This document shows, piece after piece, positions 1 to 64,000 of a stretch of 64,000 nucleotides of DNA. The translations under genes were made by a program, and so were the position numbers. A model generated the notes under the pieces. It was not told the DNA's origin and ran no database searches. It saw only the letters and a program-made list of their open reading frames with translations. Every line of letters starts with the position of its first letter. Positions within the stretch are counted from its first letter, which is position 1. The DNA is taken from assembly GCA_000611775.1 (NCBI GenBank), contig KK106982.1, forward strand, positions 6,380,495-6,444,494, given 5' to 3'. Source of the DNA: Umbilicaria muhlenbergii. Its lineage: Eukaryota; Ascomycota; Lecanoromycetes; Umbilicariales; Umbilicariaceae.

Positions 1-1474
1 GGGGCGTAGACCGGTCCTCCACGGGGATAATATCACGGTCTAAACCATATTGGGTTTGAGTTAAGTCGTTGTACGCATCCAGATTGTTGTTGGCCAAGGA
101 CCGCGCTGGCGATACAGGTGATGGCGGGCGATTTTCGTGCACTTCATCAGGTAGCGAATCTATGCTAGGTTCCCGTGGCTTGAAATCACGGGATGAATGA
201 GCCGGCTGCTTCGACGAATACTCAATGAAAGAGAAGGGCCTCTTTGCCTGCTGGTCTAGGGCAGAAGGAATGGTGGCAGGTGCTTGAGGTCCAGAAACAG
301 ATGTGGTTCCATTCCCGCCAGCTGGGCCATAAATAGGCTCTTGGAAGGTATTCTGAACAAAAGCTGGAGGGGTGGTGTGGCGATTCACTTTCTGCGGCAG
401 GACTGCACCCGCTTCTCTGCTACTATCCGTCGTGTGAGACGTGCTATCCGGTTCCACAGAGTCACTTGTAGAATAAGGCTGCTCCACTCTGGTGTTGGGT
501 GGTGGCCAAGCTTTTGCGTCGCCTTCTGCACTCTCAACGATGTTTGATGTTGACAGACCAGTGTTCCTGGAAGGAGACTGACTTGGACCCTCATGACCAA
601 TTATTGAAGTATTAACAAGACGAACACTAGAAGGTTGTTGGATAGACTGGGGATAGCCCAATTTTTCTGGCGAGACGCCCCTAGTCCCGCGCTCATGAGA
701 TGTACGCTGATCATCAACGCGTGTTGGTACGGGAGGAATTTCCTCAAGGGTTGCGGTAACGACTTGTGGCCTCCGTAGCTCATTGCTACGCCTGAGCCCA
801 GGGGAGTCTGCTTGGGTAGGGATTCTGTTGCTGCTTGTGGCGGATTGCGGACTGTGCACCTCTTTCGGAGATCCGATGTATGATTCCGCCTGCGCTGTTT
901 GCTGTAGAAATATTGGAGCAGCGTCTCCAATTACTACTGGGTTACTCTGCTCTTCTTCTTGTGCTTCCTCCTGCGGCCGCTCTGAATCGCGGTCATGTAT
1001 TGAGGCTTCCCTCGATAGCTCAAGGCTTCCGTCTGGGCGTCTAGGCTCTTCGGAAGAACGCCTGAACTTGTCCGGGCCCCTGTTATGCACACTAGGCTGC
1101 GGCTCTCTGTTATGCACACTAGGCTGCGGCTCTCTGTTATGCACACTAGGCTGCGGCTCTCTGTCAGCCCCCGAAGTATCTGGTCCGAGAGCCGGAGAGG
1201 ATGCGGCATTGCGGGGCTCCGAGATCTGCTTGGCTTGTGAGTGGTTGGTGGCGGCATGATCGACAGACGGTACGAATGACAGAGGTCGACTGGATGTCAA
1301 CAGCGACCTCGTGTTATCTTGCGGGGAAGGAGTTGTTCGCACAGGCAGTGACGGGTCGCTTTGGTAAGAGGTGGCAGGTTGTCCCGGTTGGAATGTATCT
1401 AGTGACTGTGGTTGCATTCCTCGAGAGGCGGGATCGGGACTAGGGGAAGGGGTAGTCGTGTTTGTACTCGTAGC
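1..1474 (-). CDS. Disordered Ser/Pro/Gln-rich protein, partial (runs off the left edge)
   Basis: One minus-strand frame stays open from about 1474 to base 1 and leaves the window. The product is rich in Ser, Pro, Gln, Glu and Arg, with no recognisable domain and no membrane segment, so it is probably intrinsically disordered. A short ordered-looking motif, RPFSFIEYS, lies near 205-240. Three copies of PQPSVHNRE come from a 27-bp tandem repeat. The start is unclear: the first in-frame ATG is at 1417-1415, but the same low-complexity frame continues upstream to a good acceptor (CCCACAG, ending at 1475), so an upstream exon is likely. Only about 240 bp separates it from the stop of the large gene to the right. 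A donor-like AAG|GTAGAG at 1725/1724 would join the two in phase through a 250-nt intron, so they might be one gene. No function can be assigned. Confidence 0.6.
1081..1161. repeat. 27-bp tandem repeat, three copies, in coding sequence
   Basis: Three identical 27-bp units sit at 1081-1107, 1108-1134 and 1135-1161. They keep the reading frame of the minus-strand gene and encode three copies of PQPSVHNRE, so copy number can change without breaking the frame. Confidence 0.9.
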
Positions 1475-1712
1475 CTGTGGGCACACACACGAATCAATCA
1501 CTTTCACATGGACGTAAAGGTTCAAAGAGTACAGAATTCCATTGCTGCGCAATGGAACGGTCCGAGGCCGAGATACGCAGATTCCGAGTCACGCTTGGAT
1601 AGAAATACACTGCAAGAATGAAAGAAATCCGCCTCCGCTCCCGGTCGTAGAAAACGTCCATACATTGCGTTATATGAATACAGTTACAATTAAGAAATTA
1701 ATCAGAGGAAAA

Positions 1713-4700
1713 TCATTTCTCTACCTTATCACCGCCACCGCTGCTTCTGAACCTGCTCTTACCCTTCGAGAATAGACCTTTCGCAGCAACATTTGCCTTT
1801 CCGCCAAATACACCTGCGTTCTTTAGCAGATCCTTGCCTTTTGCTTGTACCCTGCCGCTCCCGCCAGATGTAGGAAAACTTTGTCTTTCAGAAGGCTCCG
1901 AATAGCCAGGCGATGCTGTAGCAGAGCCTGGTGTCGTCGGCTGGGAGCTGGCATTGAGGTATTGTTGGTAGTATGGTTGTTGAGCAGGTTGTGCGCCAGC
2001 GGGGCGCAGGCCTGAGAGCTTGCCTCTTGTTGGGGTTCCTGATAGGCTGGCAGGGCCAGCGGAAGGTCGGCCCATATCAGCCAGCAAACCTGCGTGCTCA
2101 GGGGTTTCGTTTGCGGTTACGGTTATCCAATGAGCAAGACCAGTGTTCATGTTGGCGAATTGCTCGCGTGTTGCATTGTATGCTCTTATACGATCTGCTG
2201 CCGTTTGTAGAGCAAGGATCTCTCGGAAAGCGGGAATCCTGGGTTGAGCACCAGCGGGAGGTGGCGGTAGCGGCGGGAGATCGTCACGTTGCACAATTGA
2301 TTGTTGGTTTTGATTATCAACGATGTTCATGAGGTCATGAGGGCTATGATGCGACGATGTAGACAGCAGATTCTTCGTAGCTTGCGCCTCTCCATACTGA
2401 TCTTCAGGCTCGTGCTGGGGCGATGCTTCCTGGTAGTTGAGGGCTTGTACATCACTTGGATGACTCTCAAAGGTATGTCGCGATGACGATTCCTGGTTAT
2501 CGAAGGGCTGTACGTCACTCGATTGACTCTCGAACCCATGTTGTGTTGGAAACAAATGCGCACTGTCGCTATAGGGATCGTTGGCATAGGGATCATTGGA
2601 GTAAGGATCGTGGGAGGCCTGCATGTGCGTGAACTCGTGACGAGTCTCTGACGAGGGAAGAATTTGTCCCACGATCGACGAGTCCACTGTGTCGAAATTG
2701 CTATCACGGTCTCTCGCCTGGTTGTTCTCATTGTACGGACCGCTGTGCTGCGAAATCGTATCCCGGCCAGTCTCAGGCACGGCTGCTGGACCCCACAGAT
2801 TCATTGTATGCCCTGACAGACCCATGGCCAATCCCTGCTCCGCTGCCGGTAGTTCAGAGGTTGCACGATTACTATCTTCTGTGTTCAACTCATCCTGAGA
2901 TGTCGGAGATTGGCTCTCTTGAAATTCAGTTGTCGTCTGTGGGTTGTTCAAAGCTGCTTCCCGCTGTTCGCGCAACTCGTCGGAGATTGCATTGGCCTCA
3001 GTCCCCAAGCTTCGTGGATGGCCAAGTGTCTCTGTACCAGATCCATCAGCAGTTTCTGCGGGTTCCTGCTCCCACGAGAAGCGGTGCGACAACGCAGCGG
3101 GCGGTGTAGGCATATCTTCCTCCCTCAGCTGTTCCTCGTCGGTCGCTGCAGGGAGGGTACGATGATGTCCATGGCTCAGAGATGATTGCTCAAACTTCCC
3201 GGCTAGGGCTTGAACTTGCGAGTGTCTAACTGGCGATGACGGTCCAAGGTAGTCTGAGCTTTCGCTGGGCCGAGGACTTAGACCATCTTCACTGTTGGGC
3301 TCATTCCAGTAACTGTCATATTCGCTCGGTATTACCATACTATCATGGCCCAGACTACGTAGGCTTTCGTTATGTGACAGTGGTTGGTCTAGCGACGATG
3401 GCGTCTCCGCTTTAGATGACTGTTTAGTGTATGTGACAGGGCTAAGACTCCTAACAATCTCCTTTCGCAGACGATCACTCTCCAGGTCTTGAGGTTTCAC
3501 GTCCGTGCTCATATAGGGAAGCATAGGAGGACGCGCAGGAGGTGTTGCTTGATCACTCGTTGTAATCTGACTTCGCGGTCTGTTCTTCAGTGGCTCGATG
3601 GGAGCAAAATAATCGGCATTTGCTGCCGACTCATTGCCAGCCAAAGGCGTATCTTTTGGCGGTGGAGTTGGAGCACCGCTTGAGGCGGAGTCACTGGCTG
3701 GTAACCGATTTAAAGTCTTTGGCGCTTCTGGATGGATCGCTGTGTTCTGGATGGAGGCACTGCGTCCTCGCGCTGCTCCAAAGTCCTCCGCCAGAGCTTC
3801 GGGATCAGACTTGGTAGATCTTTCCAGCTCCTTGTCAGTAGCATCTTCGCCATGTCCCAAACCGACAACAGCAGCCAGTGCTCCAGCGAGAGCAGTTCCA
3901 GCCGCGGCGACGGCGGAAAATGGATCCTCAAGCGTGCTTCCAGGTTTGCTATGAAAGTCATCCTCTGACTTGGATAGACTACGCTTCACCGTGGTGGGCG
4001 TTACATCGATATCATCATTGGTCTCTTGATCACGGTGCGTTGAAGTGGCAGTGTTGGCGTCTGCAGTCGCGTCCACACTCGTTCCACGCTCTTTCGTGTT
4101 ATTAGAAACGTAAGGAGCAATTGAAGGAGCGGTAGAAGCAAATGATTCCCATCCACCAGGTAGTCGGGGCCTGAAACTATCCAAACGACCGGCTGCAGGC
4201 CTCGAGGCCGCATCGTCAACACCTAGCGTGTTTGCTCCGAATGAATTACCTCGCAAAGGCGATGAATTTTCAGATCCGCTCTTACTATGACTGCCGCTTT
4301 CGAACATCCCGGCTAGATCACGTACCCTGTTCTTCCCCGGAGACTCAGCTCGCAGAGTTGAAGGAGATGCGACGGGTGCTGTTGGTGATTCTATTTGATT
4401 GCCTCTCCGATTCTCAAGAAAATTGGCACGAGCTTCTTTCACAGCATCAGCCGCTAGTGGTGTCTGTCCATCTGCACTCTTGTTGACTGCTGACGCAATG
4501 TCTGCCTCACGGGTGGTATAATCGGTGACGCCACCATGATCGTAATCTCGAGCACCCTCCCATAGTGAGTGGTCTTGGTCAGTGCCCCGATCAGCTTCTA
4601 TTGGTGTCGCCATTGCCATCTCTACCTCCTGTGGTTGACGCATGGGCCGGTTGATCTCTAACGCTGGCGTCCTAGCAGGGCTGTTATCTGGACTCGGCGT

Positions 4701-6773
4701 ACTTATATTCCTCCGATGACTTGGTATGAAGGATGGCTGGCTTAGGGCCCCTAATCCGCCTGGTCTTACGAGAGAAGGAGATGGCTTCCTCTCGATCGCT
4801 TTCGGTGGACCAACAGTGCTCGTTGAAGTCGGTCGTGAAGAATCTTCATCCAGGGCTTCTGTAATTGTACGCGTGCCCCCAGACACCGCTTCTTTGTCCT
4901 TCAAAGCAGGATGTGCAGTGGCTGCGCTTGGGCCCCTGCTCATTATGGGACTGACACCACTGGTACTCTCACTATTAGTCCGCACCACGGACGAGTCAGC
5001 TAAAGAAGACGGTGTTGGTGGGACCTGATCATCAAAAGCTTGTTTGACCACGGTGCGAAAACCAAGTGAGGGTTGGTGTTGCAGCGAACCGCCAGTAGCG
5101 TCTCCCGGCGAGAGGTGATCTTCGGAAAAGGGAAGGGGAGCAGGCGCTTCAGTGCTCAAAGCCCGTGGTACATGGTCTTGAGCGCTCTCCAGGGGGTTTA
5201 AGAATGATTCGCCAAACCCAGAGACTCGACTAACGTCTGGTAACACAGGATGGTTTAATATTACATCGCTCGGGGCCGAGGTCTGTTCGAGCTGGCTGGT
5301 CGTAGGATTTGGAGACGCATCATTACCAACCCCATGTGGTGTAAGCGCCGGATGGTGGTTTTTAAGTACACTATCGAAGCCGTATTCGCTCTTCCGTTCG
5401 GTCACTGGGTCAAGGTTGGTTTTGAGTCTTTGGTTCGAATCAGCAGCATCGTAATTTGCAACGCCAGTCTGTACTCTCGACGGCCTTCCCGCGCCCTCAA
5501 AGCTTGACCGTTCAGTTGGATTGAAATGACTCGGAGAACCCTCACGGTCAGTCGATTTATGCATGATGGCATCCATGCTTGGTCTTGCTGAATCTTGTGA
5601 TTGTCTCTCACGCTCCCTCTCTTCTTCCATTCGCTTATAGATGTCTGCCGGCCGAACGAACGGTAATGGCTTAGCGTTGTTGCCCGAAACTGGGTTTAAT
5701 GGAGATGAGTCTTCGTCAGACCCTTCTGTGGCCAGATGCGTTTCGTGACCAACCGGCGCATAAGACGGCCCTTGCTGGCTCAAGCTACTTTTCCGAGGAG
5801 GGAATTGAGCAGCTTCGCTCGCCCCTTGCGGTCCAGCCGATATATGAGGATGCAATGGCGGGGGCAACGCTGATGGGGAAAAGTCACGTCGGCCGTGAAA
5901 GTCTAGCGACGACGTGTTGCTAGTCATCGACTGCGTCCGACTACCGCTACTAGGATGACGAGCTTGTTCGGAGTAAGACACTCCACGATAGCTTGCAGTT
6001 GGTGACGAGGCACGAGCCGAATTCGGTGCCTGCCCTTGGAGGTTGGAACCGGTTTGCACATGTAGCGGAGGCCCAGGAGGCCCTTGCCTAGATAGTGTAG
6101 GATAAGTTACCGGTGTACCATAGCTGCCTTGGGGCGCCGAGGCCGGGCTAGAGTTGGTAGCATTGCTTGTCTGCGGGGCATTGGTCACTGGGTTTCGGTC
6201 GTGATGGGATGGCATAGTGGCATCCGATGATGGAGCCATGCTATACTGAGCACCACCAGCAGAAAACGCACGTCTCTCATCTCCGCGATCAAATGAGTTG
6301 GACCTCGCCTTCTGAAGACTGTGCTGTTGTTGACCTGGATTGGTAGCACTGCGTGGCCCATGATTCTGCTGTTGCAGAGGAGGCTGCCTACTGATGTCCC
6401 CATACGCTCGTCTACCATCATCCAGCAGCTCTTGTTGAGGGCCGCGGCTGCCATCGTAGCTACTCGCAGGTGCTTGATTGATCGATTGGCCCTGCTGTCT
6501 GAGGCCCGTTGGCCTTGGTGGTTCCGATGGCTCTGGCGCCTCGTCATATCCTCCATATTCGTCGTAGTCGTCCACCTCGCCCCAGTCATCTCCATCGTAA
6601 GAATATGACGGTGCCTCTACCCATCGCTTTGTCTTTGCGCGGTTGACGTTTGTCTTGAAAGAAGTGGGTTGGCCACCCGCCGAGGAGGGGATTGCCTGAT
6701 TTGAGGGGTCTTGTCGATTCCTGCTGTACATTAGCGCGACTCGCAAACAGATGAGCGAGGATGAAGAACGCAC
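1713..6773 (-). CDS. Large intrinsically disordered protein (1686 aa) with a conserved N-terminal KTKRW block
   Basis: A single uninterrupted minus-strand frame of 1686 codons. The only ordered-looking part is near the N terminus (about residues 42-80): NRAKTKRWVEAP followed by an acidic, aromatic SYDGDDWGE/DEYGGYDE segment. I recall a similar N-terminal block in large filamentous-ascomycete proteins but cannot name the family. The rest is Ser/Pro/Gln/Asn-rich low complexity, with a small Ala/Gly-rich segment near residue 955 (FSAVAAAGTALAGALAAVVG). A basic tail near the end contains GLFSKGKSRFRSSGG. The start may be residue 1 or Met15 (MYSRNRQDP), the more usual-looking beginning. It is divergent from SED5 across about 1.2 kb. 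Likely a scaffold or regulatory protein, but that is only a composition-based guess. Confidence 0.8.
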   Translation of the reverse strand: MRSSSSLICLRVALMYSRNRQDPSNQAIPSSAGGQPTSFKTNVNRAKTKRWVEAPSYSYDGDDWGEVDDYDEYGGYDEAPEPSEPPRPTGLRQQGQSINQAPASSYDGSRGPQQELLDDGRRAYGDISRQPPLQQQNHGPRSATNPGQQQHSLQKARSNSFDRGDERRAFSAGGAQYSMAPSSDATMPSHHDRNPVTNAPQTSNATNSSPASAPQGSYGTPVTYPTLSRQGPPGPPLHVQTGSNLQGQAPNSARASSPTASYRGVSYSEQARHPSSGSRTQSMTSNTSSLDFHGRRDFSPSALPPPLHPHISAGPQGASEAAQFPPRKSSLSQQGPSYAPVGHETHLATEGSDEDSSPLNPVSGNNAKPLPFVRPADIYKRMEEERERERQSQDSARPSMDAIMHKSTDREGSPSHFNPTERSSFEGAGRPSRVQTGVANYDAADSNQRLKTNLDPVTERKSEYGFDSVLKNHHPALTPHGVGNDASPNPTTSQLEQTSAPSDVILNHPVLPDVSRVSGFGESFLNPLESAQDHVPRALSTEAPAPLPFSEDHLSPGDATGGSLQHQPSLGFRTVVKQAFDDQVPPTPSSLADSSVVRTNSESTSGVSPIMSRGPSAATAHPALKDKEAVSGGTRTITEALDEDSSRPTSTSTVGPPKAIERKPSPSLVRPGGLGALSQPSFIPSHRRNISTPSPDNSPARTPALEINRPMRQPQEVEMAMATPIEADRGTDQDHSLWEGARDYDHGGVTDYTTREADIASAVNKSADGQTPLAADAVKEARANFLENRRGNQIESPTAPVASPSTLRAESPGKNRVRDLAGMFESGSHSKSGSENSSPLRGNSFGANTLGVDDAASRPAAGRLDSFRPRLPGGWESFASTAPSIAPYVSNNTKERGTSVDATADANTATSTHRDQETNDDIDVTPTTVKRSLSKSEDDFHSKPGSTLEDPFSAVAAAGTALAGALAAVVGLGHGEDATDKELERSTKSDPEALAEDFGAARGRSASIQNTAIHPEAPKTLNRLPASDSASSGAPTPPPKDTPLAGNESAANADYFAPIEPLKNRPRSQITTSDQATPPARPPMLPYMSTDVKPQDLESDRLRKEIVRSLSPVTYTKQSSKAETPSSLDQPLSHNESLRSLGHDSMVIPSEYDSYWNEPNSEDGLSPRPSESSDYLGPSSPVRHSQVQALAGKFEQSSLSHGHHRTLPAATDEEQLREEDMPTPPAALSHRFSWEQEPAETADGSGTETLGHPRSLGTEANAISDELREQREAALNNPQTTTEFQESQSPTSQDELNTEDSNRATSELPAAEQGLAMGLSGHTMNLWGPAAVPETGRDTISQHSGPYNENNQARDRDSNFDTVDSSIVGQILPSSETRHEFTHMQASHDPYSNDPYANDPYSDSAHLFPTQHGFESQSSDVQPFDNQESSSRHTFESHPSDVQALNYQEASPQHEPEDQYGEAQATKNLLSTSSHHSPHDLMNIVDNQNQQSIVQRDDLPPLPPPPAGAQPRIPAFREILALQTAADRIRAYNATREQFANMNTGLAHWITVTANETPEHAGLLADMGRPSAGPASLSGTPTRGKLSGLRPAGAQPAQQPYYQQYLNASSQPTTPGSATASPGYSEPSERQSFPTSGGSGRVQAKGKDLLKNAGVFGGKANVAAKGLFSKGKSRFRSSGGGDKVEK

Positions 6774-7116
6774 AGCGGTGATTGAGGAGTGTCAAAATTG
6801 TGCTGGTAGGGGCGAGACATGGCCAGATTGACGACCGCGCGTCATTCGGGCTGGACAGACAGCTTGCGCGTTGTCAAACACGATCTTTTTATGTACATCC
6901 AAATCGGCCGGGAGTCTCGAGTAATGTGTTTGGCCAACTCGACAGATCTCGAGGGGCGGCGGCGGCGGCTATCGCAAGTAAAAGGTAGCGAAGTGTGACA
7001 GAAGTGCACTCCCCTCCTCTGAGCGACGAGATCGGCCAAGACCAAGCGCAAAGGATGCGCGAGCACTCGAGAGAAGGCGGCGGGGGGAGAGGCCTTGGAA
7101 GCGGGTAAGGCTTGCG

Positions 7117-7171
7117 ATGGAGATGGGGAATGGGATGGGGAATGGGATGGGGATGGGGATGGGGATGTGGG
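7117..7171. repeat. G-rich GGGATG-type microsatellite
   Basis: Imperfect units of GGGATG and GGGAATG are repeated on the plus strand. The runs of G could form G-quadruplex structure in the divergent promoter region, which is an inference from sequence only. Confidence 0.8.
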
Positions 7172-7262
7172 ACGTGTGCCGGCGGTGTTGCTTCCTTATT
7201 GACTGGCAGGCTGGGCCCGTCGAGAAATCCAGATGGCGCTACTTGGATGCACCGCCCAGGTG

Positions 7263-7294
7263 TCCTCACTCCTCACTCCTCACTCCTCACTCCA
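7263..7294. repeat. CTCACTC microsatellite, about 4.5 units of 7 bp
   Basis: A perfect 7-bp repeat upstream of SED5. It is an ordinary simple repeat and does not match the fungal telomere unit TTAGGG. Confidence 0.85.
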
Positions 7295-7958
7295 TGATTA
7301 GACTACGCCGCGACCCCTGCACGCCGCAACTTGGTACGAGTAATAGTACTTCCGTCGACGCCCCTCGACAACAACGTGTTGCTGCATGCGTGATTGGCGA
7401 GAATAATAAGGTAATCAGAAGCCATGGCTAAGCTTAGCTATCTCAGCTAGATCATAGACTATGTGATTCAATAGCATGCAACAATCATGCCCCGAAACCC
7501 CTCGTCTCGCGCCTCTCTCCCTCCTGCTCTGGAGTCTTTGTATTTAGGGACTAAGGTAGGAAAGCTTCCAATTTGAAGAAGGCGTGGAACGCCAGAGTTG
7601 AGCCACAGTTTGTATGCTTTGCCTGTGGCGTCGGCCCCCTTCCCTTGGCCGTGGGATTAGTTCGTGAACAACGAACCTAGTTGAGCAACGAATCTAGTCG
7701 CAGCAGCATACAACAAAACAACCAGTGACAATAATAACCTAGTCGTTCATGCTGCATCATTTCTCTGCGGCAAACTCCATGTGTTCGTGAGCGTCTACAG
7801 TGCAGCAATCGACTGGATTTGAATAGACATTGTCAAAGAGCCACGTTTCGAGAAGCATCCCAGACCGCAGGATTGCGCCAACCCATTATCCATCCGCGGT
7901 GCCTGGTGGAGGAGCTCGGGAACTCAACGACGGTCATCGAGTCTCGCCCTCCCTAGCG

Positions 7959-9294
7959 ATGGTCACGACTTCAATACAAGATCGAACGGCCGAGTTTCGC
8001 GCAGTCCTCGCGCAAGCACAGAAGAGACAGTCGTCGACCAAAGGCGGGGCTCAGCGCCAATCGCTGCTGACCGAAGCACAACGACGGGCTGCAAATGGAT
8101 CGCCGAATGGGGAAGCCAAGGGTGGACGGAGAGGCGCCAGGTCGGAGTTTGCAAGGAGGGCTGCCGACATTGGGCGGGGCATAACGGGGACGATGGAGAA
8201 GCTGGAGAGACTTGCGCAATGTAAGCTCGTAGCTCTGGATGCAGTCAAGAGCGACGACGGGGTGGAAATCCAGACTTCTGGGCTCAATCAACACAGTCGG
8301 CGGTTACGGTGGCTGACTAGAGTACATGGAGATAGTGGCGAAACGAAAGACACTGTTCGACGACCGACCCGTCGAGATTGCCGAATTGACCTACGTAATC
8401 AAACAAGACCTCTCCTCCCTCAACTCCCAAATCTCGTCTCTACAAGCACTGTCTCGATCACAGCATCCGCAGACGTCCAGGAACAGCAGCGCCGATCAAG
8501 AGGGGGAACATAACAAGAATGTATGTAGCTCGCACGCGTGATTTTCCCAGACTTTCCGTGTATCTAACACATTCAGGTTGTCGTGCTCCTTCAAGGAAAA
8601 CTCGCCGATGTATCCGTCAACTTTAAGGATGTCCTCGAAGTCCGCACGAAGAACATACAAGCCTCCCGTTCGCGAACAGAGAACTTTGTATCTTCCGTCT
8701 CATCGCAAGCCCAATCTTCCTTCGACCCTCAACAATCGGCGTCGCCGCTGTACAACACGCCCACCAAGTCACGCACGCCCCAGCCTGGCTACCAGAATAA
8801 CCAGAACCCCGACATCCTCAACCTCGATCCTACCTCGTCGTCGGCACTGGCGGCGAGTGGTCCCCAATCAGACCAGCAGCTTCTGATGATGGAGGAGGCA
8901 CAGCCCACGAACACGTACATACATCAAAGAGGGGAGGCTATCGAAGCAATCGAGCGAACCATCAGTGAACTAGGAGGGATCTTCGGCCAATTAGCGAGCA
9001 TGGTTTCGGAGCAAAGGTAGGTCTGGCAAGCGTCGAGGTCGCATTCCGGGCTCACATTGCGGGCAGCGAAATGATACAAAGAATCGACGCGAACACGGAG
9101 GATGTAGTGGACAACGTGCAAGGGGCACAGCGAGAACTGATGAAGTACTGGTCGCGGGTGTCGGGTAATCGGTGGCTGGTGGCGAAGATGTTCGGCGTCT
9201 TGATGGTAAAGATGGATCAATTTCGACGGTGCGATTGCAGTGCTGACCACAGTGCCAGATCTTCTTCCTCTTGTGGGTCCTCATTGCGGGTTAG
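7959..9294 (+). CDS. SED5: Syntaxin-5-type Qa-SNARE of the Golgi (Sed5), five exons
   Basis: Exons are 7959-8220, 8336-8520, 8577-9016, 9067-9205 and 9259-9294, giving 353 aa. All four introns are GT-AG and every phase agrees. The protein starts with the Sed5-type SIQDRTAEFR, followed by the N-terminal regulatory region (RSEFARRAADIGRGI, AKRKTLFDDRPVEI, LEVRTKNIQASRSRTENF). The Qa-SNARE helix runs from about residue 262 to 327, with the ionic-layer Gln at about 295 (SEQSEMIQRID); intron 3 falls just after that codon. A C-terminal membrane anchor (about 331-353) ends IFFLLWVLIAG, and exon 5 encodes only its last 11 residues. Sed5 is the target SNARE for ER-to-Golgi and intra-Golgi vesicle fusion. 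The frame stays open upstream of 7959 but has no ATG, so 7959 is the likely start. Confidence 0.96.
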
Positions 9295-9978
9295 AGCGCC
9301 TACCTGGGCTCAAGCATATAAATGGCGTCCAAATGAGGTCTGTGTACTATAGCGGGCAAGCATTGGTGGTCATTGTACGTCAGGTAGTTCTGAATCGGGG
9401 TACATACAGAAACCTCGTCTGTATCAGTTTCGACCTCGTCCCATTGCGACTGCCACATGGCATTAGCTTAAAACCTGTGAAGCTCCTACCTTACCTTACT
9501 GCTCCGAGCCGAGCGGAAGTTCTCCAGTCCTTCACCGCCTCTAGACCACTTTAGAGTCACATCCGTGATCGTCTTGTTGTTCGACGTCCTTTGCCTTCAA
9601 CATCCGCTGTGACAATCTCCCAAAGGTACCAACCTTTCTGCTTTCTGCTTTCTGCTTTCTGCGGCGATTTGTGTTTGCAAATCGCGTCATCACAGGTTGT
9701 CATGCACGCATCCTTCGCTAGTCGAAGGTAACGAACTTCGGAAACTGATGCTTACACCATAGCCAAAAACTCATGGGTTTCATTTCATCACGATGTTTTA
9801 CTTTCTCACCGTGTACTCAAACCTGACATAAACCTCTTACCTTTTCTCACCAGCGAGTTTTTACACATTCGAGCAGATTTACCCCACCCTGGCAAAGCTG
9901 TGCGAGACTGCCGATTGATTTTCCCTCGAGTAACCTCACCTTTCGAGTGTATTGACAGCCAACCCGAGTAACAAACAA
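9295..9978. other. Intergenic region with a CTTTCTG repeat and a small hairpin
   Basis: No gene seen. Four CTTTCTG units lie at 9634-9662. An 8-bp inverted repeat follows at once (arms 9664-9671 and 9678-9685, loop 6 nt). The segment contains the 3' region of SED5 and the promoter of the next gene, both on the plus strand. Confidence 0.5.
9634..9662. repeat. CTTTCTG microsatellite, four units
   Basis: A perfect 7-bp pyrimidine-rich repeat about 320 bp upstream of the peroxiredoxin-like gene. Pyrimidine tracts are common in fungal promoters. Confidence 0.85.
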
Positions 9979-10790
9979 ATGCCGGACTCTGATTCTGATT
10001 CCTCTCAGCAGGCCATCGCCTCGCTTCTCACACTACGGCCAATCATGCAGGCACCCCAGCCCGTTCAAGATCCGACCGACACTGCCTCGATCCCAAACGA
10101 TAACGTGGACGCCACTGGTGACTTCTCACTCCCCGCTTCCAATGACAAGCCCACCTCTGCCGACTTATCCAACGCTGCCGATATTCCCATCCTCGCCGCC
10201 GACGGCACCTCCCGCCCATTCAAGAGCCTCTACGCCACCTCCGACGCCACACAGCGGGTGCTCATCATCTTCGTCCGACATTTCTTCTGCGGCGTACATT
10301 GCCCTCACTTCTTCCTCTTGATTCACCACTGACACCTCCTCAGGTCTGCCAAGAATACATCCGTGCCCTCTCCCGCTCCATCCCGCCCTCCGCCCTACCC
10401 CCATCCACCTCCATCGTGATAATCGGCTGCGGCCAAGCATCGCTCATTCCCATGTACACCGAGACGACCAACTGCGCCTACCCCTTCTACGCGGAGCCGA
10501 CGCGCAAACTCTACGACTTCCTCGGCATGACGTCGAACTTGGCGTTTGGTCCCAAGCCGGATTATTTACAGAAATCACTGCTAGCTGTCACGTTTCAATC
10601 GATTGTGAAGGCGCTTTCAACCGGAAGGGACGCGCTGAAGGGCGGAGATGTTAAGCAGATTGGCGGGGAATTTTTGTTCGAGGGAGGGGAGGTTAAGTGG
10701 TGTCATCGGATGCAGAATACGAGGGATCATACGGAGATGGAGGTGCTAAGGGAGGTGTTGGAGTTGGAGAAGGAGAAGGAGAAGAGGTGA
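9979..10790 (+). CDS. Peroxiredoxin-like thioredoxin-fold protein (AhpC/TSA-like, PRXL2 type)
   Basis: Exons are 9979-10293 and 10344-10790, with a 50-nt phase-0 intron that has a CTGAC branch site. The product is 253 aa. After a disordered N terminus of about 70 residues comes a thioredoxin-like fold: IPILAADGTSRPFKSLY, then the strand VLIIFVRHFFC and the redox motif Cys104-Gly-Val-Cys107, which spans the splice junction. Further on are SIVIIGCGQ, FYAEPTRKLYDFLGM and GGEFLFEGGEVKWCHRM, all typical of the fungal AhpC/TSA-like family (Pfam AhpC-TSA_2). Such proteins are thought to be thiol-dependent antioxidants, but a substrate is not established for most fungal members. The track start upstream of 9979 is not ATG; 9979 is the first ATG. 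The C terminus is Glu/Lys-rich. Confidence 0.9.
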
Positions 10791-11553
10791 TTCAAGGAGC
10801 GGTCGGGGTTAAGGCGAAATGGGGAGTTGAAGCTCAGGCAAGACGCGCGCTGTTCGGTGGAACGGGGTTTTGTCTTGCTTCATCCGTTGGATCTGTGGAC
10901 TGCAGAGCTCACACAGCAACTGTAAACAAGCGATGTTGATCCAAGACCTCAAGCATCATCTGCCGATCTCTAGCTTCTATCCTAAATTAGGAAGAATGAC
11001 AAGCTCCGGGATCACGATGATCTCGTCAAAGTCCCCCCCCGTTCTGGATCAAGAACACGGCATGTCTTTTTCATATCCTCTACCCTACCTTGATATTCAC
11101 CTGTTCGCATGGACGGGCCTCTTTTGAACGGGGAGACCTCGACAGAGGGAGCCAATTGCGATGGAGGCCAGTTACCTTCGGCTTGGCGTGACCTGTCTCG
11201 CAAGGACCTGCTCAAAAGAGGCAAATTAAGCAAGAGACGTTGCGCGAGCATGCACTTCGACTCAGTCAACATACTTTCCCTTACTCCACACAACCAGTGA
11301 AACCAGGGCCAAACTAACCATGCTCCGCATGAAGCTTCTGCACCCGCATCCGATATATTGTAAACAGCCTCTACATGGCGGGGTGCATTCAGCTGAGCAA
11401 GTTCAACTCACAGAACCGTCCTTGTTCTCATTTGAGCCATCTCCACCGCCTTCCTACAATCCACCGAGCAATTCCACAACCACCTGAATTTCCCACTCAT
11501 CCCCTTCACCACGACCCTACCAATCCTCACTTCCCGCCTGAATCATCTCAACC
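10791..11553. other. Intergenic region, no gene seen
   Basis: About 760 bp with only short ORFs on both strands, none with recognisable sequence. The last 100 bp before 11554 is C/A-rich, as is common in fungal 5' leaders. Confidence 0.5.
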
Positions 11554-12387
11554 ATGTCCACCCCTCCACCAGCCCCCTCCTACCCCTCCCACTCCCGCAG
11601 CACCATCCACCGCTACCGCGCCAACGCCGTCTACGACTACGCCACCATTCATTCCATCGTCAACACGACCGCCATCCTGCACGTCTCATTCCTCCCCCTC
11701 CCCAGCAGCACCGACCCCTTCCCAACCACCCTCCCCATGATCGGCCAAATGGGCTCCTACAGCAACCCGTCCGCCGACCCCTCCTCCGAACCGCTCGACA
11801 TCTACATCCACGCCTCGAGCGCCAGCCGGTTGATGCGCCTTGGCAAAGAAGGTGGCAACGGGGAGGGGGGGCACGCATATGCGGAGGAAGAGGGACTACC
11901 AGTCTGCGTCGCGGCCACCATCCTCGATGGCATCGTCTTGGCTCTCACCCCCTACAACCACAACTGCAACTACCGCTCCGCCGTCCTCCACGGCTATGGC
12001 TCCATCGTCACCGACGAGGATGAAAAACTCTACGCCATGCGGCTCATCACCGACGGCCTCATCCCCAACCGCTGGGCCACCTCGCGCACTCCCCCTAACA
12101 AAACCGAAATGACGGCCACGTCCATCATGAAGATTAGGGTGGCGAGCGCCAGCGCGAAGGTCCGGGTCGGCGGGCCCTCGGAGGATCGGAAGGATTTGAA
12201 GGATGAGAAGGTGGTGGGGAGCGTGTGGACGGGGGTGCTGCCTGTTTGGGAACAGATAGGGGAGGCGGTGGCGGGGGAGAAGAATCAGGTCCGGGAGGTG
12301 CCGGGGTGGGTGGGGGAATGGGTTGGGGGGAGGAATAGGGTTGCCGAAGAGTATGCGGCGGAGGTGGCGAGGGTGCAGTATAAGTGA
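11554..12387 (+). CDS. FMN-binding split-barrel protein (pyridoxamine 5'-phosphate oxidase-like)
   Basis: A single exon of 277 aa. The sequence follows the fungal Pyridox_ox_2-type pattern: RYRANAVYDYATIHSIVN near residue 20, then LPMIGQMGSY, LDIYIHASSASRLMRL, GLPVCVAATILDGIVLA, NYRSAVLHGYGSIV, EKLYAMRLITDGLIPNRW and MKIRVASASAKVRVGGPSEDR. This is the six-stranded barrel that binds FMN in related proteins. The true reaction in fungi is not established, and names such as flavin-nucleotide-binding protein reflect fold only. A Gly-rich insert (GKEGGNGEGG, about residue 95) looks like a loop expansion. The start at 11554 has a good context (ACCATGTC). The frame is intact and the gene appears functional. 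Confidence 0.9.
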   Translation: MSTPPPAPSYPSHSRSTIHRYRANAVYDYATIHSIVNTTAILHVSFLPLPSSTDPFPTTLPMIGQMGSYSNPSADPSSEPLDIYIHASSASRLMRLGKEGGNGEGGHAYAEEEGLPVCVAATILDGIVLALTPYNHNCNYRSAVLHGYGSIVTDEDEKLYAMRLITDGLIPNRWATSRTPPNKTEMTATSIMKIRVASASAKVRVGGPSEDRKDLKDEKVVGSVWTGVLPVWEQIGEAVAGEKNQVREVPGWVGEWVGGRNRVAEEYAAEVARVQYK

Positions 12388-12805
12388 TGGGAGTTGGAGG
12401 AGGGGAGGGTGGAGGGCTAGTGGTAGGGTGGGTCAAACGGTGAGATTGGTGAGGATGGGAGGGCGGGAATGAATGCGGGGTGGGTTTGAGGTATTGTGGT
12501 GATTTATTGGCAGTCGTGTCATGAGATTGGTAAGATACGTTTTGACAATGGAACCCTAGATCAGATTGATAGTCGTTGCTAAGAGGGATATATAGGAGAG
12601 TGGAAAGGCTACGGTGTTTGTAGATGATCCTGTCTCTACTTAGGATTATAAATGCAGAACTCATGTATCTACACTATAATCTTTATAGAAAGCTACAAGT
12701 CTCTAGCCTTGGAACGCTGTTGGACTGTAGAGATTGGCGAGGTCAGAATACATCCGTTGGTGCCCCCCATACCGAAAACTTTTGTCATAGTACTGATCAT
12801 CGTCA
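12388..12805. other. Intergenic region, no gene seen
   Basis: Holds the 3' region of the flavoprotein gene and then AT-richer sequence. No supported ORF. Confidence 0.4.
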
Positions 12806-13660
12806 TTACGTCTCCTTGGACACTGCACTGCTCACTCCCAGATTCTCGATATGCCTGTCACCGCCCTTGCTTCGATCACATTCGTCGACCCACATTTCCG
12901 ACTCACTGGAGTAATCTGGCCCCTCCCTCTGATACTGATCAACCACAACCGCAGCCCTCGCAACAACGGACCACTGAAACTTGCGGTAAAACGGCCGCGA
13001 CTTACCCTCAGGCACCGCGAGAGGCTCGTCCGTCAGAAACAACTTATTAGTCGACTCCAGCGGCTGACCTGCCGTCTAGGGATAGAAACACCAAACAACA
13101 ACTGCGTCAATGAGATTGAGGACGGCGAAGATCATATCAGTCCTCCTGCCACAATTGACCAGAACTGACGGCGTGAGCTCGACGACGATGGAGTTCCCTA
13201 GGAAATCAGCAGCGGCGGCCATCGCACCCTTGGCGCGGATTCTCAGCCGAAGGACCTCGGGGGGGTGGACCCAGACCTAGGATCCAACCCCAGGTAAAGC
13301 AGGCCTCGAATTCAGAAGACGAAGAAGACGGCCGCAAGACCAGCGCGGATGGCGACGCAGACACCCTCGCGAACCGGGATGATGCACATGCCGAACACCA
13401 CGGTGATCATCAGTGGCCGACGGTTGACGCGATTGATAGCGGACCAGGCGACGAATGAAGCCGTGATGTACCAGACCTGCAGACAGCAGCCCAGGAGAAG
13501 AGCCATGCGCTGAGATATTTCTAGGTTCGTGTGGAAGGGTGTTGGGGCGTTGTAGCTGAGGATGTTGATGCCCGACATCTGCTGTGCCGGAAATCGACTC
13601 TTTAGGGTCAGGTAGACGTCACGTGCCAAGGATGCAGGGATGCCAAGGATGCAGGGATTA
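12806..13660 (-). pseudogene. Sugar-transporter (MFS) pseudogene, C-terminal half only
   Basis: Read on the minus strand from about 13,660 down. The first frame gives FPAQQMSGINILSYNAP, SFVAWSAINRVNRRPLMI and nearby helices, matching the middle of fungal hexose/lactose-permease-type transporters (the QQxSGIN helix and the GRR loop). After a frame change near 13,310 the frame resumes with EVLRLRIRAKGAMAAAADFL, FAVLNLIDAVVVWCFYP, TAGQPLES and a typical cytoplasmic tail. An in-frame TAG at 13078-13076 stands where the family has Glu in the YPETxGxxLE signature, and a further frame change lies near 13,265. No N-terminal half (helices 1-6 and the first substrate motif) is found upstream. It is a truncated, decayed host gene and cannot make a working transporter. 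Confidence 0.8.
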
Positions 13661-15616
13661 AAGTAATGCGGGGAGGATTTGGCTGGCTCGAAGGTGCTGT
13701 GGTCAGGGTTTTTACCTTCGTTACTTACTGAGCTTCATCAAGTCAAGAAATGGCTGTGGATCTTGGAGCCGGCGCCAAAATTCTGCCATGGGCCGTGGGA
13801 GCCAAAGTGATCTCCGCAGCTATCAGCACTCGGAGAAGGGTAAGGTTGTTAGGGGATCCGAATCCATGCTAAGAGACTATGCGGCCAATATCATCCGAAC
13901 GGGAGTTTGCCGAACATGCTTGATCAACACCAACATCTTCGTTTCTTGAGCTGAAGCATTTCTTCCGTGAACAATTTGACGTCCAAGGGCCGTCTTTGGC
14001 TGCAACCATTCTCGTCCCCAATGTCTCATGGGGGAAGATGAATCCGCTTCGAAAAGCACCTTGGGCGTAGCACCTGCGTCGGATCCCACGCATCAGTTGT
14101 AGCGCTCCAGTGATTTACTAGCGCAGCGGTCCTGTACGACAGACAGGCGACGCAGGCTCGGGATGCTTAAGGTACCAATTGTGTCTGGTGGACAACTCTC
14201 TGTGCAACGGTCTTCTAAGCGGACTTTTGGTTCTGGACTCGTCAAAATGTGTGCAACTCATGCCCGCCCTTAAAACGACTGCGCCAAGCTCAATCGTGTG
14301 AAATTGAACGCTTGACCCACCGTGATGGCTGGCGGGCCTGTGTATGGCAGGAAACTATTCATCTCATGAGTTCCAGCCCTTCCGCCGAGACGGCACAGCA
14401 AACGCTGTGCTCTATTGGTGTATGTCCCTGTCTTTCTTCGTCGCGGTCTTGGGCTCGTATTCCAGTATAGTTCCGGCTGTTGATACGCGTACTCTGCTCC
14501 TTCCGTCTCGAAGCATTGCGTGTCTCCTTGTCTTGAGGGTTTTTTCTGCTGTATGTCGACGGTGGCAAGCGGCGGGCCTGATGATAGTGATACTCATTGT
14601 GCCGCCTGATCCTTTCTTATTCCACTTCATCGCTACCTTACAAGTTCTTTACCATAGTGCCGCTGGCATGTTACATCTTCTGTCGAAGGCTGTGCAATCT
14701 CGGAATAGCTGTAGCTGCATTTTTGTCTCTTGGAGACGCGCTGCCTCACACGCGTGTGTCATGCCTCACTCGTTACTTTATCATTCATCGAGAGTGCACG
14801 AGTTTGCTATGTCTTTCCGCGCTAGCCGGCGGCAGGAAGGGTGAATTGCAGATGGCTGAGCAATAAAAGAACTACACAGTGTCAAGACATGGGCTTCTAG
14901 CTACACAATCGAGAGCCTAGACAAGCTCCGTGTTGTTTAGCTGACCACTTCTCATGATTATTGATGTTGTAGAGTTGTTCAACCATTGAGCGATCTATGG
15001 TTCCTACTTCTTTCGCTGTGCGCAAGCCGCCGCTGCTTCGGACTCGTCATCACGGCCTCGGCTGCGTTTCAGAAAATGTGGTAAAACATTTGGTGGGTGA
15101 CGCGACCTTGATGTACTGCACTCGCGGCGGTTGCTCCTAGTAGCTTGCCTAACAATTTGGCAATTGGCAGTATCTCTATCCAGCACCTCTTCATCTTTAT
15201 CGTTGTTTCAACTGCCATGCGCAGCGAACGGGGCTTCAGCATAAACAACAGGTCTCGGCGCTAAATTAAGGCATCCATTCGCAAAGTCACGGCCCTCCTT
15301 AAACTACTTAATAACATGCCAGTATCTGGCAGACACGAGAACGACTTGGTCCGGCAGATGTGGCATAGGGTCTTAGCCCCTGCGATGCAGCTTTGCCTCC
15401 TTCCCCTGCATGCCATCCCAAGCAGTGCAGCGTTTGGCGTTTGAAACGTCGAGGTAGCTGTAGTCTTATAAAACTATGGCTCCTGTACCAAAGCGCGAGT
15501 TGGAGTAGTAGTCCCTTAAGCTTTTTCCCGTATTACTAGTCACAGGTATGAGCGTTGAAGTCTTTGCTTGAGATTGATGCTAATACATCATAGAGCGTTC
15601 TAAGCTACGAACCCCT
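13661..15616. other. Long intergenic region with no supported gene
   Basis: About 2 kb. A plus ORF at 14344-14844 (166 aa) has some hydrophobic stretches but overlaps several competing frames and has no recognisable motif, so I do not call it. A near-perfect direct repeat of about 16 bp lies at 13626-13657, beside the transporter pseudogene. Confidence 0.45.
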
Positions 15617-18285
15617 ATGGAACTCCAACGACCCGTCGTGAATCGTTCACCCAGCACTCGTGGAGCAGTGCTTCAATCCTCGGCCGCGACTGCGCGAGGT
15701 AGGGCTCTCGTATACTGATGGTCACTCAATATAGTGCTGACAGTTCAATCCGTTTGCAGTGGTGGCGTCGGCTATGGGCGCCAGAAGCCTAAGGTATGCA
15801 GCGATCTTGGTCCGCGTGCATGGGTACTGGCACCGCCTTTCTCCGGGTTCTCGGTTTAAGCAACATTGTTGAATTATATCGGTCAATTCAGAAACCCGCG
15901 AGCAAGGAACGGAAAGAGTCTATCAAGGCAGCTATTACAAGGAGTCGCCGGACTGCCTTATTTCGGGCTCTTATCCATGCCATTCATTCCCCTCGGAGTT
16001 GCGCTCGCAGAAATACGTCTTAATTGGATAAAGACCTACCTAGGAGCATCTGTCCGCGGCTTAGCCTACTACCAGTTTGCAGCCAAAGCCCACGAAATAT
16101 TAATACAAGCCTCTTTGGCAACTGTTATGTTCTCTTACATCAGGCATGAGATGTTACTGGGCAGAGGCCTTCCATTTGGAGCCCTCTTCTCCGGCCTCCA
16201 GATCAATCAGGTAAGCTATTTGTGGTCAATAGAGTTCCAGGGCTCAATGAAGTCCAACCATCTTTCCGCCTTTACGAGACTGTGCATCTTTGCAGTTACT
16301 TTCACTGGTATATGTCTGGCGGCATTAGTAGGACCTTCAAGCGCGATTCTACTCATCCCGCGACTAGACTATTGGCCCGCCGGTCGTACTCATATTTGGC
16401 TCAATGCCACGGCTGAGAGTATCTAGCCACTTCGGTAAGACATCGTTTTATCACTAACGAGTTTTCATGAGTTCCCCATAATTACTACTCTCTCTGTTAT
16501 GATCATCCAAAGTACCCAATTACCCATAACTGTCGTAACCGTCAAATTTAAATTTCCCATAACTTTCCTCCTATTCTCTTACTCTGTATCTTTTTTCACT
16601 TTACTTACTGCTTCCTCAATAGACTCGATGAAAATATTGTCCCAGATAACTGCTCGAATCTGCCAGACCTCTCCGTCAGCAACTCCTGTCCTGCAAGTGA
16701 GTGGCAAGCGATTAAAACTTTCCTAAACTTAACTAAGCGCAATCTACCTTTGTCATATGAGATGGAAGTATAGTTAGCTTCCTTCCCGACGGCGTCCAAT
16801 TAACAGGACAGGACGCGGTTCGACAGCTCTCAATAGAGCTGTGTGTGGGTACTAACGTACCGCCTGGATATGACTTTCAGCCCGCTCAAGCGTCAGCACC
16901 GCAATCTTTGATCGCAGATGCACTAGTAGCTACTTCTTACCTCTATGACTTAGCCACAGTCATCGAAAGCCCGAGCACTACGAATGAGAGGCTGCCTGGA
17001 GCGACGGGCATTCATTTTGTGCATACCATCCAGGACGGCTATTACCAGCCATACACTGCGGCCTCATGTGGTGAATATGTGATCGATGGCCTCTCTGTTG
17101 AGAGCCCGGTCTACTTTCCTATCCCTCCTTTATTGCTTGACCGTGCGATGGTTGCAGATGTGACATTAGATAACTCCATCTTCCTGTTCCCGCCAAGCGC
17201 CAGCACCAGTGGGGTCGACTATCTTTCAGCGATTCAGTATTTTGGTATTACGGGATCTCAGCTACTGGAGACTCCCGGTAATACTTCAGAATACCGTCTC
17301 AAATTTGTTGAGTTACCGCAAGATCTGTTCAATGGCTCCGCAATCGGAGCAGTTGTCCTAGCTCCTAGAACTTCAACAACCCAGCCACAGGCCATGATGC
17401 TATGCACCCTTGGTGCAGGCTGGGGCACCTCGCTGATGATTTTGTTTTCCACAGGTTTTAATCCGGCATCGGGAGACGTGGCTAGCGTTGCTGATAAGCC
17501 TGGGATCGACCTCGGGAATGACTCCCCAGAACGCGCGATTTTGTTTGGTTACCCCAAATATCCCGAGAAACGCATCATCATAAACGAAGGTTGGGCCAAT
17601 TATCTCAATCCCTTTGTTCCAAGCTTGAACACAACAGTAATCAATGCGCTTATGTCTGACCAGCTGAACTACGGAATCAGTTTCGACACTAAAGCCCGAG
17701 TGGTCCTATCTGGCTTGTTAGCGAACGGGCTTGCCAGAACAGCTTTCACAGGCCGGCTCCAAGGGACCCTTAAAACAAATATCGCTGCTAACCTGAACAG
17801 CAGCGGCATCGACGGGGCCTACTGGTTGTCCGGAAAGTGTGATATATTCTTTGTCGACCCCGCCCAGAGCAAAGATTGGGTCAAGCTTGAGGTTTTTACC
17901 ACTGTCGAAGGATATGCTTACAATAGGCGTGGTGTCGGGCCGAAATTTGCAATCGCAGTTCTTCTGGCCTACTGCTTCGTGGCAATTGCTCACTTTCTCT
18001 ATGCTGCCATCACCGGTATCAGTTCGACAAGCTGGGATTCCATTGCCGAAGTTACCGCACTAGCCATGAACTCGACTCCAACAGAAAAGCTACGCAATAC
18101 TTGTGCTGGCATCAAGGAGACGAGGATTTTCACCGGTGCGCATATTGGTAGCACGGGACAGCGACCCCGACGGAGAACATCTCGAACTGTTTTTTGGTGA
18201 GGTTGATGAAGAGGTGGCGGCGAAAAGTAGTATCAAGCTCAACAGGGCGTACGGGACTATGATCGGAAAAGTGAAGGGGTCTTAG
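15617..18285 (+). pseudogene. Broken gene for a large fungal multi-pass membrane protein
   Basis: Successive plus-strand segments match one fungal-only membrane-protein family of unknown function. A possible start is ATG 15617, with a GT-AG intron ending before 15760. Then come PLGVALAEIRLNWIKTYLGA, RGLAYYQFAAKAHEILIQAS and MLLGRGLPFGALFSGLQINQ, followed by the GPSSAILLIPRLDYWPAG motif (15866-16426). After a splice-like GTAAGA at 16434 there is an extracellular Asn/Ser-rich part (16,600-17,900) and a membrane helix (FAIAVLLAYCFVAIAHFLYA). The C-terminal DPDGEHLELFFGE and KLNRAYGTMIG are in another frame. An in-frame TAG at 16424 (family has Trp), a frame change near 16,770 and another near 18,130 interrupt it. 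Most of the sequence is still well preserved, so inactivation is recent or the assembly has small errors. Confidence 0.65.
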
Positions 18286-18654
18286 ACATCTTTTAAATGG
18301 GAACTTCATCCACGGCGCTGGAAACGACAAACGTCTCTGGGCGACGTTTCAAAGACTCCGACTCTGTGGCCACAAGCAACAGAAGATCGTCGCGCGGCTG
18401 ACTCAAAATTTGGACGAATTCATGACGGCACTCCCACAAATTATGCTGCAGTATGAGTCAAATGAACTTCCGTTCACGCAACAATGTACCATGTTGTAGC
18501 TAGCTCTTCATAACAATTGCTAGCGACTGAGGAGTACTATTCTGAAAATAGGTACTCTGAGTTACGCGCCAATGGCTTGACAACTGCTCTGATTGTCTCT
18601 GCTATTGGCTTTCGCTTCTTGCTTCTGCCATCCAGTTTCATCGCCGTGGGAATT
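18286..18654. other. Convergent intergenic region
   Basis: Lies between the 3' ends of the broken membrane-protein gene (plus) and the MFS gene (minus). No gene seen. Confidence 0.4.
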
Positions 18655-20282
18655 TCACTTTTCTTCCACTACGTCATCATGCACGCTTGGATGCTTCTCC
18701 TGGGCAGTGTTTCCTCTCTTCTCCTCGTCCGCCTCCACTTCCCTTTCTTTCCGCTTTCTCTTCTCCTCCCTCCACCGCGGGCCTCGAGCAATAGCCACCC
18801 ACCAGAACGAACTGAACAACAACCACAGAAGCGCAATCAGAGTACTTGTCCAGCCACTTCCAATTTTATCGAGCAGCGGCACCACGGCCGCCACACCTCC
18901 CGCTCCAAGCAAGCACCGAACCAAATTGTTTGCCGCACTTGCCGCAGCCGAGCTGGCTGGATTACAATCAATGATCAGCACATTCATGGATTGGAAGGAC
19001 CCAGCCAGGGTAAGAGTGGTGAAGAAGAGGAGGACCAGCGCAGCCGCGAGAGGCGGGTGCTCAAGCCCCATGACCCAGCCGTAGGGGATGAAAGTAGCGC
19101 AACCAAGATAGACGAGTGGCAACCCGACCTCGAGTCTTGCTCTCTCAATCGGAAAATGATCGATGTTCTGCTGACGGGATTTTACAATTTCAAGCCCTTG
19201 GATTCGAGCATGCCGGCGAAAATTCCAATCAATGATTCGACCGACAATCGGACGGGAAGTCATGGCCCCGAATCCAATGGGAAGGTAGCAGAGGCCGATT
19301 TGGATGGAGTTGTAGTGGTAGGCGGTCGCGAGCTGGGAGGGTAGGCCGGCGAGGATTATATAGAAGCCGGAGTAGATAAGACCCCCATAGAGAAGGATGA
19401 GAAAGCCTCCTTTTTCGAAGAGGATTGGAATGGAAGAGAGGAGACCAGGTCGCCGCTTTTTCTGGACTGTCTCAATCGCGAGCGGAAGGTCATCTTTGGG
19501 CTGCGTTCGCTGACGAAAATAGGCGACCAGTGGTCGATTCCACTTCTGGGGAGGAACCGAGCCGTTCCCGACGATATTGCGGCAAGTTTCGGGAACAAAC
19601 ACCACAAAGACCACGAGCAAGACCCCGGCATAAATAGTCATGAACCAAAATATCGATCTCCACCCCAGGAAATAAGTTAGAAGGCCGCCAATAACGGGTC
19701 CGAGGGCCGGACCGAGCGATTGCCCAAGAGCTGCAAGACCGATGTAGCTGCCGCGTTCTGCTCGGGTGGCAAGGTCTGAGACAACCCCATTAGACAAGGC
19801 GATCGTACCGCTACTTCCACTGCTTTGCAAACAACGAAGCACGAGCAAGGCCGCATACTCTGTTTGTACAGCGAGGCCTATGTTGGCGCCGATGAAGATG
19901 GCGAAACATACAAGGTAGGCGGGCCGGCGACCGAACCTGTCCGACATGCCTCCGACGATTGTGGGCGCGAGGGCTTGACATATCTGTGGCGAGTCGTTAG
20001 TAGAATTGTAAACACTACATGTTCAAGATATCGCACCATGTAGGTAGTGATTGTCAAATTAATATTAGCAAGTGAGGTGTGAAGGTTCGTAGCCAGGATA
20101 TTTATGGCTGGGAAATAGATGCTGGTGGCGACAGGAGAGGTAAAGGCTGCTAACGATGCGATATAGACGTATACCCGTTTCTCGAGACTAGAAAAGATAG
20201 AAAACGGTAATTCTGCTGCTTTTGTGTCTGGTCCAGCTGGTGGAGGCTCAGGATCTTGCGTCTGCTTTGATACAGAAGACAT
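18655..20282 (-). CDS. MFS drug:H+ antiporter (DHA1 family, Qdr-like), two exons
   Basis: Exon 1 is 20282-20037 and exon 2 is 19983-18655. The 53-nt intron has a CTAAC branch site and keeps the phase; the product is 524 aa. The cytoplasmic N terminus is followed by helix 1 (IASLAAFTSPVATSIYFPA) and helix 2. The MFS motif A, GGMSDRFGRRP, starts at about residue 93 and helices 3-4 follow. Motif C-like GQSLGPALGPVIGGLLTYF is the signature of 12-helix drug antiporters. A central loop separates the six C-terminal helices from the first six, and the tail is very basic and then acidic. The closest pattern is the fungal Qdr/Dtr1 group of plasma-membrane exporters of drugs, polyamines or small metabolites; the substrate cannot be told from sequence. 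The reading frame is intact. Confidence 0.9.
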
Positions 20283-21690
20283 CTTAGGAGATTGAAGACG
20301 AGAGCTTCATCAAAGTGTTGGGAGAAAGGTAGGGTTGAACAAATAACGTGCTCAGTGCTAAAGACCTTCTAGGAATCTGAAGGGGGACGCTTTTATTTAT
20401 CTAATAGTTTTCGCGCGTCAAAATCCCTAAATCTAGAAAGTAGGTAAAGGATGAAATACGCGATGGGTGCGAAGCCCTGAATCCTGGAGGATTTCGATGA
20501 TATTATGTGCTTTCCATCACTCAATTAAACTTGAACGGGTTTCTGATAGGTTGACCACAAGAACACCATAGAAAACCTACTCAGGTAACACCAGATTTTC
20601 GGCCCGCTTTCTAGGTTAGATTCGGAGATATTGGGTCGGAGATAATAGCACCACGAGCCGCTAATGACATCTCAGGAACATTATCGGAGGTGTAGCATCT
20701 GTGCATCCTTCCGCATTCTACTCATGGGCATATCTTACTCTGCAGCTTACTCCGTCTTATTTGTTTTAGACCCTAAGTTTGACTCATAATGTTTCCCGCG
20801 ATTTTAGTGTCATTCTCATGCGGTACCAAGGATCAGCTTTAGTGACTGAGCGGTGTCTGCTTGTTTCAACGTGGATGAACAAGTCTGTGATATTATACCG
20901 GGTGGGATTGCCCCGCATGCTCGAGATCATGAGGGTTTAGCCCTCGGTATACGTCGCCTTTGCCAAGACGGGGATGTGAGAACTCCGCCCTTACTGGGAA
21001 ATTCGACCATGAAAGATCGTGCGGTTGCCGGAGGTTGACCTCTCGGATAACAGAGATGTAGGGTGATGCTAGGCTCAGTTAGTGGAACTGCTATGATTTA
21101 CTTCAGAGAACGCGCACTTTATATCCTATCTATTAATTTGAGACATTCTATTGGCATATAGTGAGGCGGATCTTGGGCCCGGTATTTAGCATGTTGTACG
21201 TCCAGAGGTGCAAGCTATCATGATGCTACATTCAAGTACTACAAATGGATTCAGTGCTAGCAAGTCAGACCCCACCTCAGAACCCAGCCCCTTGGTAGCT
21301 TAGTGCAAGGCGTAAGATGCCTGTTATTATTGAGCTGCAGATGGGTCAGGGAGCATTCAATGTTGAAAGGAAATGGAACATTCAAGCCCCAAGTGCATAG
21401 ACAAGGCAGAGCATTAGGTTGTTCCGCGTTGCCAGTTGTAGTTTTGCGATCTCGTGGAGGGGTAGAACGAGAAGGATGACGTCGTTGGTGAGCTCAACGA
21501 CCCCGATGACTAACCAGAAAGTGCTGTGCCGAATGCAGCTGCCGTTGATCAAGGGATTCCAAAAATTCTGAATGGGAAGTTACTTTTTACTTCTTCCAGC
21601 TATACGCTGCTCTTTTGGCCTCTATATAAAGCAGGCCAGTCGTGAAGTACCTCGTCTATATGTAAAACCCACGAAAACCATATATCCACA
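20283..21690. other. Intergenic region, no gene seen
   Basis: About 1.4 kb upstream of the MFS gene and downstream of the 766-aa gene. Only one short ORF (20853-21038) without recognisable sequence. Mildly AT-rich; no repeat noticed. Confidence 0.45.
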
Positions 21691-23991
21691 TCACAAGATG
21701 TGATAGCCCCTAGAATCAGCGCGTTGACGAACAATGCTCGCAGTACAACAAGACACACATTCCCTCCTGCGCAAGATGAATAGTCCGGAAGTCAACTCGA
21801 TCACTGCGCAACGCGCAGGATCACTTATCTGAGGCCAAATAAAACATTGGTATTCAGACTTCAAGCCAGTCAATGTCTTGTCAATTGGTGATGTAACACC
21901 TTGCCAGCCCCGATGAACAAGACCACAAGGGAAGGCCAATCGTCTGTCGCAATGAATCTGATCGCAATTCGCGATACCTGTTCGCTTAAGGATGGTGTAA
22001 GTCAGGCGGCCAGGTCTAAGCTTGAAGGTAGGCTCTCCAGGTATTGATACTTGGTAGAAAACGACCAATTCATGTTCCATCGACTTCTCCAGTCCGAAAG
22101 CTTCAACCTGGATGTTGCCGCATCGTGCCTCTGCAACCATGGTTGTAGAATCATACTCTTCCACCACGTCCCACTCAACTGTTGTTAGTCTTCGAGAACT
22201 GTTCGCATTGGGGATATCATATATGCTGCTGAACTGCCTGTCACCCATATGGATGTGACCTGGAATGATGTGAACCGTGCGCATCGTTTCTGCTTGACTA
22301 GTCATTGATCGCAGACCGTCGAGATAGTAACAAACTCCTTGCTGTACATGTGCGGTGCGGACATCCCTTTCAAGAAGATCCCTTTCCGGATAATATCGAG
22401 AGTGATCACTATGACCACTGAAGATCTCAATTGGGTCCGCCAAAATATCAATCTTGTTGTATTCATCAGCATCATGCATGTCTTCTGTCTTAAGACCAAG
22501 GGCGACAGAAAGAAGCGGCACTCTCGTTGACGTTCTTCCGACCCATGTATTATGGATGTTGCTGTAGGTGAAGTGAATACCCCGATGTGTGGGTAACAAT
22601 TCCGGATCTCTAATCGTGCAGCTTATTGTTGATATTAGAGCACGAATTGAGAAAGCCATGAGTAGCAGACAATAGCCATTCTTTCCGGAAATCATGGGCT
22701 CCTGATGAGTGCAGGAGGAACATCTGCACACCTGTGCAAGGTTTTGTACAGTCTGTTCGATCGTTCTGATGGCTTCTTCCATAGATGCATCCGTTGCCTT
22801 TTGCATTGCTGCGAACAAGCCATTGCAGCGGTTCAACTCCGGAAAGATGGAAACGGCGGTATGTACGAAGCCTAGACCGTAACTCCCTTCGTTGAAGTTG
22901 ATAAAGGTCGTTCGTGAAAATTCTGCAACGTTACTTTCCCCCAGGGCCAGACCACTATACACTCGCGCTGCGCTGCCAAGAAAGCCACCAAGTATGTGAG
23001 GTAAGTTGATCAAGTCATTGAAAGCAACACCATATACCCTGGCTAAACACTTGTCCCAAGGGGTCCTGAAGGTCAAGAGAACTTGTTCAAGCTTTGGATT
23101 GCGATTGAACAAGTGATCTAGCTCGCGGAGGACGTAGGTTTTACTCGAGACTTGTACAAGAGAAAGCTCAGCTTCTTTAGAGTAGGTCACAACTACTTGT
23201 GCTTCCTCCTGAGAAGCATCTTTGTGCACTACTCTGCCGGCTTCATCTTCGACGTAAATCTTGAAGTTGAATAACCACTGGGCCATGGCGGCTACGAAAG
23301 CACATTCCAGGCCTCCAGTAATAGAAATCCTAGAGACAGCGCCTTTTGATATGTCGAAAAGGCCTTGCATAGCTTTGGCAATGTCCTCCACGTTCGAGAT
23401 AAAAGGCAGGATAGTGAGGCTCTGTGGATCAAGATAATGCGCAAGCATGCAATCTGCAGTGCTACTGAATGATGTCTTTGCAAGAACTCCTGAGCATGCT
23501 TTGACTAGTGCGGTAAATTGAGCATGCGATGGTAAATACTGCTGGGGATAGGCGTGCAACTTCCAAAGCTCTTCCAGAATCCAGGCTGATACATCCTCGC
23601 CATGGACCTCAGCCAGAGTTGAACACAAAGCGATACAGTTGACCCCTAGTTGGGTATCTCCCATCACTCGCACGAAACTTCGAACCCCGAAGCCGAACCA
23701 AAGTAGCTTGCCAAATCCTGAGATGCTGTGAAGGTTGTTGAGGGCGTTGTGCATGCGTTGATTACCAACCCGATCAAGCTGAAGTTGACTAGCCAGCGCA
23801 AGGCCGGCCCCATAAGTTGCTGGCTGTACTCCAGCAGATGCAAAACGCTGCAGCACAGCAGCAGATGTTGACCAGAGAGTGTTTCCGAACGCTACCCAAT
23901 CAACTTGGCCATTTTGAATGAAACTAGGCGCATTATCTGACAAGGATTGCCCAATTTGGGGCGAGTTAGAAGACATGACGATGTCTAGCAC
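21691..23991 (-). CDS. Fungal-only 766-aa protein of unknown function
   Basis: One uninterrupted minus-strand exon. I cannot name a domain, but stretches such as CSTLAEVHGEDVSAWILEEL, LPSHAQFTALVKACSGVLA and SITGGLECAFVAAMAQWLFN resemble a family I recall as multi-copy and lineage-specific in Pezizomycotina (memory, not a search). Visible features: a Cys cluster CRCSSC in the middle, just before a hydrophobic stretch (YCLLLMAFSIRALISTI), and a second Cys-rich patch near the C terminus (RRRECVSCC). No signal peptide is evident. The start is residue 1 or, more likely, Met6 (MSSNSPQIG). It is the last gene before the repeat block, whose first LTR begins 800 bp upstream, yet its frame is intact over 2.3 kb, which suggests selection or recent arrival. 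Confidence 0.75.
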   Translation of the reverse strand: MLDIVMSSNSPQIGQSLSDNAPSFIQNGQVDWVAFGNTLWSTSAAVLQRFASAGVQPATYGAGLALASQLQLDRVGNQRMHNALNNLHSISGFGKLLWFGFGVRSFVRVMGDTQLGVNCIALCSTLAEVHGEDVSAWILEELWKLHAYPQQYLPSHAQFTALVKACSGVLAKTSFSSTADCMLAHYLDPQSLTILPFISNVEDIAKAMQGLFDISKGAVSRISITGGLECAFVAAMAQWLFNFKIYVEDEAGRVVHKDASQEEAQVVVTYSKEAELSLVQVSSKTYVLRELDHLFNRNPKLEQVLLTFRTPWDKCLARVYGVAFNDLINLPHILGGFLGSAARVYSGLALGESNVAEFSRTTFINFNEGSYGLGFVHTAVSIFPELNRCNGLFAAMQKATDASMEEAIRTIEQTVQNLAQVCRCSSCTHQEPMISGKNGYCLLLMAFSIRALISTISCTIRDPELLPTHRGIHFTYSNIHNTWVGRTSTRVPLLSVALGLKTEDMHDADEYNKIDILADPIEIFSGHSDHSRYYPERDLLERDVRTAHVQQGVCYYLDGLRSMTSQAETMRTVHIIPGHIHMGDRQFSSIYDIPNANSSRRLTTVEWDVVEEYDSTTMVAEARCGNIQVEAFGLEKSMEHELVVFYQVSIPGEPTFKLRPGRLTYTILKRTGIANCDQIHCDRRLAFPCGLVHRGWQGVTSPIDKTLTGLKSEYQCFIWPQISDPARCAVIELTSGLFILRRRECVSCCTASIVRQRADSRGYHIL

Positions 23992-24791
23992 AGAATGTTC
24001 CTAGTGATTTAAACTGTGAGACTTGTAGATATCGACGAGAGAAACGATTGCTGAGGGGCAAATTTAGAAAAACACTTGAGAGTCTCCTCAGCCTGATGAT
24101 CCCAACGTACTCACTTACTGTGCCACCTGAGGCAGCCTCAACGGGCTGTGTAGCACGGATAAGGAGGCGGCAAGATCATGCTGTGTAACAAAGGCAACGC
24201 CCGAGTATGCTGTGTAACACAGACAGCGCCCGATTATGCTCAAAGCTGTTCCAAGGATTCACTATAAGAGGGCTGTGCATTTTGCATTTTCTGATATTGA
24301 TGTTGCTTGAGAGTATCCAATGATGAGTCGTGTCAATATTCCACGTTGTTTGCGGCGTGGAAGCATTATTTGTAGTTTTGCAAACGCTTCAAGTGATCCA
24401 TGTTAGAGGATGATTATTCAAGCAGGCCTCATAGGTGTTAAATTATAACATCCCTTACTAAAAAAGGAAGTATAGCCAAGGTATGTGACAGCGTGAGATA
24501 TAAATGTGTATAAAGTAAATAGTTTTAACTATATAAGATTAATAACTAAAGAGTGAAAAAAGGAGTGATGCTGAGTTTTATTATGTGCACTGTTAAATCA
24601 CTTAGGAAGTGTTAAGCTTAATATGTTATTATATTATGACATTTGTCTTCTCTTTTGTGTGTTAACTTCTCAGCGTCACTTGCCCTGTACTGTAACATGT
24701 AGTGTAGCAGTATGTAACTGTCATCTTGATAATGCTCAGTTGTTGACATGTTGTGAATGTCTCAGCCTTAACTCAGGTCAATATGTCATTG
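23992..24791. other. Upstream region of the 766-aa gene and edge of the AT-rich block
   Basis: The first 430 bp are GC-balanced and should contain the promoter of the minus-strand gene. Two diverged copies of a roughly 33-bp unit (centred on GCTGTGTAACA and CGCCCGA) lie at 24174-24242. From about 24,420 the base composition drops sharply to AT-rich, CpG-poor sequence that precedes the first LTR. Confidence 0.5.
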
Positions 24792-25090
24792 TGTAAGAGG
24801 GTGAGTGTACGACGGTCGTCGTATAGGTGTTGAACGGGGTGTCGTAGGCAGTATAGTCATAATAGGGCCAATGCAGTGGTTATACGTCTTCTATTCAGTG
24901 GCAAAACTGATCACTGAGGAAGCAGGTTTTCAAACCTCCTTATGAAGAGTTTTCACTTGATGCCAAGGCGCAAGGCGCTGAGTCATCATGTTTATATAAT
25001 GTCATACTATAGTGTCGTACTATAGTGCCGTACTATAGTGTCGTACTATAGTGTTGTATTGTCATACTTATTATATGGTGACCTCTGACA
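24792..25090 (-). repeat. LTR-A, copy 1 (299 bp)
   Basis: Starts TGTAAGAGG and ends CTCTGACA. It is the least mutated of four copies and still holds many CpGs. A 13-bp unit ending in TACTATAG is repeated about four times inside it (25004-25060). Confidence 0.8.
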
Positions 25091-25183
25091 CAGCATTCCT
25101 CTTCTCATGACGCCGTCCCTGGAGCCAACTGACCGCTCATAAACTTTATTATAACGTCGTAACAGTTGAGGTTGTAGAGTGAG

Positions 25184-25413
25184 TGTCAGGACTATGCAGA
25201 TTATGGATCAATGCATGTGTTTTGACGGCTGGCATTTAGCTACAGAGAAGAATTCTAGTCTAAGGAGCAAAAGGAAGAAAGAGTATAAAGATCAAAGCCT
25301 TTGTGTGCGTGCTAGGCTCGCTAGTCTAATCGCCGCTAACTCATTCAGTCGTTCAGTTTGGTACATCATTCAGATCATTCAGTTCAGTTCAACGTTCAGG
25401 CGTAAACCTGACA
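25184..25413 (-). repeat. LTR-B, left copy (3' LTR)
   Basis: 230 bp, starting TGTCAGG and ending CCTGACA, a terminal inverted pair. Keeps about eight CpGs and a normal base composition. Confidence 0.9.
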
Positions 25414-28400
25414 CTACCCCCCCCTTTATCTAGTGAGCTCTGTGAGCTGATCATCTACTTTTCTACTTTGTCGTTGATGTAATTGGTGGCCCGGCCGGTT
25501 TATTTGAGTACCGCTCATGAAATGCCTCTTTCATTTCAGGTGAGTGTTCAAATTCATCAGTGTTGTATCAGGTCTTGTCAGGTGAGTATTCTTTTCATGT
25601 CACTCTGTACTGTAGTCTGTTTTTTCACCAACAGCTATCATTAATCTGTTCAACTTCTCATTCCGGTTCAGCCTGTTCAGTTATTACTGGTGGTGGTGAT
25701 GACTCAATTTGTTCAGGCAAAGGATCATTCACAGTGAGTTGTAGTAAGAAGGTGTGAAAGACAGAGTGTATCTTCATTGACTTAAGCTGTTCAAGCTTAT
25801 ATGCTTGAGCTGATACTTTCTTCTTGATTTGAAAAGGTCCTTCATTCTTGTGATTCAGCTTTTTGAATAAGTGAGTTGTTTGAATGTTCTTCATTAATAA
25901 TCATATCAGATCTTTCACTTTATATGTTAAGGTTAATGTTCAAGTTCTGTTCATGAAATCTTCTTGTTGAAGTTGTGCTGCTGTCATGTTGTCTTATAAC
26001 ATCACATGTAGAGCCTTCATATGATTTATTATGAAATCAGCTTTTTCCTTCAGAATTCATTCTCTTGTCAGCAGCAGAGTGATCAATCATTTAAAGTTGA
26101 AGCTCATTCAGGAGTGATATTCTTTATTCACAAAAAAGAGTGAAACTTTAATGAAGTCAGAATCTGCATTGTTGACTGTGAACTCAATCATTAATAATTA
26201 TTTAGTTCAGTCATTTTGCTGATAGTTCATGAATGCTTTAAGATAGCATTTAACATTCACATTTGCATTTTTAGACTGCCTGTCTGTCTCTGAATGAAAA
26301 GCAGTTGAAGGTTTCAATCTGATTCAGAGTTGTTTGTAAAGGTGTTTTCACAGTACTGTGACAAATTGTGATCCTCAGTCTGATGTAATTGTCTGTGGTA
26401 ATTCATGAAATCTTTATACATTTTGAAGCAAGAGTTCAGTAATGTATTCAGCTGATGTTCCCTCATTTTTATCTGTTGAATAAGGAATATAATGTCTCTC
26501 CTTGATCAGTCTGCAAATGACTGTCAGGATTACATTAAACCCTTCACTTTCAAGTAACTTGATAATCAAGTTGAGTGAAATATCTTGTCATGAATGACTT
26601 GAAATTAACAGTGATTTCAGGGCTCCTTGATACTGCTCATTCATGTTCTTTGTTCAGCAGCAGATGTGACAATTTTAAATAAAACAACTGACTGTTCAGT
26701 TCATTCAGAGTCAGTAGTAGAAGTGTGCAAGCAGTTTCAGAGTCTTTCAGTGTTTAATATGTTTTATCATCAGCTGTTCATAAGCTTCCTGAATTAATCA
26801 TCATTATAATTTATTTTAATTCAGATCATTGTTGACTTCTGAGACTCATACTCATTCCTGATACAGTAATTGACTGTTTAAATTCTTAATACAGTTGTTG
26901 AGAGAGATTTTAATTGAATGTCTTGCCCTGATTTGTAATAAGTTTAGAATTTCCTGGCAGAAATCATCTGCTTTCACATAATGAGTAATCAACTCATTTA
27001 AAGTCTCATTCAGGACCTGTTCAGCTGATTTATTTAAAACTGATTCATTCAGTGCTGATTCATTCAGGATTAATTCATTCAGGGTTTATTCAGCTGATTC
27101 ATTCAGAGTCTGTTCAGCTGATTTTAAAAGATGAGGAGCTTTTTTCTTTTGTTTAATAATAATGCATGAGTTTAAACAGTGACTCAGTAACATGATTTGA
27201 GATTAATATTGTAATCACTCATCATCTTCATTCTTCTTTAGTTGATCACCTGAGCATTTAATGAGTATATTCACCTTTTCATTTTCTTTGCCTGTTTGAT
27301 AGGTGATCACAAAGTTGAATTATAAGAAAAATTCAACTCATCTGACTTGTCTGTGAGTCAGTTTCTTAATTATTATAAAGTACTTCAAGGCTTTATGATC
27401 TGTTAAAATTTAAATCAGATCCTCTGTTTCTGTCAATTCAGTGCATCATTCTTTTAAACTTTAAATGATAGTCAACAATTTCTTGTCATAGATTTCATAA
27501 TTGCATTCAGCTGGTATGAGTTTCTTAGAGAAAAATGTCACTGAATGCATTAATTTTTAATCATCTTTCTGAGATAGCACTCCTGTGGATATCAGATCAG
27601 ATGAATCACATTCAAGATAACATGTTCAAGTTCAGTCAAAGTATTGTAATATTAACATGTTAATCAATCAGTTCTTTAGTTTACTAAAGACTTGAAGACA
27701 CTGTTCAGTTTACATATTAAAGAGTAAGTTCTTGCCTGTTAGTCTGATTAAAAACTTTGTGATTTTGAAATATTCCTCTATGAATTGTCAGTAAAAGTTA
27801 TAAAAATCTAAGAATGCTTGCAGCTGTTTTAAATTAATGAGCACTTCTTAAGTCTTTATAATCATGATCTTTTTAAAGTTTACTCAGATGTCATGATGTT
27901 CTATGATCAGTTCTAGGTATTGAGTTTCAGTCTTATGAAATTCACACTTCTTGATTTCAGTCTGTAAATTTGCCTTTCTCAGTCATTCTAGAACAGTTTA
28001 AATATGAGTTTAATGTTCAAACAGAGACTCTGAATAGATCAGGATATCATTCAAATATGTTGTACAACAAGTGTTTAATAAATTGAATAATACATCATTA
28101 ATCAAGTGCTGAAAGATGACTGATTCATTAATGAGTCTGAAAGGCAAGATCTTATATTTGTAGAAATCATGCCTTGTTTAAAAGGTTGTCAGATCTTCAG
28201 AAGCAGGATTCATTCATATGCAGTGAAATGCCTGTTGTATATCAATCTTGATGAAGTATTTTGTCTTCAAAATCTGAGTCAGAGTTTCCTCAATCAAAGA
28301 CAATGAGTATCAGTCTTTCTTCATAATTGAATTCAACTTTTAATAATTAATGCACAGTCATAAAGACTCATCTTTCTTTTGTATGAACAGAATCAATGAG

Positions 28401-30841
28401 GCTACTGATGATTGACTGACTTTAATGAAACTTTTTTGCAAGTTGTCTTCTATGTAGTTCTTCATCACTACTAGTTCTTCATGTGATATGTTGTAGAGGA
28501 GTGTATATCTTAACTTTTGCTCATCTTTTAAGACAATCTTGTGATCATAAAGTTGATGCAAAGGGAGTTCATTTGCAGCCTTTTTAGAGAAGACATCAAT
28601 CAAATCATGATATTCAGAAGAGAGAATCACTTTGATATTCAGTTCACTTAACTTTAATTTAAAGTTCAATGCTTCCTCAATTTGTTGAATAAAGATAACA
28701 AAGATTTCATTGTCTTTCTTTATATTTAATGCAAACAGTGCTGCATCAATCATCTTGATATTAACTGCATGTGAGGGGTTATTATTCTTTGATGTGAAGA
28801 CTGATTCAAGATCTGCTTTTGTGATGAATTTCTTCAAGATCTGATAGGTTTTCAGTGATTCAAGTTCAATTGTTCATTCATTCAATTCAATTCATTTGTT
28901 CATTCAGTTATTTGATTGTTCAGTTCATTCATTTGATGTTCATTCCTTCATTCAGTTCTTCAGTTCAGTTTGTTCAGTCATTTGGTCATTCAGTTGTTCA
29001 GTTCATTCATTCAGTGAGAAAATCACTACCCGGTTCACAGGGTCAATTAAAATCCAGGTGTGATTCATTCAAGAGAGTTTCAATATAATGTTGAGATCTT
29101 TCATGTCTACAATCATCATGAGGGTGAGTTGCTGAGAATGACTGCAAACCTTCATAATTGAATAAATCACATGTGTAACTCATCTCACTGTCTTTTTCTG
29201 AAAATCATGTAAAGTTCAGGGCTTTGGCAGTGATACTGCTTTAATTTCAGATCATTCAATCAGAGTCTTTGTCAAGTTAGCATTAATGAATGCATATTCA
29301 ATTGACTCAGTGTCAAGTAGAGCCTTGACTCATAACTTGATTTCATTTAAAGTGAGCTTGCAATCTGCTTCAAATGATGTTCAGATGAACAGAATGTCTT
29401 CATTAATTATTAACATTAATATCACAAGAGGATTATCATTAATCTTTATCATAACTTTAATAGGAGAACACCTTTTCCTGAATTTAAATTAAAATTAAAG
29501 TCAAAGTTGAATATGATTTATTATACACATTTTAATGCTGAAGTCTCTTTCTTCTTGTCCTTGTTCAGACAGTTTAAAGCAAGATGTTTTTATTCATTAT
29601 ATTTAAAGTATTGTTCTTTCTTCATCTGTTGTTCTTTGACAGCATCTGAGTGTGATGTTCAGTTCAGTGTTCAGGGAACTGACTCAGTGATCATTCAGGT
29701 AGTTGATTTTAAGGTTTTAATAAAATGTTCAGTCCTTGTATGAGTTTAACTTGTGAAGAGGAGTGTTTAATTTAATTGAAGTTTAATGATCTTCTTTGCA
29801 TCAAGCAGTCATAAGGTCTGATTGATTCACTGACAGCACTTAATGAGTTCATAAAGATCTTCAGATCTGTTGTTGTCAGTGTTTAATTATTATTAAATAA
29901 TGTTGTTCACCTTGTTCAGAAGTTCTTCTATTCAGTATAAATCAAAAAACTCATTCAGTTCAGTAACATATCATTGAAAATCAGTTCAGAAGGACGGGAA
30001 GTCTTTGAATTCTTAATAAAGTTTATAAAATTCATCAGTGATGATACATTTTTGATCTGAGTCTCTGTAGATTCAGGTCAAATGTTTTAACAGTTTAATA
30101 ATGTTTAAATAAGCTGTTCAGGATGCTGAATTCATTTAAGATCTTATGTGTTTAACAGAGTCATCTTTAACTCTTGTTTTCATGTACATTATCTTCATCT
30201 GTTTGATGAGGTATTATTCATTCATTGTTAATAAGTAGTTTTTGATCTTCACTACTCATTCATCATATTTTGAACAGTCATTGAAGAACATCAGTGAATT
30301 AAGGAGTTTTAATAATCTGAATGATTTCTCAACTGTGAGTTGAGGGAAATCAAGTTGAGGAGTGCTTGTGACTGTGATTCTTTGTTCAAGGTATGTTATC
30401 ACATTAACTTATTTAATAACTTTCCTCTTCAGTTCCTTGTTCTTGTCTTTCATTTTATCATAATTCACTTGTAGTTCTTCATGTGCCTTTATAATGATGT
30501 TGATTTCATTCAGGGACTGTTCATGATTGATGATCAGTTGTCAGAGAGCAGTCATTACTTCAGAAAAGTGTTTTTATAAAAAATTAATCAAGATCTCTGC
30601 TGTCAGAGCTGTCAAGATCTGATTAATCAGGTTTTCATTCAAAATGAATTATTCATCATTCACAGAAGTCAACAAAGACTCTTTAATTCATGAGTAAACT
30701 ATATTATCAGTTTCTCTGATCATCATGATTAATTTTTAATTTTAATTCTGATTCTGATTCTGGTTCTGATTCAATTTCAATTTAATTCAGAATTCATTCA
30801 GGATGCCTTGCAGCAGAAGATAAAGAAAAAGATTAAAATAA

Positions 30842-31071
30842 TATCAAGATTATGCAGATTATAAATTAATGCATGTGTTTTAACAGCTGACATTTAGTTA
30901 CAGAGAAGAATTTTAGTCTAAGAAGCAAAAGGAAGAAAGAGCATGAAGATTAAAATCTTTATATATGCATTAAGCTCACTAATTTAATCATCACTAACTC
31001 ATTCAGTCATTCAGTTCAGTACATCATTCAGATCATTCAGCTCAGTTTAATGTTCAAGTGTAAATCTGACA
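30842..31071 (-). repeat. LTR-B, right copy (5' LTR)
   Basis: 230 bp, the same length as the left copy with no indels. It differs from it at about 40 positions by my count, all transitions, and has no CpG left. Confidence 0.9.
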
Positions 31072-31540
31072 GTGAGTGTGTTGAGATTGTATTAAGATAA
31101 AGCTGATCATATGTTTTCACTTAATTGTGATGATATCACACCTGGCAGTAAGCTTTCTTTATAACATAAACATCAAAATAATCATGTTAACTGTAAGTTC
31201 AAAATGCCTCTTCTTTGTGTGTATTCTTCATCATTTGTCTTATGACATGTTGTTATACATCTCACAGCTTTTTTTTCTGCAGTTCATTAAGTGACTTGAT
31301 GACTTCATGATGTTATCCTTATTGCAGAGGTGTTCACTTCATGAAGGAAGTATCATGAAGCTTGCAGCTCATGATTTAACATTCTTTGTAATGTAATACT
31401 TCCTGTCATATGTTGTATGAATGCTAACATAGTGTATATAGCTCATCAACATTTAAATGATTAAACTCACAGTTGTGAACAATAGTGAAGATTCATCTTC
31501 ATCAAGCAAGCCTGTCAGTCTTCATGCTTAATATAACAGG

Positions 31541-33637
31541 TGATGTCATAATGACTGAAGTGATATTATCATTCAACAAACTATAAAGATGATTCAATGA
31601 ACTAAATCAAGTTCAATGAACTGCATGATCAATGAGCTTAAGATTATGATCAAGTGAGGGAACTAGTAGTCATAATCTTAAAAGATTGCATTTAATACAT
31701 GAGTTGAGCATGAGCTCTTAACTATGAATTTACCTGTGATTATATAAATTATAAGAGACTTCTGTGCTCATCATGCTCATCACTGCTCACTGCATGTATG
31801 ATGCAGTGAGCTCAGTGAGCAATTGAGATAACATTATCTGTGCTCATCATGCTCACCTCTGCTCTCTATGTGTGTGACATAGTGAGCATGATGAGCAGCC
31901 TCATAACTACGCATGCACTGTGTACATGAATAGTATTATAGTACAGGAGCTGTAACATTAACTTTTTTCTTAAAGTTTTCATCCTTAAAAACTCAAACGC
32001 TTTCATGCCTCCTCTGAGAATTTGAAAGAGATTAAACTTTACACAACATCATTATACTCTTGCTCACAAGCTTGAGCTTGCTCCTCTCATCATGTGATCA
32101 TGTAAGTGATGTGTTGATGAATTTAAAGACTGTCACATGAGTCCTGATTTTGATAAGTGTTTTGCATATATAAAAATTAAGAAGTTCTGTGACCTGACTT
32201 TCTGTGAGGCTGACTGAGACAGGTTAAAAGCTGAATTAACTTCTTTAAAGAAAAAGGCTTCTGCTGCAGCAGATGCTGTTACTGATGCAGTGAATGTCAT
32301 GATTGAAGCAGCAGTTAAACAAATTGAAGCAGTGATCAGACTGACTCACCTGCAGAAACAAAAAAAACTGCTACAGCATTAATGAAGAGACTTCATATCT
32401 CATGAGTTTATGAACATTGAAGAGTTGAAAGCAGATGAGCACAAGCAGGTTAAAGCTTCATCTTCAGGTTTTACTTCTGAGCTGTTCAATTTCTTTGTGT
32501 TGAGTGACTTAGAATGACTGAATTCCTCTGACAGAATTAATGTAACTTTATTAAACAATGAGTAAAGTTTTTTTCTAACTCTCATGTGTTTCCTGCCGTG
32601 TCATATTCTTTTCATTTAATTAAATAATGATGCTCATCATTTACTTCTTGTTGATTTAGTGTTTCCTTTATCTTAAACTCAACATTCTGACTTTCTGAGT
32701 TGATCTCTGATGAATTCATCTGCAACAGAGTCCTTGAATCTGCTGATTTGAGTAATGATACATGAAATACTGAATGTATCTGCATGAATGATGAGAGTGT
32801 GAGTTCATAGTTGACACTTTCTTTTTTCTTAGCAATTCAAAATGATTTTAACTTGACATGATTCAATTTATTGCTTGATCACTTTGTTTTGATGTTGTGA
32901 TGTAAAAGATATACTTTATTCTTCTCTTCAAGAGTAGGTCTCTTATCTCTTTTCTTATTATAATATATCACTGATCTTTCTGAGGTAAATTTTATGTTTC
33001 ATTGTAGTTTCTTATGAAGGTTCTTTAAATGATTCACTTGTACTTTCACTTTTTATGCTATGATTGCTAGCCCCCTTGCTTTATTCATAAGTGAATTAAA
33101 CTTGTAGTTGATGTAAAATGATGATATCTCAGTGAATTTCATTGTTGCTGTGTTGTAAGTTAACTGAGCTATCAGTAAGAGTTCTACTCAATTGATTTAT
33201 TGATAATTAACATAGCAGTGCAAGTACTGCTTTAATGTTTAATTCAGGTGTTCTGTCTGTCCATTCATCTGAAAATGATATGTCATGAACAGCTTATGAT
33301 GAATCCCTAGTTGATTCACTAATGATTTTTAAAACTTAAAGATGAAGAGTTTGTCTCTGTCTGAGATTATCTCTTTCAGCAACCCGTGGTTGACTGTTAT
33401 AATTTTTAAGAATGTGTATGTTAATTCTTCTGCTGATGATGACTCCTTATAAGGTAAGAAGTATTCATACTTCATGAGTTAATTCATTATGACAAGTATT
33501 GCATCATATAATAATTTCATCAGGGGTTCTTTTGATTTTGATAACTTTATTATGAAGTTTAATGTGATGCTTGATCATGACTGTGTTGATGTTGATGATG
33601 ATTTTAACAGTTCATATGATCTGTGATGTTCTGCTTT
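31541..33637 (-). mobile_element. Fragment C: terminal part of another Gypsy-like element
   Basis: Fossil, truncated. A candidate LTR of about 417 bp (31541-31957, TGATGTCA to TGTAACA) is followed by non-A sequence. A stretch near 33,240-33,275 still resembles the integrase HPQTDGQTE region on the minus strand. LTR-A2 cuts it off on the right. I found no target duplication, so its limits are approximate. Confidence 0.45.
31765..31897. repeat. 15-bp repeat in direct and inverted copies
   Basis: TGCTCATCATGCTCA occurs at 31765-31779 and 31841-31855, and its exact reverse complement at 31883-31897. The last two could form a hairpin with a 27-nt loop inside the candidate LTR of fragment C. Confidence 0.75.
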
Positions 33638-33915
33638 TGTAAGAGGTGAGGTGTACAACAGAGTGTCATAATGATGTTTGAACAGAATGTCATAAACAAT
33701 ATAATCATGATGAAGTTAATGCAATGATTATACATCTTCTATTCAGTGACAAAACTGATCACTGAGGAAGCAGGTTTCTGAACCTTCTTGTGAAGAGTTT
33801 TCACTTAATGTCAAGGCGCTACTCACTGAGTCATCATATAAGTGAGTTATAATAATATACTGTCATACTGTTGTACTGTTATATTGTCATACTATTATAT
33901 ATGATGGCTCTGACA
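33638..33915 (-). repeat. LTR-A, copy 2 (278 bp)
   Basis: Same ends as copy 1 (TGTAAGAGG, CTCTGACA); strongly CpG-depleted. Internal A sequence follows on the right, so it acts as the left LTR of copy 2. Confidence 0.8.
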
Positions 33916-35714
33916 CAGTATTTCCCTTCTCATGGCGTCATCCTCAGTGTCAATTGACTTCAAATTCATCATTATAAACATCATCATGATGACCTGATAA
34001 ATGATTAGTCATGTAGAGTGAGGATGTGAAACTGTGTTAAGATAAGACTGATCACATGTCTTCACTTAATTGTGATGATATTACATCTGACAGTAAGCTC
34101 TTCTTCCTAACATAAACATTAAAATTAAAAGGTTTATTGTAAGTTTAAAACATTCTTCCCTTGTGTTTCTTCTTCATCATTTCTCTTATGACATGTTGTT
34201 GTATTTCTCATGACTTTTTCACAGCTCATTGAGTGACTTGATGACTTCATGATGTCATCTTCATTGCAGAGGTGTTCACCTTATGAAGAGAGTGTCATGA
34301 AGCTTGCAGCTCACAGTTTAACATTCTTATGATGTCATACTTCCTGTCATATATCATATGAATGCTAACATGATATATAAGCAATCAATAATTGAACTCT
34401 TGAACTCATAATCATGAACAATAATGAAGACCTGCCTTCATCAGGGAAGCCTGTCAATCTTTAAGCTTAATGTGATGAGGAGGGCTCTGAGTCAGAGTCA
34501 GTGAATAAAACTGTGATGATTGACACCTTCAAGAAGAGATGAGGAAACAGAGTGATAAAACTGACTATTCAACATCTGAAGAGGGTCAGGTGTTTACTTT
34601 TAAGTGATGTTTTCAACAGCAGTTCCTGCTCTGTGTGATGTCATGATAATACCTCACTGTCAGCGCGCATGCAACAGGGTCATCATCATGAGCATGTGAT
34701 TTAAGAGAACTTCAGTCACATGCTGTTAAGTACTGCTCACTGTGACTCTTGCAGAAGAGTTGAAGTTGATCAGTGCTTCATGTCACAAGTTAATTCAACC
34801 TGTGCTTGTTGCACATCATTTCACAACTTTCATGATTAATGCATGATGAAGCCTCTGATCATCACTGCTTCAATCTTTAAAAGCTCTGATGTTGTTGTTC
34901 TGCATGCGCATGCTTATGATGACAGGAGGGGTAATGACACACTGTAAATTTATCTTTTTTAATCCTCTTTCATTTTGTTTCATTTAGTATGAATATGATG
35001 TACTTGTCATACTTATGATATTTTGTCATATTATTGTATATACAACATTTTGTCATACTGCTGTACTGTTGCACTGTTGTACTATTAACATGTTAATTGT
35101 CATATAGCACTTGACAGCTGATCAATTCCTCATGCTGCTGCTTCTTATCAATCACTATTGACACCCTCTGCACTTTTTGCAGTCACTCCTCAACATGAGT
35201 TTCTTGACTCTTTTGAGGTCAAAATGTGTTAATTCAATAATTCTGAGAAGCTCATTCAAGCTCTTGCTGTCTTGCTGAAAAGCACTGCTCATGCTCTTTG
35301 CATCCTCAACACTCATCAATCTCATCATCATCAAGAGTACATTGAACTCTGTGAGCACTGATATGTTGAGGAGATGAGGTTGAAGGCTTCATTAAACAAT
35401 AATGAAGAAGAGTTTAAGACAGTGAAAGATAAGTAAATAAATGAAGATGACTTGACATAACACTGATGAGAAGTTAAGTGCAAGATGTTGATCTTAAATT
35501 CATTTTAATCTTCAAACCTGAAATGAAATGCTTCTGCACTTGAGTGTTCTCTGCAATGTGACATGTCTGTGATAATGTAATTCATGCAGTAATCTTATTA
35601 AAGATCCTGTTGTAGCATCATAGCATCATAGCCCCTGTCATACTTGTCATAAGGCACAGGCTTCATCATAGAAGATCAGGTTAACAAAGCTGATAAAGTT
35701 TTCAATTCTTAAGA

Positions 35715-35930
35715 CTCATGACTTTTGTGACAACTTCTCAATCAATCATGAAGGATCATGTCTTAAAGCTCATGACTTTTATGACAGCTTCTCAATCAAC
35801 CTTGAAGGATCACATCTTAAAGCTCATGACTTTTGCAACAGCTTCTCAATCAACCTTGAAGGATCATGTTTTAAGGCTCATAACTTTTGCAACAGCTTTT
35901 TAATCAACCTTGAAGAATCACATCTTAAGG
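35715..35930. repeat. 54-bp tandem repeat, four units
   Basis: Four diverged 54-bp units (18 codons) in copy 2 of family A. The same place in copy 3 (about 44,870-44,935) has one unit, so the expansion is specific to copy 2. Confidence 0.8.
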
Positions 35931-38900
35931 CTCATCTGAATTTTTGTTTGTCAGGGTTGTCAGCATGAAATTTTCACATTTTTATCTTTACATTGTGAAT
36001 GAAGTGTATTAATTCTCATGTGTCATCTCACACCTGATCTGTCAGCTTTCATTTAATGAGGTATTGAAGCCTGCTGTCATGAACATGATTATTCACAATT
36101 GCCTTGACTTCTCACTCATCATCTCAGTTGAGTAGTAGGTCTTTTCCTGTCAATGTAAAAAACACATGACATGTGCCTTGAAATGACTTCAATAGAGTGA
36201 TGTTGAATACATTATAAATGTTTCAATCCTCTGAGAGGTCAAGTTCATATGATGACTGACTTATCACACATCATATCATAAATGAGTTGAGCTTTTTTTA
36301 ATGCAGTTTCTTCATCTGCTTGTTCACTGACACATTCTTTTCATTGATCAGTATTAAATCACCTTCTTTGAATGTTATCTCTGTTTGGCATTGATTATAA
36401 TAATTTGCATATGTTTTATTAATCTGTCATAACTGCTTCTGAGCTGTTGCAATTTGATCTTGAAGCTGCTGTGCATCTGCATAAAGTCTTATTTATTCAT
36501 GTGAGTGTTGTATAAATGATCTACTTAAGCTCATCTGAGGGTCTCATCTTAAATTAAGCTGAAAGGGGCTCTTTTCTGTAGCAGCATGTATGAAGTTGTT
36601 GTATAAGAACTTCATGCAGAGTAAAAGCTTCACTCAGTCCTCTTGCTGCTCATTAACAAATATGTATAAATACACCTTCAGGGACTGATTCTGCCTCTTT
36701 ATTTGATCATCAGTTTGCAGGTGAAAAGTCATTGACATGTTATGATGACACTGCATGTGAAAGCAGAAGCTGATTCACTGCTCTGATGTAAATAATTTAT
36801 CTCTGTCTGTGATTAAGACTTCTGACACATCATGATGCTTAACTATGTCTTGAATAAACACTTCAATGAAGTCAGCAACTGACATTGTCTTCTGTATTAA
36901 AATATAATGAGTCATTTTGGTCAACTTATTGATTATGATAAGGATTGAATCTCATGTCATACTTTCATACATGCTGCTCAGTGGCAAATTCATAATGAAG
37001 TTCATTGTCACTGTATGTCACAGCTCAGTTGAGACTGACAATGAGTTTAATAATTTGTATGATTTATGATGAGCTGACTTCACCTTTTGACATTCAACAC
37101 AGTCATGACAGTAACATCATACATCTCTGACAGCATCAAGTCAGTCATAAGATCACTGCATTAATTTTGTAATTCTTAACTTCTTAAAATGGCCTGTAAA
37201 GACATCATTGTGAAATCAACTGATCACTGCATTGCAGAGAGTAGAATTCTGTGAAATGTAAATCTTACTGTTGTAGTATACAACATCCTCAATTTCCTCT
37301 CAATGTTTCATTATGTCAGGGAGTATTGTTGTCATATTTGTTATTTCTGACTCAGTCAAGTTGTTTTTATCCTTGAGAGGAGTAGTTAATCCCTGTCATA
37401 CTCATCATATCAAATCATCTTTCAACTGTTTGGTATGAATCATATGTTCAAGTTGTTTAATAGACATTCTTATATAAGCTGTTATCTCCTCACTTAGAGG
37501 TGAGTGAGTAGACATGAGCTGAAGCACTTCAACAGTGTCAGCAGAAGAAGTGTTATCCTTAATTTAAAAATTAATAAAAATGTGACTTGCATCATTATTC
37601 ATAATTACAGTGCTTGTTATGTTATCCTTGATTGAGTGCTGCTCAGATTTTGTATACTTAAGCTTTTTCATTCAGTCACGGCTTACTTCTTGAGCATATA
37701 GGTCATGAACTGCTGATGTTTCAGTCATACTGCTGACTTCAGTATTCATTGTATTAATATGTTCATCACGGTTTACTTCTTAAGCATGTAGGTCATGAAC
37801 TGCTGATGTTTCAGTCATGTTGTCAACTTCAGTATTCATCATATTAATATATTCATCACAGCTTGCTTCTTAAGCATGTAAGTCATGAACTGCTGATGTT
37901 TCAATTGTGCTGTTGACTTCAGTATTCATCATACTGATATTATTCATTGTGACAGATATGACATTCTTTTGTTATAACTTCTGTTATACTGAGTGTCTTG
38001 ACTGCAGCATCATTGCAGTAAGTGCATATAATTTCTCCTGCACTGACTTATAGTCCTTGCTTCCTAAATGAAAGGACTGTCACATTATTTCAGTGACAGT
38101 CAAGGTATTGACAGTCTTCAGCAGTTCATAATCAGGTCATCTTGACAGATCATCAGCAGAATTCTTCTTATCCTCTTGATATGTGATCTTAAAATCATAC
38201 TCAGTGAGCTTTTCAGCTCACTTGAGCTGCCTTCATGTGAGGTTTGAGGTAGTCATAAATCAAACAAGGTTTACATGATCAGTCAATATGATGATCAGGT
38301 GCTTAACACCTCAACAGTAATACTGTTAATGATGCATGACTTTCATGATGACAAGGAGCTCTTGCTCACTTATATCATATTGAGTCTCAGTATTTAGCAG
38401 CTTCTTGCTGTAGTAAATAATTAATAATCAGTGCAATTGACTGTCAACTTTGAAGCATTATGTCAAGATTTCACCAATTGTGAATTCAGAGGTGTTCATT
38501 TCAACCTTCATGAGTTTGTTTTCATCAAAATAATGTAGTAATGAAGCACTCATGAAGGTTTTCTTCAGAGCATTAAACACTTTCAATGTAACTTCTGAGA
38601 GTGAAAAAGAAGCAGGTATGATGTTTTCTTGTTGTAATTTTCCTCTGACTTACAGATTACATGCTGAATATTTTGTATTAAATTTTTACAATGAGGTCAA
38701 GCTGTTCTGCTTTCTTTTAATAACAGTCTGTTGAGACTGAAGAGGAGAGAGTGATGTATTCTCAGTCTTCTTTTTATTCTTTCCTGTTTTCAGAAGATTT
38801 AACAGTGATGCTGTAATTCATGAATAATCTCTTATAAACCTTCAGAAGAAGTTAATGAAGCTTAGAAAGACCTGCAATTCATGAACATTCTCTGAGGGTA

Positions 38901-39214
38901 GTCATTCTTTAACAGCGTGAATTCTTTCTGAATTCATATGTATACCTTCAGTATTGATCTTAAACCTCAGGAAGTTCACTTTCATTGCATTAAAAAAGCA
39001 TTTGCTGATCTTAAGATGAAGATCATGATGTCATAACACAGTTAATACTTGTCATACATGCTTCTCATGTTCAGATTCATCTTTGCTGAAGATCAGGATA
39101 TCATCTAGATAAATCATGCAGATTATATCAAAGAACTCATTAAAAGTCTTATCAATGAATGCCTGAAATGTAGCAGGAGCATTTATGAGACTGAAAGACA
39201 TGACAAGATATTTA

Positions 39215-39362
39215 AACAGGCTGAATCATGTTCAGAATGCTGTTTTTCACTCATCTTCACCCTTGATTCATATTCAATTATATGCATTAACAGGCTGAAT
39301 CATGTTCAGAATGCTGTTTTTCACTCATCTTCACCCTTGATTCATATTCAATTATATGCATT
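39215..39362. repeat. Identical 74-bp tandem duplication
   Basis: 39215-39288 and 39289-39362 are identical to my reading, although the surrounding element copies differ widely. The duplication therefore followed the hypermutation. Confidence 0.85.
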
Positions 39363-40400
39363 CTTGCAGTTCAACTTAATGAACTTCTTAACTCCTTGAA
39401 GATGATTCAACATGTCTGATATAAGTGATAATGAGTAGTGATTTTTAATGATAATATCATTCAAGTGTTTATAATCAATGACTAGTCATAAGCTGCTGTC
39501 TGATTTCAGTACAAACATAACAGGTGAAGCTGCAGGTGATATTAATTTACAGATTATGTCTGTCTTCATAACATCATCTAAATATACCTTCAGTACATTG
39601 AGCTCAGCCAGGGACATCAAGTATAACTTTTCAAATGAAGGTTGCTGCCTTGATTTCAAGTCAATGACATGATCATGTGAAGCTCTCTCAGGTAAAGACT
39701 GCTTCTCAGCTGCTTAAAATATGTCTGTGAAGTCATGATATTCAAGAGGTAGACTGTCATAAACATTGTCATACTTTTTGTTGTATCACAATGAGTTCAT
39801 CTGTAGGGTATATTTTTTCATATCAGTCACTAGGTCCGCCAGCCTTATAAAGCAGTCAGTAATGATGAGGTTGTTCATACATAAAACATTCTTCAACGTC
39901 TTCTTTTCACTAGTAATGAATATACAGCATGCAGTAGTATGTTTTGACTTTCTTCATAGGAATTTACCTGTATCATAGTAGTGATTTGAGTTTGCATGAA
40001 CTAGAAATGATAACCTGAGGACAAAAGGAGCTGATGTGTTGTCTTATGTGATAAAGAAACAATTGCTATAGTGATAAGATTAACTATTAATGTCATATGC
40101 TGTAATTATCAGTATGACAGACTCTGATAGCTCAACCACATTACCTCATGCATTACCTTGAGCCTCATAGGATTCAGTTGATAGAGACAGCTTATTGACA
40201 ACATCTCATGTGATTATATTGCCCTGGCTGCTGTTGTTGATAATATATGAATATTGTGGAGATTTGCTCATCATATCACTCATTGTCATTATGTGCAGTT
40301 CCACCTCTAGTTGCCTTGATATCAGGCGTGAGATATCATCAATAATCAGTAATGAAGCAAACTGAAGGTGATTCATGAGTCATTTATTCACATTAACTGC

Positions 40401-40917
40401 AGTGAAGATGAACATCAACATTTTCAAAGCACAAACTTGTCTTTTTTGTACAGCAGTGAGTTCTTCAGATATGATAATACTTTCAGTGTAAGAACTACTC
40501 ACTTTATTGATCTCTACAATTCTCTCATATAACATTTTGTCATAACTGCTGAGGTGTTAAAGTTCTATGTGTTGTAAGACTTTAAGTGCGAAGTTCTGAC
40601 TCTGAATAGTGAGAAGACACTGAAAATCAAGACAGAACATCAAAACTTGAGACTTATTTACACAATTAATAACTTTCTGAGTTCTTAAGATAAAAAGACA
40701 GGCAGAACTGCATATTTAAGAACTCAGACTGCTTTATAACTTTCTTATTTCAAGCTTCTTTATTCAACATCTCTGTCAAAAGTTAAGGTTGGGTACAAGC
40801 AATTACAGGGGGTTGGGTACAGTAAGGCTGAAATGGCTGAGAAGTACTGAGACTGTGATAAAATATACTCTGTCAGCCTTACTGTACCCACCTGAGTACA
40901 GGGTGAGAATTAAGGTT
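40401..40917. repeat. Foreign segment between two RT blocks, with a 17-bp inverted repeat
   Basis: This piece has no counterpart in copy 3. It contains a perfect 17-bp inverted repeat, GGGTACAGTAAGGCTGA at 40815-40831 with its complement at 40873-40889. From about 40,552 it looks like a small insertion or solo LTR, but I could not define ends or a target duplication. Confidence 0.5.
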
Positions 40918-42765
40918 AGATTTAACAGTGATGCTGCAATTCATGAATAATCTCTTATAAACCTTCAGAAGAAGTTAATGAAGCTTAAAAAAAAATACAA
41001 TTCATGAATGTTCTCTGAGAGTAGTCATTCTTCAACAGCGTGAATCCTTTCTGAACTCATATGTATGCCTTCAGTATTGATCTTAAACCTCAGGAAGTTC
41101 ACTTCTGTTGCATTAAAGAAGCATTTGCTGATCTTAAGATGAAGATCATGACATCATAATGCAGTTAATACTTGTCATACATGCTCCTCATGTTCAAATT
41201 CACCTTTGCTGAAGATCAGGATATCATCTAGATAAATCATGCAAATTATATCAAGAAACTTATTAAAAGCCTTATTAATGAAGGCCTGAAACATAGCAGG
41301 AGCATTTGTGAGACTGAAAAACATAACAAAATATTTAAACAGGTTGAATCATGTTCAAAACATTGTTTTTCACTCATCTTCACTCTTAATTTATATTCAA
41401 TTATATGCATTCTTGCAGTTCAACTTAGTGAACTTCTTAACTTCTTAAAGATGATTCAACATATTTAATATGAGTGGTAAAGAATAACAGTTCTTAATGG
41501 TAATATCATTTAATTATTTATAATTAATGATCAGTCACAGGCTTTTGTCTGAGTTAAGCATGAACATGACAGGTGAAGCTGCAGATGTTATTAATTTACA
41601 AATTATGTTTATCTTCATAACATCATCTAAATATACCTTCAGTACATTGAATTCAATTAAAGACATTAAGTATAACTTTCTGAATGAAGGTTACTGCCCT
41701 GATTTCAAGTTAATGACATGATCATGTGAACCTCTCTCAGGCAGAGACTGCTTCTCAATCACTTAAAATATGTTCACATACTCATGATATTCAGGTGATA
41801 ATGTGTTGTACACATCATTATCTTTGTCATACTGTAATGAGTTCATCTGAAGGGTATATTTTTTCATATCAGTCACTAGGTTCATCAGCTTTATAAAGCA
41901 GTCAGTAATGATGAGGTTGTTCATATGTAAAATATTTTTCAACATGTTCTTTTCACTGACAGTGAATATATGATATGCAGTAATATGTTTTAACTTCCTT
42001 CATAGAAATTTACTCATATTGTAGTAGTGATTTAAGTTTGCATGAACTAAAAATAATAACCTGAGGACAAAAGAAGCTGATGTGTTGTCTTATGTGATAA
42101 AGAAGTGATGATTATAATGATAAGATTAACTGTCAATGTTGTATGCTGTAATCATCAGTACAACAGACTTTGATAACTTAATTATATTATCTCATGCATT
42201 ACTTTGAGCTTCATAAGATTCTGTCAGCAGAGACAGTTTATTAACAACATCTTGTGTGATCATATTACCCTGACTGCTGTTGTTGATAATATATGAATAT
42301 CATGAGGATTTTTCTGTCATATTACTCATTGTTGTTATATGCAGTTTCACCTCTAGTTGCCCTGATATCAGACGTGAGATATCATCAATAATCAGTAGTG
42401 AGGCAAACTGAAGGTGATTCATGAGTCATTCATTCACATTAACTGTGATGAAGACAGCTGTAGATCATTCAGTCATATAATTATTTATTCAATGACTGAT
42501 GACTTCATATTTAATGCAGAGACCTGCTGATCTTCATGTATTCACTTCATTCCTTGAGATGAAATCTCCTTGTCAGTGTGAGGGGGTTGTAAATATTTAT
42601 GTCATCATCATAATTGCTCTTTCAGTGATTAATATATGATTGAGATTCTGACTCTGATTGTGATTACTTTCATGATAAGAACCTCATGAGTTGTTTTCTT
42701 TTTCACAGCTGAATTGAGTGAATTGAATGCAGATTGTTTATTATTTAATGAGGAATTCTTTTCTG

Positions 42766-43051
42766 TGTAAGAGGCGGGGTATATGACAGAGCATCATAAT
42801 GATGTTTAAACAGAGTGTTGTAAGCAATATAATCATGATGAGGTTAATGCAATGTTTATATGTCTTCTATTTGATGGCAAAACTGATCACTGAGGAAGCA
42901 GGTTTTCAAACCTCCTTGTGAAGAGTTTTCACTTGATGCCAAGATGCTACTCACTGAGTCATCATATAAGTGAGTTATAATGACATACTGTCATACTGTT
43001 GTACTGTTGTACTGTCATACTGTCATACTACTATATATGATGACCCTGACA
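42766..43051 (-). repeat. LTR-A, copy 3 (286 bp)
   Basis: TGTAAGAGG start and CCCTGACA end. It serves as the left (3') LTR of the copy-3 element. Confidence 0.8.
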
Positions 43052-45042
43052 CAGCATTCCCCTTCTCATGATGCCGTCCCTGATGTCAATTGACTTTAAA
43101 TTCATCATCATAAACATCATCATGATGACCTGATAAGTGGTTGATCATGTAGAGTGAAGGTGTGAAACTGCACTAAAGTAAGACTGATCACATGCTCTCA
43201 CTTAATTGTGATGATATCATGCCTGGCAGTAAGCTCTTCTTCTTAACATAAACATCAAAATTAAAATGTTTACTGTAAGTTCAAAACACCCTTCCCTTGT
43301 GTTTCTTCTTTGTCATCTCTCTTATGACATGTCATCATACTTCTCACAGCTTTTTCACAACTCATTGAGTGACTTGATGACTTCATGATGTCATCCTCAT
43401 TGCAGAGGTGTTCACCTCATGAAGAGAGCATCATGAAGCTTGCAGCTCACAGCTCAACATTCTTATAATGTCATACTTCTTGTCATATATTGTATGAATG
43501 CTAACATGATATATAGGCAATTAATAATTGAATTCTTAAACCCACAGCTGTGAACAACAGTGAAGACTCATCTTCATCAGGGAAGCCTGTTGATCTTCAG
43601 GCTCAGTGTGATGAGGAGGGCTCTGAGTCAGAGTTGATGAATGAAACTGTGATGATCAACACCTTCAGAAAGAGATGAGGAAACAGAGTGATAAAATTGA
43701 CTGTTTAACATCTGAAGAGGGTCAGGTGTCTACCTCTGAGTGACATCTTTGACAGTGATTTCTGCTTTATGTGATGTCATGATGATACCTCACTGCCAGT
43801 GCACGTGCAGCAGGGTCATCATCATGAGCATGTGATTTGAAAGAACCTCAGTCACATGCTGTCAAGTACTGTTCACTGTGACTCTTGCAGAAGAGCTGAA
43901 GTTGATCAGTGCTTCATGTTGCAGGTCAATTCAGCCTGCACTCATTACACATCACTCTGCAACCTTCATGATCAATGCATGATGAAGTCTTCAATCATCA
44001 CTGCCTCAGCCTCTGAGAGCTCTGATGTTGTTGTTTCATGTGCACATGCCTATGATGACAGGAGGGGTGATGACACACTGTAAGTTTATCTTTTCTAATT
44101 CCCTTTCATTTTGTTTCATTTAGTATGAATATGATGTACTTGTTGTACCTATGACATTTTGTCATACTGTCATACATACAACATTTTGTCATACTGTTGT
44201 ACATACAACATTTTGTTGTACTGCTGTACTGTTGCACTGTTGTACTATTAATATGCTAATTGTTGTATAGCGCTTGACAGCTGATCAATTCCTCACACTG
44301 CTGCCTCTTATCAGTCATTATTAATATTCTTCACACCCTCTGCAGCTGCTCCTCAACATGAGTTTCTTGACTCTCTTGAGGTCAAAATGTGTTAATTCAG
44401 TAGTCTTGAGAAGTTCATTCAGGCTCTTGCTGTCTTGCTGAAGAGCACTGCTCATGCTCTCTGCATCCTCAACACTCATTAATCTCATCATCATCAAGAG
44501 TATATTGAACTCTGTGAGCAGCGCCACATTGAGGAGATGAGGTCAGAGGCTTCATCAGACAGTGAAGAAGAATTTAAGATGACAGAAAACAAGTAGATAA
44601 ATGAAAGTAACTTGACATGACACTGATGAGGGGTTGAGTGCAAGGTGTTGATCTCAGGTTCATTTTGATCTTCAGACTTGAAATGAAATGCTTCTGCGCT
44701 TAAGTGTTCTCTGTGATGTGACATGTCTGTGATAATGTAGTTCATGCAGTAATCTTATTAAAGATCTCATCATAACATCATAGCATCATAACCTCTGTCA
44801 TACTTGTCATAGAGCACAGGCTCTGTCATAAGAGATCAGGTTAACAAAGCTGATAAAGTTTTCAGTTCTTAAGACTCATGACTTTTGTGACAGCTTTTTA
44901 ATTAATTTTGAAGAGTCATGTCTTAAGGCTTGCCTGAATTTCTGTTTCTCAAGGTTGTCAGCATGAAATTTTCACATTTTTGCCTTTATATTGTGAATGA
45001 AGTGTGTTGACTTTCATGTGTCATCTCACACCTGATTCATCA

Positions 45043-45274
45043 GCTTTCATTTAATGAAGTATTGAAGCCTGCTGTCATGAATGCAGTTATTCACAATTGC
45101 TTTGACTTCTCACTCATCATCTCAGTTGAGTAGTAGGTCTTTTCCTGTCAATGCAGAGGCTTTCATTTGATGAGGTATTGAAGCCTGCTGTCATGAACAT
45201 GATTATTCACAATTGCCTCAACTTCTCACTCATCATCTCAGTTGAGTAGTAGGTCTTTTCCTGTTAATGCAGAA
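45043..45274. repeat. 116-bp tandem duplication
   Basis: Two similar but diverged units, 45043-45158 and 45159-45274, inside copy 3. Copy 2 has a single unit at about 36,045, so this duplication is older than the 74-bp one but specific to copy 3. Confidence 0.8.
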
Positions 45275-46671
45275 AACACATGACATGTGCCTTGAAATGA
45301 CTTCAATAAAGTGACGTTGAATACATTATAGATGTTTTGATCCTCTGGGAAGTCAAGTTCATATGATGACTGATTTATCACACATCATATCATGAATGAG
45401 CTGAGCTTTTTTCAATGCAGTTTCTTCATCTGCTTATTCATTGACACATTCTTTTCATTAATCAGTACTAAATCACCTTCTTTGAATGTTATCTCTGTTC
45501 AGTGCTGATTATAATAGTTTGCATACATCTTGTTGACTTATTATAGCTGTTCATGAGCTGTTGCAATTTGATCTTGAAGCTGCTGTGCATCTGCATAAGG
45601 TCTTATTTGTTCATGTGAGTGCTGTATAAACAGCTTACTTAAGCTCATCTGAGGGTTTCACTTTAAGTTAAGCTGAAAGGGGCTCTTTCCTGTAGCAGCA
45701 TGTATGAAGTTGTTGTATGAGAACTTCATGCAGGGTAGAAGCTTCACTCAGTCCTCTTGCTGCTCATCAACAAATATGTATAAATACATCTTCAGGGACT
45801 GGTTCTGCCTCTCTGTTTGATCATCAGTTTGCGGGTGAAAAGCTGTTGACATGTTATGATGACATCACATGTGAAAGCAGAAGCTGATTCATTGCTTTAA
45901 TGTAAAAAGCTTGTCTCTGTCTGTGACTAGAACTTTTGACACATCATGATGCTTAATAATGTCCTGAATAAACACTTCAATGAAGTCAGCAACCAACATT
46001 GTCTTCTGTACAAGAATATAATGAGTCATTTTAATCAACTTATCAATTATGATGAGGATCAAATCTCATGTTGTACTTTCATATGTGCTGCTCAGTGGCA
46101 GGTCTGTAATGAAGTTCATTGTCATCATATGTCATGACACTTCTGAGACTGATAATGAGTTTAATAACCTGTATGATTTGTGATGAGCTGGCTTCACCTT
46201 TTAGCATTCAACACAGTCATGACAGTAACATCATACATCTTTGACAGCATCAGGTCAGTCATAAGATCACTGCATTAATTTTGTAATTCTTGACTTCCTG
46301 AAATGACCTGCAAAGACATCATCATGAAATCAACTGATCACTGCATTGCAGAGGGCAGGGTTCTGTGGAATGTAAATCTTATCATCATAATATATGACAT
46401 CCTCAATTTCCTCTCAATGTTTCATTATGTCAGGGAGTATTGTCATCATATTTGTCATTTCTGACTCAGTCAAGTTGTTTTTATCCTCAAGAGGGGTAGT
46501 TAATTCCTGTCATACTCATCATATCAAACTGTCTTTCAACTGTTCAGTATGAATTGTACATTCAAGTTGTTTAATAAACATTCTTGTATAAGCTGTTATC
46601 TCCTCACCTAGGGGTGAGTGAGCAGACATGAGCTGAAGCGCTTCAACAATGTCAGCAGAAAGAGTGCTATC

Positions 46672-49600
46672 CTCAATTTAAAGATTAATAAGAACATGAC
46701 TTATGTCATCATTTATAATTACAGTGCTTGCTGCATTATTCTTGATTGAGTGCTGTTCAGATTCTGCATACTCAGATCTTCTCATTCAATCACAGCTTGC
46801 TTCTTAAGCATATAGGTCATGAACTGCTGATGTTTCAGTCATATCACCAGCTTCAGTATTTGTTGTATTGATATATTCATCATGGCTTGCTTCTCAAGCA
46901 TGTAGGTCATGAACTGCTGGTGTTTCAATCATGCTGTCAGCTTCAGTATTCATCATACTGATATTATTCATTGTGACAGGTATGACATTCTTTTGTTGTA
47001 GCCTCTGTCATACTGAGTGTCTTGGCTGCAGCATCATTGCAGCAAGTGCATATAATTTCTTCTGCACTGACTTATAATCCTTGCTTCCTAAATGGAAGAA
47101 CTGTTGCATTATTTCAGCAGCAGTTGAGGTACTGACAGTTTTCAGCAGTTCATAATCAGGTCATCTTGACAGACTGTCAGCAGAATTCTTCTTGCCCTCT
47201 TGATATGTGACCTTAAAGTTGTACTCAGTGAGCTTTTCAGCTCACTTGAGCTGCCTTCATGTGAGGTTTGAGGTAGTCATAAATCAAACAAGGTTTGCAT
47301 GATCAGTCAATACAATGATCAGGTGCCTAGCGCCTCAATTTAAAGATTAATAAAAACATGACTTATGTCATCATTTATAACTACAGTGCTTGCTGCATTA
47401 TTCTTAATTGAGTGCTGTTCAGGTTCTGCATACTCAGGTCTTCTCATTCAATCACAGCTTGCTTCTTAAGCATATAAGTCATGAACTGCTGATGTTTCAG
47501 TCATATCACCAGCTTCAGTATTTGTTGTATTAATATATTCATCATGACTTGCTTCTCAAGCATGTAGATCATGAACTGCTGATGTTTCAGTCATGCTGTC
47601 AGCTTCAGTATTCATCATACTGATATTATTCATTGTGACAGGTATGACATTCTTTTGTTGTAGCCTCTGTCATACTGAGTGTCTTGACTGCAGCATCATT
47701 GCAGCAAGTGCATATAATTTCTTCTGCACTGACTTATAATCCTTGCTTCCTAAATGAAAGAACTGTTGCATTATTTCAGCAGCAGTTGAGGTACTGACAG
47801 TATTCAGCAGTTCATAATCAGGTCATCTTGACAGACTGTCAGCAGAATTCTTCTTGCACTCTTGATATGTGACCTTAAAGTTGTACTCAGTGAGCTTTTC
47901 AGCACACTTGAGCTGCCTTCATGTGAGGTTTGAGGTAGTCATAAATCAAACAAGGTTTGCATGATCAGTCAATACAATGATCAGGTGCCTAGCGCCTCAA
48001 TTTAAAGATTAATAAAAACATGACTTATGTCATCATTTATAACTACAGTGCTTGCTGCATTATTCTTAATTGAGTGCTGTTCAGGTTCTGCATACTCAGG
48101 TCTTCTCATTCAATCACAGCTTGCTTCTTAAGCATATAAGTCATGAACTGCTGATGTTTCAGTCATATCACCAGCTTCAGTATTTGTTGTATTAATATAT
48201 TCATCATGACTTGCTTCTCAAGCATGTAGATCATGAACTGCTGATGTTTCAGTCATATCACCAGCTTCAGTATTTGTTGTATTAATATATTCATCATGAC
48301 TTGCTTCTCAAGCATGTAGATCATGAACTGCTGATGTTTCAGTCATATCACCAGCTTCAGTATTTGTTGTATTAATATATTCATCATGACTTGCTTCTCA
48401 AGCATGTAGATCATGAACTGCTGATGTTTCAGTCATATCACCAGCTTCAGTATTTGTTGTATTAATATATTCATCATGACTTGCTTCTCAAGCATGTAGA
48501 TCATGAACTGCTGATGTTTCAGTCATGCTGTCAGCTTCAGTATTCATCATACTGATATTATTCATTGTGACAGGTATGACATTCTTTTGTTGTAGCCTCT
48601 GTCATACTGAGTGTCTTGACTGCAGCATCATTGCAGCAAGTGCATATAATTTCTTCTGCACTGACTTATAATCCTTGCTTCCTAAATGGAAGAACTGTTG
48701 CATTATTTCAGCAGCAGTTGAGGTACTGACAGTCTTCAGCAGTTCATAATCAGGTCATCTTGACAGACTGTCAGCAGAATTCTTCTTGCTCTCTTGATAT
48801 GTGACCTTAAAGTTGTACTCAGTGAGCTTTTCAGCCCACTTGAGCTGCCTTCATGTGAGGTTTGAGGTAGTCATAAATCAAACAAGGTTTGCATGATCAG
48901 TCAATACAATGATCAGGTGCCTAGCGCCTCAATTTAAAGATTAATAAAAACATGACTTATGTCATCATTTATAACTACAGTGCTTGCTGCATTATTCTTA
49001 ATTGAGTGCTGTTCAGGTTCTGCATACTCAGGTCTTCTCATTCAATCACAGCTTGCTTCTTAAGCATATAAGTCATGAACTGCTGATGTTTCAGTCATAT
49101 CACCAGCTTCAGTATTTGTTGTATTAATATATTCATCATGACTTGCTTCTCAAGCATGTAGATCATGAACTGCTGATGTTTCAGTCATATCACCAGCTTC
49201 AGTATTTGTTGTATTAATATATTCATCATGACTTGCTTCTCAAGCATGTAGATCATGAACTGCTGATGTTTCAGTCATATCACCAGCTTCAGTATTTGTT
49301 GTATTAATATATTCATCATGACTTGCTTCTCAAGCATGTAGATCATGAACTGCTGATGTTTCAGTCATATCACCAGCTTCAGTATTTGTTGTATTAATAT
49401 ATTCATCATGACTTGCTTCTCAAGCATGTAGATCATGAACTGCTGATGTTTCAGTCATGCTGTCAGCTTCAGTATTCATCATACTGATATTATTCATTGT
49501 GACAGGTATGACATTCTTTTGTTGTAGCCTCTGTCATACTGAGTGTCTTGACTGCAGCATCATTGCAGCAAGTGCATATAATTTCTTCTGCACTGACTTA

Positions 49601-50791
49601 TAATCCTTGCTTCCTAAATGGAAGAACTGTTGCATTATTTCAGCAGCAGTTGAGGTACTGACAGTCTTCAGCAGTTCATAATCAGGTCATCTTGACAGAC
49701 TGTCAGCAGAATTCTTCTTGCTCTCTTGATATGTGACCTTAAAGTTGTACTCAGTGAGCTTTTCAGCCCACTTGAGCTGCCTTCATGTGAGGTTTGAGGT
49801 AGTCATAAATCAAACAAGGTTTGCATGATCAGTCAATACAATGATCAGGTGCCTAGCGCCTCAATTTAAAGATTAATAAAAACATGACTTATGTCATCAT
49901 TTATAACTACAGTGCTTGCTGCATTATTCTTAATTGAGTGCTGTTCAGGTTCTGCATACTCAGGTCTTCTCATTCAATCACAGCTTGCTTCTTAAGCATA
50001 TAAGTCATGAACTGCTGATGTTTCAGTCATATCACCAGCTTCAGTATTTGTTGTATTAATATATTCATCATGACTTGCTTCTCAAGCATGTAGATCATGA
50101 ACTGCTGATGTTTCAGTCATATCACCAGCTTCAGTATTTGTTGTATTAATATATTCATCATGACTTGCTTCTCAAGCATGTAGATCATGAACTGCTGATG
50201 TTTCAGTCATATCACCAGCTTCAGTATTTGTTGTATTAATATATTCATCATGACTTGCTTCTCAAGCATGTAGATCATGAACTGCTGATGTTTCAGTCAT
50301 ATCACCAGCTTCAGTATTTGTTGTATTAATATATTCATCATGACTTGCTTCTCAAGCATGTAGATCATGAACTGCTGATGTTTCAGTCATGCTGTCAGCT
50401 TCAGTATTCATCATACTGATATTATTCATTGTGACAGGTATGACATTCTTTTGTTGTAGCCTCTGTCATACTGAGTGTCTTGACTGCAGCATCATTGCAG
50501 CAAGTGCATATAATTTCTTCTGCACTGACTTATAATCCTTGCTTCCTAAATGGAAGAACTGTTGCATTATTTCAGCAGCAGTTGAGGTACTGACAGTCTT
50601 CAGCAGTTCATAATCAGGTCATCTTGACAGACTGTCAGCAGAATTCTTCTTGCTCTCTTGATATGTGACCTTAAAGTTGTACTCAGTGAGCTTTTCAGCC
50701 CACTTGAGCTGCCTTCATGTGAGGTTTGAGGTAGTCATAAATCAAACAAGGTTTGCATGATCAGTCAATACAATGATCAGGTGCCTAGCGC
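46672..50791. repeat. Two-level tandem array: units of 662, 662, 932, 932 and 932 bp
   Basis: Unit starts are 46672, 47334, 47996, 48928 and 49860, and the array ends at 50791. The three long units equal the short one plus exactly 270 bp, which is three extra copies of a 90-bp repeat (first seen as identical 90-bp steps from 48181). Units 2-5 are nearly identical, with only a handful of differences, while unit 1 is more diverged. The 90-bp repeat is 30 codons long and also exists in copy 2 (37,680-37,930, three diverged units), so it began as an in-frame repeat of the element. Confidence 0.92.
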
Positions 50792-53700
50792 CTCAACAGT
50801 AATGTTGTCAATGATGCATGACTTTCATGATGACAAGGAGCTCTTGCTCACTTGTATCATATCAAGTCTCAGTATCTAGCAGCTTCTTGCTGTAGTAAGT
50901 AATTAATAATCAGTGCAATTGACTGTTGACCTCAAAGTGTTGCATCAAGATTTCATCAATTGTGAATTCAGAGGCGTTCATTTCAACCCTCATGAGTTTG
51001 TTTTCATTGAAATAATGTAATAATGAAGCACTCATGAAGGTCTTCTTCAAAGCATTAAACACTTTCAATGTGACTCCTGAGAGTGAAAAAAAGGCAGGTA
51101 TGATGTTTTCTTGTTGTAACTTTCCTCTGACTTGCAGGTTGCATGCTGAATATTTTGTATTAAATTTTCACAATGAGGTCAGGCTGTTCTGCTTTCTTTT
51201 AATAACAGTTCATTGAGACTGAAGAGGAGAGGATGATGTATCCTCAGTCTTCTTTTTATTCTTTCCTGTTTTCAGAAGATTTAACAGCAGTGCTGCAATT
51301 CATGAATAATCTTTTATAAACCTTTGAAAGAAGTTAATGAAGCCTAGAAAGACCTGCAATTCATGAATGTTCTCTGAGAGTAGTTATTCTTCAACGGCGT
51401 GAATCCTTTCTGAACTCATATGTATGCCTTCAGTATTGATCTTAAACCTCAGGAAGTTCACTTTCATTGCATTAAAGGAGCATTTGCTGATCTTAAGATG
51501 AAGATCATGACATCATAATGCAGTTAATACTTGTTGTACATGTTCCTCATGTTTAGATTCATCTTTGCTGAAGATCAGGATATCATCTAGATAAATCATG
51601 CAGATTATATCAAGGAACTCATCAAGAGCCTTATCAATGAAGGCCTGAAACATAGCAGGAGCATTTGTGAGACTGAAAGGCATGACAAGATATTTAAACA
51701 GACTGAACTGTGTTCAGAATGCTGTTTTCCACTCATCTTCACCCTTGATTCATATTCAATTATATGCATTCTTGCAGTTCAGCTTAATGAACTTCTTAGC
51801 TCCTTAAAGACGGTTCAACATATCTGATATGAGTGATAGGAGATAACAGTTCTTAATGATAATGTCATTCAACTGTTTATAATCAATGATCAGTCACAGG
51901 CTTCTGTCTGATTTAGGCATGAACATGACAGGTGAAGCTGCAGGTGATATTAATTTACAGATTATGCCTGCTTTCATAACATCATTTAAATATACCTTCA
52001 GTACATCAAGCTCAGCTGAAAACATTGAGTATAACTTTCTGAATGAAGGTTGCTGCCCTGATTTCAAGTCAATGACATGATCATGTGAACCTCTTTCAGG
52101 CAGAGACTGCTTCTCAGTCACCTGAAATATGTCTGTGTACTCATGATATTCAGGTGATAATGTGTCATACACATCTTTACCTCTGTTGTACTGTAATGAG
52201 TTCATCTGAAGGGTATATTTTTTCATATCAGCCACTAGGTCCGCCGGCCCTATAAAGCAGTCAGTAATGATGAGGCTGTTCATACATAGAACATTCTTCA
52301 ACGCCTTCTTTTCATCAGCAGTGAATATATGATGTGCAGTAGTATGTTTTGACTTTCTTCATAGAAATTTACTCATATCATAGTAGTGATTTGAGTTTGC
52401 ATGAACTAGAAATGATAGCCTGAGGACAAAAGAAGCTGGTGTGTTGTCTTGTGTAACAAAGAAATGATTACTATAGTGGTAAGGTTGACTGTCAGTGTTG
52501 TATGCTGTAATCATCAGTATGACAGACTCTGATAGCTCAATCACATTACCTCATGCATTGCCTTGAGCCTCATAGGATTCAGTCAGTATGAAGAGTATAT
52601 TCTTTCATATTAATTATTAAATCTGACAGTCCTATGAAGTGTTCTGTAATGAAAAGGTTGTTCATATGTAAAACATTCTTCAGTGCCTTCTTCTCACTGA
52701 TGATGAATACTCAGTGTGCTGTGATATGCCTCACCTTTTTTCATAGGAATTTCCTCATGTCATATTCATGATTCAGATTTGCATTGATTAGGAATGATAA
52801 CCTGAGGATGAAAGAAGCTGATGCATTATCTCATGTGATAAAGAAGCAGCTGTTATAGTGATAAAATTAATCATTAATGTTGTACACTGTAATAATTAAT
52901 ATGACGGATTCTGACAAGTCAATCATATTGCTTCATGTATTAACTTGAGCTTCATAGGGTTCAGTTTGTAAAGACAGTTCATTGACAACATATCATGTGA
53001 TGATATTGCCTTGACTATCATTGTCAATAATATATGAGTATTTTTTCTTTGAATCATCTCTTGTCATATGAAAGTCCCCTCTAACTGCTCTGATATCAGA
53101 TGTGAGATATCATCAATGATAAGTAAGAAGATGAGCTGAAGGTTGACTGTGAATCATTTATTCACATCAACTGCAGTAATGACTGCTGTTGATCATCCTG
53201 TTGTACATTTATTTGTTCAATGACTGATGACTTTACACTTGATACAGAGGTCTGCTGCTTTTCATGTATTCATTTTGTTCTTAAGAATAAAGTCTTCTTG
53301 TCAGCATGAGAGTCCTGTGAATGTCTGTGTTGTTGTCATGATCACTTTCTTCACAATTGATATGTGATTTAAATTTCAGCTTTGATCACAGTTACTTTCT
53401 TGATAAAAACCTCATGAATTGTTTCCTCTTTCATGATTGAATTGTTGAGGGTGAGAGATTTATTATTCAGTGAAAAATTCTTTTCTGTCATAGTATGATG
53501 TCAGTGTTGTACTTTTGTTTATGTCATCAATCTTGTTTTAGTGGTCCTTTTTAGTGTCTGAACAGCTTCAAAACAGTTCATGATTGATGATGATGTCAAG
53601 ATGTGCTGAAATTTCTTGCACTGACTGTCTTGCAACCTGCATCAGATCTCAACATCATAGTTCAGTTAAAACATGATGAGGAAGTCTTGATCATCAGCAG

Positions 53701-54580
53701 TCTCAAATGAGCATCTCATTGATTTCCTTATGTGAAGCTGAAAGAAAGCAGTAGAGTTCTGATAATCTGTCATATCAAGAGGTGATTATATCATGATTAT
53801 GAAATTCAACTGCATTAAAAGTGATGATATTTCATTCATTCATGTCTTCATCAGGAGATAAGTTCTTCTTCAGCATCTTCAGAAAATTATTATAAATGAT
53901 TTAAATATGATCATGCTGCTTCTTCTGCTTCTGTCAGTCACTCATGATTATTTTCTCTAGATAGGTGCCTGCTCAGATGATGAAATCTCATTCAGTAAAG
54001 AATTGCTCTGACATCAGCTCCTGATTCTGATTGATTTCATTCAGGTATTTTTAAAGTTTTCATCTCATGACTTTAACACCTCCTGCATAAAGGTGAGGCT
54101 CTCATGACTTTACAAGACATTGAAAAAAGGGAGGTGTGATGTCTGTCATAACTTAACATTATAATTCATGTGATAAACCTGTGTTGTTCTCTGAGTTTAC
54201 TGTAATCATAGTTGAAGGACCTTCTTGCAGATGTTGATTAAACTCTCAGAGCTTCTTTTTATTATCCTCAAACTTAATTTCTTGTCATACATGTTGTAAT
54301 TGTAATCACTGACGCTTGATGACCTCCTGATTATGAGCAGTGACTGCCTCAAGATCTTTAATGATGTCATTAAAGTTGCCTGCAGTGATATGTTCATCAT
54401 CATCAATGATGTTAAAAGTAAGAGTATCAATGACTGATAATGTAAACCTGCTAATTGAAGGGCTTGCCTCAACTTAATTATTGACTGTTTCACTGACCTG
54501 ATGAGATTGAAGTGTTGATGTCATCATGTCTTATTTGCTTTCAACATGACTGTTCACCTGAAGGTACTGAGTGATCAGTA

Positions 54581-54868
54581 TGTAAGAGGCTGAGTGTATG
54601 ACAGAGCATCATAACAGTGTTTGAATGAGATGTCATAAACAATATAGTCATGATGAGGTCAATGCAATAATGATTATACATCTTCTATTTCATGACAAAA
54701 CTGATCATTGAGGAAGCAGGTTTCTGCACCTCCTTGTGAAGAGTTTTCACTTGATACCAAGGCGCTAGGCGTTGAGTCATCATATTTAAGTTATAGTGTC
54801 ATACCATAGTGTCATACTAGTGTTGTATTAGTGTCATATTGTCATACTATTATATGATGGCTCTGACA
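54581..54868 (-). repeat. LTR-A, copy 4 (288 bp)
   Basis: Starts TGTAAGAGG and ends CTCTGACA. Unique sequence follows on the right, so this is the outer (5') LTR of copy 3. Confidence 0.8.
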
Positions 54869-56280
54869 AATACTGAGAAACAATTCCTTATGTTGTGCTT
54901 ACAAGAAGGACTGAAGTGTGATTGAAATTATCAATTATATACACTGTTAATAAATCAGTTGTCAGCAACTGATCTGTTGACCTTTTATTAAGATGATGTA
55001 GGACAACTAGCAGTGTCTGCATTAACAGAAGTGCAAGAGCAATCTGTTGTAATTAGTTATTAAATGAGACAAGGATGAAATCTAGTGAAAGTTAATAAAG
55101 ATCAAAACTATGCTCTGTTTTGTTGCATTGAAGCTTTCATAGGTTTAAATCTTAATTGAAATGATAACCTTGTTGATTGTCAATTTAGATACTCATCTTT
55201 TTATAATTTATTTGAATCAAGCTCAGCTGTGTTAAATCAGCAGAGTTTAACTGATCTGATCTCAACTTCAGTTCATCACCTCTTCAGGGTGAGCCACTTT
55301 CACAAATTATAATTAACACTGCATGTGATCACGCAGCTCAGTGGAAATAATACCTTAGGGTTGACGGGATTCAGTTCCCGCAGTGAAAGACTTAATGTTT
55401 ACTTATTAGTGTGACCAGCGGAATTTAGAACACATCACTGAGCATAGTAATTAAATCATTCAATCACTGCTTGAAATCCTCTTTCCACCATCCTCATGAT
55501 TCTCAAGAGGTGTAACACTAGCTATTAAGTACATCTGCTGAAGCAGAGTTATCAATCATTACTGACAGTATTATCACTGACTTGAGAAAAGTTTTCACTT
55601 TCTTGCAGAAGTGTCAGAACAGTTATAAGATGAGCATTCAACATTTCAGATGCTCAAAAGCATCACTGCCTGCTGATAGTTCTGATTCTACTTTCTATAG
55701 TATTGCTATCATATATTTGTTGAATTTAATTCAATGAATCAACTAACTCCTAAAAACAAGTGAGAGATGCTTAATTATAAGGTCATGAGTGAGGGGCTTG
55801 AACCCTGAAACTCACCCTGAAATCTGATGCCTGAGAGCTGACAGCAGTTAAATTCAACACTCTCTCTCACTGAAGGCTCCTCAAAATTCCTCAATTTCTA
55901 ACCCTCAACAAGGTCATATCATGACCCTATCAGGCTCAAAATTGTCATGACATGATGTCATTTTCAGAGTTAACATTTGATGAAGTTTGCTGCTGATAAG
56001 GATGATGACACAAGAAGCATGAAAAGTTGTGACTGTGATGAAAAACCTTTCAAACTGAGGTCAGTGATGTTAAAGCTGAAAGTGATCATTGCAGCTGAGT
56101 AGCATAGCACTTCAAATGCAGGTCTGAGTGAACAGTAACAAAATGAGAAGCAGATTGTGTGAGGATACTACAGACTACCTTAATAATGACCTGCACATGA
56201 CTGTGAAAGAGCAATGTAAAGGTTCCTGAAAATTAAGCAGGCAGCAGCTGACCCTCTCAGGAGGCATGATCACTCAGAAT
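54869..56280. other. AT-rich flank without recognisable gene
   Basis: Same CpG-poor composition as the retroelement block, but no LTR or pol sequence recognised. Probably remains of other repeats, or unique DNA mutated by spreading from the neighbouring repeats. Confidence 0.4.
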
Positions 56281-57345
56281 TATCCTCAGGATCACTCAAG
56301 TCACGTGACAATCACTCAAGTCACGTGATCATAAGGCAGCGCTCACCCTGATCTTCATGCGGGGTGAGGCCGGCACAGATTACCTTACTGATGCCTTGGT
56401 TCTAGCTGCATGTAAGCGCTCAGCTGGGTATGTACCTGAGGCGGCGCATGACTCTGCCTTCAGGCCTGCCTCCTTCATCTCCCTCACGTTGAGCGGTGAA
56501 GCTCAGCCCGTCAGATATCCCTCCCCGGCAGATCATGTCCCTCAAATGACCAACACACGGGTGATCGACACTCCAGTGACCCACACTCAGATGACTGACC
56601 ACTCAGGGGGCACTGGCGACCCCGGGAGGTGGCTCAGGCGACAGCACATGCGGGCAACGTGAGGGGCGCGTTGCCGGTCCAGGACAGGGCTAACTGGAAG
56701 GGGAGGCGCACCACGGGAATACTCAGGTGTCAGTTCAGATTCCTGCCTGCTGATACGAGCCTGAACCTGGTAGCTGCATGTAAGCGCTCAGCTGAGTACC
56801 TGAGGCGGCGCATGAGCCAACACAAGGGTCAGGAAGCAATGTGCTAAAGCAGCTATGTTTACAATTCCAGCGTTAGGACCAAAAGGAGCCACAACTGGGT
56901 TCATGGGAGCCTAAAACGGCACCGCAGCCATCACTTAATGGAGCAATATTAACAAGACCCATGAGATACTGCGCTTCTCGCGCGTCCGACTCTTGTATGG
57001 CAAGTGTACTTTTTCGCTCAATCAGGCTTAGCGTTCTGTTAAAGCAGCTGGGGTCATACAGCTGTTCTACAATGCATTAACTCATACGCGCAAATCAAAA
57101 TAACTTTACACACTATTGCTCAATCTTTTTCAGGGGGCTGCACAGTCCTATGGGTCGCATGTGAGTGTTCTGTACATTGATTGACATCCGTCAAAACACG
57201 CAACGCCGCACCGTAGGCGCAAATTGAATCATTGGATAGCAGTACGGCGTTCTCATGGCAGCTTGAACCTATGGAATGAGACCAGACAGTGAGGATACGT
57301 GAGTTGCAGCTATCATTCTCTTTGCACGATCATCATGCCTCACCT
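56281..57345. other. Return to normal composition; short direct repeats
   Basis: GC content rises abruptly. ATCACTCAAGTCACGTGA occurs twice at 56291-56308 and 56311-56328. A direct repeat of about 48 bp, with TAGCTGCATGTAAGCGCTCA at its start, lies near 56,404 and again near 56,770. A plus ORF at 56357-56662 covers the first copy but has no recognisable motif, so I do not call it. Downstream to 57,345 I see nothing. Confidence 0.5.
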
Positions 57346-58629
57346 TTACTCATCTGCTGGAGAACTACTCTCAATGTAATCCTCATCCTGCCTTGTCATC
57401 CTCTTGGCAACCCTTTCCTCCTCTTCTAAAAGCCTTCGCTCATCATCTGATTTTAACTCCTCCGGCGGTGTCTTCTGCCTCGGTCGCTTCCTCGCTCCTG
57501 GCTTCAACTGCATCATCTTCCCCTTCCTCTCCTTGACTAGCTTCGCTTTAGCTTCAGCACGCGTGACGAAATCGTATAAGGTAGATGAGGAGATGAAGAC
57601 GCGGTGGTTCATGGTGTCAGGGTTCTCAATTAGAGCTTCACTCGCGAAGTCTTTGAGTTGGAGTCCAAGGCCAGTGGCTGGGTCAGTGGCCAGGGTTCCG
57701 AGGTCATCGCGAAATTCCTGTGCAGGTTCATCTTAGTGACGGCATCAGACAAACTTGGGTATGATTAGAGACTCACCTGATCCACAACGGTCTGCAAGGA
57801 TACCAGGTCCTCCCGCCCATCTCTTTGCTCCACATATTGTGGCCGCCACACCGAGATCGTTGCCTTCTTTGACTGTTTATATTCAATATTCAAGCCGATT
57901 ACTACGCGAATATTTCCATCTGAGCCCAGGATATAGTCCTCAGCCAAGTCCTTCAACTCTTTCTCCTTCTGCGAGAACGACAATTCGATGATAATGCCCG
58001 GCCATTGCGCATCCAGATGTGAAAACGCCGCATCCGGTTCGTGGGCATCATACTTCGATGAAGCCGTCTCCTCTCCATCCCCACCACTAGCCTCTCCCTC
58101 GTCCCTCACCTCATCCGCTGGGAACTGCAACCGGGGTGACCCCTGATGACTGACATTCTTCGCAAATTCCGCCGCCTCGCCCGTCCCTGTGGCGATTATT
58201 CCCAACTGTCGTTGAATCTCGAATACGACGCTAGAACAGAAGAACTCGTGTGTAGTTGTTGGCATCCGAAGCACGAATCTCTCGCTCCTTGAGAAGTAGT
58301 CATATCTATTCGTGACGCTCTGATTAGCAAGAGCTGGCATGTGCGGCCAGTGAGAGGTATCCACACCGAACTTTTTCCTCAAAGAAGCTCCACAGCGACT
58401 CATCAGCTTTGAGGAGTGCGATCAGCTGTTCGAATTCACCAGGGAGGAATTGAAAGACGATCCACGGCTGGTCTGAGGGGTTGAGACCGACCTGGCGAAG
58501 GCGGAGGTGTCTGATGATGCAGGAAGCTTGGTTCGTCGGCTTCAAGGCTTTAGTGTCAGTTGGCGGGGGTGTCAAGGGCGAGTTGACGAAGCTCTCAGGA
58601 GGGGTGGCTAGAGTTGGGTTTTTCGACAT
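57346..58629 (-). CDS. PD-(D/E)xK nuclease-like protein of a dispersed fungal family, three exons
   Basis: Exons are 58629-58367, 58305-57777 and 57717-57346; the introns (61 and 59 nt, GT-AG) join in phase to give 387 aa. The N-terminal ALTPPP-type segment is followed by ALLKADESLWSFFEEKVRYD, RFVLRMPTTTHEFFCSSVV and EIQRQLG. The core is HEPDAAFSHLDAQWPGIIIE, SFSQKEKEL, YILGSDGNIRVVIGLNIEY and KKATISVWRP. The D...E-x-S arrangement resembles a PD-(D/E)xK fold, which is how I remember this family being described; the family is multi-copy in many filamentous ascomycetes. The C terminus is charged and helical (EELKSDDERRLLEEEERVAK). The start is uncertain: in-frame ATGs also exist at 58677 and 58719, the last only 7 bp from the neighbouring transposon-like element. 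The frame is intact. Confidence 0.8.
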
Positions 58630-58725
58630 TACCAAACAGAACGACGCTGTCACATCAGAGTGAGAAATGGTGGTCATAAACGTCGATGGCTGATGGCTGT
58701 GTTGAGTGATGAGCGACAAGCTTTG

Positions 58726-59647
58726 TTGCCTCAGTCACTCAGACCCCCCTGCCTCAGCTAGGACTAGCCGGGCCCTAATGCCCTTTGGGATTAGCTACAA
58801 ACGCTGACTGTGTGCGTTTTCCGGGGAGGGTCTGAGGGCGTAATTCTAAAAACAGGCCAGAAAACGCTTCATTTAGCTGTACACACACTCATTATGACTG
58901 TATATAGAAAACGCTTCATGTCAAAATCTCAAGTCGTGGAGGCGCAACAGTCACACAAAATCAATCACATTTTTGTTATTTAATGTTACAACTGTAATAA
59001 ATTATATAATGGCTGCTTTATCTAATGCTATAGTCAGTATTTCAAAAAAGTGTCTTGTTATTGAACAGTTTCTTAAGTCTTCACAGAGTGTACTTTTCAG
59101 TTCAAAACAGTGACCTTATACCTCAAAAACTAGACGATCACACTCTCTCAAAATTGCTTCATCATTTTGCCAGCTCAGTCATCCTCCACACGGCTCTGGG
59201 CACACGTTGCCTCAGTCACTCAGACCCCCCTGCCTCGGCTAGGACTAGCCGGGCCCTAATGCCCTTTGGGATTAGCTACAAACGCTGACTGTGTGCGTTT
59301 TCCGGGGAGGGTCTGAGCGTAATTCTAAAAACAGGCCAGAAAACGCTTCGTTTAGCTGTACACACACCCATTATGACTGTATATAGAAAACGCTTCGTGT
59401 CAAAATCTCAAGTCGTGAAGGCACAACTGTCACACAAAATCAACCACAATTTTGTTATTCAATGTTACAACTGTAATAGATTATATAATGGCCGCGTTAT
59501 CTAATGCTGTAGTCAGTATTTCCAAAAAGTGTCTTGTTATTGAACAGTTTCTTAAGTCTTCACAGAGTGCACTTTTCAGTTCAAAACAGTGATCTTATAT
59601 CTCAAAAACTAGACGGTCACAATCTCTCAAAATTGCTTCGTCATTTA
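58726..59647. repeat. Direct repeat of about 440 bp, period 481 bp
   Basis: The two copies differ mainly by C/T and G/A changes, fewer than in the large AT-rich block. Each contains CTAATGCCCTTTGGGATTAG, an internal near-palindrome. Confidence 0.88.
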
Positions 59648-59780
59648 GACTCATTGATAGCAGCCTCCGGACTGAGTTATATAGAAATCCCTAGCACTGA
59701 ATCTTCTGTGTGATGAAAATGTAGAGATTTTGCATAACTTCTGCATAGTGATGTGCATAACATGCACAAAACTTGCGCGC

Positions 59781-59885
59781 GCAGAAAACAGCAGAGAAAA
59801 CAGCAGCAAAACCAGCAGCAAAACCAGCAGAGAAAACAGCAGAGAAAACAGCAGAAAAGTCAGCAGAAAAGGCAGCAGAGCAGTG
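59781..59885. repeat. AGCAGAGAAAAC-type minisatellite
   Basis: Irregular units of 9-12 bp built from CAGCAGAAAA and CAGCAGAGAAAA. It gives spurious ORFs on both strands. Confidence 0.85.
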
Positions 59886-60171
59886 ACAGAAAATAAGTGT
59901 AAAAAGATAAGTTCTCAACGTGTGAGAAGTTTGTTTATGTTTTTGATTACTAAATAGAAAACAAGTATTTCCCAGATGTACACAGCAGAAATATCTGAGC
60001 ATTGCATTAAACTTAAATTACATGTCTGGAAGTGATTTCAACCTGTAATTATCAATAACGCGCTCAGACCCTATGGAGAAAAGCTATCTGAACAGGTTAG
60101 CTCCATGGTTTTGCCAGGGTGGTGCGCGCTAGCAAGCCTTTTCGGAATGAGGTCTGAGCTAGCTGAGGCAA

Positions 60172-60480
60172 GGATTTTGGGTTCTCGCAAACTACCTTAC
60201 TAATACGCAGTATAAATGCTTGGGCACTGGCTAAATCCTACGCATTCATCAACCCTACACACCATCAACCCCTACGCATCATGGATCCCTACGCACTATA
60301 TATTCCTGTACTGTTCTTTTACAATTACTAAGAATGCTAGTGGATAAAGCATTTGATTTTCTTTACGAGGTCATACTCTGGCGATGTGAACTTCCCCTAA
60401 GTGCCTCCCGACAGTTCTCAGTACTGCCCTAAAAAATCAAAAGATATTCAACTTGCCGTACACTCCACGACAGCGGAATA
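60172..60480. other. Intergenic region, nothing recognised
   Basis: AT-rich with a short CTACGCATCA-like repeat around 60,238-60,300. No gene seen. Confidence 0.4.
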
Positions 60481-61184
60481 CCCTGTGTTGTAATGTTCTG
60501 AGGATGCTATTGCATATTATGGCGTTAGGACGGTCCTGTTCGATCTGTACGTACTAGTGCCGGATATTGATGTGGCCGCTGAGGTGCTCATCAAGAGGGG
60601 TTGGGTTCTCGTTCCTCCAAAAGCCAGGGTGCGGAACGTAGGCATCAAAGAGGATATGCGGTACCTGCAAATACCCGAGAGCGAGAGCGAAATGGATTCC
60701 GACGACCCTTCCGAAAGGACTGCCGCTGTACTTCTATTAGTCGCAGACTGGAACTTTACCTTTTCAAATGTATCATCCCATTCTAATCGTTATCCGACTC
60801 TTTTGAATCAATGGCCGTTCATTCCTCCTCTATCGGACCTCCTGGATTGTCTGATCGATAAGTCGCTGGACGCTCCACTTGACAATTACATCTTTTAAAG
60901 GGCACTTGGCCTGTCAAATAGGCTGTCTCTACGGATATGTGCCAGTTCTGAAAGAACGAAGCTTCGCCGAATATCTTAAGCCCGAGCATCGACAATACCA
61001 TTTCGACACATTTACGGGGATGTGCACAGGTACGGAGCCATTCAGAAGACATCAACGACGAGACAGTATACGAGCGGGGACTTATCAATTGCGAGAATGC
61101 TCTGCCAATCGTGACGATGAACTACTCTTTACGGGAAGAGCCGAGGCACGAGTGCTAGCATCACTTCCTGCGCCCGTCACGTGA
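60481..61184 (+). pseudogene. Decayed member of a fungal-only protein family
   Basis: The plus-strand frame from about 60,490 reads YYGVRTVLFDLYVLVPDID, then LLVADWNF and PPLSDLLDCLIDKSLDAPLD. After a change of frame near 60,890 it continues with VPVLKERSFAEYLKPEHRQY, RAGTYQLRECSANRDDELLF and TGRAEARVLASLPAP (stop at 61184). I recognise this as one unnamed family of filamentous ascomycetes, but no function is known to me. No intron explains the frame change, and the expected N-terminal part before 60,500 is missing or in another frame, so the copy is probably dead. The C-terminal part is the best conserved. Confidence 0.65.
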
Positions 61185-61915
61185 GGTGGACCGCGAACAA
61201 CGAATACAGAAATGCATTCGAAGGCGGAAGTGACCCTGGCACTACTCTTTCTGACGGATTTTCGTTATCACAAATGGCGAGTCTCACTGATGAAATGTTT
61301 CAGGTATCTACTAATCTTCTAGATTCTTGTAGATCATTTGATCCGACAAAGCTTGCCAGAGATTTCCCGTGGTATAATCTCGTCAGCAAAGATTGTTGAA
61401 TTTAGGCGCTGTCGGCTTACGGCAGTCGCTTATTGGGGTGATTTCAGGGTGGATTTCGGGGTTCAGGCTCCTCAGCCATGGCCTTATAATTAGGCGAATT
61501 CTCCTTTGTTTTAGCAATAATAAGTCTGTCTTTACCGAAATAATTTCAATAAAGATGAGGTGATAAGTGATCCGGGAAATCGAAAGATAGGGGAAGTACC
61601 TGATAGTACACTTGCCTATTGATCCTCCGGAAAATCGCTTGGTATGCCTTGAGATGGCGATTTAGTAAATCTTCGGGCAGCCTCATCGGAGTTTATTTGA
61701 AGTGGAAGGAAATTGTTGAGGAATATCATTGCCCAATTTCGTTCACGCAGGAGGAAGTGCAAGTCCATAGGAAGAAGATCTGGGAATGGAATGAAGTCGC
61801 TGAAATATCCGCATGGTTGGGAACACCCTGGGCATCGATAGAGAGGGTAGAATTGATCCTGAAACATAGAATGGTGCTTGCGCCCTTAACAGGGAATGGA
61901 GGATACAAATGTTAA
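61185..61915 (+). pseudogene. Fragments of a possible second fungal gene
   Basis: Two short plus ORFs, 61181-61399 (LLDSCRSFDPTKLARDFPWY) and 61619-61915 (VYLKWKEIVEEYHCPISFTQ, VQVHRKKIWEWNEVAEI). The second has a helical pattern resembling the C terminus of fungal phosphotransferase-like proteins, but no catalytic motif is present. They may belong to one broken gene or be chance. Low confidence. Confidence 0.3.
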
Positions 61916-62603
61916 AATAGGCAAAGGCGGAGGAGCAGGAGAGCTGTTGGCAGATACGGTCGTTCAAGAATAATGTTGACCACTCTAAAACGCCATTAGA
62001 AGCTTTAAAGAACTACTCACTAGTTGCTCCGGGAGTATCGAAGCCGCACGGGGCACTACATATCAATATTTTGAACCGCAAGGGTTGTTACTACCTTTTC
62101 TGCGTTTACGCCATGTTGGTTGACTTGGATGCTGAAGACAAGCAAATGGACCGATTATTTTTGCCACCCATCTCTAATTCTGCTTTCTGTCTCCGAGTCC
62201 GGCTCCCCCGCTCCAGTTCTGGCTCCCCTCGCTCCAATAACACCGGGAAGAGGACAGATGCACAAGAGACGTGAAAGCGAGAAGGAATAGATGGAGGGAT
62301 GAAGGCATTTGAGAGGACATAGACGGGGACTGCGATGAAAGCCGGTGGCGAGCCAGACCCAGGTCCGAAGGGTCAAGCAAGGTGCGTCCAGATCAGAAGT
62401 CAATATATTAATACTAATAAACTTTTATTAATAATTTTATCTTTATATTCTTCAGATATTGTGCAATATCAGTGCTTATTACGTATAAGCTTTTTATAAT
62501 TTATTCTTTACACATAGTAATTGTTAGGGACTGTTACACATCAGCAAAAGGATCCCACTTTTACATGTGAACCCCGTCTACAGACTGTTACTCTGGAATC
62601 ATC
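61916..62603. other. Intergenic region with an AT-rich spike before the GNAT gene
   Basis: 62,400-62,530 is very AT-rich and sharply bounded, unlike its neighbours. It may hold promoter elements of the acetyltransferase gene or be a repeat remnant. No gene supported. Confidence 0.4.
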
Positions 62604-63546
62604 ATGCCTATTGAAATAACCTCCCTCACCGAGGCAGACATCCCCGGGGCAATTGAAACGATCCAGCAAGCTTTCGCCGACGACCCTTATAACCGTTGGG
62701 TGTTTAACGACCGCTCCAAAGTCCGTCTTTGCTTCTTTCATATCCATCACATGCCCGCCCCGCTCTGATTCCTCCGTATAGTTTTCTCTTGCTCGTAACC
62801 GTGTCTCTCTTCGGATCCGTTGCCTCTGGGGCATTCACAATGCGCTGTTCTTCGTCGCTAAAGACACATCTTCCGATGACAGGGATAAGGTCCTCGGTAC
62901 CGCGATGTGGATGCCTCCTAGACCAGCTGATAAGCGGGAAAGCTGGGATGAGTGGCTCCAGCGTTGGTGGCTGTGGTTGAGGCAGGTTGGGATGAATGCT
63001 TGGTGGGGGAGGGGTGGGCTGAACGTGAAGGTAAGGTATTTCAACGCCAGTGAAGTTCTTACAACAAGCATGCAAAACTGCCGCGTGAACGGCGTGGGGC
63101 CGACAGGCATCAGCTGTGACCATGCTTTACTGACTTAGGGCTTTCGCTGGGTAGCGTTACTACATCTGGAAGACCAGCCAGGCTCTTCTTCAGAAATCCA
63201 TTTGGACGGACCCGCAAGGCTATTATTTCTGCAACATTGTTACGGTTCTCCCCAGTGAACAGGGAAAGGGGATCGGAAAGTCGCTTTTCAAGGCGGTGAC
63301 GGATCGAGCGGACGAGAAAGGCAGGAGGTGCTACCTAGAGTCCAGCCGAGACGAGCCAAATGTCAAGATCTACGAGAAGATGGGGTTCAAGATGGTCAAG
63401 GAGATGGAATGTGACGACGAAGGGGATGTATGCAAGGTAGGCGTCGCCGACGAAGGAAGCTCAACAGCGCGGGGCTGAGGCTGATCAGGTCACAGCTTTT
63501 TTGCATGATCAGGGAGCCACAGCCTATCAAGCGCGACCCGCGGTGA
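62604..63546 (+). CDS. GNAT-family N-acetyltransferase, four exons
   Basis: Exons are 62604-62720, 62782-63030, 63155-63436 and 63496-63546; introns are 61, 124 and 59 nt, all GT-AG and phase 0, giving 232 aa. The sequence follows the fungal GNAT pattern: ITSLTEADIPGAIETIQQAF, ADDPYNRWVFNDRS, RCLWGIHNALFFVAKD, VLGTAMWMPPRPAD and RYYIWKTSQALL. The acetyl-CoA motif A follows (FCNIVTVLPSEQGKGIGKSL, with QGKGIG), then CYLESSRDEPNVKIYEKMGF and a short last exon ending CMIREPQPIKRDPR. Without the last intron the frame would run on 14 codons to a stop at 63476; the conserved ending favours splicing. Acts on an unknown amine substrate, probably in the cytosol. No sign of decay. Confidence 0.9.
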
Positions 63547-64000
63547 GCTTTTGACGGTCTTTATTAGGCAGGGAGTGGAGATGTCGGCAGTCGTGCTTTG
63601 GATGTAGAATACGATGTTCTACCTAGAGAGCGCTGAAGCACAAGCTTGAGGACTGGATACATTCTGGATAGACCTACAACCAGTATTGCCCTAGTAAGTA
63701 TGGAGAGGACATGAAGATGAGAAGTCTGTGTCCGCTGCAACTAACCCCTAATTCAGCTGGCTAGACGATCCCCGGGCATGGAAGTGAGAAGCCATCGCCG
63801 TCGCAGAGATGGCTAGGCGTAGACATGTAGGGAATACTATGATAGCAGTGAGTCAAGACCGAGCGAGACCGTACTCGCTGGCGAGAGCAACTGAAAGTGT
63901 ACCCGTCGAGGCATAAAGGTATGATTTCCTCCATGAAGCTACCCATCCAGAAAATATTGCTAGTTCGTGATGGGATGAAATTTGATGTTCGCAACAACGT
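63547..64000. other. Right-end intergenic sequence
   Basis: Downstream of the acetyltransferase. A 78-aa minus ORF (63761-63997) shows nothing recognisable. Confidence 0.4.

Follow-up and report, generated by a model that had tools for sequence, protein, structure and literature searches.

We find that about 31 kb of a 64,000-nucleotide window from Umbilicaria muhlenbergii (contig KK106982.1) consists of dead LTR retrotransposons of two families, A and B, nested and in tandem. These elements probably (with a probability of roughly 0.7) owe their inactivation to an active mutator of the RIP type, which makes C-to-T changes in repeats and prefers CpG. The available reports already describe CpG-biased mutation of repeats in Uncinocarpus, Coccidioides, Aspergillus nidulans, Tuber and Microbotryum; what is new here is the measured order of contexts together with the enzyme set. 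The putative mutator would target CpG, then CpC, CpT and, last, CpA, and would disfavor a 5′ T.

CpG loss in the retrotransposon cluster

The first-pass annotation described CpG as nearly missing from 24,420 to 56,280. This holds from 25,561 onward: 50 CpG remain in 25,561-56,250, whereas 200 mononucleotide shuffles average 926 and never fall below 865, and the observed/expected (o/e) ratio, 0.05 overall, lies at 0.00-0.11 in all 15 of the 2-kb bins from 26,001 to 56,000. It fails at the left edge, where the LTRs at 24,792-25,560 keep 29 CpG (o/e 0.80). CA and TG are indeed as abundant as described (rho 1.67 and 1.49 over 24,420-56,280, with TA at 0.64). CpC is depleted too, as is GG on the opposite strand (rho 0.49/0.52), and the block is AT-rich throughout (GC 0.31-0.38). 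The flanks are not CpG-depleted (o/e 0.88 and 0.82), and four neighboring 10-kb stretches, sampling part of the genome, give 0.85-0.93. In the sequence examined, repeats are mutated and unique DNA is spared, as under RIP.

RIP is commonly scored by TpA/ApT, by (CpA+TpG)/(ApC+GpT) or by their difference (used, for example, in PMC4165359). In the block TpA is not raised (TpA/ApT 0.61), and the composite index of -1.10 lies below the -0.52 to -0.56 of the flanks, so that thoroughly mutated repeats score less RIP-like than neighboring genes. The usual index is low here because C-to-T change favors CG first and CA last.

Table 1. Features of the cluster and its surroundings, in window coordinates
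Feature	Position	Strand	Remarks
Family-A LTR, left edge, CpG retained	24792..25186	+	17 CpG, o/e 0.93
Family-B LTR, left edge, directly before B interior, CpG retained	25184..25560	+	12 CpG, o/e 0.67
CpG-erased block	25561..56250	.	50 CpG in 30.7 kb, o/e 0.05
Family-B internal region	26200..30800	+	genome search
Family-B LTR piece after B interior	30844..31071	+	0 CpG
Family-A LTR	33635..33943	+	2 CpG
Family-A internal segment, copy 1	34470..35770	+	
Family-A LTR between two A interiors	42764..43094	+	2 CpG
Family-A internal segment, copy 2	43600..44930	+	query of genome search
Tandem array, 932-bp period	47458..50796	+	99.7% identical one period apart; one CpG in each unit
RNase-H-like remnant of reverse transcriptase	50910..51167	-	PF17919, E 2e-7
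Reverse-transcriptase relic	51444..51917 (genome C2:6431938-6432411)	-	PF00078; 5 TGA + 1 TAA inside
Segment duplicated on contig C4 (1208895-1212800, reverse strand)	53075..56969	+	99.8% identity
Family-A LTR	54575..54868	+	2 CpG
479-bp tandem duplication, right flank	58725..59646	.	

Genome searches placed family A at 39 or more sites over 1,150 bits (79-100%; query and copy 1 counted; 40 of 200 candidates scored) and family B at no fewer than about 33 (47 match rows; 33 of 203 candidates scored). Among 877 candidates, 150 matches to reverse-transcriptase relics were scored, and these carry 803 premature stops: 682 TGA, 106 TAA and 15 TAG. Among LTRs fetched from elsewhere in the genome, 8 of 20 keep 10-21 CpG. 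Several A LTRs (about 390 bp) of mutated elements are little changed and adjoin long homologous interiors; of the seven B LTRs fetched, six have been stripped to 0-2 CpG. The sparing of some A LTRs is not predicted by simple repeat-sensing. Neither the window (scanned for Rfam families and tRNAs) nor five contig-end loci (scanned for Rfam families) gave any match.

Mutation spectrum and independence of the copies

We counted changes by context in alignment columns, using 21 copies of each family. Transitions outnumber transversions by 17.6:1 in A and 8.5:1 in B, an excess of the kind that marks RIP. Ancestral CpG sites in the columns number 82 for A and 60 for B; at these sites copies differ with TG or CA, and 93% and 97% of cells, respectively, are changed. 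By next base, the T-fraction is 0.32 for CpC, 0.15 for CpT and 0.07 for CpA in family A, and 0.48, 0.31 and 0.20 in family B. The order is thus CpG >> CpC > CpT > CpA, approximately the opposite of Neurospora RIP, with CpA lowest in both families (T is read in 279 of 3,957 cells for A and 932 of 4,552 for B); CpA-to-TpA change, far from dominating, is the least frequent. CpC and CpT, covered in the first-pass annotation only as other C-to-T contexts, change far above the transversion background. Among 5′ bases, T is the least favored before CpG in 300 of 300 site bootstraps, and fits specific to A and B agree. We use only this T-lowest result, because CCA is itself a CpC target and inflates the apparent preference for a 5′ C.

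Counts made against the highest-CpG copy as reference also put CpG and CpC on top, with CpA and CpT nearly equal (0.142/0.155 in A, 0.202/0.217 in B). This near-equality arises because CA produced by opposite-strand CpG changes is counted as CpA, and the column-based counts are therefore preferred. One polarized pair of B LTRs (25,186-25,413 and 30,844-31,071) shows no transversions in 228 bp and all 8 CpG changed in one member; CpT and CpA are equally mutated in the B LTRs.

Sites reading TG in one A copy and CA in the other had been noted between 34,480-34,930 and 43,610-44,060. This comparison yields 71 transitions and 0 transversions, and CA/TG accounts for 12 of its 20 adjacent double differences, bearing the observation out. 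Single C/T differences there fall before T 21 times, A 12, C 4 and G 4 (raw numbers, uncorrected for context abundance). Over all 210 A pairs, 5,268 of the 11,762 adjacent double differences are CA/TG, more than any other type.

Because mean copy agreement and site frequencies are tied by arithmetic, the mean says nothing about independence, and we used the spread of agreement instead. In family A the pairwise agreement at CpG sites has an SD of 0.053, compared with 0.057 in column shuffles, and 240 of 300 shuffles are at least as wide. As the spread is no wider than in shuffles, the A copies show no shared history at CpG sites, and their changes look independent in each copy. Family B has some shared history: a spread as wide as the observed one occurs in 11 of 300 shuffles. 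Strand runs, as processive one-strand mutation would leave, are absent among neighboring changes in either family: in A, |z| stays within 1.4 in all 7 distance bins, and in B the largest |z|, 2.26 at 1-10 bp, points towards opposite strands. The strand-wise action expected of a single RIP cycle shows nowhere; many cycles would erase such a signal.

Methyltransferase genes and competing explanations

A PF00145 profile search of the genome found four loci (4 of 4 candidates scored): a RID-like, a DIM-2-like and a DNMT5-like gene and a degraded DNMT5 paralogue (L008). The RID/Masc1-like gene (L006), so classed from its own domain and motifs, contains the methylase domain with SPPCQ and EQT motifs, the latter presumably a trait of the RID family; the search for such a gene proposed in the first-pass annotation thus succeeded. 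It has a 51-nt GTAAGT..TAG intron, and its frame ends shortly past the last motif. The DIM-2-like gene is a 1,323-aa frame with 9bap as best solved match (E 1.1e-178), and the DNMT5-like gene matches 7r76 (E 8e-64) and has an SNF2 domain. DNMT1-RFD (PF12047) gave 0 matches in the genome, in a search that lacked a working control, the control genomes being equally silent. Comparing the DNMT5 gene with L008, we counted C-to-T changes at 20/106 CpG, 20/98 CpC, 14/119 CpT and 14/137 CpA; T-to-C is also common (53/466), making the pair uninformative, and it was set aside as a polarized pair for want of a clear signature.

In a survey of 10 genomes, signatures confined to CpG went with Masc2-type enzymes, not RID, and Tuber was described as mixed CpG/CpA (PMC4352252); a later survey, published in 2025 and covering 1,239 fungi, reported CpA preference as common to RIP-like defenses (PMC12543289). 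A CpG-first, CpA-last spectrum beside RID-, DIM-2- and DNMT5-like genes, and with no DNMT1-RFD match in that uncontrolled search, offers a direct test of which enzyme determines the target context.

The block might instead have decayed slowly, with no active mutator, if DNMT5 kept up a CpG methylation that RID or DIM-2 may have established (as in MIP) and 5mCpG deaminated spontaneously over time. The DNMT5-like gene, the top rank of CpG and, in A, a strand choice at each CpG independent of its neighbors all suit such a history, and Amselem et al. suggested that CpG signatures come from deamination of methyl-cytosine (PMC4352252). However, changes are not confined to CpG: CpC and CpT stand at 0.15-0.48, against transversions of 0.35-0.8% per lineage in the two families. 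Per site, CpG loss per C is also about 370-fold the transversion rate in A and about 240-fold in B (hand arithmetic from column counts, with the copies taken as a star phylogeny), far more than in mammals, where the ratio is in the tens. Slow 5mCpG decay alone therefore fits poorly, and we consider it unlikely. The same observations favor a CpG-preferring RIP variant over plain methylation-linked deamination, the two options the first-pass annotation had offered for the CpG-targeted mutation that our counts support.

The RID-like and DIM-2-like genes would also suit canonical Neurospora-type RIP, but its CpA preference is contradicted by the context counts, on which we rejected it; TpA/ApT, the composite index and the scarcity of TAG stops (15 of 803) leave it practically no probability. 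CpC as second target recalls an APOBEC-like single-strand DNA cytidine deaminase, a process not based on methyltransferases; CpG as first target and the lack of strand runs in either family make this very improbable. It is scarcely credible, too, that the elements were CpG-poor before arrival or by composition: the uniform AT-richness of the block would agree with this, but copies differ with TG or CA at ancestral CpG sites, and the CpG-retaining LTRs from elsewhere contradict it.

Returning to the CpG-preferring mutator, mutation would be started by a RID-class enzyme, probably before meiosis, and the CpG preference may reside in RID or arise where RID works together with DNMT5 or DIM-2. A fuller version, which we put forward only tentatively and hold to be doubtful, has RID initiate mutation in a fungus with RID, DIM-2 and DNMT5, in the order CpG > CpC > CpT > CpA and not after T, roughly the reverse of Neurospora. 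The preference would come from RID itself or a hand-over to DNMT5, CpG would be nearly exhausted, and CpG-free repeats would then duplicate undamaged.

Known systems and recent duplications

Repeats of Uncinocarpus reesii are predicted to be RIP'd at CG dinucleotides (PMC4165359), and CpG mutation in Coccidioides is tied to repeats (cited in PMC4014442). U. muhlenbergii resembles these Onygenales in being an ascomycete with a RID homologue and CpG loss in repeats. Unlike them, it has a DIM-2-like gene, DIM-2 being described as nearly absent in Eurotiomycetes (PMC12543289); CpC is second here, CpA last and TCG disfavored, and the sources cited for those fungi give no order of the other contexts. 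Tuber melanosporum, an ascomycete with RID/Masc1- and DIM-2-class genes, likewise has CpG as the predominant context in its transposons, but CpA comes second (PMC4352252), whereas here it is last and CpG loss is near total; by the account in PMC4165359, neither change is enriched in Tuber. The MATE repeats of Aspergillus nidulans also have CpG leading, with CpA second instead of last (PMC2621366).

Among basidiomycetes, retrotransposons of Microbotryum violaceum show CpG-directed C-to-T change, but with TpCpG preferred and, as reported, only a Masc2-type enzyme (PMC4352252), whereas here T is the least favored base before CpG and RID-, DIM-2- and DNMT5-like genes are present. Rhizoctonia solani AG8 shares the CpG bias and frequent CpC changes, although its genes are mutated besides repeats (PMC4014442) and the flanks here are not depleted. 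Ascobolus MIP is likewise CpG-centered and aimed at repeats (PMC4165359), but it is a methylation state, whereas here the sequence itself is altered. Neurospora crassa RIP also makes C-to-T changes in repeats with RID- and DIM-2-class genes; there CpA is preferred and TpA left, whereas here CpA is least mutated.

The C2/C4 duplication, at least 3.9 kb long, is as similar in its CpG-free part as in its CpG-rich flank. Of 40 CpG, 39 are also CpG on C4 and the remaining one lies in breakpoint mismatches; the four internal differences are C/T at CpC or CpT, with none at CpG. RIP acts on duplications over about 1 kb, in the pre-meiotic dikaryon, and no such action is seen on this new one, which may postdate the last sexual cycle. 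The putative mutator has thus spared at least one very recent duplication. By now it would be inactive, act only rarely, or depend on a sexual cycle, none having taken place since.

Differences within the 479-bp tandem of the right flank are also CpG-biased: of 16 CpG, 7 differ from one copy to the other, and 6 of these read CG/CA or CG/TG.

Composition and anatomy of the CpG-depleted block

The window (C2:6,380,495-6,444,494 of a 34.8-Mb genome in seven contigs) contains a block, 25,561-56,250, with 50 CpG against a mean of 926 in 200 shuffles. Each 2-kb bin between 26,001 and 56,000 (15 in all) has a CpG observed/expected (o/e) of 0.00-0.11 and a GC of 0.31-0.38. TA is low; CA and TG are raised, as the first-pass annotation had described. 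The flanks do not share the depletion, and bins entirely outside the block have CpG o/e of 0.72-1.02. Indices of RIP, the repeat-directed C-to-T mutation of fungi, are as follows: in the block TpA/ApT is 0.61, the substrate index (CpA+TpG)/(ApC+GpT) 1.71 and their difference, the composite, -1.10, compared with -0.56 and -0.52 in the flanks. Over 24,420-56,280, depletion runs CG 0.08, CC 0.49, CT 1.15, CA 1.67, an order that already mirrors the mutation order from aligned copies.

Self-comparison and genome searches resolve two LTR families, A and B, in the block. The reverse-transcriptase relic and RNase-H-like remnant mark its origin as retrotransposons, which we read as Ty3/Gypsy. From their order, we infer that both B LTRs belong to one element. 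A 1.3-kb interior piece of family A occurs at no fewer than 39 genome places above 1,150 bits, both window copies counted, among the 40 of 200 candidates scored. At 47,458-50,796 lie 932-bp tandem units with 99.7% identity and a 90-bp sub-repeat inside; the copies around them are otherwise about 84-90% alike. The array has arisen through recent expansion of CpG-free DNA in place.

Retrotransposon features of the block and its edge (window coordinates)
Feature	Position	Remark
Family-A LTRs	33,635; 42,764; 54,575	around two A interiors
Family-B LTR	25,184-25,560	
Family-B interior	26,200-30,800	33 of 203 candidates scored genome-wide
Family-B LTR piece	30,844-31,071	
RNase-H-like remnant	50,910-51,167	
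Reverse-transcriptase relic	51,444-51,917	

Sequence context of the mutations

We aligned 21 copies of each family, the best of their lists rather than a random sample; two A copies come from the window, and L025, which would have been the 22nd but duplicates one of these two exactly, was left out. Transitions far outnumber transversions (34,003:1,931 in A; 43,163:5,086 in B). At ancestral CpG sites, defined by TG and CA each seen at least twice (82 in A, 60 in B) and hence biased towards mutated sites, CG is kept in 126/1,719 and 33/1,250 cells. Where the next base is conserved, the T fraction is 223/692 at CpC, 608/3,961 at CpT and 279/3,957 at CpA in A, and 171/356, 1,326/4,309 and 932/4,552 in B. 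Columns with a C/T-variable or otherwise unclear next base were treated separately; the C/T-variable ones (93 in A, 102 in B) have T fractions of 0.36 and 0.41. CpA is thus the least changed context in both families, in keeping with the CpG-targeted process first proposed, and the changes at CpC and CpT bear out the mention of other contexts in the first-pass annotation. The commonest adjacent double difference is CA/TG (5,268 of 11,762); CT/TC (1,796) and AG/GA (1,525) follow, which fits CpC as the second target.

If the copies are taken to radiate as a star, the loss at CpG amounts to about 1.3 per C in A and 1.8 in B, against 0.0035 and 0.0077 transversions per site; by our arithmetic the ratios are near 370 and near 240. 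Copies share the transversion in 14 of the 61 columns that have one in A and in 50 of 112 in B. This makes the rate of transversions after insertion look too high, a bias opposite to that of the site rule.

Polarised comparisons bear on the same contexts. Across 228 bp no transversion separates the two window B LTRs. CpG is retained in one; in the other 8/8 are gone (5 to CA, 3 to TG). C-to-T changes between them, by next base, are G 8/16, C 6/12, T 10/36 and A 10/33, and the reverse T-to-C change is 5/131. Sixteen other A LTRs, pooled and compared with the CpG-retaining A LTR, give G 138/506, C 116/482, T 95/754 and A 64/835. Eight other B LTRs, pooled, give G 80/184, C 68/213, T 89/418 and A 90/407, with T and A about equal. 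Stop codons also retain the context: TGA is produced by a change in CGA (CpG) or TGG (opposite-strand CpC), and TAG and TAA mainly through CpA. Among 150 reverse-transcriptase matches scored of 877 candidates genome-wide, we counted 682 TGA, 106 TAA and 15 TAG, with one match stop-free; 43 DDE_1 matches hold 127, 49 and 4, with four stop-free. This TGA excess supports the same order.

Mutations in family A look independent in each copy, since agreement at CpG sites varies no more from one pair of copies to the next than it does after columns are shuffled (240/300 shuffles reach the observed spread). In family B the spread is somewhat wider (11/300), so some copies share history; the independence originally suggested is borne out for A and weakened only for B. 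Strand choice in A is independent of neighbouring sites in 7/7 distance bins, and the largest |z| in B is 2.26, at 1-10 bp and towards opposite strands. Local context does influence strand choice: where one strand has 5' A and the other 5' T, the A side is mutated in 106/130 and 460/622 cells, and T is the lowest-ranked 5' base in 300/300 bootstraps.

Extent, sparing and timing

Four of nine 10-kb contig-end stretches (L016, L017, L019, L020) have CpG o/e below 0.2; one of six interior sample points is at 0.18 and the other five at 0.82 or above. Together with the stop counts, these sampled stretches indicate a genome-wide effect on repeats. Three TTAGGG units in tandem found no match in the assembly, in a search that may skip simple repeats; telomeres may be missing from it or of another sequence.

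Some LTRs keep CpG beside CpG-poor interiors of the same element (window 24,792-25,560; L081, L085, L086, L088). Four A LTRs of about 370 bp hold 21, 16, 10 and 8 CpG; in roughly 1.3 kb of their respective adjoining interiors the counts are 7, 0, 4 and 14. These LTRs come from a list sorted by how closely its entries match a CpG-retaining LTR; eight of its A rows adjoined listed interiors and four of them were used, which makes the effect look larger than it is. Nor is it a rule, since each of the three A LTRs within the block has 2 CpG, and six of seven B LTRs fetched have 0-2, two of them beside B interiors. Edge sparing, a length threshold or conversion between LTRs may account for it.

Window 53,075-56,969 is duplicated at C4:1,208,895-1,212,800 (L093) with 99.8% identity over 3,906 aligned bases, linking part of a dead retrotransposon with its CpG-rich flank (breakpoint near 56,970). 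The duplication is recent and interchromosomal, and extends over at least 3.9 kb. Of seven differences, three lie at the breakpoint and four are C/T at CpC or CpT; 39 of 40 window CpG are also CpG on C4, and the remaining one is at the breakpoint. The last 2.1 kb of contig C3 (in L065, C3:5,806,240-5,810,239) matches family A at window 43,018-45,159 with 99.6% identity, dropping sharply to 90% beyond. Such CpG retention, with the near-identical 932-bp units and C3 end, counts against a process running today. The C3 match may stem from a recent exchange, from conversion or from a join made in assembly, and all three cases may be assembly duplications. Between the two members of a 479-bp tandem pair in the right flank, 7 of 16 CpG dinucleotides differ, six as CG/CA or CG/TG, so a milder effect extends outside the block.

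Related processes and methyltransferase genes

CpG-biased mutation of ascomycete repeats is on record, in excerpts of the respective papers, for U. reesii (PMC4165359), Coccidioides (PMC4014442), A. nidulans MATE repeats (PMC2621366) and Tuber (PMC4352252), the last disputed in a passage of PMC4165359. Amselem et al. tie CpA/CpT signatures to RID and CpG-only ones to Masc2 (PMC4352252, in part). We found no earlier description of the order CpG > CpC > CpT > CpA in literature searched by title and abstract start. The process in the block works like CpG-type RIP and is a candidate for RIP proper.

A genome search with PF00145 found four loci, L005-L008, a set of methyltransferases that suggests a filamentous ascomycete. 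L005 has a 1,323-aa frame with DUF7893, a BAH match below the BAH cut-off and, as best solved match, 9bap, named cytosine-5 methyltransferase (E 1.1e-178); we read it as a probable DIM-2. L006 carries SPPCQ and EQT motifs and an in-frame 51-nt intron (5,424-5,474, donor GTAAGT, acceptor TAG). Its frame ends shortly past the last motif, as reported for DmtA homologues in part of PMC2432034. We interpret L006 as a putative RID/Masc1, the kind of gene whose presence had been in question. DNMT1-RFD had no match in the genome search, and control genomes were equally silent. In L007 a methylase frame adjoins an SNF2 frame; its best solved match, 7r76 (E 8e-64), is named DNA repair protein Rad8 and is Cryptococcus Dnmt5. 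Rad8-named entries of this kind are likely DNMT5, according to an excerpt of PMC7862722. L008 (C1:6,522,500-6,532,000; locus CpG o/e 0.54) is a degraded paralogue of the DNMT5-like L007, with 79% identity across 947 bp.
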